Positions 1 through 45,176 of a stretch of DNA of 45,176 nt are shown one piece after another. The notes under the pieces were generated by a model. It was given only the letters and a program-made list of their open reading frames with translations. It had not been told where the DNA came from and ran no database searches. A program made the position numbers and the translations under genes. The DNA comes from a bacterium. GTDB lineage: Bacteria; Patescibacteriota; Minisyncoccia; Phycocordibacterales; Phycocordibacteraceae. The stretch spans positions 1 through 45,176 of the forward strand of contig JAUSCN010000010.1 of the NCBI GenBank assembly GCA_030651285.1. The letters are read 5' to 3'. How positions within the stretch are numbered: the first letter of the stretch is position 1; each line of letters starts with the position of its first letter.

Positions 1-37
1 CGACTCACCAGCGATCAGCCAGTGAATTCTGCCGGGC

Positions 38-43
38 TATAAT
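38..43 (+). promoter_or_regulatory. -10 box of the tRNA-Thr promoter
   Basis: A perfect TATAAT lies 22 bp before the first base of the tRNA, in host DNA left of the prophage. No good -35 box is visible at the expected distance. Confidence 0.55.
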
Positions 44-64
44 CGCAGGCTGTATTCAGGATTC

Positions 65-140
65 GCCGGTGTAGCTCAGTCGGTAGAGCAGCTCATTCGT
101 AATGAGAAGGTCGGGTGTTCGATTCATCTCTCCGGCACCA
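65..140 (+). tRNA. tRNA-Thr(CGT), prophage integration target
   Basis: The 76-nt cloverleaf can be folded by eye: acceptor stem GCCGGTG with CTCCGGC (one U-U mismatch), D-loop region with GTAGCTCAGTCGGTAGAG, anticodon CGT at 98-100 flanked by TT and AA, T-loop TTCGATT, and an encoded CCA at 138-140. The CGT anticodon reads ACG, so it is threonine. Its 3' part from base 93 on is shared with the right end of the prophage, so the integrated phage rebuilds the tRNA's 3' end. Confidence 0.93.
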
Positions 141-141
141 A
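93..141 (+). repeat. attL core (49-bp direct repeat, left copy)
   Basis: The 49 bases are identical to 45036-45084. The match runs from the anticodon stem of the tRNA through CCA plus one base. Such tRNA 3'-end repeats are the usual crossover region of tyrosine integrases, and the integrase gene lies at the other end of the element. The two copies bound a 44,943-bp insertion. Confidence 0.92.
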
Positions 142-150
142 TGACAGTAA

Positions 151-193
151 GCCCCTGATGCTATCTTTTCGATAGCTCAGGGGCTTTTCTTTT
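151..193 (+). terminator. Phage-supplied terminator behind the tRNA
   Basis: GCCCCTGA (151-158) pairs with TCAGGGGC (177-184), with an inner CTATC/GATAG stem, followed by TTTTCTTTT. It lies just inside attL, so it is phage DNA. The host's own terminator with the same outer stem GCCCCT/AGGGGC lies beyond attR at 45092-45121. Confidence 0.85.
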
Positions 194-197
194 GGCT

Positions 198-216
198 GAG
201 GTAAGGCGGAGGTAAG
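198..216 (+). promoter_or_regulatory. Candidate left arm-type integrase sites
   Basis: Two copies of GAGGTAAG lie 11 bp apart (198-205, 209-216). The same octamer pair with the same 11-bp period occurs next to attR at 44898-44916. Paired short direct repeats on both sides of an att core are typical arm sites for the N-terminal domain of tyrosine integrases; binding is inferred. Confidence 0.5.
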
Positions 217-242
217 AGCCAGAGCTCAACACCTCGCGAACC

Positions 243-285
243 CATCACCAAGATGCGGGGCCAGCACCAAGATGCGGGTGACGGC
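243..285 (+). repeat. Module-border repeat, copy a
   Basis: CACCAAGATGCGGG occurs twice with a 19-bp period (246-259, 265-278), followed by GTGACGG. Related blocks occur at 6612-6656, 12778-12832, 29164-29190 and 39455-39488, always at or next to gene borders. The 190-530 stretch otherwise holds only the arm sites and a weak promoter. Confidence 0.5.
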
Positions 286-327
286 GGAAGCGATCGTTTG
301 GGATGTACACGATGCACCATCGACGAT

Positions 328-356
328 TAGTCAAAATGGTCAACTCTTCATAAAAT
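328..356 (+). promoter_or_regulatory. Candidate promoter for the cargo genes
   Basis: TAGTCA (328-333) is separated by 17 bp from TAAAAT (351-356). This would read into the secreted-protein gene and the ATPase operon. The -35 matches only 4 of 6 consensus bases. Confidence 0.3.
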
Positions 357-530
357 CGAAGCGTCAACACATTCGGACTGGTCACGAGCCAGCCCGATGC
401 CAAACGTCGGAGCGAGACCGACGCGCAACCCAGGAAGCGTGACCCTGGGTGCCCTGACACCCTTGTACAGACGGGCACTGTGCACCAACCCCATAAACCG
501 GGCGGTGCACTGCTGCCCAAGAAAGTACAA

Positions 531-899
531 ATGAAAACCGCAATCGCCCTCGCTTCGCTGGTGTCCGTCGTCACTGTCGGCCACGCCGTCGCCCAGCAAG
601 CCCCACTCGCCTACTCTGACCTCGTCAAAGCAGTTCGCACGTACGAAAAGCTTGAAGGCGGCGAGCGGGTCATCCCGAACCGAATCCTGTTCCATGCCGT
701 GAAGCTCGACCTGAAGCCCTTCGGCGGCAGCTCGAAAGACTTCTACGTGGTGAAGCGCGATGAGATCGGCTTCATCTGTCAAACGTCATCCAAGGGCTTC
801 AAGGGCGGCACAGTGATCGCCGAGGTCGTGAAGCACGAGGAAGGCGGCGAGGGAAGCCACTTCTACACACTGAAAAACTGCACCCCGGCAACGAAGTAG
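531..899 (+). CDS. Small secreted protein of unknown function
   Basis: The 122-residue product starts with a clear Sec signal peptide: MKT, a hydrophobic core and an AVA cleavage motif around residues 18-20, so the mature protein should be periplasmic. I do not recognise the family. An in-frame start 51 bp upstream exists but would bury the signal peptide, so the ATG at 531 is preferred. The gene is the first of the cargo cluster next to attL and ends 11 bp before the AAA+ ATPase gene, so the two may be co-transcribed. Its position outside the structural genes suggests a lysogenic-conversion gene. Confidence 0.7.
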   Translation: MKTAIALASLVSVVTVGHAVAQQAPLAYSDLVKAVRTYEKLEGGERVIPNRILFHAVKLDLKPFGGSSKDFYVVKRDEIGFICQTSSKGFKGGTVIAEVVKHEEGGEGSHFYTLKNCTPATK

Positions 900-910
900 A
901 CGGAGGCCGC

Positions 911-2185
911 ATGATGACTCTACAAGAGCAAGCGGCCAGCAGGGGCGATCCGTTCGCTCAGCTCGACCTGGCGCTCTCTGGTGCTCGCGCACCAGAGAGC
1001 GAAGAGCCAACTCAGATGCGAAGCGAAGCTATCGTGTGGACCTGCAAGATCTGCTTTTGCAAAGACGCACAGCGCCTGTTGCGTGACGGCATGTGGTACT
1101 GGGCCTGCGACACGTGCGGCACGAAGCTCAATGCTGAAGAGATCGCTGTGGCAGCGACTCAGACCCAGTCGTTTAACACTCCATCGTTGCAAGCCCCGAA
1201 AGGTCCGCACCGCCAAGTGAAGATCTTCGACCACGAACAGCTGATGAGAGTTGTTCGAACGCGAGACGCGATCACTGGCGACAGCGGCGACAAGCGCCGA
1301 ATCGAAGTCACCCTCGCAAAGCTGCTGGAACAGGACGAAGCCCGTCCGCTGGCGCTTCCAGGCCCTGCCTACGAAGCCACACTCGAAGAGCTCTCGCACG
1401 CGTTCCCTGCGTTCGATCGTGTGATCTCTGAAGTCGTCGCACCATCGCTTTCGATCCTGGCCGCCGGCGGATTTGTTCGGCCGGCACCAGTGCTCCTGGT
1501 TGGTTCGCCGGGCATCGGCAAGACCTTCTTCCTGCAGTCCCTGGCAACGGCACTGGCGATCCCGCTCGTGAAGCAAGACATGTCCAGCACCACCACCGGA
1601 GCGAGCCTGTCTGGCCTGGGAATCCACTGGGCCAATAGCTCGCCGGGCTCAGTCTTCCGGGCACTCGCGTTTGGCAAACCCAACTGCCCAGCGGTGGCGA
1701 ACCCGCTCTTCCTTTTGGACGAGCTCGACAAGTGCGCAGGCGACCAGCGGTTCGATCCACTTGGGCCGCTCCACGCGCTGCTCGAAGAAGAAAGCGCCGG
1801 CGCGTTCGAAGACGAGAGCCTGCCCGGCGTCACATTCAACGTCGCCGAAGTTCGCTGGGTCGCCACTGCGAATTCCGTGCGCGGAATCCCGGCGCCGATC
1901 TTGAGCAGATTCCACATCATCGAAATCGAAGACCCCACGCGATCGGAACGCATCGAACTCGCAGAGCGGATCTTCGCCAGCGCGGTGAGGGCAATGCGAC
2001 TGCGGGAGTTCGCCGACGCAATGCCGGACAGCATGCTTGACCGAGCTGCTGAGATGCCACCGCGTGAATTCAAGCGGATCAGCCAGATGGCTGTCGGCCG
2101 GGCTCTGGCGCGAGGCGACTTCCAGCCCCGCTCCGAGGACTTTGAAATTCGCGGACCAGTGCCAAAACACAAGATGGGGTTCTGA
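911..2185 (+). CDS. Lon-like AAA+ ATPase with N-terminal zinc ribbon, no protease domain
   Basis: The 424-residue protein has four cysteines in two CxxC pairs (C45/C48 and C66/C69), probably a zinc ribbon. An AAA+ module follows: Walker A GSPGIGKT (198-205), Walker B LFLLDELD (266-273), sensor-1 asparagine in TAN (321), and an arginine finger in LSRF (333). The stretch around residues 237-345 closely follows the pattern of Lon ATPase domains (SPG...V..AL, LLDE.DK, DP....LL..E, ATAN...IP.PIL.R). The Lon Ser-Lys protease domain is absent; the protein ends soon after the AAA+ lid. A strong Shine-Dalgarno (GGAGG) precedes the ATG at 911. The next gene starts 1 bp after the stop, and its product also carries a cysteine knuckle. 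A remodelling or defence role is inferred, not shown. Confidence 0.82.
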   Translation: MMTLQEQAASRGDPFAQLDLALSGARAPESEEPTQMRSEAIVWTCKICFCKDAQRLLRDGMWYWACDTCGTKLNAEEIAVAATQTQSFNTPSLQAPKGPHRQVKIFDHEQLMRVVRTRDAITGDSGDKRRIEVTLAKLLEQDEARPLALPGPAYEATLEELSHAFPAFDRVISEVVAPSLSILAAGGFVRPAPVLLVGSPGIGKTFFLQSLATALAIPLVKQDMSSTTTGASLSGLGIHWANSSPGSVFRALAFGKPNCPAVANPLFLLDELDKCAGDQRFDPLGPLHALLEEESAGAFEDESLPGVTFNVAEVRWVATANSVRGIPAPILSRFHIIEIEDPTRSERIELAERIFASAVRAMRLREFADAMPDSMLDRAAEMPPREFKRISQMAVGRALARGDFQPRSEDFEIRGPVPKHKMGF

Positions 2186-2186
2186 A

Positions 2187-2660
2187 ATGGACAAGGAACT
2201 AGAGCAGCTCAATGAGCTGAAGCAACGCTTCGCATACATGTTCACAGGCCAAAACCTGGGGCTCGACATTTACCGCGGCTGGCTCAGCGACTTCATCACC
2301 GCATGTGAAGCGATCGACGCGCTGCTCGGCAACGACAAGCGCGGATTTCACTGGCGCCATACCAAGGAGAAACACGGCTTCGCGAGGTACTACTTCCGAA
2401 CAGACGAAGTGCGCCCGTTTCGGCTGAGCATCTCAGACGGCAAAGGACTTCGGGAGATCACCACCGGCCTCGACGGACACGAAATCGAACAGCAGATCGC
2501 GAAGCTTTGCAGCGTCGCCGAAATGGCATCGCTGACGAAATGCATGGTCTGCTCGGCTCCCGCAACAATCCAAAGATACGGCGGCTGGGCGGTTTGCGCA
2601 TGCGAAAAGCATTCGCCAGATGTACCCGGCGACCATTTAAAAAAGGCCGTGATCAGGTAG
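2187..2660 (+). CDS. Unknown protein with C-terminal zinc knuckle, partner of the AAA+ ATPase
   Basis: This 157-residue protein begins 1 bp after the ATPase stop codon, so translation is probably coupled. The N-terminal half is charged and helical. The C-terminal part has CMVC (119-122) and CAC (137-139), a likely zinc-binding knuckle, preceded by several His residues. No catalytic motif is recognised. Tight linkage suggests it works with the ATPase as adaptor or target recogniser; this is inference. The end of the gene is followed by a promoter and a separate small operon. Confidence 0.72.
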   Translation: MDKELEQLNELKQRFAYMFTGQNLGLDIYRGWLSDFITACEAIDALLGNDKRGFHWRHTKEKHGFARYYFRTDEVRPFRLSISDGKGLREITTGLDGHEIEQQIAKLCSVAEMASLTKCMVCSAPATIQRYGGWAVCACEKHSPDVPGDHLKKAVIR

Positions 2661-2668
2661 CCGGTTTA

Positions 2669-2697
2669 TTTACTTTGAGAGCGGACAAAGATACAAT
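2669..2697 (+). promoter_or_regulatory. Promoter of the 2726-3476 operon
   Basis: TTTACT (2669-2674), a 17-bp spacer and TACAAT (2692-2697). The -10 context GATACAATA recurs in two other candidate phage promoters (36830-36858 on the - strand and 42009-42014). Confidence 0.6.
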
Positions 2698-2725
2698 AGA
2701 GGCACCCCACAAACAGGCAAAGATC

Positions 2726-2941
2726 ATGCAAATGAACGTTGAACAAACTCTGCTCATTCGCATGTACGAATCGGGAATCGTCGACTCATTTTCCGAATGC
2801 GATCGCCGTCGTCGTGCAGCTGCGACAGCGGAAGTTAATGCCGAGCTCGAGAAAGAATTCGGACCCGCAAATCGGGTAATGGCTGATCCCGCAGACGCCA
2901 TGATTCGAATCCTCCACCAGCCGAAGTGGTGGCTCAAGTGA
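2726..2941 (+). CDS. Unknown small protein (71 aa)
   Basis: A short, charged, helical protein with an arginine cluster (DRRRRAAA) in the middle and a WWLK end. The ATG at 2726 lies about 30 bp downstream of the promoter -10 box; a second in-frame ATG is at 2732. It overlaps the next gene, with the stop TGA contained in a GTGA overlap if the next gene starts at 2938. Function unknown. Confidence 0.55.
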   Translation: MQMNVEQTLLIRMYESGIVDSFSECDRRRRAAATAEVNAELEKEFGPANRVMADPADAMIRILHQPKWWLK

Positions 2942-3156
2942 TCGAAGTCGAATTCATTCCGGACTCGGATTTCTTTGCTCCGATGCCGGGGAGAGCCGAG
3001 AACGATTTCCCTGGGCGGTTTCGGGATTACTGCGAGTCGCGGGGCCTGGACCCGGCGACGGCTGCATTAGATGACGAAGTCGAGTATTCGCCTGATCTGG
3101 AACGAGCTGTCAAAGCGAGGCTGGCGCTTCGTAAAATGTTGGAGAAACGAAAATGA
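2938..3156 (+). CDS. Unknown small acidic protein (72 aa)
   Basis: The GTG start at 2938 gives the 4-bp GTGA overlap typical of this phage; an ATG at 2926 in the same frame is an alternative. The product is acidic at the N-terminus (FIPDSDFFAP) and ends in a basic helix (RKMLEKRK). It overlaps the following gene by ATGA (3153-3156). No family recognised. Confidence 0.55.
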   Translation: MIEVEFIPDSDFFAPMPGRAENDFPGRFRDYCESRGLDPATAALDDEVEYSPDLERAVKARLALRKMLEKRK

Positions 3157-3476
3157 CGTCTTTGAGTTTCGCTGAGAAGACCCGAATCGGCAGCATTTTG
3201 CGAGAGTTAATGCGAGGTGACGGTGTGCATGAGGAAGATAAATCGGCTCCCATGATTTCTTCCCTCGTCACTGATCCTCTTGGTGATTTCCCCTATCCCG
3301 TCGATGACGATTTCTTCGTGGCGTCCGAAGACAATCGCTGGATTTGCTTCGCACGGGGGAAGACGCGGTCTCAACTGGCTGCTCGGGCAAAATTGTCCGT
3401 TGATCAGGTCTTGGCACAGGAGGCCGAGTTCCGAACGAAGGCTGCACTCATTGGCCAGATCGCCAGCCAGTTGTAG
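3153..3476 (+). CDS. Unknown protein (107 aa), possible HTH
   Basis: Last gene of the small cargo operon, ATGA-coupled to its predecessor and followed 20 bp later by a strong terminator. The C-terminal 45 residues include KTRSQLAARAKLSVDQVLAQE, which could form a helix-turn-helix. The N-terminal half contains LGDFPYPVDDDFF, rich in proline and acid residues. Function unknown; a regulatory role for the cargo region is possible. Confidence 0.6.
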   Translation: MTSLSFAEKTRIGSILRELMRGDGVHEEDKSAPMISSLVTDPLGDFPYPVDDDFFVASEDNRWICFARGKTRSQLAARAKLSVDQVLAQEAEFRTKAALIGQIASQL

Positions 3477-3495
3477 CCCCCATGACCTCACTCAA

Positions 3496-3519
3496 GCGCC
3501 TCAAATCTGAGGCGCTTTT
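3496..3519 (+). terminator. Terminator of the small cargo operon
   Basis: GCGCCTCA (3496-3503) pairs with TGAGGCGC (3508-3515) around a 4-nt loop, followed by TTTT. Confidence 0.85.
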
Positions 3520-3775
3520 CGTTTGTCTGTGCGCTTCCGAGAGCAAGTAGCGGCGGTGATCAGGCCGCAGTCGGACCCGCCAGAAGACGCCCTTAAAAAA
3601 CCGGCCGATCGCAATAAACAAAAGCGAGGTGGTAACTCCGGACTTGCTGTTTTGCACGCTGTTTTCCGTCCTTATGCTGTTGTTAATGGTAATTTGTCTG
3701 AGCTCGTTTTCGGAATGTTTATTTCGTCTTTTTCTCGGTTGCTGGTAACTTCGAACCTACCAGATGAGGGGTTCA

Positions 3776-4048
3776 ATGCGAGTTTCTGAACGATCAAACG
3801 TGCTCGTGATCATGCCAGGTCGCTGGTGCGGCCGACTCATTCTGGCGTTGCATGAAACACGCCTCGACCCCGATCTCGGAATGATCTGGCGGTGCCGATC
3901 TGGCGGCGTCGACGACGATCTCCCCAAGCTCGCCCTTTTCTCTCTCGACCTTCGCGGCACCGAAGATCCGGACGCGCGCGAACTGCTCGACGACGCCGGC
4001 AAGCAGGCTTGGGATGCATGGTGCGCGCCGCCCGACGTCAACTTCTGA
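3776..4048 (+). CDS. Unknown small protein (90 aa)
   Basis: The ATG at 3776 has GAGGGG just upstream; an ATG at 3764 in frame would add four residues. The product contains VLVIMPGRWCGRLILALHE and an acidic C-terminal half ending in WDAWCAPP. No family recognised. It ends 8 bp before a bidirectional terminator in the + sense, which supports it over antisense frames covering the same bases. The 300 bp upstream (3477-3775) hold only the terminator at 3496-3519 and no supported gene. Confidence 0.5.
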   Translation: MRVSERSNVLVIMPGRWCGRLILALHETRLDPDLGMIWRCRSGGVDDDLPKLALFSLDLRGTEDPDARELLDDAGKQAWDAWCAPPDVNF

Positions 4049-4055
4049 ACCAACG

Positions 4056-4083
4056 AAAAAAGGAGCCACGGGGCTCCTTTTTT
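4056..4083. terminator. Bidirectional terminator between cargo and tail fibre genes
   Basis: A perfect inverted repeat, AAAAAAGGAGCC / GGCTCCTTTTTT, with a 4-nt loop. It can end the + strand cargo transcript and the long - strand late transcript. 4084-4234 holds nothing else I can support. Confidence 0.88.
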
Positions 4084-4234
4084 CTTTCCGCCAGCTGGGC
4101 TGGGTCCATCTTCGTCAGCGCCATCGCCACCGACTGCGCATTTACTTCGACAATGTGATTATCGTGGTCGAGATTATTGGTCCATTTTCACGCTGCGTTT
4201 TCCAACGCCGGGGAAATACGGCGCCGAAAATCAC

Positions 4235-5293
4235 TCAGTAATCCGTCTCCATCGTCAGGAAAGCCACGCCGACGTATTTATTGGCGTTGTCGTCAGCGTC
4301 AAAAGCGTGTGCTCCGCGACCGATCGACATGGTGTAGCCAAGATTCCCGCCCTTGAGCGGCAGCAACTCTGGGCCCGCCACGACCAAGCCGCTGGGAATT
4401 TGCACCAGCGTTGCACTCAGCGCGGTTTTGTCTTCTGTAAGTACAAAACGGGCTTCATGGATCGTGCTCAGGAGCGCGGATCGGTGAACAGTTGTCGGAA
4501 TTCTTTGAGTACCCTCTTCGTCATTGAACGACCAGACGAACTGCACGTTCTCGTCTGTGTATTCAAAGCCGACGCCTGCAATTGCAGAAGCGCCGAATTG
4601 GGAGCCGTTAATGTATTCCCAGCCTCTGATGGCGCCAGCGACGGCCTCGCTTCCAGCCAGAGCTCCGACAAAGAAGTTGCCAAAAACGTTGGGGTCTTCG
4701 TTCTCAAGCGTGAATCTGGCGACGCCTCTCCAACTGCCGGCCTGCAGCTTCTTCAAGAATTTGGGCATGACGCCGTACAGCAGCGTGCCCAGCATGAGCG
4801 AGATGCCCTTCCATCCGGTTCCTGGGCACTTCAGCATCGTCAAGTTTGGAATCGAGGAAGCTGGGCCGCTCAGCGCATCACCCTTCACAGCGTCGTAGTC
4901 GACGACGCTCACAGGTCCCTCTTTCCGGATGATGTACTGCATCCCGGTCGCGTTCAGAGGGTCGGGCGGGTCAGTTACTACGTTCGATCGAAAGCCCCGC
5001 GTCACAGTCGTTGGTGCAGAGCCTCCGCCACCTCCGCCTCCAGCCGGAGGCGGGCCCCAAAAGGCATCGCCGTCATCGACTGACGCTTTGTAGAGCATGT
5101 CCCCCGTCACGCCACCCAGCGGAAGCCCTTTGATGTTGGTGCCCGGCGGCGGGTCGGCCCAGCCAAGTCCATCGGCCGTCTTGATCGGGGTCTGACCAGT
5201 CACGCCCCCAAGCGGCATCAGCCGCTGTTTTATGGCAGCGAGCTGATGGCCGATCGACTCTGCAAGCGTCAGAATTTTTGCGGCCAACGTCAT
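4235..5293 (-). CDS. Tail fibre / receptor-binding protein candidate
   Basis: The 352-residue protein begins with two copies of a LPLGGVTG-type motif (around residues 27-34 and 57-64), which resembles the spacer segments of phage fibre proteins. A run of seven glycines (about 86-93) links this to a C-terminal globular domain of roughly 250 residues. It is the last gene of the - strand late region, where lambda-like phages keep side fibres. It starts 3 bp after the stop of the preceding fibre gene. The C-terminal domain is not recognised and probably determines host range. Confidence 0.65.
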   Translation of the reverse strand: MTLAAKILTLAESIGHQLAAIKQRLMPLGGVTGQTPIKTADGLGWADPPPGTNIKGLPLGGVTGDMLYKASVDDGDAFWGPPPAGGGGGGGSAPTTVTRGFRSNVVTDPPDPLNATGMQYIIRKEGPVSVVDYDAVKGDALSGPASSIPNLTMLKCPGTGWKGISLMLGTLLYGVMPKFLKKLQAGSWRGVARFTLENEDPNVFGNFFVGALAGSEAVAGAIRGWEYINGSQFGASAIAGVGFEYTDENVQFVWSFNDEEGTQRIPTTVHRSALLSTIHEARFVLTEDKTALSATLVQIPSGLVVAGPELLPLKGGNLGYTMSIGRGAHAFDADDNANKYVGVAFLTMETDY

Positions 5294-5296
5294 GGC

Positions 5297-5827
5297 TTAC
5301 ACCGTCGCGGCAGCGGTGAAGGCAGCAGCGAAGTCGGTGTTCTCGCAGTCGCCCAGGCCCAGGTTTTCCTGGCCTTGCAGGCGCTCAGCCGGCGTGAACA
5401 GCTGCACGTCGTCGACACGGAGGCGCTTGCTCAGATCGGAAACGATCTGGAGCACCAAGTTGCCGTCGCTCGACAGCTTGTCGGCCAGCTCAACCAGGGT
5501 GTCGAAGGCTGGGCCCACACCGCCGAGGATCTCGGCCTTGACGGCAGCGACAGCGGCCGTGTTCGCGGCTGCGAGCGCTGCGATCTCGTCATAGGTCTTG
5601 CCAGCGGACCAGGTCACACCGGTCGCGCCCGAGCCGGCTGCGTCGTCGATGGCACCAGCGCCAGCGACGGCGTTTTGCGCGAGCGTGTGCACTTCGTTGA
5701 TGGCGTCGACGAGATTCGTCTTCGCAGTGGTGTCCAGCGACGTCAGGTTGCCGACGGCGATTTTGAGGACCTTGACCGCAGCACCCGAGGTGGCGGCAAG
5801 AGCGAGGATGGCGTCTTTGAGTTTCAT
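5297..5827 (-). CDS. Tail fibre protein, helical
   Basis: The 176-residue product, starting at MKLKDAILALA with GGAG upstream, is rich in alanine and predicted coiled helix. It contains TNLVDAINEVH followed by TLVELADKLSSD, patterns common in trimeric phage fibre stems. A longer frame to 5950 exists but lacks a proper start. It lies between a short collagen-like protein and the terminal fibre protein. Confidence 0.6.
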   Translation of the reverse strand: MKLKDAILALAATSGAAVKVLKIAVGNLTSLDTTAKTNLVDAINEVHTLAQNAVAGAGAIDDAAGSGATGVTWSAGKTYDEIAALAAANTAAVAAVKAEILGGVGPAFDTLVELADKLSSDGNLVLQIVSDLSKRLRVDDVQLFTPAERLQGQENLGLGDCENTDFAAAFTAAATV

Positions 5828-5843
5828 GTAGATCTCCGGAAAG

Positions 5844-6104
5844 TCAGTTGGCAAAAAGGTTGAACCAGGCCACTGGGTCTTGGTCCATGTCGATGTCGTC
5901 AGCGTCACCGACGCCAGCGGGTCCTGCAGGGCCTGGCGGCCCTTGGCCACCAGCAGTGATCAGCTCTACAACGATGGGCGTCGAGGGCGCTTCCACGACC
6001 TCCACCAACGCCATCGGGTTCACGACCTCGAGCACAGCGCCGCCGGACCCGACGGCAACGATGCCGGGGGTCTCGTCTGCGTAGAACTCGACGAAGTGCT
6101 GCAT
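5844..6104 (-). CDS. Small fibre-associated protein with collagen-like segment
   Basis: The 86-residue product carries a short Gly-X-Y segment (GPPGPAGPAG) near residues 55-65, followed by an acidic end with DDIDMDQDP. Collagen-like pieces are common in phage fibres as trimerisation stems. Its ATG shares an A with the stop of the preceding gene (TAATG), so translation is coupled. Confidence 0.6.
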   Translation of the reverse strand: MQHFVEFYADETPGIVAVGSGGAVLEVVNPMALVEVVEAPSTPIVVELITAGGQGPPGPAGPAGVGDADDIDMDQDPVAWFNLFAN

Positions 6105-6592
6105 TACCTGGTCACCTCGGCGATCAGAACCACCTGGCCACTGACGGGCCGGGTGACTTCGCCCGTCACGAGGTCGAAGATCTCGGCGTCGTAGACGTAC
6201 TTCGTGCAGCGGGAAATCACGCTGCCGTCTTCGGGATCGGTCAGGTACACCTCGTCGGTGGCTTTTAGCGGCGACGTGGTCTCTGGCGTGAAGTCGAAGC
6301 CGAAAAGGCCCGTGGTCGGGTCCGCATCAATGAAAACGTTGCCGTTGTCCGCGTTGAACGCGATCGCGGGGGTGGCGTCGTTGTGGTTCTTCCGCATGGC
6401 TGCGCGGACGCCCTTGCCCGTCAGGTCAGCGGGGACCACCTGGGACGGGTTCAGCGGCAGGCCTGTGGCCGTGGAGATCCACACGCCGTTGATGTACGAG
6501 GCCGGGACCGAGGGGCTGACCGGACGAAAGCGCGCGCGGTACGTCGTGCCCTGGGCGACGATGAGTTTGATGTTGGCGGGCAGGATGTTCAT
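6104..6592 (-). CDS. Putative fibre/baseplate protein, beta-rich
   Basis: The 162-residue product starts MNILPANIKLIVAQGTTY and looks like an all-beta domain of the kind found at the start of phage fibre-associated proteins (resembling BppU-type domains). I cannot name the family with certainty. The ATG at 6592 is preferred to an upstream TTG. A copy of the module-border repeat (6612-6656) lies just upstream. Confidence 0.6.
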   Translation of the reverse strand: MNILPANIKLIVAQGTTYRARFRPVSPSVPASYINGVWISTATGLPLNPSQVVPADLTGKGVRAAMRKNHNDATPAIAFNADNGNVFIDADPTTGLFGFDFTPETTSPLKATDEVYLTDPEDGSVISRCTKYVYDAEIFDLVTGEVTRPVSGQVVLIAEVTR

Positions 6593-6611
6593 TTGGGGCC
6601 AATACAAAGAG

Positions 6612-6656
6612 GGTGCGGGGTGACGGAGGAAGGAGTCAGGGGGACGGGTTCAGAAC
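6612..6656 (+). repeat. Module-border repeat, copy b
   Basis: GGGGTGACGGAGGAAGGAG followed by GGGGGACGGGTTCAGAAC. It aligns over about 36 bp with copy c (12792-12832). The terminal dyad reads GGTTC-A-GAAC here and GGTGC-A-GCACC in copy c, so the paired bases changed together. Confidence 0.55.
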
Positions 6657-7099
6657 GCATCCCACCAGTGCGCCCGGCGCTGCCGCTTGGTCATCCCGTT
6701 CTCAAAGAGGAGGCTCGTTCCGTAGTCGTGGCAGACAAAAGTTGTGGCGCCCTTCTTCCCGGCGATCACGCCGTAGTTCGTGCGCTTGAAATCGCACAGG
6801 AACGCGGGCATCAGCTTCGGAAATTCATCGAGGCCTGCAGGCCGGGTGCGGGACATCACGAGGACGGAGCCGCACGGGCTGATGGAGTGGCACGGAGCGA
6901 AGTGGATGGCCATGGGCGTGTCTTTGACGCGCTGCCATGTTTCCCACTCGACGACGTTTTGGAAGCGGCGTGAGTCGCTTTCGGTCTTCACCACCAGGTC
7001 ATCGCGCAGCAAGCAGGCGAAAACTTGGCGAGACATGCCGTGGCCAATGAGCTCGCCGCAGAGCAGGTTGAAGGCCTCCTTGTGAATGTGTTCGCTCAC
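6650..7099 (-). CDS. Miniature protein-kinase-like protein
   Basis: In 149 residues the protein shows, in kinase order: a glycine-rich loop GHGMSRQVF (19-27), a lysine in VVKTE (K38), an acidic residue in VEWETW (about 51-53), a hinge-like LVMSRTRP (80-87), a catalytic-loop-like DFKRTNYG (D103, K105, N108) and a DFG-like DYG (125-127). The pattern D-x-K-x-x-N then D-x-G is that of eukaryotic-like kinase and phosphotransferase folds. The C-lobe after the DYG is nearly absent. It sits between the lysis and fibre genes, ATGA-coupled to the membrane-protein gene before it. Catalytic activity is unproven; similar small proteins are usually left as hypothetical in phages. Confidence 0.6.
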   Translation of the reverse strand: MSEHIHKEAFNLLCGELIGHGMSRQVFACLLRDDLVVKTESDSRRFQNVVEWETWQRVKDTPMAIHFAPCHSISPCGSVLVMSRTRPAGLDEFPKLMPAFLCDFKRTNYGVIAGKKGATTFVCHDYGTSLLFENGMTKRQRRAHWWDAF

Positions 7100-7311
7100 C
7101 GCAGCCTCCGGATTTCGTTCCCCTGACTTCCATCGCCCGTCACCTGGCTGTTGCCTTCATGGTCTGGTTTCCGGCTTTTCCTCCAGGCGTAGAAGATCGC
7201 CAGCACGATCCAACCGATCAGGATCCCCTGGGCGATCGCCAGTTCAGCCGGAATGCACACGATGAGCGGCAGCAGAAGGAGCAAGTAAACGAAGACGGAC
7301 GTGAGGTTCAT
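7096..7311 (-). CDS. Small two-helix membrane protein of the lysis cassette
   Basis: The 71-residue product has two hydrophobic stretches (about 4-25 and 29-46) followed by a basic charged tail WRKSRKPDHEG. Position (directly after Rz, coupled by ATGA at 7308-7311) and topology fit a second holin or antiholin. The main holin candidate is at 8475-8783. Role uncertain. Confidence 0.6.
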   Translation of the reverse strand: MNLTSVFVYLLLLLPLIVCIPAELAIAQGILIGWIVLAIFYAWRKSRKPDHEGNSQVTGDGSQGNEIRRLR

Positions 7312-7904
7312 CGGTGCTCTCCCTGGTCCCAAATGCCATTCACTACCGCGTCGTAGGCTTGGAGTCCTCGGATTTGGCTTGCTTGGTCTTCAAGCTCTCC
7401 AGCATCCGTGATTGCCGACTCAGTGCACGTTGCAAGTACCAGCCCGATGGCGGTGGCTCTTTCCTGAGCACTGAGTCCAGCCCCGGCGGCCGCGGCGGAT
7501 CCACTTGGACCACCTGTGCCTGCGGTGAAGGCGGCAAACTCGCGCTGCACGCTGAGAACAGACTCACGATCACGAGCGTCAGAAAGAGCCTTGGCCACTG
7601 CGACCTTGGTGTTGCTTTGTTCTTTGAGTACGGCATTTGCGACATCCTTTGCACCTTGCTTTTTCACTTCTTCAACCTGCCGGTTGGCTTCCGAGAGCAA
7701 CTTCGCTTGCGATGCATTCACCGCGCGCTGTTCAGCGGCAGCGGTGCGGGCTCCCGCGACCGTGACCTTCTCTTTGGCCAGAGCGACTTCCGCGGCCGAA
7801 AGCCGCATCGTTTGCGTGACCAGACCGGCGCCGAGAGCAATCACGAACGCGAAAATTGCGTAGACGCCAAGGTTGCTGCCCAGGAATCCGAAGAGCTTGC
7901 TCAT
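7308..7904 (-). CDS. Rz: Rz-like inner-membrane spanin
   Basis: The 198-residue protein has an N-terminal transmembrane segment (about 13-33: GVYAIFAFVIALGAGLV) and a long Ala/Lys/Glu-rich coiled coil, the architecture of i-spanins that span the periplasm during host lysis. It overlaps the endolysin gene by ATGA. A lipoprotein gene (Rz1) is nested inside it in another frame, the classic lambda arrangement. The Gly/Ala-rich segment near residue 130 is unusual. Confidence 0.82.
   Translation of the reverse strand: MSKLFGFLGSNLGVYAIFAFVIALGAGLVTQTMRLSAAEVALAKEKVTVAGARTAAAEQRAVNASQAKLLSEANRQVEEVKKQGAKDVANAVLKEQSNTKVAVAKALSDARDRESVLSVQREFAAFTAGTGGPSGSAAAAGAGLSAQERATAIGLVLATCTESAITDAGELEDQASQIRGLQAYDAVVNGIWDQGEHR
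7343..7636 (-). CDS. Rz1: Rz1-like outer-membrane spanin lipoprotein, nested in Rz
   Basis: Read in another frame inside Rz. The 97-residue precursor has a signal peptide FLTLVIVSLFSAC with a lipobox cysteine at residue 30, followed by a proline-rich stretch (LPPSPQAQ, PPRPPG) as in Rz1 proteins. The start MPYSKNK at 7636 is chosen; an in-frame start at 7654 is also possible. The product should sit in the outer membrane and bind Rz to fuse the membranes at lysis. Confidence 0.82.
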   Translation of the reverse strand: MPYSKNKATPRSQWPRLFLTLVIVSLFSACSASLPPSPQAQVVQVDPPRPPGLDSVLRKEPPPSGWYLQRALSRQSRMLESLKTKQAKSEDSKPTTR

Positions 7905-8482
7905 TGGGTGACCTCAGTGCGGCACAGGGCCGCTTCTTTGAGGCGGCGGTTCTGCAGGCCGCGGACGTACACGCCGTTGGCGAAGCTCCACGCCGGCTTC
8001 CCGTCAGGGCCGGTCGAGATCGCAGTGCAGCCGGCCGCACGATCACCGGCCCGGATGAGCCTGGCAGCGCGCGAGTTGCATGCACCGTCGATGCCGACGT
8101 TGATCGCGAACAGGGTCATCGCATCGAAGCTGTTCTGGTCGAGCCGCTCTGGCTTGATGCAGGCCAGAATGCCTTCGCCGTACTTGATGGCAACCATCGA
8201 GTCGATGGCGTTGCACTCCTGGACGGTGAACGTCTCACCGATGGGCATGGCCCAGTCGGTCGCGCCCGAGCAGAACGTCGGGAGGCCCTTGGCCAGCTTG
8301 TCGGCGTACGCCGTAAGCTCCTGACTTTCCATCGTCTTCAGCGGGGCGAGCACAGCGGCGCCACCGACGACCAGCACAACGGCGCTGTTCCGAAGTGCCT
8401 TGTTCTTAACGGCCACGGCGGCGGCGGCCTTGGCTGCGCGGAGCAGCCAAGCAACCTTTGCGGGGCTTGGAGCCTTACTCAT
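7901..8482 (-). CDS. Phage lysozyme (GH24-like) with SAR-type N-terminus
   Basis: The 193-residue protein has a weakly hydrophobic Ala/Gly/Val segment (about 32-50, NSAVVLVVGGAAVLAPL) followed at once by MESQELTAYAD. This fits a signal-anchor-release endolysin whose catalytic Glu lies just after the anchor. The following GLPTFCSGATDW and ECNAIDSMV segments and the FDAMTLFAINVG stretch fit phage lysozymes that cut peptidoglycan glycan chains. It overlaps the holin candidate by 8 bp and Rz by 4 bp. Confidence 0.8.
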   Translation of the reverse strand: MSKAPSPAKVAWLLRAAKAAAAVAVKNKALRNSAVVLVVGGAAVLAPLKTMESQELTAYADKLAKGLPTFCSGATDWAMPIGETFTVQECNAIDSMVAIKYGEGILACIKPERLDQNSFDAMTLFAINVGIDGACNSRAARLIRAGDRAAGCTAISTGPDGKPAWSFANGVYVRGLQNRRLKEAALCRTEVTQ

Positions 8483-8783
8483 CCTGCTCCTCCTCGACGT
8501 CATCGAGAAGTTGCTGCTTTTCCTTCTTGAGGTCTTCAACCTGCTTGTTCAGGTCGCGCTCTTCGTGGATCTTCTTTGCGATGTCAGTGCGATCGCGCGC
8601 ACGCTTGTGCTTCTCCCAGGCGAAGTACAACTGTGCGAGGACGAAAGCAATGGTCGCGAGCGTGGCAACGGCCTGGAGGAAATCGTTCAGGTTCGCCATG
8701 TTGATGGCGTAGATCGACCCGATGCCCGGCACCGTACGCAACGGAATCGCGACGGCGTCGGGGATTTTTTCGAGTGGGCTCAT
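8475..8783 (-). CDS. Holin candidate with one TM segment and coiled coil
   Basis: The 102-residue protein has one strong transmembrane helix (about 35-56, AVATLATIAFVLAQLYFAW) and a highly charged coiled-coil tail ending EEEQDE. It is the first gene of the lysis cassette and its ATG lies 7 bp after the -10-like block of a late promoter element, with no Shine-Dalgarno. One-TM holins with charged tails are known, but another lysis-control role is possible. Confidence 0.65.
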   Translation of the reverse strand: MSPLEKIPDAVAIPLRTVPGIGSIYAINMANLNDFLQAVATLATIAFVLAQLYFAWEKHKRARDRTDIAKKIHEERDLNKQVEDLKKEKQQLLDDVEEEQDE

Positions 8784-8789
8784 GCGTAC

Positions 8790-8853
8790 CAAGGTACGGA
8801 CGAACCGCACTTGTCAATGCTTTTGCCGGGCGCCGTTGGAGTGCGCGGCTTTC
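8790..8853 (-). promoter_or_regulatory. Late promoter element P1 (lysis genes)
   Basis: Read on the - strand: GAAAGCCGCG, 6 bp, AACGGCGCC (8837-8829), 11 bp, TTGACAAGTG (TTGACA at 8817-8812), 15 bp after TTGACA, TACCTT (8796-8791), then GG and the ATG at 8783. Four other copies with the same spacing precede other late genes. Confidence 0.75.
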
Positions 8854-8895
8854 GCCACCTTAAGATTCGTCTCAAACAACGAGGAGAGAAGAGAG

Positions 8896-9213
8896 ATGGC
8901 AACAAACCCACCGGTCCCGAAGACACTGGTCGAGCTGACCGCCGAGGTCGAGCAGCTGCGAAAGGAAATCGGCCTGGCGCCACTGCACAACAACGACACG
9001 ATCTACAACCGAATGATTGCAGTCGAGGGAGTGCCGCCAAATTGGTTGAACAGGATCTCCAAGCCTCTGGCTTACTTTTGCGCCGTCGGAGCTGCTGGAT
9101 GCGGGGTTATTGCGATCGCGACCATGGATCCCATTCGAAAAGCTGGTCTTTCCGCGTCCGGTGCCATGCTGGCCGGACTCGCAACCCTCTTCAATTGCAT
9201 GTCCGCGACCTGA
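8896..9213 (+). CDS. Small membrane protein, + strand moron
   Basis: The 105-residue product starts after a strong purine-rich ribosome site (GAGGAGAGAAGAGAG). An N-terminal helix with heptads (TAEVEQLRKEI) is followed by two hydrophobic segments (about 61-79 and 84-102). It is the only + strand gene within the late region and its TGA abuts the last codon of J (9214) without a base between. Opposite orientation and no structural role suggest a moron expressed in the lysogen. A surface or superinfection-exclusion role is only a guess. Confidence 0.68.
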   Translation: MATNPPVPKTLVELTAEVEQLRKEIGLAPLHNNDTIYNRMIAVEGVPPNWLNRISKPLAYFCAVGAAGCGVIAIATMDPIRKAGLSASGAMLAGLATLFNCMSAT

Positions 9214-11703
9214 TTACATCAACGCCCCCGCAGCTGGCATCACCGCAGGCTGAAGATTTCCGAAGTTGTACAAGTCCTGCGGAGCCCCGCCGACGGGCAA
9301 GAATGCGTTGTCGGCTGCATGCACGCGATCGGATTCCACGATGCCGACCATCTCGATCAGCTGACCCTTGGGCTTGATCGACTTCAGCCGGAGCATCTCG
9401 CAAACGTTGACCGAGTCACCGAAAGCGAGCCTCGTCGGTTCGTAGTCGGAGTCTTCGCCAACGATCGTGAACGGCGGCGGTGCCGCCAAGATCATCTCCT
9501 CGTCGGTGTTTCCGCGTGAGACAGCAAGGGGAATCGACTGCGCACCGGTCTTCGATGAGATCCGAATGTAGTGCTGGGCGCCTGCCGTCCACGTCATCGG
9601 CTGGCTGGCAACCAACGTGCGCGAGACCCCCTCGTACGCGAGAGTTTCCGCGCTCTGAGGGAAGTCGATCAGGTCGTGGGCCATGCCCACCAGGCTTCCG
9701 TACGCCGGGATCATGCCTTCTCGGTCGGTGGTCCACGTGTACGTCGCCCGGCGCCAGCGGCTGGTGGCCACGATGTACGCGACTTCACGCAAGGCGTGGT
9801 TGAAGCCCGAGATGCCTGGGAAGCTGATCTCAGCGTACTTCGCCGGCACCGGCACCGTCGCAGGCCGCTGGCCTTCGAGGTACGCGTAGACGTTGCCTTT
9901 CCAATACTGGCCAATCACAACGCGCTCGTCCCAAAATCTTCCGTCGCGGTACTTCATCCGCACAGCGTCAGGGGTCCCTTCTTGAGGCATCGCGTTCGAG
10001 ATCGTCAGCGAGTCCTTTGCCATGTTCCTTGGCTGGAACATCACCACCGGCAGCGTTTGGGCGCTGTCGCGAACGAATGAATAGTTGCCGCGGCGCACGA
10101 TGTTGACGGCACGGGCGCAGCGCGTGGCCAGGGCCAAAGCGTCGAAGATCGTCGTCTTCGTATCGAACAAATAGTCGAATCGGTCCTGACGCTCTTCGCA
10201 CGACTGAGCCAGCGCAAGGATTGCGTCCATGTCGATCCTGCTGTCCGGCAGCCCGAGCGAGTAGAACGGGTTGCGCAACATGTCGCAGATGGCCCAGGCC
10301 GGGTTCCGGTGGTGGGACGAATCCTTGATCCAGATCCACGACGTGCCGTCGAACTTGGGAATCTTCCGCTCCGCCGTCACCGCGATCTTGCGTTGAGACA
10401 TGCCCGACAGCTGCTTGCTGGCGCGCAGCTTCAGCAGGATGTAGGTGCCTTGAGGGTTCACAGGCTCGTTGATGCCCGAGATCGTCAGCTTGGAGCGCAT
10501 GCCCACCCACGTGAGTTCGCAGAGGTCCCTGCTGCTGTCGACGTACGGCGTCACGCGCTTGGCCCGCACTTGGTAGCGCTTGAAGTCAGGCGACACGTAG
10601 GAGAAGCTGCGCTGCTGGGCCGTGAGCGTGTTGCCTACGAACGAGTAGTTTTGATTTGCCGAATTCCGGATGTCGATCCAGTCGCCAACCGGCGCGCCAA
10701 AGTCATCGATCTCTTGGACCTGGGCCTGGACCTCCACGACCCGAACGTCGAGCTCGCCGGTGCTGTCTTCCTTGGCGTTGCCGATGCCTCGGGGCATCAC
10801 AAAGTCAAGGATGATCTCCTTGATCTTGTAGCCCGAACGGCAGGCGGTGAAGCCACCTGTCCAAACATTGTGGTCGCGCAGCTCCTGGCCAGAAACTTCC
10901 GGCGACGAGATCATGCTGAGGTCAACCAGGGCCTGGGTGCTCAGGCTTCCGTTGTCGGGTCCAACAACCTGAACGCTGATGTCCTGGAAGTTGGAGATCG
11001 GCGTGTCGTCGATCTCGATCTTGTGGATGTCGTACCTACCCATTCCCACCTGCAGAACGGCACTGAAATACTGCTCGTTGTTCTCGAAGTGCTGGTACGG
11101 CTGGGTGGCGTAGTCTGGGTACGAGCGGTTGAGTCCGTACGCCACGACCTTGGGCTGGTCCAACCTGGCTGAGTTGCCTTGGAGGGCAATCGAGTAGGTC
11201 GGGCTTGCGGTGGCCGAGTTGCCATCGGTTGCCTTGGGCAGCGGCACAAGCGCATTGATGAGCAAGCTGCCGAGGATCATCAGGCCAGCAGACGCAGCCG
11301 AAGCGGCCATGCCGGTCAAGCCGAGCACGGCGGGTCCGACGAACCATGCCACGCCGACCATCAGCGCGAGCTGCAGCACAACGCGCAACGGGTTCGAACC
11401 GCCCTTCCCGCCGCCGTGGGGCAGGATCTCGAATGCGATGGTTTCACCCGGCCGCACGAGAGAGCCCCAATCCGCGCGCGGAATGTACACGCCATCGATC
11501 AAGCAAACGAAAGCTTGATTCGTCTTCGGAGCCAAGCTCGCGATCGTGGCCAGGCCGCGGACGGGGGTGAAATCGTCCGCGGAAATCTCAACTTGAAGTG
11601 GGTTATCGAAGATCCCTACGCGCGCGGGAATTTCCGACAGCAGAGCGGCCCCGATCGCGGCGGAGGAAGCATTTGGCTTGAAGCGAGCTGGGTAGGCGTT
11701 CAT
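9214..11703 (-). CDS. J: Tail tip / host specificity protein J
   Basis: The 829-residue protein is the central tail-tip protein of a lambda-like siphovirus, which docks to the tail tube and carries receptor-binding regions. The N-terminal part has a hydrophobic segment (about 110-155, LALMVGVAWFVGPAVLG... ILGSLLINALVPLP) as in many J homologues, then the conserved phage-tail domain (YPDYATQPY, the DIHKIEIDDTPI region, ISSKTGAQSIPL). It is shorter than lambda J (1132 aa), so receptor binding may be shared with the fibres. The ATG at 11703 overlaps the NlpC gene stop by ATGA. Confidence 0.85.
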   Translation of the reverse strand: MNAYPARFKPNASSAAIGAALLSEIPARVGIFDNPLQVEISADDFTPVRGLATIASLAPKTNQAFVCLIDGVYIPRADWGSLVRPGETIAFEILPHGGGKGGSNPLRVVLQLALMVGVAWFVGPAVLGLTGMAASAASAGLMILGSLLINALVPLPKATDGNSATASPTYSIALQGNSARLDQPKVVAYGLNRSYPDYATQPYQHFENNEQYFSAVLQVGMGRYDIHKIEIDDTPISNFQDISVQVVGPDNGSLSTQALVDLSMISSPEVSGQELRDHNVWTGGFTACRSGYKIKEIILDFVMPRGIGNAKEDSTGELDVRVVEVQAQVQEIDDFGAPVGDWIDIRNSANQNYSFVGNTLTAQQRSFSYVSPDFKRYQVRAKRVTPYVDSSRDLCELTWVGMRSKLTISGINEPVNPQGTYILLKLRASKQLSGMSQRKIAVTAERKIPKFDGTSWIWIKDSSHHRNPAWAICDMLRNPFYSLGLPDSRIDMDAILALAQSCEERQDRFDYLFDTKTTIFDALALATRCARAVNIVRRGNYSFVRDSAQTLPVVMFQPRNMAKDSLTISNAMPQEGTPDAVRMKYRDGRFWDERVVIGQYWKGNVYAYLEGQRPATVPVPAKYAEISFPGISGFNHALREVAYIVATSRWRRATYTWTTDREGMIPAYGSLVGMAHDLIDFPQSAETLAYEGVSRTLVASQPMTWTAGAQHYIRISSKTGAQSIPLAVSRGNTDEEMILAAPPPFTIVGEDSDYEPTRLAFGDSVNVCEMLRLKSIKPKGQLIEMVGIVESDRVHAADNAFLPVGGAPQDLYNFGNLQPAVMPAAGALM

Positions 11704-12128
11704 TTTTCGTTTTCGATGTAGCGCCAGATCTGGCTTCGGCCCCACAGCTGGCTCACTTCGAGGAAGGAGCTGTGAATCACGCTGCCGGGGCTGTCAACGT
11801 CGCCGACGGCGTGGAGAACACGCAGTTGGCCGCCGACGTCGATCACAACGCCGACATGGGGGCCGGCGCGACTGCGCATCAGAAAGATGTCGTATTCGGC
11901 CGGTGCTGTGCCTTCGGGCTGCCGGTGCCAGTGCGAGCGGCGCACAAGGTCGTGGAGCCCTTCCAGCTGCTCGGGGCTCTGGAGCTCGCCAACCGCCAGG
12001 GGCGGCATCTCGATGCCCCGCTGCTGGCGCTGGACGTAGCGAACCAGTCCCCAGCAGTCGAACGCATTCGGACCGACAGCGCCAGCCAACCAGGGCTTGC
12101 CGATGAGGGGGAAAGCCCAGTGCATCAT
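11700..12128 (-). CDS. NlpC/P60 tail-tip peptidase
   Basis: The 142-residue protein has the NlpC/P60 catalytic pattern: Cys25 in FDCWGLV, His91 in GPHVGVVID and a third polar residue at His106. In lambda-like phages this domain belongs to the tail assembly protein K. It cuts stem peptides of peptidoglycan during DNA entry or is needed for tip assembly. ATGA overlaps on both sides fix the frame and the start. Confidence 0.85.
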   Translation of the reverse strand: MMHWAFPLIGKPWLAGAVGPNAFDCWGLVRYVQRQQRGIEMPPLAVGELQSPEQLEGLHDLVRRSHWHRQPEGTAPAEYDIFLMRSRAGPHVGVVIDVGGQLRVLHAVGDVDSPGSVIHSSFLEVSQLWGRSQIWRYIENEK

Positions 12129-12694
12129 CCCGACACCAAGCCCGGGTTGGAGTACCGGGTGAACATGGACTTCGGATAGCCTTCGTTGACCAGCGTGCCA
12201 AAGCCTGCGGTCATCGTCACCGTTGTTGAGGTGACATCAACGACGCGAAGGATGAGGGTGGGCACAGGAAGCTCATGCGGGGCGCTGGTGTCGCTCGCGA
12301 GGTACGTGCGGAACATCACCGTCACGTAGCTGTCGGAGTCGCGAGCGTGCCGCATGTGCTTCTGCACCTCCCGGCTTGCGTTCTCGATGTTGATGGTGAG
12401 CTCCGCCGGCGCCGAGGTGTCGTTCTCTTCGGGCTCGACGAACTGAAATGGCAGCGCCTGGAACTGCACGACCTGGCCGGCATGCAACGGCGCCGTGCTT
12501 TCAAGCGTGGCGTTCAATGGGGCGAAATTGTTGACGAGGTAGATCGGCGTTGGGTTGTCGTTCTCGTCGACGAAGGCCAGGTGATGGATCGAGAGCGTCT
12601 TGATTTCCGGCTCTGACGCCTTCGCAGACGCGTACGCTTCCAACAGAGCTTCGCTCTGAGAAACACCGACGCGTTTGGGCTGCATGTTGGGCAT
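12125..12694 (-). CDS. Minor tail protein, DUF1833-like (gpL position)
   Basis: The 189-residue protein lies where lambda has tip protein L. Segments such as LSIHHLAFVDENDNPTPIYLVN and VPTLILRVVDVTS fit DUF1833-type phage tail proteins. It is the first gene behind late element P2; the ATG at 12694 is 6 bp after the -10-like block, and a second ATG at 12685 is possible, with GGAGG 10 bp before it. It is coupled to the NlpC gene downstream by ATGA. Confidence 0.72.
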   Translation of the reverse strand: MPNMQPKRVGVSQSEALLEAYASAKASEPEIKTLSIHHLAFVDENDNPTPIYLVNNFAPLNATLESTAPLHAGQVVQFQALPFQFVEPEENDTSAPAELTINIENASREVQKHMRHARDSDSYVTVMFRTYLASDTSAPHELPVPTLILRVVDVTSTTVTMTAGFGTLVNEGYPKSMFTRYSNPGLVSG

Positions 12695-12700
12695 GCCTCC

Positions 12701-12763
12701 AAAGTACGCAGGATCGGCACTTGTCAAGGCTTTGAGGTGGCGCCGTTCGATCGCGCGCACTTC
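12701..12763 (-). promoter_or_regulatory. Late promoter element P2 (tail tip genes)
   Basis: On the - strand: GAAGTGCGCG, 6 bp, AACGGCGCC (12747-12739), 11 bp, TTGACAAGTG (TTGACA at 12727-12722), 15 bp, TACTTT (12706-12701), then GGAGGC and ATG. Confidence 0.75.
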
Positions 12764-12777
12764 AACGCGGGAACCAT

Positions 12778-12832
12778 CACCAAGAGGACCCGTGACGGAG
12801 GAAGGGAGATCAGGGGAACGGGTGCAGCACCC
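12778..12832 (+). repeat. Module-border repeat, copy c
   Basis: CACCAAGAGGACCCGTGACG then GAGGAAGG, and GGGGAACGGGTGCAGCACCC with a perfect 13-bp dyad at 12820-12832. It lies between late element P2 and the end of the gene at 12844. Confidence 0.55.
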
Positions 12833-12843
12833 CGCTCATTAGT

Positions 12844-13203
12844 TCAGGGGCGTGTCAGACCGGTGACCTGCAGCGTGCCGGAGATGCGATACCCGAAGCC
12901 GGGAATCACTTCGTGCTTGATCTCTGTCGTGAACTTCGCCAAAGAAGCGACGATGCCTGTCTCACAAGGAAGAGGAATCGAACACCGGCGCTGACCACGA
13001 AGCATGTCCGTCTCGTACCACTGGTCCCAGACAGACATTAGTTCCTTTGGGATCTCCCAGACCACGTCCGCGCTGTACACACGATCGCGCATCCTTCCGC
13101 GTGCGTAACCACGGTCTTCCGAAACCTGAGCGCGAGCGGCCCTCGTTTTCGAGAACGAAGAGACACCCGGCAGCGTGGATGGGTAGACGATTGCGCGTGT
13201 CAT
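12844..13203 (-). CDS. Minor tail protein (119 aa)
   Basis: Starts MTRAIVYPSTLPGV and overlaps the preceding gene by ATGA (13200-13203). Segments RDRVYSADVVWEIPKELMSVWDQWYETDML and a beta-rich C-terminus fit a small tail-tip protein next to the M/L position. It is the last gene transcribed before late element P2. Family name uncertain. Confidence 0.68.
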   Translation of the reverse strand: MTRAIVYPSTLPGVSSFSKTRAARAQVSEDRGYARGRMRDRVYSADVVWEIPKELMSVWDQWYETDMLRGQRRCSIPLPCETGIVASLAKFTTEIKHEVIPGFGYRISGTLQVTGLTRP

Positions 13204-14144
13204 GAATTCTCCCGTCCGGTCGGCTTGGTGCCCAGTTCGATGGTGAACTGGCTCGTGGCAACGTAGCCCGAGGTCTGGTCTTTGACCTGGATCGTGAGCA
13301 GGTACTTGATCCAAGGGTGGAACGCCGAGGAGCGCAGTTGCGTCACGCGATCGGCTGTGATCGAGTTCACCGCGGCATCCAGTCGGTACACAGTCAGCGC
13401 TTCCGGGTCAGTCGTCTGAATCACCGGCGGAACGCCGTACTGCGACGGGTTGTTGCCCGGAATCCCGGAGCTGTCGCGGTATTCCAGCACCACAAGGCTG
13501 CGGGCGTAGCTGTACTGCGCTGACGGGGTGGTGTTCGTCGCCGCTTTCCACTGGCCGGCGACGACGACCTGGCCGGCATCGGCGATGTAAACCAGGCGGC
13601 CGGTACTTGCAACGATGGCGACAGTGACCAGTGCTTGGCCGGTCGGCAAGCTCTTGATGCTGTAGTTGCTGAGACTGATTGCGCGCACGGGGTCCTGCAC
13701 GCCACCGCTTCCACCGCCACCGGGCGCTTCGCCACCGGTCGCACCGTCAACGTTGATGAGGCGCGGGAACTTGCCCAGAGGCACGCCGGCGGTCATCACC
13801 TTCGCGGAAACGGTCCAGTTCATCCCCTCATCGACAGTTTCCACCGGCGGCTCGAGGAAGAACACCAGGGCGGACGCCAGCCCGCCCCGCTTGTCATCCA
13901 ACTGGCACGTGAAGAATTTCGACCCCGCAGCCAGATCGGTTTCGTAGAACTCCGCGAACGTGGCGTACTGCGCCGACGTGAACTTCCACGAAAGCGTGGT
14001 CACCGTGGGCACGTTGAGGTGCAGAGCACGGACGCGCTTGCCACCGGCGTCGGTGTCCATCGCTGTCGTGAGGGGCTTCCTTTCGAAACCGTACTGGCCC
14101 GCCAGCGGGGCTGGCAGCGAGATCGGGAAGATTGGATCGCTCAC
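13200..14144 (-). CDS. Minor tail protein with two domains (gpM position)
   Basis: The 314-residue protein starts MSDPIFPISLPAPL and overlaps the tape measure stop by ATGA. The N-terminal 140 residues resemble the following tail protein in style (LSWKFTSAQYATFAEFYETDL, comparable to the WEIPKELMSVWDQWYETDM segment of the next gene). A GGGGSGG linker then leads to a beta-rich C-terminal domain, possibly Ig-like. Both genes may share an ancestral tail-tip domain. Confidence 0.66.
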   Translation of the reverse strand: MSDPIFPISLPAPLAGQYGFERKPLTTAMDTDAGGKRVRALHLNVPTVTTLSWKFTSAQYATFAEFYETDLAAGSKFFTCQLDDKRGGLASALVFFLEPPVETVDEGMNWTVSAKVMTAGVPLGKFPRLINVDGATGGEAPGGGGSGGVQDPVRAISLSNYSIKSLPTGQALVTVAIVASTGRLVYIADAGQVVVAGQWKAATNTTPSAQYSYARSLVVLEYRDSSGIPGNNPSQYGVPPVIQTTDPEALTVYRLDAAVNSITADRVTQLRSSAFHPWIKYLLTIQVKDQTSGYVATSQFTIELGTKPTGRENS

Positions 14145-17100
14145 GTCATCGTCGTGCGGTTCACACCGTACGTCCCTTGCATTGCGTCGGCCACAGTGCC
14201 TCCCTTGCGCACGTCGTTGGCCACGGCATTCAGGATCACGTCAATGATCGATCCTCCGTTACCGTCGCTTCTTTGTTCTGTCTTCGCCTCTGTGCCTGCG
14301 GGCGCACCGATCACGTTGACGACAACCGACGTGGCAACGTTGACGTTCGCACCACTGCTGCCAGTGGCTGCGCCACCGTTGAGCTTCGCCATCGAAAGGT
14401 TGGTGCCGCTTCCGGCGGTTCCCTTGGTGTGGTCATAGACGGTCTCGTCGGGGTGCAGGATCGACAGGAAGCCGCCCTTTCCGTCCACGCCGCCGGAGCG
14501 GTTGCCGGTGCCGGTGTAGCCGCCACCATCGCCGGTGAACAGGCCGCTGATCCAGTTGCCGATGCTACTGAAGAATCCGCCACCGCTGGCGCTGGCCGAC
14601 GCGCCTCCGGACGAGCCACCACCCGACCCGCCGCTGAGCGACTTCAAGATCGAATCGAACATCCCACCACCGCCACCGAGCTTGCCCGAGTCGCCGAAGA
14701 ACAGCCGGCTCAGGTTCGTCTCGATCAACTTGCTCGCCATCGACTCGACGAGCGACGAGAACGAAGTGCCGATGCCTTTCAGGTCACCCTTCACGAGGGC
14801 GGCTGTCATCGAACCCAGGTTCGTTTGGATGCTGCGACCGGCCACCAAGGCGAGGTCTGTCATCGTTCCAAGGGAGCCATTGACCGCCTCGGTGCCTTCC
14901 AGCATCTTCCGGTAAGCCTCACGCTGGGCCTTCACGAACGTGGGCTCAAAACCCGCACCCTGCGTGGCCTTCAGCTCATTGAGCTCCTTCAGCTCGCGCG
15001 TGTACTTTTCCATTGGAGTCTGCATCGACTCCATCAGATCACGGGCCTTTTCGGCGTTCTTCAGCTGCTTGTCGTCGACGTCCTTCTGGATCTCTTCGTT
15101 CAGATCGCGGCGAGCCTTCGTCAGGTCCTTCGTGACCTTGGCCAGCTGTTTTTCTGTTTCGATGCGCTTCTGTTCTGTCTGATCCCCGGCGCCGTGAGCC
15201 TTCACGATCTCGACTTCACGAGCCGATTGCGCTTCCAGCTCGACCAGCCGGTTGGCGCGCAACGTACGCATTTCCGCGTCGTATTCCGTCTCCGTGATCT
15301 TTTTCGCTTTCAGCGAGTTTTGGAGCTTGCGCACGTTGTCGTCGTACACAACGGAGCTGTCGGCCTGCGCTTCCTTGACGGCGAGCAGTGCCTTTTCTTC
15401 GTCGTAGGCGCTGCGGATCTGCTTGTCCTTGAGCCCCTGCAGCGTGGTCAGCTTGGCCGAGTATTCGTCCAGCTGGGCCGTGCTGGCGCCCATGTTTTTC
15501 AAGTCGACGATTTTCCGGAAGTCGTCAGACTTCCCGAAAGTCTCGATGTCGCGATCCACCGACTGCGTGAAGTTCTTCAGCTTGTCGTTCTTCGGGGCCT
15601 TCGCACCTTTGGGGTCCTTCAGCTTTTCGTCCGATTCGCGGATCTGCCGATCTCTCTCAGCGCGGTTGGCCGCAGTGTCCTCGAGCTTGGAGAAGTCACG
15701 CGTGATCTGAGCGCGAGCCTCGGCACGCTGCTTTTCCTTGCCTGCGTTTGCCTTGTCGCGTGCGGCAATGCTGGCTTGGGCAGTGGCCCGTTCCTCGCGC
15801 GCCTTCAATGCAACAGCGTCGGCCTCGGCCTTATCTCGCGCAGCTGCCTCCTTCTGGGAGGCAGATTCCTTGTCCTTCTTCTCGGCTGCGATCTCGGCGT
15901 TCACGCCGGTGTAGTAGCCCATCGCGCCGCCAAGCGCCGGCACGATGGTCGAAGCGATTCCGGATACGTAACTCTTTGCGGTGGCGAAGAGACCAGGCCC
16001 GCTGTTGCCCTCGGGCGAAGGCACCGACGAGTAGCCACCCTTGGCTTTTCCGCCCACGGTGGGCCGCATGCCGACGTCGAAAGGATTCGCGTTCGGGTCG
16101 AAATCACCCTCGACTTCGGACATGCGGCCAACGCCGCGAACCTCATCCCAGTACCTCTTGACAGAAGTCCAGGCCTTGTCCCAGGAGCGCTCCATCACGC
16201 TGGCTTGCGCCTTCACCGTTGCTGCGCGTCCAATCAGCGAGTTGGCGTATTCGCCCATGATCAGGGAGGCGGCCCCGGTCTTGTTGCCGTGCTCCTCCAT
16301 CTTCCGAGCAGCGTCAGCAACCTCGGCGCTCAGGAAGTGGGTCGAGCGGTTGAGTTCTTCCGCTGCCTTGACCGGGTGGTCCGCCAGCGAGGAGAAGACC
16401 TTCACCACGTCTTCGACGCTCTTCCCGGTCGCGTCATTAGTCGCGACGACAGCCCGACCAACCAGCTCGAGCTGAGAACCGGAGACCTTACCGGTCGCGG
16501 CAAGGGCAGCCAGCGCTTCCGCAGCGGCACTTGTCGTCGTCGTGAGGGAGCCAACGCGCTGGGCGGCCTCCTGCATCTGCAGCGCGGTTTTCCCGACGTA
16601 GTTGCCGGATTCCACGATGGCGATGTTGTACGCCTTCGTTTCCGAGGCGCCCTGGTAGTAGGCCAGGCCAATGGTGGCCGCGGCAGCTGCAGCCAAGGTG
16701 AACGGGTTGATCAGCCCCATCGCGTAGGAGCCAAGGGCCTTCATCGCCGGGCCGATGCCGCCGAACATGTCCTTGAGCTGGCCACCCTGCTGGAGCATCA
16801 CCGTGAACGGGTTCTGACCCGCCTGCAGGGACACCACGATGTCGGTGAACTGCGCAGGCACGCCGCGCATGGCGGCGGCCTGAGCCTTGGCCGACATCGT
16901 GTAGGCCTTGGTCTTCTTGTCGAGCTCGTCAATCTTCGGCGCCGCAGAACCAGCACCAGCCCCGAGAGAGGCAAGGCCGGCAGCGGGACCACCGAAGGCG
17001 TTTCGGAGGTTCGACAGCGAAGATGTCAGGGGCGTGAAGAAGCTCGTCGTCGAGGCGCCGGCAGCACGCACACGTGCGGACACGCTGTCGTACATCTGGC

Positions 17101-17671
17101 CGACTCGGCCGCTCACCTGTTGAATGAACGAAAGCGGTCGCTGACCGTCCATCACGGCATTGGTTGTGGCGACGGCTTGCGCCTGCACCGCTCCCGTGAA
17201 GGCCTTCGCCTTCTGCGTCGCGCTGCTGATCTGGGGTGCGGAGGCAGAGGCAGCATCGGCCACGGCGGTGAAGCCGGCAGCAGGAGCCAGAAGAGAGGCC
17301 TTCATGCCAGCAGCCGCAGTGCCGACGACGTCAGCCTGCTTGGTAGCCGCAGCTGTGGTCGCACTCATCGCCGTCGCGGCGGTCATCGAAGCGGAGGCTG
17401 TCCCGCCGGCGGCCGTTGCGAAAAGATCCATCTTGGCGGGCACGAGGCCCACGGCGTCGGAGGCTTCACGAGCGGCCTTGGTGGTCGCCTTCATGCCATC
17501 GACGGCCTTTGCGACTTTCGCGCCAGATCCGCCCGAGTTGTCACCTAGCGAGACGATTGCCTTCTCAGCAGCCTTGGCGTCCTTCTTCAGCTCCTTGAGA
17601 AGCGCGCTGGCCTTCTCGACGTCTGACGCCTGGACCTTGAGGTCAAGGATGCTGCTGTTTTGGGCCGCCAT
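14141..17671 (-). CDS. Tail tape measure protein
   Basis: The 1176-residue protein sets the length of the siphovirus tail; at roughly 1.5 angstroms per residue it would give a tail of about 170 nm. It has Ala-rich helical stretches and a region around residues 290-350 (AQFTDIVVSLQAGQNPFTVML, then GGQLKDMFGG) matching TMP_2-type tape measure domains. Hydrophobic segments follow (NPFTLAAAAAATIGLAYYQG). Long charged helices fill the middle and a Gly/Ser-rich region precedes the C-terminus. Its ATG overlaps the stop of the G-T frame (TAATG). Confidence 0.93.
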   Translation of the reverse strand: MAAQNSSILDLKVQASDVEKASALLKELKKDAKAAEKAIVSLGDNSGGSGAKVAKAVDGMKATTKAAREASDAVGLVPAKMDLFATAAGGTASASMTAATAMSATTAAATKQADVVGTAAAGMKASLLAPAAGFTAVADAASASAPQISSATQKAKAFTGAVQAQAVATTNAVMDGQRPLSFIQQVSGRVGQMYDSVSARVRAAGASTTSFFTPLTSSLSNLRNAFGGPAAGLASLGAGAGSAAPKIDELDKKTKAYTMSAKAQAAAMRGVPAQFTDIVVSLQAGQNPFTVMLQQGGQLKDMFGGIGPAMKALGSYAMGLINPFTLAAAAAATIGLAYYQGASETKAYNIAIVESGNYVGKTALQMQEAAQRVGSLTTTTSAAAEALAALAATGKVSGSQLELVGRAVVATNDATGKSVEDVVKVFSSLADHPVKAAEELNRSTHFLSAEVADAARKMEEHGNKTGAASLIMGEYANSLIGRAATVKAQASVMERSWDKAWTSVKRYWDEVRGVGRMSEVEGDFDPNANPFDVGMRPTVGGKAKGGYSSVPSPEGNSGPGLFATAKSYVSGIASTIVPALGGAMGYYTGVNAEIAAEKKDKESASQKEAAARDKAEADAVALKAREERATAQASIAARDKANAGKEKQRAEARAQITRDFSKLEDTAANRAERDRQIRESDEKLKDPKGAKAPKNDKLKNFTQSVDRDIETFGKSDDFRKIVDLKNMGASTAQLDEYSAKLTTLQGLKDKQIRSAYDEEKALLAVKEAQADSSVVYDDNVRKLQNSLKAKKITETEYDAEMRTLRANRLVELEAQSAREVEIVKAHGAGDQTEQKRIETEKQLAKVTKDLTKARRDLNEEIQKDVDDKQLKNAEKARDLMESMQTPMEKYTRELKELNELKATQGAGFEPTFVKAQREAYRKMLEGTEAVNGSLGTMTDLALVAGRSIQTNLGSMTAALVKGDLKGIGTSFSSLVESMASKLIETNLSRLFFGDSGKLGGGGGMFDSILKSLSGGSGGGSSGGASASASGGGFFSSIGNWISGLFTGDGGGYTGTGNRSGGVDGKGGFLSILHPDETVYDHTKGTAGSGTNLSMAKLNGGAATGSSGANVNVATSVVVNVIGAPAGTEAKTEQRSDGNGGSIIDVILNAVANDVRKGGTVADAMQGTYGVNRTTMT

Positions 17672-18027
17672 TATTTACTCGCTTGGTGCAAAAACTCGAC
17701 ATCGACTTGGCGAACGAGTCCGATCTCGAAAGGGTTGAGAACGATGCCGGTCAGGTCCGACCACGCTTTGATCTCCGTGAACGAAATGGCTTTCCCCGGA
17801 TTTCGAGCCAGGGAAAGCTCCTGCCAAATTTCCCAGAGGTACTCCGTCTCCTCGGGGCAGACAGTCCTCAACTTCACCGCCATCACGACATCGTTTTCAC
17901 GATTGCGCCAAGGGTGCTTGGCCACCACGTTCAGGTGGGACCTGAGATCTCCGCCAACCTCCTGGGCCTGCCCGAGCTCGAAAACGTTCGTCGCGAACTC
18001 GAGCAGGCTCTTCGTCAGGCCGGCATG
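17671..18027 (-). CDS. T segment of the tail chaperone G-T (made by -1 frameshift)
   Basis: This frame has no good start of its own at 18027. It is entered from gene G by -1 slippage at AAATTTC (18033-18027). Reading continues KFHAGLTKSLLEFATNVFEL and ends FEIGLVRQVDVEFLHQASK. The fusion would be 286 residues. WEIWQELSLARNPG and the final LD-type helix are typical of T-like tail chaperones in lambda-like phages. An internal GTG at 17928 might start a short product, but the sensible coding upstream of it argues for the fusion. Confidence 0.8.
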   Translation of the reverse strand, partial: HAGLTKSLLEFATNVFELGQAQEVGGDLRSHLNVVAKHPWRNRENDVVMAVKLRTVCPEETEYLWEIWQELSLARNPGKAISFTEIKAWSDLTGIVLNPFEIGLVRQVDVEFLHQASK

Positions 18028-18530
18028 AAATTTCGACGACGGACGATGAAGAGGTCAGCCTGCTCGCGCGTGGTGCCCGAGTGCGTGTACAGAGCGACCG
18101 CGTTGGCTTCCGTGTACGTGATCGGTTCGCCGTCGTCGTCGATGAGGCCGTCGATCGAAGAGGTGCAGCGCGCGACCAGGCGGATGTCGGCAGCCAGCTT
18201 GGCCACAGCGACGATCTCGCGGTTTTCGGCGGACTTGGGGTCGCCCTGCAGGCCGGCAATGACCTCGTTCATCTCGCGCTGGTGCTGGACAGCAGCCTTG
18301 CGCGCACGCTCGCTGTCGCTGCCGTGGATGGTCACGCTGAAGCCCACCAGGTCGCCGTATTCATCGCGTGCCTGCATGACCACGCCCTTGTCGGCCATGG
18401 TCTTGGTGTCGATGCTGCTGAGTTTCACGCCCATTTTTGGAGCTCCGAGAGTTGCGGCCAGGCCGACAGGTTGAGAGACGCCCACCGCGGCTGCGATGGG
18501 GGTGGCCATGGGGGCTTTGCGCTTGGTCAT
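18015..18530 (-). CDS. Tail assembly chaperone G
   Basis: The 171-residue protein lies between tail tube and tape measure, the fixed place of the G chaperone that coats the tape measure protein before tube assembly. It ends shortly after the slippery site, giving G alone; slippage gives G-T. It contains FSVTIHGSDSERARKAAVQH and an acidic middle (IDGLIDDDGEPITYTE). ATGA overlap with the tail tube gene (18527-18530). Confidence 0.82.
   Translation of the reverse strand: MTKRKAPMATPIAAAVGVSQPVGLAATLGAPKMGVKLSSIDTKTMADKGVVMQARDEYGDLVGFSVTIHGSDSERARKAAVQHQREMNEVIAGLQGDPKSAENREIVAVAKLAADIRLVARCTSSIDGLIDDDGEPITYTEANAVALYTHSGTTREQADLFIVRRRNFMPA
18027..18033 (-). promoter_or_regulatory. -1 ribosomal frameshift site AAATTTC
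   Basis: In the G frame the codons are cgA-AAT-TTC, an exact X-XXY-YYZ heptamer. After slipping back one base, AAA-TTT-CAT continues in the open T frame past the G stop codon at 18015-18017. Confidence 0.82.
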
Positions 18531-19711
18531 GCTTGTGTGTCCTGCACCGCGATCGTGGTGTTTTCTTGGTTGACGCCGATACCGCGAAGCGCGGTGAAAG
18601 CGATGGTTTGGATGAGGCCCTTTTCGCCGTCGTCTTTGTCAGCGGAGCTGTACTTCACCCGCGGCAGCGTGATGGCCACGAAGTCGGCATCCTTCGCGCT
18701 CGAAGACGTGAAGACGCAGAACACGGGGGCTTCGGTCTCGTTCAGGAACTTGTCGCGTTCGACACCGTCTTGGAAGAACACCGATGCCGTGCCAGACACC
18801 GTCACGCGGCCGGAGAAGATTTCCGGCGCCGAATTGCTTCCGATCACGGCTTCGGTGCTGGCGTTGCCGTTGATGTTCAGCTGGAGCGCCGTGGCCAGCG
18901 TCATGCGCGTGCCGCCGAATACGACCACACCGTTCACGGCAGCCAGGGCCGCAGTCGTGCCGGCTTCGATCGGGTTGGTGAAGTATTCGACCTTGGCGGT
19001 CTTGACGTCCTTGCCCAGGAACTTCACTTCGAACTCGGCCATGCCGGTCGCGGGAAGGTTGTACGAGGCTTCTGTGGCCTTCAGGCCGGTGTAGACCTCG
19101 GACTCCAGCACGTCGGAGTACCAGGACTCCATCGACCAGCTCTTGCGCGTGTGGCCAGTCTTCGGCACGAAGGTGCGCTTGCCTGGCTCGGTGAGCACGA
19201 CGCCAGCTGCAGCGGCTTCCACCACCAGCGAATCGCCGTTGATGAGCAGGCCCTTGAGCTTCAAGGCGGTCACTTCCGTGACGAAGAAGTTGCTGCCGTT
19301 GTTCGCAGCGTTCACCAGGCCGACGGCGCGGACGACCGAGCCAACCTGGAAGCCGTCAGTGATGAACGAGCCGGCCGCGCGGACGTAGCCATCAGCGACG
19401 ACGGAGATCGATGCGGCGCCAGTGGTCTTGCCAGCGGTGAAGTCGCGGCGCAGGATGCCTGCGATGAAGGGAGCCTGGTCGCCCGGGTTCACTTCGGACT
19501 TGAGCGAGCCTTCGACTTTGCGCATGCCGTGGCGCATGTCGACCACCTGGGCGTCGGTGCGGATCTCCTTCGACTCGTACGTGTCCTTCTTCAAGGAGAC
19601 GTCGAGGGTGACGCGCCGAAGCGCTTTGGAACCAGCAGCGGCCGGGACAACGCCCCAGTCCACTTCCTCTTTCATCTTGGCTTGCTTGCTGACGCCTTGT
19701 GCGATGGTCAT
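18527..19711 (-). CDS. Major tail tube protein
   Basis: The 394-residue protein precedes the chaperones and follows the tail terminator, as tail tube genes do. MTIAQGVSKQAKMKEEVDWGV and the alternating beta segments (ISVVADGYVRAAGSF, SVVRAVGLVNAA, EFEVKFLGKDV) fit long phage tail tube proteins with an extra decorating domain. It starts 30 bp downstream of the tail terminator gene end. Confidence 0.83.
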   Translation of the reverse strand: MTIAQGVSKQAKMKEEVDWGVVPAAAGSKALRRVTLDVSLKKDTYESKEIRTDAQVVDMRHGMRKVEGSLKSEVNPGDQAPFIAGILRRDFTAGKTTGAASISVVADGYVRAAGSFITDGFQVGSVVRAVGLVNAANNGSNFFVTEVTALKLKGLLINGDSLVVEAAAAGVVLTEPGKRTFVPKTGHTRKSWSMESWYSDVLESEVYTGLKATEASYNLPATGMAEFEVKFLGKDVKTAKVEYFTNPIEAGTTAALAAVNGVVVFGGTRMTLATALQLNINGNASTEAVIGSNSAPEIFSGRVTVSGTASVFFQDGVERDKFLNETEAPVFCVFTSSSAKDADFVAITLPRVKYSSADKDDGEKGLIQTIAFTALRGIGVNQENTTIAVQDTQA

Positions 19712-19741
19712 TTGGATACTCCAGGAATTTCGATTTCGGGG

Positions 19742-20155
19742 TTACACGGCGCCGTAGACGTCGGCGAAGAAGGGAACGCGCACGGGGAAGCGCTGCCAAA
19801 CGGCATCGGGAAGCACGGGGCCGGTGTAGGGCGGCTGCCTCACGTGGACGCGGATTCCGTTGGCGTCGAGGTTGGTTCCATGCTTGAAGCGGCGCTTGAT
19901 CTGGTCGACCTTGGCTCGCCCTTCCGTCAGGCCACTGCCTGTGGGAAAGCAAAAGGTGACCTTGAAAGAGCCCACTTCGCGAACGAAATCACCTCCGACC
20001 ACGAGACCCTGAGGGGCGCTCATGTCCAGTTGGATCTCTGCGTACGGAGCCTTCTTCGGGTTCGGGAACGCGACGCCTTCCTTCGCAAACGGAAGGGCGC
20101 CTGGCATTGCTGCCAGGGCTACTTCGAATGCAGTGCTGATCGCTTCGGTGCTCAT
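19742..20155 (-). CDS. Tail terminator (DUF4128-like)
   Basis: The 137-residue protein, starting MSTEAISTAFEVALAAMPG, sits just before the tail tube gene and fits DUF4128-type terminators that cap the growing tube and join it to the head. It is the first gene behind late element P3. Its ATG lies 6 bp after the -10-like block, too close for a normal leader, and no Shine-Dalgarno is visible. Confidence 0.75.
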   Translation of the reverse strand: MSTEAISTAFEVALAAMPGALPFAKEGVAFPNPKKAPYAEIQLDMSAPQGLVVGGDFVREVGSFKVTFCFPTGSGLTEGRAKVDQIKRRFKHGTNLDANGIRVHVRQPPYTGPVLPDAVWQRFPVRVPFFADVYGAV

Positions 20156-20161
20156 GCGTCC

Positions 20162-20224
20162 AAGGTACGCATGAACCCCACTTGTCAATGGATTTGCAGG
20201 GCGCCGTTAGCGCGCGCGGCTTTC
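20162..20224 (-). promoter_or_regulatory. Late promoter element P3 (tail genes)
   Basis: On the - strand: GAAAGCCGCG, 6 bp, AACGGCGCC (20208-20200), 11 bp, TTGACAAGTG (20188-), 15 bp after TTGACA, TACCTT (20167-20162), then GGACGC and ATG. The element touches the stop codon of the preceding gene (20223). Confidence 0.75.
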
Positions 20225-20627
20225 AGCGCCAGCCTTTGGCCTTAAACATGGAGGCTGCTTGGGCAACGAACGAGGGCCATGCGTCTGTGGTCTGTTGCAT
20301 GAAACCGTTCCGCGCCTGGGCGGAAGTTCCCCATTCGAGCGCCTCGATGTAGTCCTCGGAGTTGGTGACGTGGATCACCGTGGCCCGGCTGTTGGCAAGG
20401 ACGGCCCGAGCCTCCGCCACCGGATCTCGGCCGACTGCGCGGCCGCCAAACTGGACGTACGTGGGCGCGTTGGGCGAGAGGTACCAACTGTTCTGAGCGT
20501 TGGTGGTGTCCACCGGCGTGTAGCGGTGGAGGAAGCGAAGCGCCAAAATCGTCGATTCGTTCGTGATCTTGTGAAGGCAGTCGATCATCGAGTCGCAGGA
20601 GTCGCCGACGCCGTCGGCCCAGCTCAC
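20223..20627 (-). CDS. Head-tail neck protein (HK97 gp10 position)
   Basis: The 134-residue protein contains RYTPVDTTNAQNSWYLSP and NSEDYIEALEWGTSAQARNG, the pattern of neck proteins that carry an essential 'virtual contact' with the tail terminator (PVDTG..R.SW and YA..LE.G.S motifs of gp10-type proteins). It is preceded by the head-closure gene with 2 bp between them. Confidence 0.75.
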   Translation of the reverse strand: MSWADGVGDSCDSMIDCLHKITNESTILALRFLHRYTPVDTTNAQNSWYLSPNAPTYVQFGGRAVGRDPVAEARAVLANSRATVIHVTNSEDYIEALEWGTSAQARNGFMQQTTDAWPSFVAQAASMFKAKGWR

Positions 20628-20629
20628 GA

Positions 20630-20968
20630 TCAGCCCCCAGAGCGGATGATGGCTTCGTAGAAGAGCACATCCCCCGCCGGCGCAAACGCACCAGGATCGA
20701 CCACGGTGTGAACCACCTTCCCGATCTCGATCTCCGTCAGCGGCCCAACCGGCGCCGTGATTCCGACTGCGGACATCAGGAGCTTCTTGTCTCCGACCTC
20801 GATCGTCTTTCCGTCGACGAGCTTGAGTTCGATGTCGAAAACCGCTGCCGGAACCTTGAACACCTTGAGGACGCCGGCAGCGTTCTTGGTGCGCACGATG
20901 ACGGTTTGGCCTTTCGACTTCAGAACCCGGTCGACGGTGGCGATGGCGCGAACGTAACTCGGGTGCAT
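20630..20968 (-). CDS. Head closure / head-tail joining protein
   Basis: The 112-residue beta-rich protein stands between the connector adaptor and the gp10-type neck protein. Size and place match head-closure proteins (stoppers). MHPSYVRAIATVDRVL then KGQTVIVRTK at the start and VDPGAFAPAGDVLFYEA near the end. Family assignment is by position. Confidence 0.62.
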   Translation of the reverse strand: MHPSYVRAIATVDRVLKSKGQTVIVRTKNAAGVLKVFKVPAAVFDIELKLVDGKTIEVGDKKLLMSAVGITAPVGPLTEIEIGKVVHTVVDPGAFAPAGDVLFYEAIIRSGG

Positions 20969-20970
20969 GG

Positions 20971-21462
20971 TCAGGTCCTGACCAGGCGCACGGACATCAT
21001 GCCGCCGGTGGTGACAGTCACCAGGAGGGGCTTGAGCAGCTTGCGCACGTAGTCGAACTTCTCACCCTGTGGCAACGCGTAGGTTGTCTCGATCGGGCCA
21101 ATCACTTCCTTCGTCACCATGACTTCGGCATCTTGGAACAGGTTTGTTCCGTTGACGACGAGGAGCGCCAGCTCCGCTGTCGCCTTGACCAAAGAGGTGG
21201 GGACACCCACAAGGAGGTCAACACCCAGGTCACGAGGGAAGGCAAGGCCTTGGGATGGGGTCAGGGGACGACCGGGGAACTGGTTGGAGAACGTGGCATC
21301 GATGAAATCGGTGGCACGGATGAGAGCTGCCTCCTTGGATTCGAGGTCAGCAGCTTCCCAGGAGGGATTGCGACGAACGCCGTGGTACAGGTCCGCTTGC
21401 ATCACGGAAGCGTACGAAACGGCGTCGGGGAGGCCTGTTCCGTCTTCGTTGATCAGAGACAT
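20971..21462 (-). CDS. Head-tail adaptor (often labelled DnaT-like)
   Basis: The 163-residue protein carries YASVMQADLYHGVRRNPSW and IRATDFIDATFSNQFPGRPLTPSQGLAFPR. These motifs are shared by phage adaptor proteins annotated as DnaT-like or gp6-like connectors, which bind under the portal. It begins MSLINEDGTGLPDAVSYASV. It ends 2 bp before the head-closure gene. Confidence 0.72.
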   Translation of the reverse strand: MSLINEDGTGLPDAVSYASVMQADLYHGVRRNPSWEAADLESKEAALIRATDFIDATFSNQFPGRPLTPSQGLAFPRDLGVDLLVGVPTSLVKATAELALLVVNGTNLFQDAEVMVTKEVIGPIETTYALPQGEKFDYVRKLLKPLLVTVTTGGMMSVRLVRT

Positions 21463-21473
21463 TAGTTCTCCGA

Positions 21474-21932
21474 TCAGCCAGCCGCAAGGCGAGACTTAAG
21501 TTCGAAACCGAGCAGCGGCCACAGCTTTTGTACGGCATTCTCGCGAGCGATGCGCCGGCCAATTTCGGCATCGAAGTTTTCCGGCGACGCACAGGCCGAC
21601 TCACCGGTGACGGTGAAGCCGTTGGCCAGCACCAGCACGCAGAAAGTGAGCAGCTCGAGCGGACCGCGGTGCTTTGCGTCTTCGTTCTTGCACGCGTTGT
21701 CCCATTCCATCAGCACTTCATCACCGTATTCGGTGGCCCGAACGGCCTCGATGAGGATGGGCGTCGCCGGGTGGTACTTCGCGCCCGCACCTTCCGCAGC
21801 CGTAAAGTAGTGCTCGGCAACGATGGCTTTGGCGATGTCGACAGGCGTCACGCGAGCGGCAACTTTGCCTTTGGACTGGATGAGACGCTCGATGGATGCG
21901 TCGTCGTTGGCGGGTGCGGTGATGTTGTGCAT
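21474..21932 (-). CDS. Gp49-like protein (N4 gp49 / Sf6 gene 66 family)
   Basis: The 152-residue protein ends with FTVTGESACASPENFDAEIGRRIA and WPLLGFELKSRLA, the signature of the N4 Gp49 / Sf6 gene 66 family found in many phages; the function is unknown. The ATG at 21932 has a GAGG about 9 bp upstream. The upstream membrane-protein frame runs into this gene for about 210 bp. Confidence 0.78.
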   Translation of the reverse strand: MHNITAPANDDASIERLIQSKGKVAARVTPVDIAKAIVAEHYFTAAEGAGAKYHPATPILIEAVRATEYGDEVLMEWDNACKNEDAKHRGPLELLTFCVLVLANGFTVTGESACASPENFDAEIGRRIARENAVQKLWPLLGFELKSRLAAG

Positions 21933-22245
21933 GGGGTGCCTCAGGTGGTGGTTTTTCGAGGGCGTTCTGACGGGCCGCGAGCCACGACCTAGCTGCTGCG
22001 AGGTTTCCAGACTTGGCCTGGTCAAAGTGGGCCGCGGCGATCTGGCCTTTCAGCTCAGCGATTTCGCGCTTCAGCTCTGCGACCTCGGCGAGCAGATCTC
22101 GGACGCTTCCACCGGCAGCGATGGCCAGCTTGATGACCTGTTCTTCCATGCGTGCCATCCGTGGGTGTGGCGAGAAGAGAACGGCCATGAAAATGAGGTA
22201 GGCGGTGGCTACCAGCGCGCAGAGCAATGCTTCGACAGCGGTCAT
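21721..22245 (-). CDS. Small membrane/coiled-coil protein, 3' end uncertain
   Basis: Starts MTAVEALLCALVATAYLIF after GAGGAA, with one transmembrane helix (about 5-25) and a coiled coil (VAELKREIAELKGQIAA, about 55-75). After about residue 104, where the Gp49-like gene begins, the frame becomes Arg/His/Cys-rich (QHHRTRQRRRIHR) and looks like an out-of-frame reading. The real product may be shorter or joined to the next frame by a shift. Total open frame 174 residues. Confidence 0.5.
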   Translation of the reverse strand: MTAVEALLCALVATAYLIFMAVLFSPHPRMARMEEQVIKLAIAAGGSVRDLLAEVAELKREIAELKGQIAAAHFDQAKSGNLAAARSWLAARQNALEKPPPEAPHAQHHRTRQRRRIHRASHPVQRQSCRSRDACRHRQSHRCRALLYGCGRCGREVPPGDAHPHRGRSGHRIR

Positions 22246-22312
22246 GTGAGTTCCTCTGTAGGGAAATACGATCACGGAGAGCCCCGCATCCGCAGGGCCT
22301 ACCGTCAGCGCA

Positions 22313-22795
22313 TTACTTGCGTTTGGCCGGCTTCTTCGCTGGCGCAGCCTTCACGACTTCGGGGGCCTTCGTCACCGTGATTTCGGCCTGCACATCGGCG
22401 CCGGTGCTGTTCGTCACCGTGACGTCGACTGGTGCCACATCTGGCACCACTGCTTTTTCGTCAGCGGGTTTGTCAATGAACGATTCGCTCTGGTGCAGGA
22501 CCGCGGTGAAGCTGCCATCCGCGTTCGGGGTGGGATCTCCACCGCCAACGTAGCCACCGACTTCGAAGCCAGGCGGCAGGGTGACGTCGTTCACGGAAGG
22601 AAGAATCGACACCGTTGCACCCACGGCCTCGTAGGCTTCACGGATGCGTTGGTCTTCGCGCTCGAGACCAACGACAACGAACTTCTCCACTTCCGAGAAG
22701 AAGGCGATGTTCCGGATCGCGACCTTGTCGCCCGCGTCCAGCAGAGCCTTGAGGGGCTCTGCCGAACCGTCGACGGTGTAGGCGACGGCGTCCAT
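22313..22795 (-). CDS. Unknown capsid-linked protein (160 aa)
   Basis: Directly follows the capsid gene with 3 bp between. The N-terminal half (EVEKFVVVGLEREDQRIREAYEAVGA) is mixed alpha/beta, the C-terminal half repeats acidic valine-rich segments and ends in a basic tail AAPAKKPAKRK. A head decoration or assembly role is suggested by position only. Confidence 0.6.
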   Translation of the reverse strand: MDAVAYTVDGSAEPLKALLDAGDKVAIRNIAFFSEVEKFVVVGLEREDQRIREAYEAVGATVSILPSVNDVTLPPGFEVGGYVGGGDPTPNADGSFTAVLHQSESFIDKPADEKAVVPDVAPVDVTVTNSTGADVQAEITVTKAPEVVKAAPAKKPAKRK

Positions 22796-22798
22796 GGC

Positions 22799-23776
22799 TT
22801 ACTTGGACTTGATCACGACGCCGGCCAGATCTTTGCTCGAGGCAACGATCTTCTTCCAGCTGTTGGAGGCCGCGACTGCCGAAGCAACCGGGTTCTTGCC
22901 AACCGTGGTGTCGTAGCTGAAACCCTTCAGCTTCAGGTTGAAGGCGTACTCGCCTTGCATCCGGAAGAAGATCTGGTTGTAGCCAGTGATCGGGTCGGTC
23001 ACGGTGATGAACATGTCTTCCGTTTCCTCGGCCGTCACAGCACCTTCGGTCAGACCGAGGGTGAAGTAGTCGGTACCGTCGACCAGGCCGGCTTCGGCAT
23101 CGGTCACCACGATCGGACGACCGTACGAAGCCGGGGAGGCACCGTACACGATGGCGCCGGCGACCTGGTCACCGTGCACGGAAGGCAGAGCCTGACCGCG
23201 AACGAGATCCCAGTACGTCTTCGAGTGCATCGCCCAGGCCTTCACGCGGGAAGCGCGATCGCCCATTTTCGACAGCGCAATGGCCAGCGCGTCCGTGTTG
23301 AGCACACCGCTCGTGGGAACCACGTAGCTGTTGCTGGCTTGGCCAACGAGAGCGGTACGCAGACCCGACAGCGAGGTGTTCAGCATTTCCTCGACCACTT
23401 GCTCAGCGGCTTGTGCGCCGGCTTCGAAGCGGAAGATGTCCATGCTGAAGCCAGGCTTGCGCGTGGACGACAGGGTCCAGGTCTTCGGCAGGATCTGGCG
23501 ATTCAGCTTGACGCCGGTCGACACCTCCATCGTCAGCTTGCCGTCGTCAACCGGCACCAGGACGTCTTGGTCCTGACGGGCGATCGCGCCTGGCGAACCC
23601 TTGATGAAGGCTTCGTGGTCGAAGTCACCGTGCTTGCGCTCGGTGGTCAGGACGATGGTGCCAGCCGACTGGCCGTTGAACACGTCGAGGTTCTGGTTCA
23701 GGCGCTCTTTGTAGCCTGCCAGCGAGAAGGGGTCTTGAAACTTGGTGTCGGCGGGTTTCGTGGTTTGGTTTGCCAT
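22799..23776 (-). CDS. Major capsid protein
   Basis: The 325-residue protein follows the scaffold gene and has AGGAG before the ATG. Segments such as VKAWAMHSKTYWDLVRGQALP, GRPIVVTDAEAG and YFTLGLTEGAVTAEETEDMF are typical of phage major capsid proteins with the HK97 fold. No protease gene is visible nearby, so the separate scaffold is probably not a protease fusion. Confidence 0.87.
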   Translation of the reverse strand: MANQTTKPADTKFQDPFSLAGYKERLNQNLDVFNGQSAGTIVLTTERKHGDFDHEAFIKGSPGAIARQDQDVLVPVDDGKLTMEVSTGVKLNRQILPKTWTLSSTRKPGFSMDIFRFEAGAQAAEQVVEEMLNTSLSGLRTALVGQASNSYVVPTSGVLNTDALAIALSKMGDRASRVKAWAMHSKTYWDLVRGQALPSVHGDQVAGAIVYGASPASYGRPIVVTDAEAGLVDGTDYFTLGLTEGAVTAEETEDMFITVTDPITGYNQIFFRMQGEYAFNLKLKGFSYDTTVGKNPVASAVAASNSWKKIVASSKDLAGVVIKSK

Positions 23777-23803
23777 GATGGGCTCCTGGGGATACGTTGG
23801 TAA

Positions 23804-24496
23804 TTACTTGGGCAGGGCGTCGAACGCCTTGTCGCCGTGCTCGGCGATGTAGGCGACCTTTTCGGCCGTGGACTTCAGATCCGAGACTTTCGTGACCCCA
23901 CCAGGGCCCTTGTTTCCGCTACCGGAGGCACCGCCACCGGAAGACGCCGGTGCACTGATGAGGTGCTTGCCGGAATCGCCAGCGAGGTAGGCAGCGATGC
24001 CTTCGCTCATTGGCTTGTCACCGATCACGGCGACGAAGGCACCGTTCTCGGATTTGATTTGCGCTTGCGAGCGGAAATGCGACTTCGCCATGTCGTGGAA
24101 CTGCGGTGCGACGCCGGCTTTGATCAACGCTTCGTTGATGCCGTTGTCGACCAGCAGCTTCTCGAGAGCGCTGTCCTTCTCCGCAAGCGATTTCTTCAGG
24201 CCACCGGATTCGGTGTCCTTCGCCTTCGTGACCGTCTTGAGCTGTTCCGTCAACGTGTCGACTTGGGACAGCAGAGCTGCGTGCTCTTCCGGATCGATGT
24301 CCGCACCCTTGGCTTTCGCCTGGAGCGCACGCTTCTCCGTGATGAGCGTCGCGTTCTTGGCCTTCAGCGAATCCACGCTGGTGGTCAGTTCGGCGACGAG
24401 TGCTTGCAGTTCTTCGAGAGTCATTTCGGTTTGCCCACAGGGCTGGTTGGCGCCCCACTGGGGCTGAAAATACGGTGACGCTTTCGCGCCTGACAT
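23804..24496 (-). CDS. Scaffolding protein candidate
   Basis: The 230-residue protein starts MSGAKASPYFQPQWG. From MTLEELQALVAEL on it forms a long coiled coil, then has a helical middle (INEALIKAGVAPQFHDMAKSH) and a Gly/Ser-rich linker before a C-terminal helix. This is the style of phage scaffolding proteins encoded just before the capsid gene. It is the first gene behind late element P4, with its ATG 4 bp after the -10-like block and no Shine-Dalgarno. Confidence 0.78.
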   Translation of the reverse strand: MSGAKASPYFQPQWGANQPCGQTEMTLEELQALVAELTTSVDSLKAKNATLITEKRALQAKAKGADIDPEEHAALLSQVDTLTEQLKTVTKAKDTESGGLKKSLAEKDSALEKLLVDNGINEALIKAGVAPQFHDMAKSHFRSQAQIKSENGAFVAVIGDKPMSEGIAAYLAGDSGKHLISAPASSGGGASGSGNKGPGGVTKVSDLKSTAEKVAYIAEHGDKAFDALPK

Positions 24497-24500
24497 GTCC

Positions 24501-24563
24501 AAGATACGTACAGTCGGCACTTGTCAAGCGAACCGCATGGCGCCGTTGGTTCACGCGTACTTC
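24501..24563 (-). promoter_or_regulatory. Late promoter element P4 (scaffold and capsid)
   Basis: On the - strand: GAAGTACGCG, 6 bp, AACGGCGCC (24547-24539), 11 bp, TTGACAAGTG (TTGACA 24527-24522), 15 bp, TATCTT (24506-24501), then GGAC and ATG. It overlaps the 3' end of the preceding gene. Confidence 0.75.
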
Positions 24564-25492
24564 GAACGCAGGGCTTCCAACGAAATCGGGTTCGCGCGAG
24601 CGTCAAGGAGCTGCGTCAGCGTGATGGTCCCGGCGCGGTACTGGTCCAGGCGGCCAGCCCCCAGGATGGCGTCCTGCTCGGCTGCGCTCTTGCTGCCGAT
24701 CCAGGCCAGGAAGGAGGTTTCCTCGTTCAGGTTCTCGTCGACGCCGGTGCCAGGTGTGGGCACGATGACGGAGCGGCAGTTGTCGTGCCGCGGGCAGCCA
24801 CCATCGAAATCGAGCTTCTTCACGCCGGTAGGCCGCAGCTGCAGGTCCCAGGTGGCGCCGCTGTACGTGCGGCAGACGTCTGATGTACGACTGTCGAGCA
24901 CGGAGATCTGCTTGAAGCCCCCAACGTCACCGGAGAGGACCTTTTCGTTCTCGGAATACACCCGCATGCGTGCATCCCCGCCCGCGGCAGTCGTCGCGGT
25001 GTAGATCAGCGACTTCGCGTGGTTCGCCTGCGTGTTCATCAGCACCACCAGGCGCGGACCCGACAACGCGAACGCAGCCCCACCGAGTCCGATGAAGCCG
25101 AAAGCGAGGTTCTCAGCCTGACGAGCCCACCAGGCGCCCACGGGGTGGCCCATCACGTCCGCGGGGTCATCCTCCTCCGGTGCCGTGATTTCGGCGTCGG
25201 GGAATGCATCTTCGAGATCGGAAATGCATTTGCTTTCGAACACTTCCGCGATCGCAGCCATGTCCGTGATCGCTTCGAGGTCCTTGTACGCTTTCGTGAT
25301 GGCTTCGGTTGCGCGCTTCTCCAGGCGGCGGGTGCTGGTGCTGGTCACCGCGATGACGGCCAGGATCCCGAGGAGGTCATCCCGCAGGTCGGAGAGCAAC
25401 TGGCCGGCCTCGACGGTCATGCCAGCGGCCAGGCGCTGCTGGTCGATGGCATCCAGGACGGCCTGCTCGGCCAGGATGGAGGCTGAGCTCAC
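24551..25492 (-). CDS. Mu F-like head morphogenesis protein
   Basis: The 313-residue protein has an N-terminal helical region and the conserved C-terminal block ISVLDSRTSDVCRTYSGATW with PRHDNCRSVIVP, the signature of the phage Mu gpF / SPP1 gp7 minor head protein family. These proteins are injected or help head assembly and are encoded just after the portal gene. ATGA overlap with the portal gene. Confidence 0.85.
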   Translation of the reverse strand: MSSASILAEQAVLDAIDQQRLAAGMTVEAGQLLSDLRDDLLGILAVIAVTSTSTRRLEKRATEAITKAYKDLEAITDMAAIAEVFESKCISDLEDAFPDAEITAPEEDDPADVMGHPVGAWWARQAENLAFGFIGLGGAAFALSGPRLVVLMNTQANHAKSLIYTATTAAGGDARMRVYSENEKVLSGDVGGFKQISVLDSRTSDVCRTYSGATWDLQLRPTGVKKLDFDGGCPRHDNCRSVIVPTPGTGVDENLNEETSFLAWIGSKSAAEQDAILGAGRLDQYRAGTITLTQLLDARANPISLEALRSKYA

Positions 25493-26964
25493 TTGGCGGC
25501 CTTGTCGTCAGCCTTCTTCGCTGGCGCTGGTGCCGGCAGCGTGGGGGCTGGCAGCAGCGGGGCTTCGGCCTCGATCTGAGCGGCCTCCTCCTCGAACGTC
25601 ACCCCGATCGGGATGATCTCGCCGGCCTGCAGCACGCTGAACTTGGTGCGCTCGGAGATCGCGCCAGCCTGCCATGCGGACACGACAGCGGTGAGGTCCT
25701 GGGCCGTCATGCCCGTGGGCATGAAGTCCTTGTTCAGGGAGACGAGGACCTTTCCGGGTGCGCCTTCCCACTCGGCGATCGTCTGCAGAACTTTCGTCAG
25801 CGTGCGGCCAACGCGATCGGCAATGTTCGTGAGCGAAGAGGTTTCCGCGTTCGTGCGGATCTCGGCAGTGCCGACAGCTTCGACGCCGGCCTTGTCGTTC
25901 ACGAGCATGCGGGCGCCCAACTGCGCCATGTACTGCAGCTTGCGGTCGATCAGGCGCTCGATGGTGCCCAGGCCGTCGCCCTTGAACTCCAGGTAGCCTG
26001 GCTCGGCCTTGTACTGGCTGGCCTTGAAGGTCCAGGCCTCACGAGAGCCGATCGACAGCTCGCGCGGGATCTCGTTGCCGTTCTTGTCGATGTCGTTTTC
26101 GTGGGTGTAGTTGGAGATGTACACCGTCGGCAGCCCGGTGAAGTGGGCGCCGTTCTCCAGGTCGGCCGTGTTGCGGAAGGCCGAGAGTTCCTGGATGGCC
26201 AGGTCTTCGAGCACGGGGCTCTTCACCGGCAGCTGATCGATGAAGAACGGGATGTAGCCCAGGCGCTTACCCCGGATCACGGGCGCGATGGACTCCGTCA
26301 GCGTCCAGCCGTTGGTGTTCTCCGTCCACACTTCCTGGACGTATTCGTTGCCGGCATCGAGCTTCAGAACGCGGATCTTCTTCACATCCACGAGCTCGAA
26401 TTCATCCGTCGGCGATGGCTCCGCACCCGATTCATCGAGCACGATGAGCACTGGCTGCATGACGTTTCGCACACGCTTCTGGCGCCAGTTGATGATCGAT
26501 TCCGCACAGTATTCGGTCACGAAAGACCGGAATCCAAGGGCTTCGTGCTCTGCAACCGTCCGCTTTTTCCCGTCAGCGGTTGGGGGCACGACCGGGTACT
26601 CAGCGAGCAGTCCGATCCGCGACACCGTGAGCTCTTCGTCGACGAGGCTCTGTGCGAGGTCGGAGAGGCTCTTCCCCGTCAACGTGATGTCTTCGAGGAT
26701 GGCTTTCAACGACGCCGGGGCTTCGACGACGGGGGGCTTGCGGAAGATCAGCCCCTTGAGGCCGTCTGCCGTGCGCCGCGTGGCCGAGATGAAGGTCGCC
26801 CGCTGACCGTAGGCAGCGTAGTCGTCAGCGGTCTGCTTCGACAGCTTGGGCAGGTAACGCACGCCGGCTGCGTGAACAGCGTCATCGCCACCGAAGGCAT
26901 CACGCATGCGTTGAACCTTCTTCCGGTTCGCTGCGTATTCGGGATGTTGCGTGTCAACGGGCAT
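25489..26964 (-). CDS. Portal protein (DUF4055 type)
   Basis: The 491-residue protein, starting MPVDTQHPEYAANRKKVQRM, follows the large terminase with 1 bp between and has the segments of DUF4055 portals (RRTADGLKGLIFRKPP, ELSAFRNTADLENGAHFTGLP, GAWTFK-like EAWTFKASQYKAEPGYLEFKG). The portal forms the DNA-entry ring at one capsid vertex. The C-terminus is rich in Ala/Pro/Lys (PAPAPAKKADDKAAK). Confidence 0.87.
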   Translation of the reverse strand: MPVDTQHPEYAANRKKVQRMRDAFGGDDAVHAAGVRYLPKLSKQTADDYAAYGQRATFISATRRTADGLKGLIFRKPPVVEAPASLKAILEDITLTGKSLSDLAQSLVDEELTVSRIGLLAEYPVVPPTADGKKRTVAEHEALGFRSFVTEYCAESIINWRQKRVRNVMQPVLIVLDESGAEPSPTDEFELVDVKKIRVLKLDAGNEYVQEVWTENTNGWTLTESIAPVIRGKRLGYIPFFIDQLPVKSPVLEDLAIQELSAFRNTADLENGAHFTGLPTVYISNYTHENDIDKNGNEIPRELSIGSREAWTFKASQYKAEPGYLEFKGDGLGTIERLIDRKLQYMAQLGARMLVNDKAGVEAVGTAEIRTNAETSSLTNIADRVGRTLTKVLQTIAEWEGAPGKVLVSLNKDFMPTGMTAQDLTAVVSAWQAGAISERTKFSVLQAGEIIPIGVTFEEEAAQIEAEAPLLPAPTLPAPAPAKKADDKAAK

Positions 26965-26965
26965 G

Positions 26966-28222
26966 TCAGACTCCAGTGATGATCAGTGAGCCGGACTTGC
27001 CGACCACGGGGAAACGTTTTTCGAGGAAGTAGCCAGCGGCATCGCCGTGGTGGTCGAGCCCCGACTTCTTGTCGGGATTGCCCTTGTCGTCGTAGACCTG
27101 CTGCTCGAGCGTCTCGACGAAGGACGTGCACTTGTCGACGTTGACCAGCATTCGCCGCTCACCGTGGCCGTTGAGGATCTGGGCGTTCACGGCAGCGATG
27201 CGGTTCTTCACCGTGGGGTGGGCCGCATGCGCCTCGGTCTTGAAGCCGGCCTTGTGCAAGATCACGAAATCGGACACATCGACGTCGTTCGACGACGGCG
27301 CAGTGCCCGCGGGATCGGGGTAAATCGTGATCGGATGCTTGAAGCCATACCGCGTGCGGATCGCTTCAGCCATCGCAGGCGTGTCTCTCAGCTTGCGGAA
27401 CTCATCGAGTGCGAGGGGGCGGCCGTCGCGGATCACAAACACGACCGCGGACATGTTGTAGATGTTGAAGTCCATGCCAATGTGCAGGCTCTCGCCTGGG
27501 CGGATGGTCTCCGTGGTGCTGTTCAGATCGCGGTCGAAGTCGGCGTAAATGGAGCCGGAATTCAGGTTGGTGAAGAGCCCACGGACGTACGCCAGCACCA
27601 GGTGGGGCGGGTAGTTGGCCAGGAGCTTGTCGATGTAGTCCGGCTCCAGGTTGTGGAGGTTGGAATACGTCGACGCAGTGATGAGGCGGAAGCCGGCCTT
27701 GGCCTCCTTCACCCATTTCAAATGAGTCGCGCCAAAGCCCTCGGGCGTCGTGGCCACCGCGATCGTGTTCTTCTCGCCATGGTCCTTCTTCTGACGATTC
27801 CGGGCGAGGACCTTGTTCCAGATCTGCAGCGCCAGCTTCATCTTGAGCGTGTCGTACTCATCGAGCACGGTGTCTGCGGTTTCGAAGCCGACCAGGCGAG
27901 CGGGGTCTTCCATGGTCCGGAAGAGGAACTTGCCGTAATGCTTGACGGTGATCGTTTTCTCGTTCTTGTTGGTCTTGTACGAGAGGCCGTGCTCCTCGAG
28001 CATCGACTCGATGCGAGGCCAGGCGAACTGCGAGATCAGGTCGTACGTCGGGGCGTAGTAGCCGACCGTGCCCCGCGGGTACATGATCTTTCTGATCACC
28101 GCTCGCGCAGCTGCCGCCTGCGTCTTTCCGGTGCCGTAGCCAGCAACGAACGCGGGGTAAGGCTCTTCCGCAAGCGCAAATTCCGCCTGTGGTGCCGTCA
28201 AATTGAAGTTCAGTTCACGCAT
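26966..28222 (-). CDS. terL: Terminase large subunit
   Basis: The 418-residue protein has Walker A GYGTGKT (28-34) and Walker B DTVLDE (117-122) of the packaging ATPase. It also has nuclease carboxylates in IGMDFN (D251), YPDPAG (D303) and HHGDAAGYF (D394). ATG at 28222 (MRELNFNL) gives an 8-bp overlap with the small-subunit gene; a longer frame to 28309 only reads through that gene. Confidence 0.92.
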   Translation of the reverse strand: MRELNFNLTAPQAEFALAEEPYPAFVAGYGTGKTQAAAARAVIRKIMYPRGTVGYYAPTYDLISQFAWPRIESMLEEHGLSYKTNKNEKTITVKHYGKFLFRTMEDPARLVGFETADTVLDEYDTLKMKLALQIWNKVLARNRQKKDHGEKNTIAVATTPEGFGATHLKWVKEAKAGFRLITASTYSNLHNLEPDYIDKLLANYPPHLVLAYVRGLFTNLNSGSIYADFDRDLNSTTETIRPGESLHIGMDFNIYNMSAVVFVIRDGRPLALDEFRKLRDTPAMAEAIRTRYGFKHPITIYPDPAGTAPSSNDVDVSDFVILHKAGFKTEAHAAHPTVKNRIAAVNAQILNGHGERRMLVNVDKCTSFVETLEQQVYDDKGNPDKKSGLDHHGDAAGYFLEKRFPVVGKSGSLIITGV

Positions 28223-28814
28223 CCGGAACTGCCTTCGATGCCGGATTTTTCGGCAGCTCTTCAGGCTCCTTGAACGGAGACGCCTGCACCGAGACCGTGA
28301 TCTTTCCAACGGGGCCGGAATTCTTCCCGTCGTCGTGTTCTTCCGGCGTCGCTTTCCAGCGCTTGGGCTGACGGTTCAACAGCCAAAACTTGGCCGCGTT
28401 GAAGTTTTTCGGGACGAATTGAGGGACCTCAACGAGGATGACCTCTTCGATTCCGGTCTTCGGATCGCGGATCTTGTGGCTCTCGTAGCCGGTGTAGCCG
28501 TAGCCCTGGGCCATGTCGCGAAGGGACAGGTCCACCACGACGTCGGCGATCGGGCGCGCGCGTGTGATGGCATCCGAAAACGTGCGGTGTTTCTTGATCC
28601 AGAGACCGATGGTGCTGACCGCGACGTTCATCACAACGGCCATCTCCTCGAGGGTCAAGCCAACGAGGGTCAGGTTGTAGGCGAGCTGGTCGAACTCCTG
28701 CGAGTAGGCGGACGGACGCCCGCCGGCCTTCCTTTTGGGGACAGCAGCGGGTTTGATCGCTCGGGTTTTGGTTGAACGCGAAGGCGACTTAGACTGGGGC
28801 GAGCGGGTGGCCAT
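28215..28814 (-). CDS. terS: Terminase small subunit
   Basis: The 199-residue protein has a basic N-terminus and an HTH (LTLEEMAVVMNVAVSTIGLWIKKH, about 52-75) of the kind used to recognise the packaging site. It ends with AKFWLLNRQPKRWK and a disordered acidic tail, as terminase small subunits do. It is the first late gene and its ATG is 7 bp behind the -10-like block of element P5, with no Shine-Dalgarno. Confidence 0.85.
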   Translation of the reverse strand: MATRSPQSKSPSRSTKTRAIKPAAVPKRKAGGRPSAYSQEFDQLAYNLTLVGLTLEEMAVVMNVAVSTIGLWIKKHRTFSDAITRARPIADVVVDLSLRDMAQGYGYTGYESHKIRDPKTGIEEVILVEVPQFVPKNFNAAKFWLLNRQPKRWKATPEEHDDGKNSGPVGKITVSVQASPFKEPEELPKNPASKAVPDA

Positions 28815-28821
28815 TCAATCC

Positions 28822-28868
28822 AAAGTACGGATGAATGGCACTTGTCAAGCAAATCGAAGGGCGGAAAC
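28822..28868 (-). promoter_or_regulatory. Late promoter element P5 (terminase operon)
   Basis: On the - strand: GTTTCCGCC (28868-28860, a diverged AACGGCGCC block), 11 bp, TTGACAAGTG (TTGACA 28848-28843), 15 bp, TACTTT (28827-28822), then GGATTGA and ATG. The upstream GAAG block is not conserved here. Confidence 0.7.
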
Positions 28869-28870
28869 GG

Positions 28871-29137
28871 ATGAATGCAGCGTTAGTGATCGTCACGTTC
28901 ATCGCGGGCAACGCGTGGGGGCCGCAGGTGACAACGATGGACATGCCGGGGCTCAACGCATGCAACGTTGCCAAGGCCTCAGTGGCGGCTCAGATCGTCC
29001 GGACAGCCAAGAGCAACATCACGGGCGGGGAAGCGGCTGTTGGGGTCGATGGGCCCGACACCGTCGTCACCGGTCCGAGCGGACGCGAGATGGCGCGGTT
29101 GAGCTGCCTGGGAGCGGGCGAACAACCCTCACGATGA
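28871..29137 (+). CDS. Small secreted protein candidate (88 aa)
   Basis: Starts MNAALVIVTFIAGNAWG, a short hydrophobic leader, followed by TTMDMPGLNACNVAKAS. Two cysteines (about 32 and 79) could form a disulphide in the periplasm. The ribosome site is weak (GGAAACGG). The gene is divergent from terS and starts within 3 bp of late element P5. Function unknown. Confidence 0.48.
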   Translation: MNAALVIVTFIAGNAWGPQVTTMDMPGLNACNVAKASVAAQIVRTAKSNITGGEAAVGVDGPDTVVTGPSGREMARLSCLGAGEQPSR

Positions 29138-29144
29138 GGCTGGG

Positions 29145-29206
29145 TGCGGGCTCCGGGGCCATGCACCAGGAGGCATGGTGACGAGGGAAGGAATGTTCGG
29201 GATTCC
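29145..29206 (+). repeat. Module-border repeat, copy d
   Basis: TGCGGGCTCCGGGGCCATG followed by CACCAGGAGGCATGGTGACG and AGGGAAGG. It lies between the small secreted protein and the restriction-modification genes. A GGAAT/ATTCC dyad follows at 29190-29206. Confidence 0.45.
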
Positions 29207-29261
29207 TGAATGTTAGTAGACGCTTCGGAGCTACACTAAAACAATAATCTAGAGGTGATGA

Positions 29262-30524
29262 ATGCGTGCTGTCGAGCTGTTTGCAGGGGCGGGAGGCCTG
29301 GCTTTGGGCGCCAGCCTGGCCGGATTCAAGCCCTTGGCCGTCCTGGAATGGGACCGCTGGGCATGCGACACGCTGCGTGAAAACCAGAAAAACGGGTACC
29401 CCCTCGTTGCCGGATGGCCGATCCACGAAGGCGACGTCCGCGATTTCGACTGGAGTTCCCTCCCCACCGACATCGAATTGGTCGCTGGCGGCCCTCCCTG
29501 CCAGCCGTTCTCGATGGGCGGCAAGCACGGTGCGTACAACGACGCGCGCGACATGTTCCCCGCCAGCGTAGACATCGTTCGCCGGCTCCAACCGAAAGCG
29601 TTCATCTTCGAAAACGTGAAAGGCCTGACGCGTTCGGCTTTCCACAACTACTTCGAATACATCCGCCTGCAGCTCGAGTTCCCTGAGATGCCTCGGCGCA
29701 AGAACGAGGACTGGCAAGGCCACTACGTGCGCCTGCAGGCCGAGCACAGCTCGGGCAAGCAGCACGGCAAGTCTCTGACCTACCGCCTGCAAACGCACCT
29801 CGTCAACGCTGCAAACTACGGCGTTCCACAGCGCCGCGAGCGTGTGTTCATCGTCGGCTTCCGCCACGATCTCGAGACCACGTGGAGCATGCCCGAGCAG
29901 ACTCACAGCCTGTCGGCGCTCATGCATGACCAGTGGGTCACCGGTTTGTATTGGGACCGCAACAAGATCGCGAAGAAGAACCGGCCGGCCTCCCCGCTGA
30001 GCTACGCGATGGGTCAGAACCTGATCCGCCAACGCAGCTTGATCGAAGAGCCCCTCAAGCCGTGGAAGACCGTGCGTGAGGCTTTGGCGGACATCCCGAA
30101 CCCCGAGAAGCGAACGAAGCACAACTTCATTAATCACAACCCGCAGCCGGGCGCCAAGTCGTACCCAGGCCATACCGGGAGCCCGCTGGATCTCCCAGCC
30201 AAAACGCTCAAGGCGGGCGGCCACGGCGTGCCTGGTGGTGAGAACATGATGGTGAATGACGACGGCAGCTGCCGCTACTTCACGATCCGAGAGTCCGCTC
30301 GGCTGCAGACCTTCCCTGATGGATACCGCCTGCATGGCGCCTGGGGTGAGGCCATGCGCCAGCTCGGGAACGCTGTCCCTGTCGAACTGGCACGCCAGGT
30401 CATGCAGTCAGTGGCCATCCAGTTGGTCGAGTCCCAGTTGCGCAAAATGGGCTTGAACACCACGGCTGATGTGGCCAAGGCGCTGAGCCAACCACCCCAG
30501 GCTACGGCCGCCAAGCGCGCATGA
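29262..30524 (+). CDS. C5-cytosine DNA methyltransferase of a type II R-M system
   Basis: The 420-residue protein has the C5-methyltransferase motifs in order: FAGAGG (7-12, AdoMet binding), PPCQPF with catalytic Cys80, FENVKG (116-121), GVPQRRERVFIVG, and a C-terminal GNAVPVELA. AGAGGTGA precedes the ATG. The companion endonuclease overlaps it by ATGA. The partner belongs to the Eco29kI type, which recognises CCGCGG; the methylase should then protect that site. CCGCGG occurs in this prophage (for example 7790, 22032, 43248), so self-protection is needed. Confidence 0.9.
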   Translation: MRAVELFAGAGGLALGASLAGFKPLAVLEWDRWACDTLRENQKNGYPLVAGWPIHEGDVRDFDWSSLPTDIELVAGGPPCQPFSMGGKHGAYNDARDMFPASVDIVRRLQPKAFIFENVKGLTRSAFHNYFEYIRLQLEFPEMPRRKNEDWQGHYVRLQAEHSSGKQHGKSLTYRLQTHLVNAANYGVPQRRERVFIVGFRHDLETTWSMPEQTHSLSALMHDQWVTGLYWDRNKIAKKNRPASPLSYAMGQNLIRQRSLIEEPLKPWKTVREALADIPNPEKRTKHNFINHNPQPGAKSYPGHTGSPLDLPAKTLKAGGHGVPGGENMMVNDDGSCRYFTIRESARLQTFPDGYRLHGAWGEAMRQLGNAVPVELARQVMQSVAIQLVESQLRKMGLNTTADVAKALSQPPQATAAKRA

Positions 30525-31291
30525 GCACCCGTCCTCGGGCGGCGGCCAAGAAAAGCGCGCGTCCGGTCATCTCGACCGTTGTTCCCTTCAACCCGCTGGA
30601 GAAGCGCGTGCTCGGCGCCTCGATCGCCGAGGTGCTGTTGACTACGCCGGTCTACCCATTGGCCACGTCGTTCCCCCTTCGCGGGCCCGGCGTGTACGCG
30701 ATCTATTACACCGGCGGCTTTGCACCCTACGCCCCGCTGGCGCAGCAGAACTCCGGAGGCCGCTTCGTTTGGCCGATCTACGTGGGCCAGGCCCTGCCGA
30801 GCGGCGGGCGCCGAGGTATCGAGACCGCTGACGACGATCCTGCCCTTCGCGATCGCCTGAACAAGCACCGCCGAAGCATTGCCGCCGCCGCCACAGATTT
30901 CAACGTCGACGACTTCCATTACCGCGCGCTGGTGATGGATGACGCGTTCATCCGGTTGGCCGAGACGTCGCTGCTCGCGCTGTACAAGCCCATCTGGAAT
31001 AACTACGTCGACGGCTTCGGCAACAACGCACCCGGCAGCGGTCGCGAAGCCTCGAAGCGGTCACGTTGGGACACGCTGCACGGTGGCCGCACGCAAGCGG
31101 TTGTGCACGGTGATCGCGGTGAGACGCGCGACCAACTAATGTCCGAGATCACGCAGGAGCTTGCGTCGACGAACTACGACATCCCGGAAACGCTGATCAA
31201 CGCAGTCGGTCAGAGCATCCAGCCGGCACCGTTGAACATCGACGACGTTGTGAACACGGACGCGCCAGCGGCACCCTCCGAAGAGCAGTGA
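30521..31291 (+). CDS. Eco29kI-like GIY-YIG restriction endonuclease
   Basis: The 256-residue protein has GVYAIYYTGG (57-66) and PIYVGQA (86-91), the GIY and YIG elements, then RLNKHRRSI (R112, H116), LAETSLL (E148) and PIWNNYVDGFGN (N160). The spacings R-x3-H and E-x11-N agree with those I recall for Eco29kI (R104/H108 and E142/N154). DGFGNNAPGSGRE and WDTLHGGR are also family hallmarks. It cuts unmethylated DNA, probably at CCGCGG, and would defend the lysogen against other phages. Translation coupled to the methylase by ATGA. Confidence 0.85.
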   Translation: MSTRPRAAAKKSARPVISTVVPFNPLEKRVLGASIAEVLLTTPVYPLATSFPLRGPGVYAIYYTGGFAPYAPLAQQNSGGRFVWPIYVGQALPSGGRRGIETADDDPALRDRLNKHRRSIAAAATDFNVDDFHYRALVMDDAFIRLAETSLLALYKPIWNNYVDGFGNNAPGSGREASKRSRWDTLHGGRTQAVVHGDRGETRDQLMSEITQELASTNYDIPETLINAVGQSIQPAPLNIDDVVNTDAPAAPSEEQ

Positions 31292-31410
31292 TTTCTCAGC
31301 TCGACTCAAAATAGAGTTCGAAATCCCGTGCAAGTCGTTGTCGCAACTAATGAATGAGTCAGCGGGTCTGGGGTAGTAATTTCTCAGCTCCACTGAAAAT
31401 ACATTAGTTG
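31291..31410. repeat. Direct and inverted repeats between convergent genes
   Basis: A 23-bp direct repeat starting ATTTCTCAGCTC (31291-31313 and 31379-31401, two mismatches, 88 bp apart) and a 9-bp inverted repeat CAACTAATG / CATTAGTTG (31344-31352, 31402-31410). It fills the gap between the endonuclease gene and the end of the early - strand operon. No clear T-tract terminator is seen. Confidence 0.5.
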
Positions 31411-31640
31411 CACATCATTGACAGCGGAGCGAACCGAATCGCGAGCACGTCCAGGCGCCTGATGCGCACCATGCGCTGCTCGATCACCGGCTTCGGTGCT
31501 GGCACTGAGATCCACTCAACCGGCAACCTCGCGGCTTCGAGCCTCTCCGTTTCCGTGAGCTTCCTCGGCTGAGCCCATCCGTGCCCGGCCTCCACGAGCG
31601 CGTTGTGGGCTTCCGCAACCGCAGATTCGAAGTCGTTCAT
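31404..31640 (-). CDS. Unknown small protein (78 aa), end of early operon
   Basis: The N-terminus MNDFESAVAEAHNALVEAG resembles the start of the preceding gene product (MSNFESSVAGPPGILVE), suggesting a local duplication. The rest (KLTETERLEAARLPVEWISVP) is not recognised. ATGA overlap with the previous gene. Confidence 0.55.
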   Translation of the reverse strand: MNDFESAVAEAHNALVEAGHGWAQPRKLTETERLEAARLPVEWISVPAPKPVIEQRMVRIRRLDVLAIRFAPLSMMCN

Positions 31641-32008
31641 TTTTCGTCTTCGATCTGGCCCAGGATGCTGCGAGCCCTGGCGCCTGTTGAGGCAGTCATC
31701 ACGAGAAAGCGCCCGGCATCGGTGACGGTGAAGCCTTCAGGCAACTGGAACGTGAGCAGCCCTTTTTTGATTGCGTCGTCGATGTTGATTTCCGCATCGC
31801 GGACGGTCATCGGCGCATGGAGTTCGCGCAGTGCGGAGACCATGAGGCCGTAGCTCTCCAACGCCGATGACGGCGCCTCGGCGACGAACTGGCACACCTG
31901 GAGGTCGGTGAGCCGCTTCACCCAGTGGGGGTCTTCAGAGATCATGCTGGCGCTCCTTTCGACGAGTATGCCGGGAGGCCCCGCCACAGACGATTCGAAG
32001 TTGCTCAT
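31637..32008 (-). CDS. Winged-helix-like protein, paralogue 1 of the LTDAG family
   Basis: The 123-residue protein carries LTDLQVCQFV near residue 34 and ends FTVTDAGRFLVMTASTG...ARSILGQIEDE. The same two blocks with the same order occur in the products at 34468-34851 and 34848-35309, so the three are paralogues. The block spacing suits a small winged helix, but DNA binding is inferred. ATGA-coupled on both sides. Confidence 0.62.
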   Translation of the reverse strand: MSNFESSVAGPPGILVERSASMISEDPHWVKRLTDLQVCQFVAEAPSSALESYGLMVSALRELHAPMTVRDAEINIDDAIKKGLLTFQLPEGFTVTDAGRFLVMTASTGARARSILGQIEDEK

Positions 32009-32520
32009 ACTTTGCTCAGGTCCCGTAGGCGACGCAGCTCGCCCTGTGACGGCACCACACCCCTGGCGGCACGCCACGGCCGGAAGTGCTGGACAGAGAC
32101 GCCGGCGTCGGCGCAGGCCTGTTCTTGGCTGACTCCGCGAAGGAGCGAGGCCAGCGCGATTTCGCAGGCAGCCTCCCTGGCAAGCTTGCGCTGAACGCCC
32201 CAAGGCACCTCTCCGCGTGCGGCACGCATTCTGGTGACGGTGCCGTAGCCGATGCCGATCTTTTCGACGGAGCGCCTCAGCGAGGCCCCGTACAGCCCTT
32301 CAACTTCCTCGAACCCGCCTTGAATCCGCTGCTCCTGAACAACTTGGTGGACTGAGTCCATGTGGTTGACTTTGAGCCAACGCTGATACGTGTAGAACGT
32401 GACGTCGTTGGCCTTGCATGAAGCCATCACACAGTGGCCAGCAAGAACCTCTTTTCGAACCTGCTCGAGCTTCTTCAGGGTGGAAGCCCTGAATTTGAAG
32501 GTAAGTTTGTATGAGCCCAT
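32005..32520 (-). CDS. Multi-HTH protein A
   Basis: The 171-residue protein appears to contain three helix-turn-helix units: CKANDVTFYTYQRWL (about 35-50), EKIGIGYGTVTRMRAARG (about 86-103) and QACADAGVSVQHFRPWRAARG (about 136-157). The last two end in the same MRAARG/WRAARG phrase. Its units resemble those of the three adjacent genes at 37944-39093. The N-terminus YKLTFKFRASTLKKLEQV may add a further DNA-binding or dimerising part. A regulator of phage genes is likely; target unknown. Confidence 0.62.
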   Translation of the reverse strand: MGSYKLTFKFRASTLKKLEQVRKEVLAGHCVMASCKANDVTFYTYQRWLKVNHMDSVHQVVQEQRIQGGFEEVEGLYGASLRRSVEKIGIGYGTVTRMRAARGEVPWGVQRKLAREAACEIALASLLRGVSQEQACADAGVSVQHFRPWRAARGVVPSQGELRRLRDLSKV

Positions 32521-32522
32521 GG

Positions 32523-32903
32523 TCAGTTCGCGTTTGTCAAAGCAGACACGGTGATCACCAGCGCCCCACCCACCACTGGCTCGCCGTAGGCCATCGAGAT
32601 CGACCTGGTCTGGGCGTCGTCGGAAAACGCGATGCCGATGAGGCTGTCTTCGGCGACCTTCAGCGAGTTCGAAAGGTCGATGCACCGCGGGCGCTTGCCC
32701 GTGGGCTTCTTGGTCTTCTTCGCGTGCAGCACCACCTCCAGGCGCACATCGCCTTCGATGGGGGTGATGCCTGCATCGAGAGCCAACTGGGCTGCCAGGG
32801 CCTTGTATTCGCGGCCCTTGGCCGACAGCACAGGGCGTCCGCGGAAGTGGCGCCACATCACGTTTGTGGAAACCGGGTACGGGAGGGTCAGGGTGTAGCT
32901 CAT
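32523..32903 (-). CDS. rusA: RusA-like Holliday junction endonuclease
   Basis: The 126-residue protein starts LTLPYPVSTNVMWRHFRGRPVLS and has the RusA pattern: a GDVRLEVVLHAKK strand, RCIDLSNSLKVAEDSLIGIAFSDDAQ with the catalytic Asp residues, and a C-terminal LVITVSA strand. RusA cuts four-way junctions and helps phage recombination and DNA processing before packaging. Spacing from the next gene is 2 bp. Confidence 0.85.
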   Translation of the reverse strand: MSYTLTLPYPVSTNVMWRHFRGRPVLSAKGREYKALAAQLALDAGITPIEGDVRLEVVLHAKKTKKPTGKRPRCIDLSNSLKVAEDSLIGIAFSDDAQTRSISMAYGEPVVGGALVITVSALTNAN

Positions 32904-33067
32904 CGCCGGCGCCTCCACAGGGCCCAGAGAGCGATGGGCGTCAGAGCGATGCCGAGCATCACAGCGTGATCGAAGCTGCACCAGCCGGCAGTGCAGCCCA
33001 GGAAGCCGTACTTGGCCTCCCAGATGGCGGCGTTGTATGCGTAGAAGGTCTGAAGCGCGCTCACCAT
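32900..33067 (-). CDS. Very small membrane protein (55 aa)
   Basis: A short frame supported by a perfect GGGGAGG ribosome site 4 bp before the ATG and ATGA overlap with rusA. The product starts MVSALQTFYAYNAAIW, has two cysteines (LGCTAGWC) and a C-terminal hydrophobic helix MLGIALTPIALWALW ending in RRRR, the signature of a C-in membrane segment. It overlaps the 3' end of the preceding gene by 7 bp. Function unknown. Confidence 0.7.
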   Translation of the reverse strand: MVSALQTFYAYNAAIWEAKYGFLGCTAGWCSFDHAVMLGIALTPIALWALWRRRR

Positions 33068-33708
33068 GGGGACCTCCCCTCGGCGACATACGCGGCGACG
33101 AAGGCGGAAAACTGAGGATCGTGCTTGCAGGCCTCACCCCTCTCCGCCAGCTCATCCAGATCGATGCGCTCTGGTTCCCAGTCGCAATCGTCGTGGAAGT
33201 ATTTTTCTTCCCAGATGAACAGCAGGCCGAACTGCTCGTAGAGCACCACTGAATACCAGTCGCAAATCGTGGCCCACGAATCGGCCACGACACCACCCAG
33301 AGGCGTGTTCGAGGCATACAGGAACCTCAGATCCTTCAACTTCGCTGGCGTTACGCCAGACCAGTGAGCCAGCTCGGTCACGTCGCCATGCCAGCCGGAG
33401 CCTGGTGGTAGCACACCCAGGGTCGCCTGGTGTGCCTCCAAGGCAGCCATCGACATGGCAGTCCACGCCTTCTTCTCTTCAGCATCCTGGGGCAGCCCCC
33501 ACCAGGCCTGGCGAAACTCACCGTCCTCGATCACGTGGACCATCGTCTGCAGGTCAGGCAGATCCCCGCCGGCGACATGCTCGCGGCCGCAGCAGCTGCA
33601 GTAGACGGACTCGCCGACGCACAGAATGTCGTTGCCGAGGATGTCGAAATCGATGTTGCCGTTCGGGCAGTCGTACTCTTGCGAGATTGCGTCTTCTGGA
33701 TCGATCAC
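33061..33708 (-). CDS. Unknown protein (215 aa) with zinc-knuckle motif
   Basis: The GTG start at 33708 overlaps the preceding stop as GTGA, matching the operon's style. CVGESVYCSCCGREH near residues 32-46 may bind zinc. The middle is rich in Trp (GEFRQAWWGL, ATICDWYSVV) and the C-terminus is acidic (HDDCDWEPERIDLDELAE). No family recognised. Confidence 0.6.
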   Translation of the reverse strand: MIDPEDAISQEYDCPNGNIDFDILGNDILCVGESVYCSCCGREHVAGGDLPDLQTMVHVIEDGEFRQAWWGLPQDAEEKKAWTAMSMAALEAHQATLGVLPPGSGWHGDVTELAHWSGVTPAKLKDLRFLYASNTPLGGVVADSWATICDWYSVVLYEQFGLLFIWEEKYFHDDCDWEPERIDLDELAERGEACKHDPQFSAFVAAYVAEGRSPW

Positions 33709-34118
33709 GTGGCACCACCCTTCCTGAAAAACGGCAGCGGCTTGACTTCGAACACGTCGCTGTCGTGATGCGCCCTCGCTTCCGAAAACGTAAGGCACGC
33801 GGATTCGGCCTTCTTTTTCGACTTGAACACCGCGAGCGTGATGACGAATTCGTGACGCTCTTCGTCGTCGAAGACTGTTTTCGTCACCGCCCAAAGGCTC
33901 GTCGCCGTGGCCAGGAGCTCCGTGAGCGTGGCATCCGCAGCGTCGTGAATTCGATCCTGCTCCTCCTTGTATTTGCGCATCAGATCCTCCACAGCTGCCT
34001 CCGCGCGACGAAGCTCGGCATGAGCTGCATGGACCTGAAGAGCGAGCTCGTGGAGATCGATCACCGGCTTGTCGGCAGCCCGGACAGGCTTGTAGTGCCT
34101 TGACATGTCGTCGTTCAC
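33705..34118 (-). CDS. Unknown helical protein (137 aa)
   Basis: Helical, with a coiled coil at about 25-60 (LALQVHAAHAELRRAEAAV, then EDLMRKYKEEQDR) and a basic middle (VFKSKKKAESACL). ATGA overlap with the preceding gene at 34115-34118; an internal ATG at 34106 is less likely. Function unknown. Confidence 0.58.
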   Translation of the reverse strand: MNDDMSRHYKPVRAADKPVIDLHELALQVHAAHAELRRAEAAVEDLMRKYKEEQDRIHDAADATLTELLATATSLWAVTKTVFDDEERHEFVITLAVFKSKKKAESACLTFSEARAHHDSDVFEVKPLPFFRKGGAT

Positions 34119-34471
34119 GCTGCACCTCCCTTCTTGCCGTAGAACGCCTGGTGCTGCAGGCAGCTGTCGCGATCCTCGTCGCTGATGAACTCGCTCAGAT
34201 CGGGCAGCTTTCCGCCAGCCTCGAGGTACTCGTCCAGAGCGTCTTGCTCCATTTGGAAATGCCAGTGAAGGAGCTCTTGCAGACGGGGGCTCAACTCACC
34301 GGTTCGGTCGAGCTTGTTCAGCTCCTTTTCCTGCTCGAGGAACAGCTCTGTGGGGCTGATCACCTTCAGGCCGAGGACCTTGCCGTCCTCGCCGACGGGA
34401 ATGCCGATGTCGCAGTTGAAAACGACCTTGCCGTTGATCGACAACGTGTGGACGCGTGCTCGTGCTTTCAT
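34115..34471 (-). CDS. Unknown small protein (118 aa)
   Basis: N-terminal beta segments (ARVHTLSINGKVVFNCDIGIP) are followed by a helical region with LQELLHWHFQMEQDALDEYLE and an end GKKGGAA. ATGA overlaps on both sides place it firmly in the operon. No family recognised. Confidence 0.58.
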   Translation of the reverse strand: MKARARVHTLSINGKVVFNCDIGIPVGEDGKVLGLKVISPTELFLEQEKELNKLDRTGELSPRLQELLHWHFQMEQDALDEYLEAGGKLPDLSEFISDEDRDSCLQHQAFYGKKGGAA

Positions 34472-34851
34472 GCCTGGCCTGCCATCTCTTCTTCGATTTC
34501 GTTGAGGGTGTCGCGAGCGGATTTGCCGGTGACGGAGGTCATCACCAGGTGCTTTCCGGCGTCGGTGAGGATGAAGCCGCTGATCGCTTGATCGAATTCC
34601 CCGTGGCCGTTGCGTCGCTCAAGCTGGACGCTGATGAGCAGGCCGCGATCAAGTGCTCGCATAAATGCAGTGCGGACAAAGTCAGGCTCGAGGTGGAAAA
34701 GGCTTCCACAAGGCAGGAAGCCGTGCTCGAATTCCTCGAAGCAATCGCAAACCTGCAGGTCGGTGATGCAAGCGGCTTTTTCGAGCATGAGCTTTATGAC
34801 CTCAGCACGGCGGTTGCTTACGACCCAAGCGCGCCACTGTTTGCGGTTCAT
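34468..34851 (-). CDS. Winged-helix-like protein, paralogue 2 of the LTDAG family
   Basis: The 127-residue protein has ITDLQVCDCFEEFEHG near residue 29 and the C-terminal block ILTDAGKHLVMTSVTGKSA followed by RDTLNEIEEEMAG. It is closest to its upstream neighbour (34848-35309), with which it shares the ending EIE.EMAG.A. Adjacent ATGA-linked paralogues imply tandem duplication. Function unknown. Confidence 0.62.
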   Translation of the reverse strand: MNRKQWRAWVVSNRRAEVIKLMLEKAACITDLQVCDCFEEFEHGFLPCGSLFHLEPDFVRTAFMRALDRGLLISVQLERRNGHGEFDQAISGFILTDAGKHLVMTSVTGKSARDTLNEIEEEMAGQA

Positions 34852-35309
34852 GCCGCACCCGCCATTTCTGCTTCGATCTCGGCCAAAACATCGTGCGCGG
34901 CGGGACCGGTGACGGCGGTCATGAGGATGTGGCGGCCGGCGTCGGTGAGGCCATACAGATCTGTGCACCTGCCCGTGCCCAGGTTGATCTGCACGCCGTT
35001 TTCTTCAACCAGCCCGTCGGACTCAGCCCTACCAACAGCCATGCTGACGATGGCGAGTTCGCCAACGGTCTCCCGCCGCGGTTTCCTCAGAGCGCGAGTC
35101 AAATCAATGAGGTCCATGCGCTGGCTGCTGCCTTGCTGGATGGCTCGGCAGATCTCCAGGTTGGTGATCTTCCGAGCCTCGTTGCCTTGCGCTCGCCGAC
35201 GGGCTTCACGGGCGATGAGACGAGCTTTTTCCTTCTTGGATGGCAGGTGGTCCGGGCAATACATGGTGAGCGTGACATGGCCCCTGTCGATGACGGTTGC
35301 GCCGTTCAC
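34848..35309 (-). CDS. Winged-helix-like protein, paralogue 3 of the LTDAG family
   Basis: The 153-residue protein has ITNLEICRAIQQG near residue 48 and ends GLTDAGRHILMTAVTGPAA followed by HDVLAEIEAEMAGAA. An extra N-terminal region with a Lys/Arg-rich helix (KKEKARLIAREARRRAQG) distinguishes it from its paralogues. Sits between the 139-aa gene and paralogue 2, coupled by ATGA. Confidence 0.62.
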   Translation of the reverse strand: MNGATVIDRGHVTLTMYCPDHLPSKKEKARLIAREARRRAQGNEARKITNLEICRAIQQGSSQRMDLIDLTRALRKPRRETVGELAIVSMAVGRAESDGLVEENGVQINLGTGRCTDLYGLTDAGRHILMTAVTGPAAHDVLAEIEAEMAGAA

Positions 35310-35725
35310 TTGAACTCTCCTGCGTCATGCCGACGAACCCAAACCACTTGGTCGACGAACAGCTGGAGGAACTCGTCCTGCACCTCTTCGGTGGCGAGAG
35401 CGAATACTTCCTTCAGCTTGTCGAGGCGTTCGTGCTGGCGCCGGTTGCTCGCGTCCCACAGGAACGTCGTCATCGCGGCGCGCATGGCTTCGAGGCTCAG
35501 CCGCTCCGGGTGCTTGGTGAAGTACCGGATCACGATCGCGCTGAAATCGCGCTCGGGCACCGGGTTCTTGAAGTCGTCGGTACCAGCGTGCTGGTAGACA
35601 GCGTTGGCGACGACCAGGTCGCCCATGGTGATCGGCGGCGTGGCGTCGGGGAACTGAACGCCGGCAGCCAGGCAGGTGCGGACGAGCGAAGAGTGGCTCA
35701 GGGGGGTGCTGGTGAGAAAGCTCAT
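35306..35725 (-). CDS. Unknown protein (139 aa)
   Basis: The ATG at 35725 (MSFLTSTPLS) gives the usual ATGA overlap with the HNH gene. Segments RDFSAIVIRYFTKHPERLSLEAMRA and LKEVFALATEEVQDEFLQLF suggest a helical globular protein. Function unknown. Confidence 0.58.
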   Translation of the reverse strand: MSFLTSTPLSHSSLVRTCLAAGVQFPDATPPITMGDLVVANAVYQHAGTDDFKNPVPERDFSAIVIRYFTKHPERLSLEAMRAAMTTFLWDASNRRQHERLDKLKEVFALATEEVQDEFLQLFVDQVVWVRRHDAGEFK

Positions 35726-36255
35726 GCCGATGCTCCCGAGGAGAAGTTCAAGCGAGCGAACTCGCCGTAAAGACAAGAAGCAACCAGGTCGTAGACGCGA
35801 GCGGCCTCCTCCGGGGTGGCAAAAGATCCCAGGTACGTTTTCCCGATTTCGGCCTGGAACCGTCCGCGCGGCAGGCACACAACGCCTTTGAGGCCCAGCT
35901 TCCCGCGCGCCTTTGAGTTGCGCTGGTTGTCGGAGTTAGTGCAAGGACGAAGGTTTGTCGGATGGTTGTTTGTCCGGCAACCATCTTTGTGATCGAGATA
36001 CGCAGAAGGCCATTCGCCATGGGTGAGCATCCAGATGATTCGATGGGCATTCCAAGAGCGCCCACCAAAGCGGACTCGGACGTAGCCGTCGTCGTGCACG
36101 CGTCCGACGGGCGACCCGGCTGGGCGGGTTCCGTAGCGGCCGACGCAGATGAGCTGGCCGCCCTCGACACGAAACGCTGCAGACAGGTCTGCGAAGCTGA
36201 CGAGAGCCTCTTTTTGACGCATCAGCACTGTGGAATTCTTGGTGTTCGTGCTCAT
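35722..36255 (-). CDS. HNH endonuclease with AP2-type DNA-binding domain
   Basis: The 177-residue protein contains a typical HNH core, AHRIIWMLTHGEWPS, LDHKDGCRTNNHPTNLRP and NSDNQRN (about 70-115), then an AP2-like domain GKTYLGSFATPEEAARVYDLVA (about 138-160). Such HNH-AP2 proteins are homing-type nucleases in phages that cut phage DNA at specific sites. It is inserted in the operon while keeping the 4-bp overlaps on both sides, so it is either fully adapted or an old resident. Confidence 0.85.
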   Translation of the reverse strand: MSTNTKNSTVLMRQKEALVSFADLSAAFRVEGGQLICVGRYGTRPAGSPVGRVHDDGYVRVRFGGRSWNAHRIIWMLTHGEWPSAYLDHKDGCRTNNHPTNLRPCTNSDNQRNSKARGKLGLKGVVCLPRGRFQAEIGKTYLGSFATPEEAARVYDLVASCLYGEFARLNFSSGASA

Positions 36256-36695
36256 GCCGATGCTCCTTGGAGCTCAGCCAGCACGGCCTGGATGCGTTCG
36301 GCGTGTGCCTGCAGGAACACGGCCTTGCGAGACTCGTTGGCGCAGGCGTATTCGGTCTTGAAATCACCGATCGCGTCTCGGAGAGCTTGGCCACCAGGCA
36401 CGATGTCGTACGCCTTGGCGGCGCCGGAGAGGACGTCAGCGTGGCCAGGGCTGTACTGGGTGGACAAGCTCAGATCCAGAAGCCAGACGATCAACAGCGT
36501 GTCGATGCTGACCTTGTCGCCTCCGCGGAAAAACTCGGCGCCGAACTCGGCGAAGTCGTACTGGAAAGCGTGGGTGTAAGTGGCGTGGTCGGAAATCGCT
36601 CGGTGGGCGTTTTCGACGTTGTCGAAAGAGTCTTCCAGCGTGCAGAGCAGCGTTGGCAGGAATGGCTCAAATTGAATAGCAGCAAGTTCGTTCAT
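36252..36695 (-). CDS. Unknown protein (147 aa)
   Basis: First gene behind the promoter at 36830-36858. Starts MNELAAIQFEPFL; a GTG at 36728 could add 11 residues. The product is helical and Phe-rich (HAFQYDFAEFGAEFFRGGDKV) with a hydrophobic LLIVWLLDLSLS. Function unknown. Confidence 0.58.
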   Translation of the reverse strand: MNELAAIQFEPFLPTLLCTLEDSFDNVENAHRAISDHATYTHAFQYDFAEFGAEFFRGGDKVSIDTLLIVWLLDLSLSTQYSPGHADVLSGAAKAYDIVPGGQALRDAIGDFKTEYACANESRKAVFLQAHAERIQAVLAELQGASA

Positions 36696-36829
36696 GGCGT
36701 CGTCTTCGTGGATTTCGAAGTGGCCCACGACGCTTATTCGCCGTGGGCAGGTCCACCGTTGCTGGTGGAGGACGCCTCCCCTTACTCGGGGCTTGCTCTC
36801 GGTCAGGTCTGGTTCCTGCCGATGTCGCT

Positions 36830-36858
36830 ATTGTATCGTAGTACGAACTCCGTGTGTA
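36830..36858 (-). promoter_or_regulatory. Early promoter inside the - strand operon
   Basis: On the - strand TACACA (36858-36853), 17 bp, TACAAT (36835-36830). The -10 context GATACAATAG equals that at 2691-2700 on the + strand. Confidence 0.6.
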
Positions 36859-36885
36859 ATTATTTTCACATCTGATGCGAAATAC

Positions 36886-36940
36886 TTTTGATTGGTGTAG
36901 AGGTACTCAGACCAATCAAAACTCGGCAATCAATCAAAAG
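36886..36940. promoter_or_regulatory. AT-rich dyad and third half-site (operator candidate)
   Basis: TTTTGATTGGT (36886-36896) and ACCAATCAAAA (36911-36921) form an 11-bp perfect inverted repeat with a 14-bp centre. A third copy, ATCAATCAAAA, lies at 36929-36939 over the end of the next gene. It sits just upstream of the early promoter. No T-tract follows, so an operator is more likely than a terminator. Confidence 0.5.
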
Positions 36941-37166
36941 TCATCGGGGCTGGGTCGTCCACGAGGACGGCAACGCCGTCGATCTCTGCCAGGTGCTTGC
37001 CCTGAGGGATGAGGCGCTGTAAGGCCAGCCAGAGTGGCACAGGGACGCCGTCGCGCTCCAGGACAAGGGTGGTGACCCCAAGGGCCGCGAGCGTGCCTGG
37101 GGCCAGGTGGAAGGTGCCGTCGGCGGTGTCGACGATGTCGTTGGGCGGGAGGGGAAAGGTGGGCAT
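36930..37166 (-). CDS. Unknown small protein (78 aa)
   Basis: Starts MPTFPLPPNDIVDTADGTF and is proline-rich with a hydrophobic middle (PLWLALQRLIPQG). The ATG at 37166 lies 2 bp after the preceding stop. Probably the last gene of the upstream half of the early operon. No family recognised. Confidence 0.55.
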   Translation of the reverse strand: MPTFPLPPNDIVDTADGTFHLAPGTLAALGVTTLVLERDGVPVPLWLALQRLIPQGKHLAEIDGVAVLVDDPAPMTFD

Positions 37167-37168
37167 GG

Positions 37169-37582
37169 TCAGACCTTCATCACGTAGACAGCTCTGTTGA
37201 TCTGCGAATAAAAGCAGCCGCCATCGACCGCCTTGGATGTCCATCCCTTCGCGCCCTGGTTGAGCGCATTCACCCACTTCGCCACGAAATCGACATTGAA
37301 GAGCGTCGCCATGCCTTCAGAAGACGCGAAATACTCGACAACGCGATTGAAGGTGGTTGAAGCTTCGCCTACGGTCACGGAGCCGCACAGCAAGTACGAG
37401 CCGTTCTCCAGCCGGACCAAGATTTGTCGATCTTGGCGACTGCAACGGTCGCTGAGGTCCCCGGGGATCTCGAGCGTGATCTCGGAAGGGTCACGGCAGG
37501 AGGACCTTCGAGGGTGAAGCGTCCTACAGATGCGACAAAGGTCGTTCCAATCGGAGCGGCGCTGGTATTGGTCGGTGTTCAA
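37169..37582 (-). CDS. Unknown protein (137 aa)
   Basis: ATGA overlap with its predecessor. The N-terminal half has cysteines in LCRICRTLHPRRSSC that may bind zinc, the C-terminal half is mixed alpha/beta (FNVDFVAKWVNALNQGAKGW). Function unknown. Confidence 0.58.
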   Translation of the reverse strand: MNTDQYQRRSDWNDLCRICRTLHPRRSSCRDPSEITLEIPGDLSDRCSRQDRQILVRLENGSYLLCGSVTVGEASTTFNRVVEYFASSEGMATLFNVDFVAKWVNALNQGAKGWTSKAVDGGCFYSQINRAVYVMKV

Positions 37583-37947
37583 GCTGTGGCTCCTTGGATG
37601 GGACGGACGATGCGCAGAGGCCCGCGCGCCTCAAGTCCTAGAAACATGTCGGCGATGATTTGGCGGGCTTGCCGCGGATTCAGCTCCAGCTGGCCGCACG
37701 CACGATCGAAGGGCAGCGGCGCTTCGCTTTCATTGATCCAGTCGATCGACTTGGCGTAGAACCTCGATCGAGGGCCCTTGGCGAAGTCGTCGAGCGTTTG
37801 ACTAATCGAATCGAAGGCAAGGAGGAAGGCCGTGAACTCAATGAAGTTCGTCGCGTCGGCGCCAGGGAAGAATTCGGCGATGAGCGCCCGGATGGACGGC
37901 TTCGACTTGAGGCGGCGGATCAGCCCACCCGCCTCGGCCGGGTTCAC
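37579..37947 (-). CDS. Unknown protein (122 aa), GTG start
   Basis: The GTG at 37947 overlaps the stop of multi-HTH protein B as GTGA; a longer frame to 38199 only crosses that gene. The product starts VNPAEAGGLIRRLKSKPSI and is helical with a Phe-rich middle (NFIEFTAFLLAFDSISQ). The last third (LNPRQARQIIADMF) could be another HTH. Function unknown. Confidence 0.58.
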   Translation of the reverse strand: MNPAEAGGLIRRLKSKPSIRALIAEFFPGADATNFIEFTAFLLAFDSISQTLDDFAKGPRSRFYAKSIDWINESEAPLPFDRACGQLELNPRQARQIIADMFLGLEARGPLRIVRPIQGATA

Positions 37948-38378
37948 GTTGCCATCCCGCCCGTTGCTTTTCGCCAGCAATACAGCTGGGGGGTTGTGAT
38001 GCCGTGCTTTGCGCAGATTTGGTCTGTGGTCAGCCTTTTGCGCACGACGCGGTGCACGCGCAAGATGCCTTCCAGCAGATTCTCGGAGACCACCGCTCGG
38101 CGATTCCAGTAGGTATCCGGGTTGACCCCGAAGCGAGCACAGATCGACCTGGTAGTGCTCTCGCGGATCTCGCGTTCCACAGATTTGAAGACTGAGCATG
38201 GGATCGCCCTGGGTTGAGAGTCAATGCCGTGCCGAAGGCGCCAGCGGAGGTAGCCCGAGCGAGAGACGCCCTGAGCGGGTGCGGCGATCGACGGCAGTTC
38301 GCCGCCCAACACGCGCTTGTGGACGGCGACAAAGTCAGCGTGACGTCGGGCAAAGCCGACCGGCTCGATGTCTTTCAT
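37944..38378 (-). CDS. Multi-HTH protein B
   Basis: The 144-residue protein shows three repeated units ending in a Tyr-x-x-Trp/Arg phrase: PAQGVSRSGYLRWRLRHG (about 34-51), ICARFGVNPDTYWNRR (about 78-93) and QICAKHGITTPQLYCWRKAT (about 119-138). The last is nearly the same as the last unit of the neighbour at 38375-38701. The units resemble transposase-type helix-turn-helix segments, but no catalytic domain is present. ATGA overlap with protein C. Confidence 0.65.
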   Translation of the reverse strand: MKDIEPVGFARRHADFVAVHKRVLGGELPSIAAPAQGVSRSGYLRWRLRHGIDSQPRAIPCSVFKSVEREIRESTTRSICARFGVNPDTYWNRRAVVSENLLEGILRVHRVVRKRLTTDQICAKHGITTPQLYCWRKATGGMAT

Positions 38379-38701
38379 TTCGGCAAACCTCCCGTGAGGT
38401 AGCGCCAGCTGTAAAGCTGACGGCGCGTGATGCCATGTTTCGCGCAGATCTGGTGAAGCGTCGGCAAAGCGCGGTACTCACGCTCAGCGGCCTTGAAAGC
38501 CGAAGAGGGTGCTGGGGGAGCAACTGGCGCAGCCATGGGCTGATCGCGCTTCTGATCAAGGCCATTGCGCTGTCGCCACTTCCAGTACCCGCCAGGGCTC
38601 ACGCCGGCGGCCGCGATGGCGTCCTTGAGCTTGGCGCCGGCCTGGACGGCGTCGTGTACCGCTTGAAACGCAGCGGTACGGCGTTCGACTTGGTCGCTCA
38701 T
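38375..38701 (-). CDS. Multi-HTH protein C
   Basis: The 108-residue protein has two units: IAAAGVSPGGYWKWRQRNG (about 28-46) and QICAKHGITRRQLYSWRYLT (about 84-103), separated by a proline/alanine linker. The second unit matches that of protein B in 16 of 25 positions by eye. The start MSDQVERR at 38701 fits the ATGA overlap. Probably a DNA-binding regulator. Confidence 0.65.
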   Translation of the reverse strand: MSDQVERRTAAFQAVHDAVQAGAKLKDAIAAAGVSPGGYWKWRQRNGLDQKRDQPMAAPVAPPAPSSAFKAAEREYRALPTLHQICAKHGITRRQLYSWRYLTGGLPK

Positions 38702-39093
38702 TCTTGGCCAATGAATGCGGCGATCTCGGCGCCAAGCTTTCGCGTGGCTTGCGGGGCTGGCCATCCTTGGCGCCGGACCCACCTAATCATGTATTGGTAG
38801 CTGACACCCTCTTCCTTCGCGACAGTCGCAGCGACCTCGCCAGCAACGGCCCGCTCGTAAACGCGCCGAGATGCTGCGTCACGGCCACCGGCAGGGGCGA
38901 CGTTCACGCGACGAGGAGAAGGGAGCCCTCTGTACCTATAGCGCAACTGGGCGATCGTGTAGTCAACGCCAGCCATGGTGCAGGCTTCGCGCCAGGTCGA
39001 TCCTGCTTTCACAAGCTCGTACGCAAGCTGGAAACGTTCTTCGCCAGGGAGCCAGCCCTGAGCTTTTGATTCGATCGCTTCTGGTGCGGTCAT
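38698..39093 (-). CDS. Multi-HTH protein D, first gene of the early operon
   Basis: The 131-residue protein has two units: EACTMAGVDYTIAQLRYRYRG (about 36-56) and VAKEEGVSYQYMIRWVRRQG (about 91-110). GAGG lies 8 bp before the ATG. As the gene next to the control region it is well placed to act as an early regulator. A GATAAT -10-like box lies about 40 bp upstream on the - strand without a good -35. Confidence 0.63.
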   Translation of the reverse strand: MTAPEAIESKAQGWLPGEERFQLAYELVKAGSTWREACTMAGVDYTIAQLRYRYRGLPSPRRVNVAPAGGRDAASRRVYERAVAGEVAATVAKEEGVSYQYMIRWVRRQGWPAPQATRKLGAEIAAFIGQE

Positions 39094-39155
39094 GTCGTTG
39101 CCTCGTGTGAGAGTACAACTACATTATCTAAGAAGTGTTCAAAAAACAGGCACCC

Positions 39156-39441
39156 ATTCCTGATCGCCTGATGTGTCCGATCCTATTCCTGAAGACGAAC
39201 TCAAGCAAAATCAACAACTTACAAGAGTTTTACCTTTGTTTTTAGTTATCAGGCTATCAGGAATTGAGTTTTATGTTGGAGAGTAGATTTGTAACATGGT
39301 TACAGTTGTATCTGAAAAGTGTAACTTGGGGTCTATAGGGTGCTTGGCGATTCCTGATCGCCTGATAACTCTCTGGAGCCCCCTCTTCATTGGGGAAGTG
39401 CCATTTTCCACAGGCAAAGTTATCAGGAGTGCATTCCTGAT
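39156..39441. repeat. Iteron-like repeats, candidate replication origin
   Basis: Pairs of CCTGAT half-sites spaced 8 bp apart: ATTCCTGATCGCCTGAT at 39156-39172, its inverted form ATCAGGCTATCAGGAAT at 39248-39264, the direct form again at 39350-39366, and an inverted pair ATCAGG/CCTGAT at 39422-39441. A further partial copy is at 39185-39192. The intergenic region 39094-39598 has no gene, is AT-rich compared with its neighbours, and precedes the replication gene. Confidence 0.65.
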
Positions 39442-39454
39442 GTGGGCCGACCAA

Positions 39455-39488
39455 CACCAGGAGGCGGGGCCATCACCAAGAAGATGGG
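39455..39488 (+). repeat. Module-border repeat, copy e
   Basis: CACCAGGAGGCGGG (39455-39468) and CACCAAGAAGATGGG (39474-39488), with the same 19-bp period as copy a near attL. Confidence 0.5.
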
Positions 39489-39598
39489 TTGGCGGGAGCA
39501 GAATTCATGACTCAAAGAACTAAAGGCATGATACTATTGCGCCACTGGCCCGATTTGGGCAGTTCGGACTCGACACCCGACCACCTTGGAAACACACA

Positions 39599-41851
39599 AT
39601 GCAATCCCTTGCCTCCCCAGCCAACCTTCTGGCCTCCGTCACCTCTCCCTCCTTGAAATCCGTCTCTTTGGACCTGGCCCCGGATTCCCAGGAAGGCTTT
39701 GAAGCTGATGAAATTCCTGGAACCGTCACGGTTTTCCATCCGGACATCGAACTTGTTTTGGCCGTTTCGGACTTCTTGGTTGTTGTCGCTTCTGACTCCG
39801 ACTCGACCGCCCTTGATGCCGCGCGGGTTCCTGCAGTAGCCAGGCCCTTCAACACCTTGCCTCTGTATCTCTCGAGCACTGGCCGAGCAGCGCCAACAAT
39901 TGAGCGTCTTGGTCGCGATACGAAGTGCACGATCTTTTTGACGACCCGCGAAACGAGCGTCAAGGACTTGGAAGCCGTCTTGGACACCGCGGCAGCACTT
40001 CGGGCGGTCGGCGTCACAGCACGGTCCTACAGCGTGCCCAGGGCCCATTCCAACGTTTCCGAATGGCTCATGGCTGCCGGCGCTGATCGCGTCATCCTGG
40101 CTCTCTCCGCAGCAGCAGATCGCACCATCAAGAAGGACACGGAGAAAGTCTTGAGTGGCGGATACATCCCCTTGGGCAAGATCGGCAACAACTACATGTG
40201 CTGGTCAAACGACTTTTCCGAAGTCCAAGCCCTCAGCACCACGGGCTACACACAACAAGGCGCGCTCATGACCTTGGCCGGCGAAAACTGGTTGCGCGCG
40301 AAATTTCCTCGCAAAAACGAGCGTGGTGTGGTCGTTGGCTTTGACAACATTGCAGCAGCTGGCGTCATCCGCGACGAATGCGCTCGCTTGAAGGTGTGGG
40401 ACCGCGAACGAATTCGACTGTCGGGTGTCTGGAAGCACGGCGACGAGTACGTCGTGAATTCCGACCAAGCTTGGTTCGTGAACGACGGCGCTCCCGTGCC
40501 CCGCACTGGCACTCGCATCTACGCTGCAGGAAAAGACCTCGGCATCACGCCTGACGTCGCGCCCGCCACCGTGGCCGACGGCCATGCCGTCCTTGATTAC
40601 ATGCACACCTTCAATTTCGAGAAGAAGGCATTGCGTGACTCGATCGGGCAAGCATTCCCAGATGAATCGACCAGGAGGGACACGGACCCCTTGATGTCGA
40701 TGGGCGCGTTGTTCTTGATGTACCTGACTGCCGCCCTGCCGCAGTGCCCGCACACCTTCATCCAAGCTGATCCGAAGTCAGGCAAATCTGTGCTTCTGAC
40801 CTTCTTCAAGCAAATGCTCGGCGGTGCTGCCCTCAGTTCAAGCGGATCCAGCGGCGCCGGCGTGTCGAGCGACCTGCTCGAAATGCGCGCGTGCATTGCC
40901 TCGATCCTCGACGAAAGCGGCTTTGACTCTGCCCACATCGCCACGCTCATGGACTTTTTGAAATTGGCCTATGACGGCAAGAAGAAGAACCTGGGAAGCA
41001 CCGATCAAAAGGGCGTCCAGCTCCAGATCCGGACCACCTGCCTTGTCGCCGGCACGATCGCGCCAAAAATGGACGATCAGCTCATCACCCGCGTGAACCT
41101 CATCAAGATGTCCCCTTGGCCATTCGGTACACGCCCACCGACTCACCCATTCTTTACGGACGGTGACGACTCGGAAAACGCCCTGGTGACCGACCTTGGC
41201 AAACGCATGTTCATGCGCACGCTGCAAAGCGCTCAGCGCTTCGAACGCGCTGTGGTGCTGCTCAAGGCCGTAGCACTGGGATCGAAGATCGAGGGACGCG
41301 ATGCGAACACGATGATCCCAGCCATGGCTGGCTCGTTCTGCATGCTCCACGACCAGGAGATGACCCCTGACGCTGCTCACGCGTGGTTCGATCGCTTTGA
41401 CATGGTCGACGCTGTCAATCGCGCCAACTCAATGTCGACAAGCGACGAGATCAAGACCTTCATTTCGACCACCAACGTCTGGACCGACGCCGCTGGCCAG
41501 CACCAGATGCCGGTCGCAGAACTGTGGCACCGTGCCGCTTGCGACACCCCACGCGGCCGCTGGAGGCAAAACCTTGGCATGCACGGCATGCGCATCGACA
41601 GGCACGAGGACGGCACCTACACCCTGGGCCTGGCCCATCGCTCGCGCGGCCTTGCCGAGCTGTTCTCGACTTCGAAGTGGGCCAAGGTCGATCTTGAATC
41701 GCTCGTCAAGCGCCTCGACTTCTGCAGCGCTACGTTCCAAAAAGGCTCGATGGCCTCGGGCTCGGAAACGTACTACACCGTGCCCTGGACGATGCCCGTC
41801 GACGACAACGGCAACGAGCTGAAGCCCACCCCGTTCGCGCAAGCAAACTGA
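39599..41851 (+). CDS. Replication protein, P-loop helicase/primase-helicase candidate
   Basis: The 750-residue protein has Walker A QADPKSGKS (389-397) and a Walker B-like ASILDES (434-440), with a downstream LQIRTTCLVAGTIAP strand and TRVNLIKM, fitting a phage replicative helicase. The first 190 residues may be a decayed primase/TOPRIM-like region (VPRAHSNVSEWLMAAGADRVI). It follows the iteron region directly, so it probably starts replication there. The gene reads away from the early operon. Exact family not recognised. Confidence 0.68.
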   Translation: MQSLASPANLLASVTSPSLKSVSLDLAPDSQEGFEADEIPGTVTVFHPDIELVLAVSDFLVVVASDSDSTALDAARVPAVARPFNTLPLYLSSTGRAAPTIERLGRDTKCTIFLTTRETSVKDLEAVLDTAAALRAVGVTARSYSVPRAHSNVSEWLMAAGADRVILALSAAADRTIKKDTEKVLSGGYIPLGKIGNNYMCWSNDFSEVQALSTTGYTQQGALMTLAGENWLRAKFPRKNERGVVVGFDNIAAAGVIRDECARLKVWDRERIRLSGVWKHGDEYVVNSDQAWFVNDGAPVPRTGTRIYAAGKDLGITPDVAPATVADGHAVLDYMHTFNFEKKALRDSIGQAFPDESTRRDTDPLMSMGALFLMYLTAALPQCPHTFIQADPKSGKSVLLTFFKQMLGGAALSSSGSSGAGVSSDLLEMRACIASILDESGFDSAHIATLMDFLKLAYDGKKKNLGSTDQKGVQLQIRTTCLVAGTIAPKMDDQLITRVNLIKMSPWPFGTRPPTHPFFTDGDDSENALVTDLGKRMFMRTLQSAQRFERAVVLLKAVALGSKIEGRDANTMIPAMAGSFCMLHDQEMTPDAAHAWFDRFDMVDAVNRANSMSTSDEIKTFISTTNVWTDAAGQHQMPVAELWHRAACDTPRGRWRQNLGMHGMRIDRHEDGTYTLGLAHRSRGLAELFSTSKWAKVDLESLVKRLDFCSATFQKGSMASGSETYYTVPWTMPVDDNGNELKPTPFAQAN

Positions 41852-41858
41852 CCAAAAA

Positions 41859-41890
41859 GAAACCCCGGCTACCTTGCGGCGCCGGGGCTT
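41859..41890 (-). terminator. Terminator, mainly for - strand transcripts
   Basis: CCCCGGC (41863-41869) pairs with GCCGGGG (41881-41887). On the - strand the hairpin is followed by TTTCTTTTT, so it can stop transcription coming from the integrase side; the + strand has only CTTC after the stem. Confidence 0.6.
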
Positions 41891-41912
41891 CAGTGGTCTG
41901 GTTCGACGGTTC

Positions 41913-42039
41913 CAAACCGGTTTGTTGGAAACAACCAACTGGGCTTAATTGTACACCCCATCACCGTTTCCGGCAACCGAACTCGGATTCTTCGAACACG
42001 TCGTTGGATACAATAACGGATCTGTTTCCGGTAACGAAA
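41913..42039 (+). promoter_or_regulatory. Promoter-operator region of RHH-like gene 1
   Basis: Contains the perfect palindrome CAAACCGGTTTG (41913-41924), the direct repeats GTTTCCGGCAACCGAA (41966-41981) and GTTTCCGGTAACGAAA (42024-42039) 58 bp apart, and between the repeats a TACAAT -10 box (42009-42014) in the context GGATACAATAA. A repressor bound at the repeats would bracket the promoter. Confidence 0.6.
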
Positions 42040-42051
42040 AGGTCCCCTCAC

Positions 42052-42633
42052 ATGGCAAGAATTTCAGCAAAAGAGACGCTCGAGGCACTCAAGAGCGGCA
42101 ACCCTCCGAAGCTCGCCATAGTGGGCTCTGCGAGGGCCACAGAGGGCCGCACGCACTTCCTGATGAAGCTGCGCCCGTCGACCCTCAAGCGCCTCCAAGC
42201 GGTCGCCCTGGGGCCTCAGTACCTCTTGCAGGAGTACGCCGTGCTGCGGCTCTGTGAAGAGCTTGAGGCCCAGCCCCAAGGCATGGTGCGAACGCTCGAT
42301 GCGGCCATGTTCAATGCCTCGCCGGAGGACATTGCAGAGGTCGAGGCAGCGCAGAACCGCGTCCTGCCGGGCAGGCGCGTCAACCGCACCAAGAAGCAAG
42401 GCGAGGCCGTCTGGCCCACCCAGCCTGAGGAGGCCTCACCAGCGCCAGCAGAGGCATCCGAGCGCGATGCGGTGGGTGACATGCTTGCCAAGGCCATGGA
42501 AGGCGCCTCGCGGCCTAAACGGCCAAACCAAGCCGCAATGGACCGAAACGAGCGACTGAAGGCCAATGCCGCCAAGGCAGCTCATGACGCATCCAAGACG
42601 CCAGCCCCAACGAAGACGAAGACCAAAGGCTGA
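42052..42633 (+). CDS. RHH-like DNA-binding protein 1
   Basis: The 193-residue protein has a core FLMKLRPSTLKRLQAVAL...LLQEYAVLRLCEELE (about 35-72) with the strand-helix-helix look of ribbon-helix-helix proteins. It is followed by MVRTLDAAMFNASPEDIAEV and a long Ala/Pro/Lys-rich tail. The core aligns with the next gene's product, so they are paralogues. The start MARISAKE at 42052 lies behind the operator-rich region. With no CI-type repressor visible, a lysogeny-control or partition-like role is possible. Confidence 0.62.
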   Translation: MARISAKETLEALKSGNPPKLAIVGSARATEGRTHFLMKLRPSTLKRLQAVALGPQYLLQEYAVLRLCEELEAQPQGMVRTLDAAMFNASPEDIAEVEAAQNRVLPGRRVNRTKKQGEAVWPTQPEEASPAPAEASERDAVGDMLAKAMEGASRPKRPNQAAMDRNERLKANAAKAAHDASKTPAPTKTKTKG

Positions 42634-42697
42634 CATGCCCCGACTGCATTCTGAGATCATCACCGCCCACGTTTTTGGCCCCTTCACGCCGCAGAGT

Positions 42698-42713
42698 GTT
42701 TCGGCGCCGAAAC
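42698..42713. promoter_or_regulatory. 16-bp palindrome, operator candidate before RHH-like gene 2
   Basis: GTTTCGGCGCCGAAAC is a perfect palindrome in the 185-bp gap between the paralogues. A TTGACA box follows at 42732-42737. Its half GTTTCGGC resembles the GTTTCCGG repeats before paralogue 1. Confidence 0.6.
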
Positions 42714-42818
42714 AGCTCAACGACGCCGGTGTTGACACTACGGATGCGTGGTGGGAATTTCGGGAAATGTCACAGGGCAACTACACTGATACACGTCAAG
42801 ACGTTTATCAGGAGCTCC

Positions 42819-43316
42819 ATGTCGTACACGAAACCGAACCCGCGATCGAACCGCGCCGCGCAGGCGAAGACGACCGCAGACGAGCTCATGGCGATCGTGA
42901 AGGCTCCCCAGTTCAGGCCGAACTTGAAGGCCCAGGCCGCAATCGCCGATCTGACAGTGCCCGGGGGCAGGAGGCCGAAGCTCGTAATCACCGGCCGCAG
43001 CACGATGGCCGGCCGGGGCGCGACTTTGATGCGCATTCGACCGTCGATCTGGAAGCGCCTGGAGCAGCTGGAGTGCGTGGGCACGAGGCAGTATTTGGTG
43101 GTCGAAGCAGCGCTGACGATGTTCATCAGCCACCTCGAAGGCCTGCCGCAGGGCGAGACGCTGATCCTCGACGCAGAGAAGATGTCGGCAACTCAAGAGG
43201 ATCACGAGCTGCTCGACGCGGCGGGCGCGAAGGTCAAATCACCGGTGCCGCGGAAGCGCGTGGCCAAGCGTTCGTTCACAGACCTGGACGAGAACACGCG
43301 CCCGCTGTCGAGGTAA
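42819..43316 (+). CDS. RHH-like DNA-binding protein 2
   Basis: The 165-residue protein (MSYTKPNPRSNRAAQ, AGGAG upstream) shares the core of paralogue 1: GATLMRIRPSIWKRLEQLE...YLVVEAALTMFISHLEGLPQGE, then LILDAEKMSATQEDHEL against TLDAAMFNASPED. The N-terminal 50 residues are basic. It is followed after 41 bp by the excisionase candidate, so it may be co-transcribed with it. Confidence 0.62.
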   Translation: MSYTKPNPRSNRAAQAKTTADELMAIVKAPQFRPNLKAQAAIADLTVPGGRRPKLVITGRSTMAGRGATLMRIRPSIWKRLEQLECVGTRQYLVVEAALTMFISHLEGLPQGETLILDAEKMSATQEDHELLDAAGAKVKSPVPRKRVAKRSFTDLDENTRPLSR

Positions 43317-43357
43317 GGCTGTCGGAGATCTTTCCGTTTTCGCCGAGAGTCGATAAC

Positions 43358-43516
43358 GTGATGGCAGCAAAGGTTCTGGGTCTTGCGCCTCAGACGCTCC
43401 GCCGGTGGGCGATGGATCAAAGCGGGCCGTTCCAGCCGGAGAAAGCCCCGAACGGCCGGAACATGTGGCTCGTCGCCGATCTCCAGAACTACATCGACGG
43501 CAAAGCCTCTTTTTAG
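43358..43516 (+). CDS. xis: Excisionase candidate, small MerR/AlpA-like HTH
   Basis: A 52-residue frame (GTG 43358; ATG 43361 also possible) with AAKVLGLAPQTLRRWAMDQSG followed by NGRNMWLVADLQNYIDGK, the winged-helix pattern of AlpA/MerR-type excisionases (helix, turn, RRW, then a wing and a final helix). GAGAG lies 8 bp upstream. It ends 4 bp inside the convergent integrase gene, sharing the stop-codon bases. Context and size fit a recombination directionality factor. Confidence 0.68.
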   Translation: MMAAKVLGLAPQTLRRWAMDQSGPFQPEKAPNGRNMWLVADLQNYIDGKASF

Positions 43517-44868
43517 ACCTCGGCCAGCGCGAGGGCCGGCAGCCTCGCTTTCTCCCGCACAAACTCTTCCAGCCGCACCAGCTCCTCGCGCAGGGCATCG
43601 ATGCGGCGGGGCTTGTAGTGCTCCTCCATGCTGCTTACGCTGTGCCCCATCACCTGCTCGATCGCGCCTGACGGACACCGGGCCGCCTCGCCGACGAGGC
43701 TGAATGTGCGACGCAAGCCATGCGGGGTGAGATGCTTGATCTTCGCGTGCTCCAGCACCGGTGCAAGGGACTTGCGCGCATCTTGCACGTACCCGAGCTT
43801 TGATCGCGGTGCCGCAAACACGTAGTCGTTGTTGTCGATTTTCGGCATGCTGCGGATCACGGACTCGAGCCACGGCGCGAGCGGGATTTCTCGAGTGCGG
43901 TGAAGCGTCGTCGTGCTTTTGTCCGCGATCGTGAGCTTCTTCAGATCGAAGTCGATGTCTGACCACTTCAAAGCTGCCAGCTCTTGCCTTCGCGCGCCAG
44001 TGATCAGCAGGCCGGTCAAGTAGCCGGCCATGGTGCGGTTTGGCAGCTTCGACAGGCCTTCAAAGAACTTCTCAAGTTGCACGAGCTCGACGAAATCCAG
44101 CCGGCGAACGCCGGTCTTAGATGGAAGATTGTCTTGCACCGTCGGCGATCGCGCTGGGTTTCCAGTGATCAGGCCCTTGTACTCGCGCTCGCGTGATGCC
44201 CACCGAAACATCCCACTGAGACTCTCCGCTGCCTTGTTCACAACCGCGTACCCGGGCGGGTTGACGCCCGGCTCGAAACGGTAGCGTTCGCCGATGCGGT
44301 CGAGTTCGTCGCCGAGGATGTCAGCGAGCGCGTCATCGTCAAACTCACCGATGGGGATGTCCCTGGCGACGAACAGCGGCCCTTGAACTGTGCGCCTTTC
44401 TCCGCACCTCGGGAACATCTCGCCTCCGGCATGCATTGCTGATTTCAGCGATCGCAGATACGTGGGAGCCCACGGCCTGCCCTTCTTGCCAACGCCTCTG
44501 GCGATGTAGGCCTCCCACACCTCTCCGACCGTGATTTCAACCTTCGACTTTTCTGCGATCGCCTTGGCGGTTTCGGCCTCCCGATCCTCTCGCTCGAGCT
44601 TCGGGTGGATCCCTCGATCGATGAGCGTGCGCATCCTGCGCGCCTCTTCTTGAGCGGCCGGTATTGTCCAGGTCTTCGTGTTGCCGATCACCAGGTTCAC
44701 GGCTTTGCCAGCCATGGAGCCTACGAAGAGGAAAGCGGGCTTGCCACGGGGGCGAATGCGAACGTACAGGTTCGGCGTGTCGGCGTCGATCAGGAACGCT
44801 TGGTCCTTGTCTTCTGGACAGCGCAGGTCTGCGATGCGCTTTGTCGAAAGCTTCACTTTATTAGTCAT
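43513..44868 (-). CDS. int: Tyrosine integrase
   Basis: The 451-residue protein has an N-terminal arm-binding domain (VKLSTKRIADLRCPE, then YVRIRPRGKPAFLF), a core-binding region, and the catalytic residues R293 (GARRQEL), K317 (IADKSTT), H383/R386 (PHGLRR), H409 (MGHS) and Y418 (EEHY). The ATG at 44868 (MTNKVKL) is chosen over an upstream frame to 44949 because it gives the normal family N-terminus. It lies next to attR with candidate arm sites over its promoter region, so it may control its own expression. Confidence 0.92.
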   Translation of the reverse strand: MTNKVKLSTKRIADLRCPEDKDQAFLIDADTPNLYVRIRPRGKPAFLFVGSMAGKAVNLVIGNTKTWTIPAAQEEARRMRTLIDRGIHPKLEREDREAETAKAIAEKSKVEITVGEVWEAYIARGVGKKGRPWAPTYLRSLKSAMHAGGEMFPRCGERRTVQGPLFVARDIPIGEFDDDALADILGDELDRIGERYRFEPGVNPPGYAVVNKAAESLSGMFRWASREREYKGLITGNPARSPTVQDNLPSKTGVRRLDFVELVQLEKFFEGLSKLPNRTMAGYLTGLLITGARRQELAALKWSDIDFDLKKLTIADKSTTTLHRTREIPLAPWLESVIRSMPKIDNNDYVFAAPRSKLGYVQDARKSLAPVLEHAKIKHLTPHGLRRTFSLVGEAARCPSGAIEQVMGHSVSSMEEHYKPRRIDALREELVRLEEFVREKARLPALALAEV

Positions 44869-44881
44869 GCCCCGATCATCC

Positions 44882-44916
44882 CTTACCTTGACCTCTGGAG
44901 GTAAGGCCAAGGTAAG
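44882..44916. promoter_or_regulatory. Candidate right arm-type sites over the int leader
   Basis: Three copies of an (A/G)AGGTAAG octamer: one inverted (CTTACCTT, 44882-44889) and two direct (44898-44905, 44909-44916) with an 11-bp period, equal to the pair near attL. They lie 14-48 bp upstream of the integrase start. Confidence 0.52.
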
Positions 44917-45035
44917 GGAATTTGAGCGACGCCGATCAACGCGATCCAAACATTAGTGGCCCTAGAATCGGTCTCTCACAGCAAAAACACCTCTGAAAGA
45001 CCCCAAAAGCAACACCGATCAACACCCGAAACTTT

Positions 45036-45084
45036 TCATTCGTAATGAGAAGGTCGGGTGTTCGATTCATCTCTCCGGCACCAA
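45036..45084 (+). repeat. attR core (49-bp direct repeat, right copy)
   Basis: Identical to 93-141. It contains only the 3' part of the tRNA, so it is not a functional tRNA gene. DNA to its right is host. Confidence 0.92.
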
Positions 45085-45091
45085 ATGAAAC

Positions 45092-45121
45092 GCCCCTAGC
45101 TGTCATGGTTAGGGGCTTTTT
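45092..45121 (+). terminator. Host terminator of the tRNA gene, now separated
   Basis: GCCCCTA (45092-45098) pairs with TAGGGGC (45110-45116), then TTTTT. It would end the tRNA transcript in the uninfected chromosome. Confidence 0.85.
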
Positions 45122-45176
45122 CATGTAACTAACGCGTACCTACAGCGATAGTTACACCTACAGGTGAAAGCCGCAT

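Follow-up and report, generated by a model that had tools for sequence, protein, structure and literature searches.

Five repeated elements 5' of late genes in a prophage: putative activator-dependent late promoters

An integrated tailed phage carries five closely similar sequences, each placed before the start of a late gene. The question is which role these elements play in late gene expression. The window, that is, the whole stretch of DNA analysed here, is one whole contig of 45,176 bp. The att core is a 49-bp direct repeat (93-141 and 45036-45084) within the tRNA-Thr(CGT) gene (65-140). Both host flanks are exactly 92 bp long, and 141 is a common maximum k-mer in assembly. As 92 + 49 = 141, the contig may well stop at the branch of the assembly graph between the integrated and the empty site. 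This hints that the contig ends are assembly branch points and that the empty site is also present in the sample.

The contig comes from a bin of small genome size, 0.86 Mb, with a completeness of 96.7% and a contamination of 5.3%. The G+C content of the prophage contig is 61%, against 48.5-49.8% in three sampled contigs of the bin, and a search of the remaining bin found neither host flank. The prophage contig is therefore probably mis-binned in this small-genome MAG. Another contig of the bin has 62% G+C and bacterial genes of a different type. The 16S search for the host yielded only a fragment.

The core of the element is TTGACAAGTG-N9-CGTA(C/T)(C/T)TTGG. There are five copies in the window (E1 to E5, Table 1), every one on the minus strand, directly 5' of a gene start and facing the direction of transcription. 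TTGACAAGTG is identical in all five copies, CGTAYYTTGG is present in the window in the five elements only, and 19 of the 29 core positions are invariant. With a position matrix, the five cores reach 38.7-43.7 bits, compared with 10.4 for the next best site. No further copy of the core was found anywhere in the assembly with 3 mismatches allowed. The distance from TTGACA to TA(C/T)(C/T)TT is exactly 15 bp in all copies, and GG is next. The core ends 2-5 bp before the ATG, which places the last T of TA(C/T)(C/T)TT 4-7 nt from it. The AGTG 3' of the -35 and the CG/GG flanking the -10 are invariant to the same degree as the hexamers. CTTGWCAAG, a local palindrome, is found in three copies. The composite pattern has four matches in the real window, compared with 0.01 in window shuffles. 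The initial annotation had placed five minus-strand copies here, with a perfect -35, a fixed 15-bp distance, GG and a nearby ATG; pattern search and matrix bear out each of these points.

The upstream module, GAAR-N2-CGCG-N6-AACGGCGCC, is situated 11 bp 5' of TTGACA in four of the five copies (E1 to E4). In the terminase copy, E5, GTTTCCGCC is present in place of AACGGCGCC, and the GAAR/CGCG block is absent. The elements had been described as sharing one layout in which all five spacings agree, with a GAAG block 6 bp before AACGGCGCC. The block does stand there in four copies, its actual form being GAA(A/G)-N2-CGCG, but the common layout fails for E5.

Over the five copies, the mean pairwise identity is 1.00 for TTGACAAGTG, 0.90 for CGTAYYTTGG, 0.51 for N9, 0.38 for N11 and 0.28 for the flanks. 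Over E1 to E4, it is 1.00 for both AACGGCGCC and CGCG and 0.83 for GAAR. The blocks are thus under constraint, being 83-100% identical against 38-51% in the spacers and ~28% in the flanks. The five elements do not count as five independent cases, since E1 and E3 match at 86% over 65 nt and are close copies of each other. E2 and E4, in turn, have the blocks in common with N11 only 18% identical. This indicates that the blocks are kept by selection rather than by recent copying alone.

The late genes are on the minus strand, from the terminase small subunit gene (28814) through to the tail fibre genes near 4.2 kb. The elements head the lead genes of five late units. The gene assignments made initially hold by PHROGs, with a weak match for the holin. 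Two small genes on the plus strand, 8896-9213 and 28871-29137, are divergent from E1 and E5, respectively. Both encode membrane- or signal-peptide-like segments (by eye), and 8896-9213 has a clear Shine-Dalgarno sequence. It is possible that they are accessory insertions at late-unit borders. A DNA methyltransferase gene followed by an Eco29kI-family restriction endonuclease gene (29262-31291, plus strand; PF09517, 3.2e-49) separates the early genes from the small terminase gene and adjoins the module-less E5.

Table 1. Coordinates of the elements, the genes that they precede, and other features of the prophage.
Feature	Position	Strand	Remark
E1 core, TTGACAAGTG-N9-CGTACCTTGG (putative -35/-10)	8789..8817	-	5' of putative holin gene, ATG 8783
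E2 core	12699..12727	-	5' of minor tail gene, ATG 12694
E3 core	20160..20188	-	5' of tail terminator gene, ATG 20155
E4 core	24499..24527	-	5' of scaffold gene, ATG 24496
E5 core	28820..28848	-	5' of small terminase gene, ATG 28814; without upstream module
E1 upstream module, GAAA-N2-CGCG-N6-AACGGCGCC	8829..8853	-	11 bp 5' of TTGACA
E2 upstream module, GAAG-N2-CGCG-N6-AACGGCGCC	12739..12763	-	
E3 upstream module, GAAA-N2-CGCG-N6-AACGGCGCC	20200..20224	-	
E4 upstream module, GAAG-N2-CGCG-N6-AACGGCGCC	24539..24563	-	overlaps end of preceding gene
Terminase small subunit, late unit 1 lead gene	28215..28814	-	phrog_309, 4e-28
Head scaffolding protein, late unit 2 lead gene	23804..24496	-	phrog_206, 4e-25
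Tail terminator, late unit 3 lead gene	19742..20155	-	phrog_179, 4.5e-17
Minor tail protein, late unit 4 lead gene	12125..12694	-	phrog_396, 2.2e-30
Putative holin, late unit 5 lead gene	8475..8783	-	weak PHROGs match, 8e-4
Endolysin	7901-8482		follows putative holin
First tandem-HTH protein (131 aa, two predicted tri-helical HTH units), candidate regulator	38698..39093	-	low-confidence model, pLDDT 56
Second tandem-HTH protein (PF01527/PF13384), candidate regulator	38375..38782	-	true start probably inside ORF
Third tandem-HTH protein (PF01527/PF13384), candidate regulator	37944..38378	-	about three HTH repeats by eye
Integrase	43513-44949		

The usual spacer of sigma-70 promoters is 17 +/- 1 bp, and 15 bp falls outside this range. 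All five elements have TTGACA as the -35, but the 16-18 bp spacer and a TATAAT-like -10 are not seen. TANNTT has three or four of the six bases of TATAAT, and there is no better hexamer at 16-18 bp from the -35. ECF and sigma-54 promoter patterns are absent. Elsewhere in the late region, no sigma-70-type promoter was found above chance. Counted from the ATG (+1), the -10 spans about -12 to -7 and the -35 spans -33 to -28. Further upstream are AACGGCGCC (-53 to -45) and GAAR-N2-CGCG (about -69 to -60).

A TANNNT located ~12 bp 5' of the start codon is a signature of leaderless genes (PMC3160421). From the first base of TANNTT to the ATG, the distance is 10, 12, 12, 13 and 13 nt, and all five elements agree with this signature. 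There is no Shine-Dalgarno sequence before the starts, although E2 is ambiguous. The anti-Shine-Dalgarno pairing of the five element genes is +0.4 to -3.1 kcal/mol. In 13 other late genes, those where the first available start was used, it is mostly -4 to -10 kcal/mol, and all but one are at -4.0 or stronger (p = 0.003 for a small set of 5 vs 13 genes with predicted starts). In E2, GGAGG is 1 nt 5' of the ATG and 10 nt 5' of a second in-frame ATG, at which this gene could start as a leadered one. The likeness to the TANNNT leaderless genes of Deinococcus-Thermus and Actinobacteria consists of the ~12 bp to the start codon and the lack of a Shine-Dalgarno sequence. The differences are the invariant -35 at 15 bp, the upstream block, and the other genes of the present phage, which mostly have a Shine-Dalgarno sequence. 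The element is unlikely to be coding, as the distance to the ATG shifts by 1-3 nt and there is no constant frame. The GTG inside TTGACAAGTG was considered as a start codon and rejected; it is in phase with the ATG only in E1 and E4, so that its frame is not conserved, and in E5 a stop codon in frame comes before the ATG.

The division of a late region by several like promoters is a known design. P2 has several like late promoters (PP, PO, PV and PF) with an upstream activator site, and an early phage protein is needed (PMC3931495). In Mu, activator C acts just upstream of the -35 of four late promoters (lys, I, P and mom) (PMC4461284). The present late region resembles that of P2 in being split into units by like promoters, with an upstream block at which a protein would bind. 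It differs in sequence: the P2 site is TGT-N12-ACA, and none is present from -90 to +45 bp around the TTGACA start in any of the five elements. A perfect -35 and an ATG at the expected start point are further differences. The module conserved just above the -35 in four of the five elements is a likeness in position to Mu, whose -35 and -10 are non-consensus whereas the -35 here is consensus and invariant.

The known activators are not represented among the early genes. In 108 early-region ORFs, searches with Pfam and PHROGs found no member of the Ogr/Delta zinc-finger family of the P2 system, the Mor/C family of the Mu system, the antiterminator Q family, which serves a single late operon, or the sigma families, where divergent members could be missed. 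There was likewise no T7-type RNA polymerase or known polymerase-binding family in these ORFs, with the same caution for divergent factors. Candidate regulators are encoded by three adjacent tandem-HTH genes at 37.9-39.1 kb. Their products are homeodomain-like; paralogy is clear for the second and the third (E 1e-18) and weak for the first (4e-5). Low-confidence predicted structures of candidate regulators (pLDDT 56 and 45) gave no significant match in PDB. That these paralogues activate the elements is a guess. Another paralogue set is present on the minus strand (31637-32008, 34468-34851 and 34848-35309). These small proteins have TDAG...MT..TG in common and no family match, and the gene at 31637-32008 is the next after RusA. 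The activator could also come from this set or from another ORFan, the gene after RusA among them. The early region also contains an HNH endonuclease gene (35722-36255, minus strand; phrog_99, 4.8e-45).

Relatives carrying the element were searched for in several ways. The exact core had no match in IMG/VR and one stray match in the GTDB species genomes, against ~7 expected by chance under uniform sequence. The stray match is in Halocynthiibacter, before a cobalamin-riboswitch-like region, and the core is not repeated in that genome. A relaxed core search gave two single unrelated matches. AACGGCGCC-N11-TTGACA gave 23 scattered single matches with the rest of the element absent, and blastn of one element against phages and plasmids returned only chance-level pieces. 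Relatives sought by portal, tape measure, capsid, terminase and tail terminator were all distant, and the portal search in 398 Pseudomonadota genomes found nothing at 1e-60. Element matrix scans and a repeat search in the structural-gene relatives (portal/capsid identity up to ~41%) found no such element. Repeats 5' of gene starts in 17 relatives were only terminators, coding repeats, or the ordinary promoters of one distant relative, L089 (capsid 41%). The L089 repeats, at 5511 (-), 6302 (+) and 8238 (+), were rejected as the same element, being TTGACA-N17-TATTCT with an ACTTGA/TCAAGT inverted repeat; these promoters are probably repressor-controlled. In the open-access literature searched, no described promoter family has a matching form. 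The earlier statement that no such family is described survives the searches of IMG/VR, GTDB, phages and plasmids, and literature, while the scan of related phages proposed with it did not find the element in the available, only distant, relatives.

On balance, it is somewhat probable that the five elements serve a temperate tailed phage as activator-dependent, leaderless or nearly leaderless late promoters. This is favoured by the weak promoter, the block just above the -35, a place at which the late activators of P2 and Mu bind, and the absence of another promoter above chance in the late region. There would be one late promoter for each late unit: packaging, head, tail, tail tip and lysis. 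The host RNA polymerase with the housekeeping sigma would recognize TTGACA (-35) and the weak TANNTT (-10), and the 15-bp spacer together with the poor -10 would result in low basal firing. After induction, the four downstream promoters (E1 to E4) would be switched on together by an early protein of the phage that binds GAAR-N2-CGCG-N6-AACGGCGCC, at roughly -69 to -45. Transcription would start at the ATG or a few bases from it. We infer all of the promoter identity, the start point, the activator and its gene, and the drive of the module-less E5. The anatomy of the elements is consistent with the promoter and leaderless start proposed in the initial annotation, and the weak -10 and the conserved upstream block agree with dependence on an activator. 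The proposal that all five elements have the same activator site was wrong as stated, since the terminase copy lacks it. The lack of the module in E5 also counts against the activator-dependent reading itself, because co-regulation would be expected of the terminase operon.

In a first alternative, a phage sigma-like or polymerase-binding factor could read TTGACAAGTG and CGTAYYTTGG as one extended site, with the upstream module as an accessory. The invariance of AGTG and CG/GG exceeds the needs of ordinary sigma-70, and E5 would represent the core without the module. Such a remodelled or alternative polymerase is unlikely, as no factor of a known family was found among the early ORFs (divergent ones would be missed) and the perfect sigma-70 -35 would be a coincidence. 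Repressor sites are another alternative. The cluster A repressor is a monomer with two DNA-binding domains and binds an asymmetric site (PMC9283540); it may serve as a model for tandem-HTH proteins on a long asymmetric site. At each late unit, a phage repressor lying across the -35 could prevent initiation or elongation during lysogeny, as the stoperators of cluster A do. As in L5-type phages (PMC9283540), the sites are several, asymmetric, co-oriented with transcription and in short late intergenic gaps, and the local palindrome in three copies also fits a repressor. But cluster A sites are 13 bp and more than twenty per genome, as in L5, whereas here five elements of ~70 bp are present at late gene starts only, at a fixed place 5' of start codons and together with a -10-like block that is conserved. 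The early region, in which a repressor has to act, contains none, and we regard this function as quite improbable.

Action in the mRNA, with promoters elsewhere, would be expected of a translation-start element like the SAS of mycobacteriophages. In cluster K, SAS/ESAS is a phage-specific repeat 3-7 bp 5' of the ATG and contains AGGAG (PMC3203893). The elements here are similarly close to the ATG (2-5 bp), in one orientation, and have a larger upstream block in some copies. They contain no Shine-Dalgarno core and no GGGATAGGAGCCC-like sequence with AGGAG, the sequences being different, and they precede late genes only, whereas SAS precede non-structural genes. The conservation reaches ~70 bp upstream, including the -35, and no other promoters were found in the late region, which makes a purely translational role very improbable. 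Copied repeats without a regulatory role, such as recombination boundary sequences spread across the late region, would explain the close similarity of E1 and E3 and the positions at module borders. The blocks remain identical, yet the spacers are diverged, also between E2 and E4, and it is hardly credible that copying is the whole explanation.

A more complete version of the activator-dependent reading can be offered only tentatively, and it is doubtful as a whole. It is an undescribed late regulon in which a tandem-HTH phage protein acts on four or five short-spacer promoters, in each of which the start codon coincides with the transcription start. Late units would thereby have their lead genes expressed from leaderless mRNA, and late expression would be set by the activator and by the capacity of the host for leaderless translation. 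If this is true, the element would be a compact promoter-plus-start cassette controlled by a phage activator, and a further case of coordinated late switching alongside Q, Ogr and C. The phage would be suitable for asking why lead late genes are leaderless when the genes next to them rely on Shine-Dalgarno sequences. In uncultured phages, cassettes of this type would also allow late transcription units to be recognized directly from sequence.
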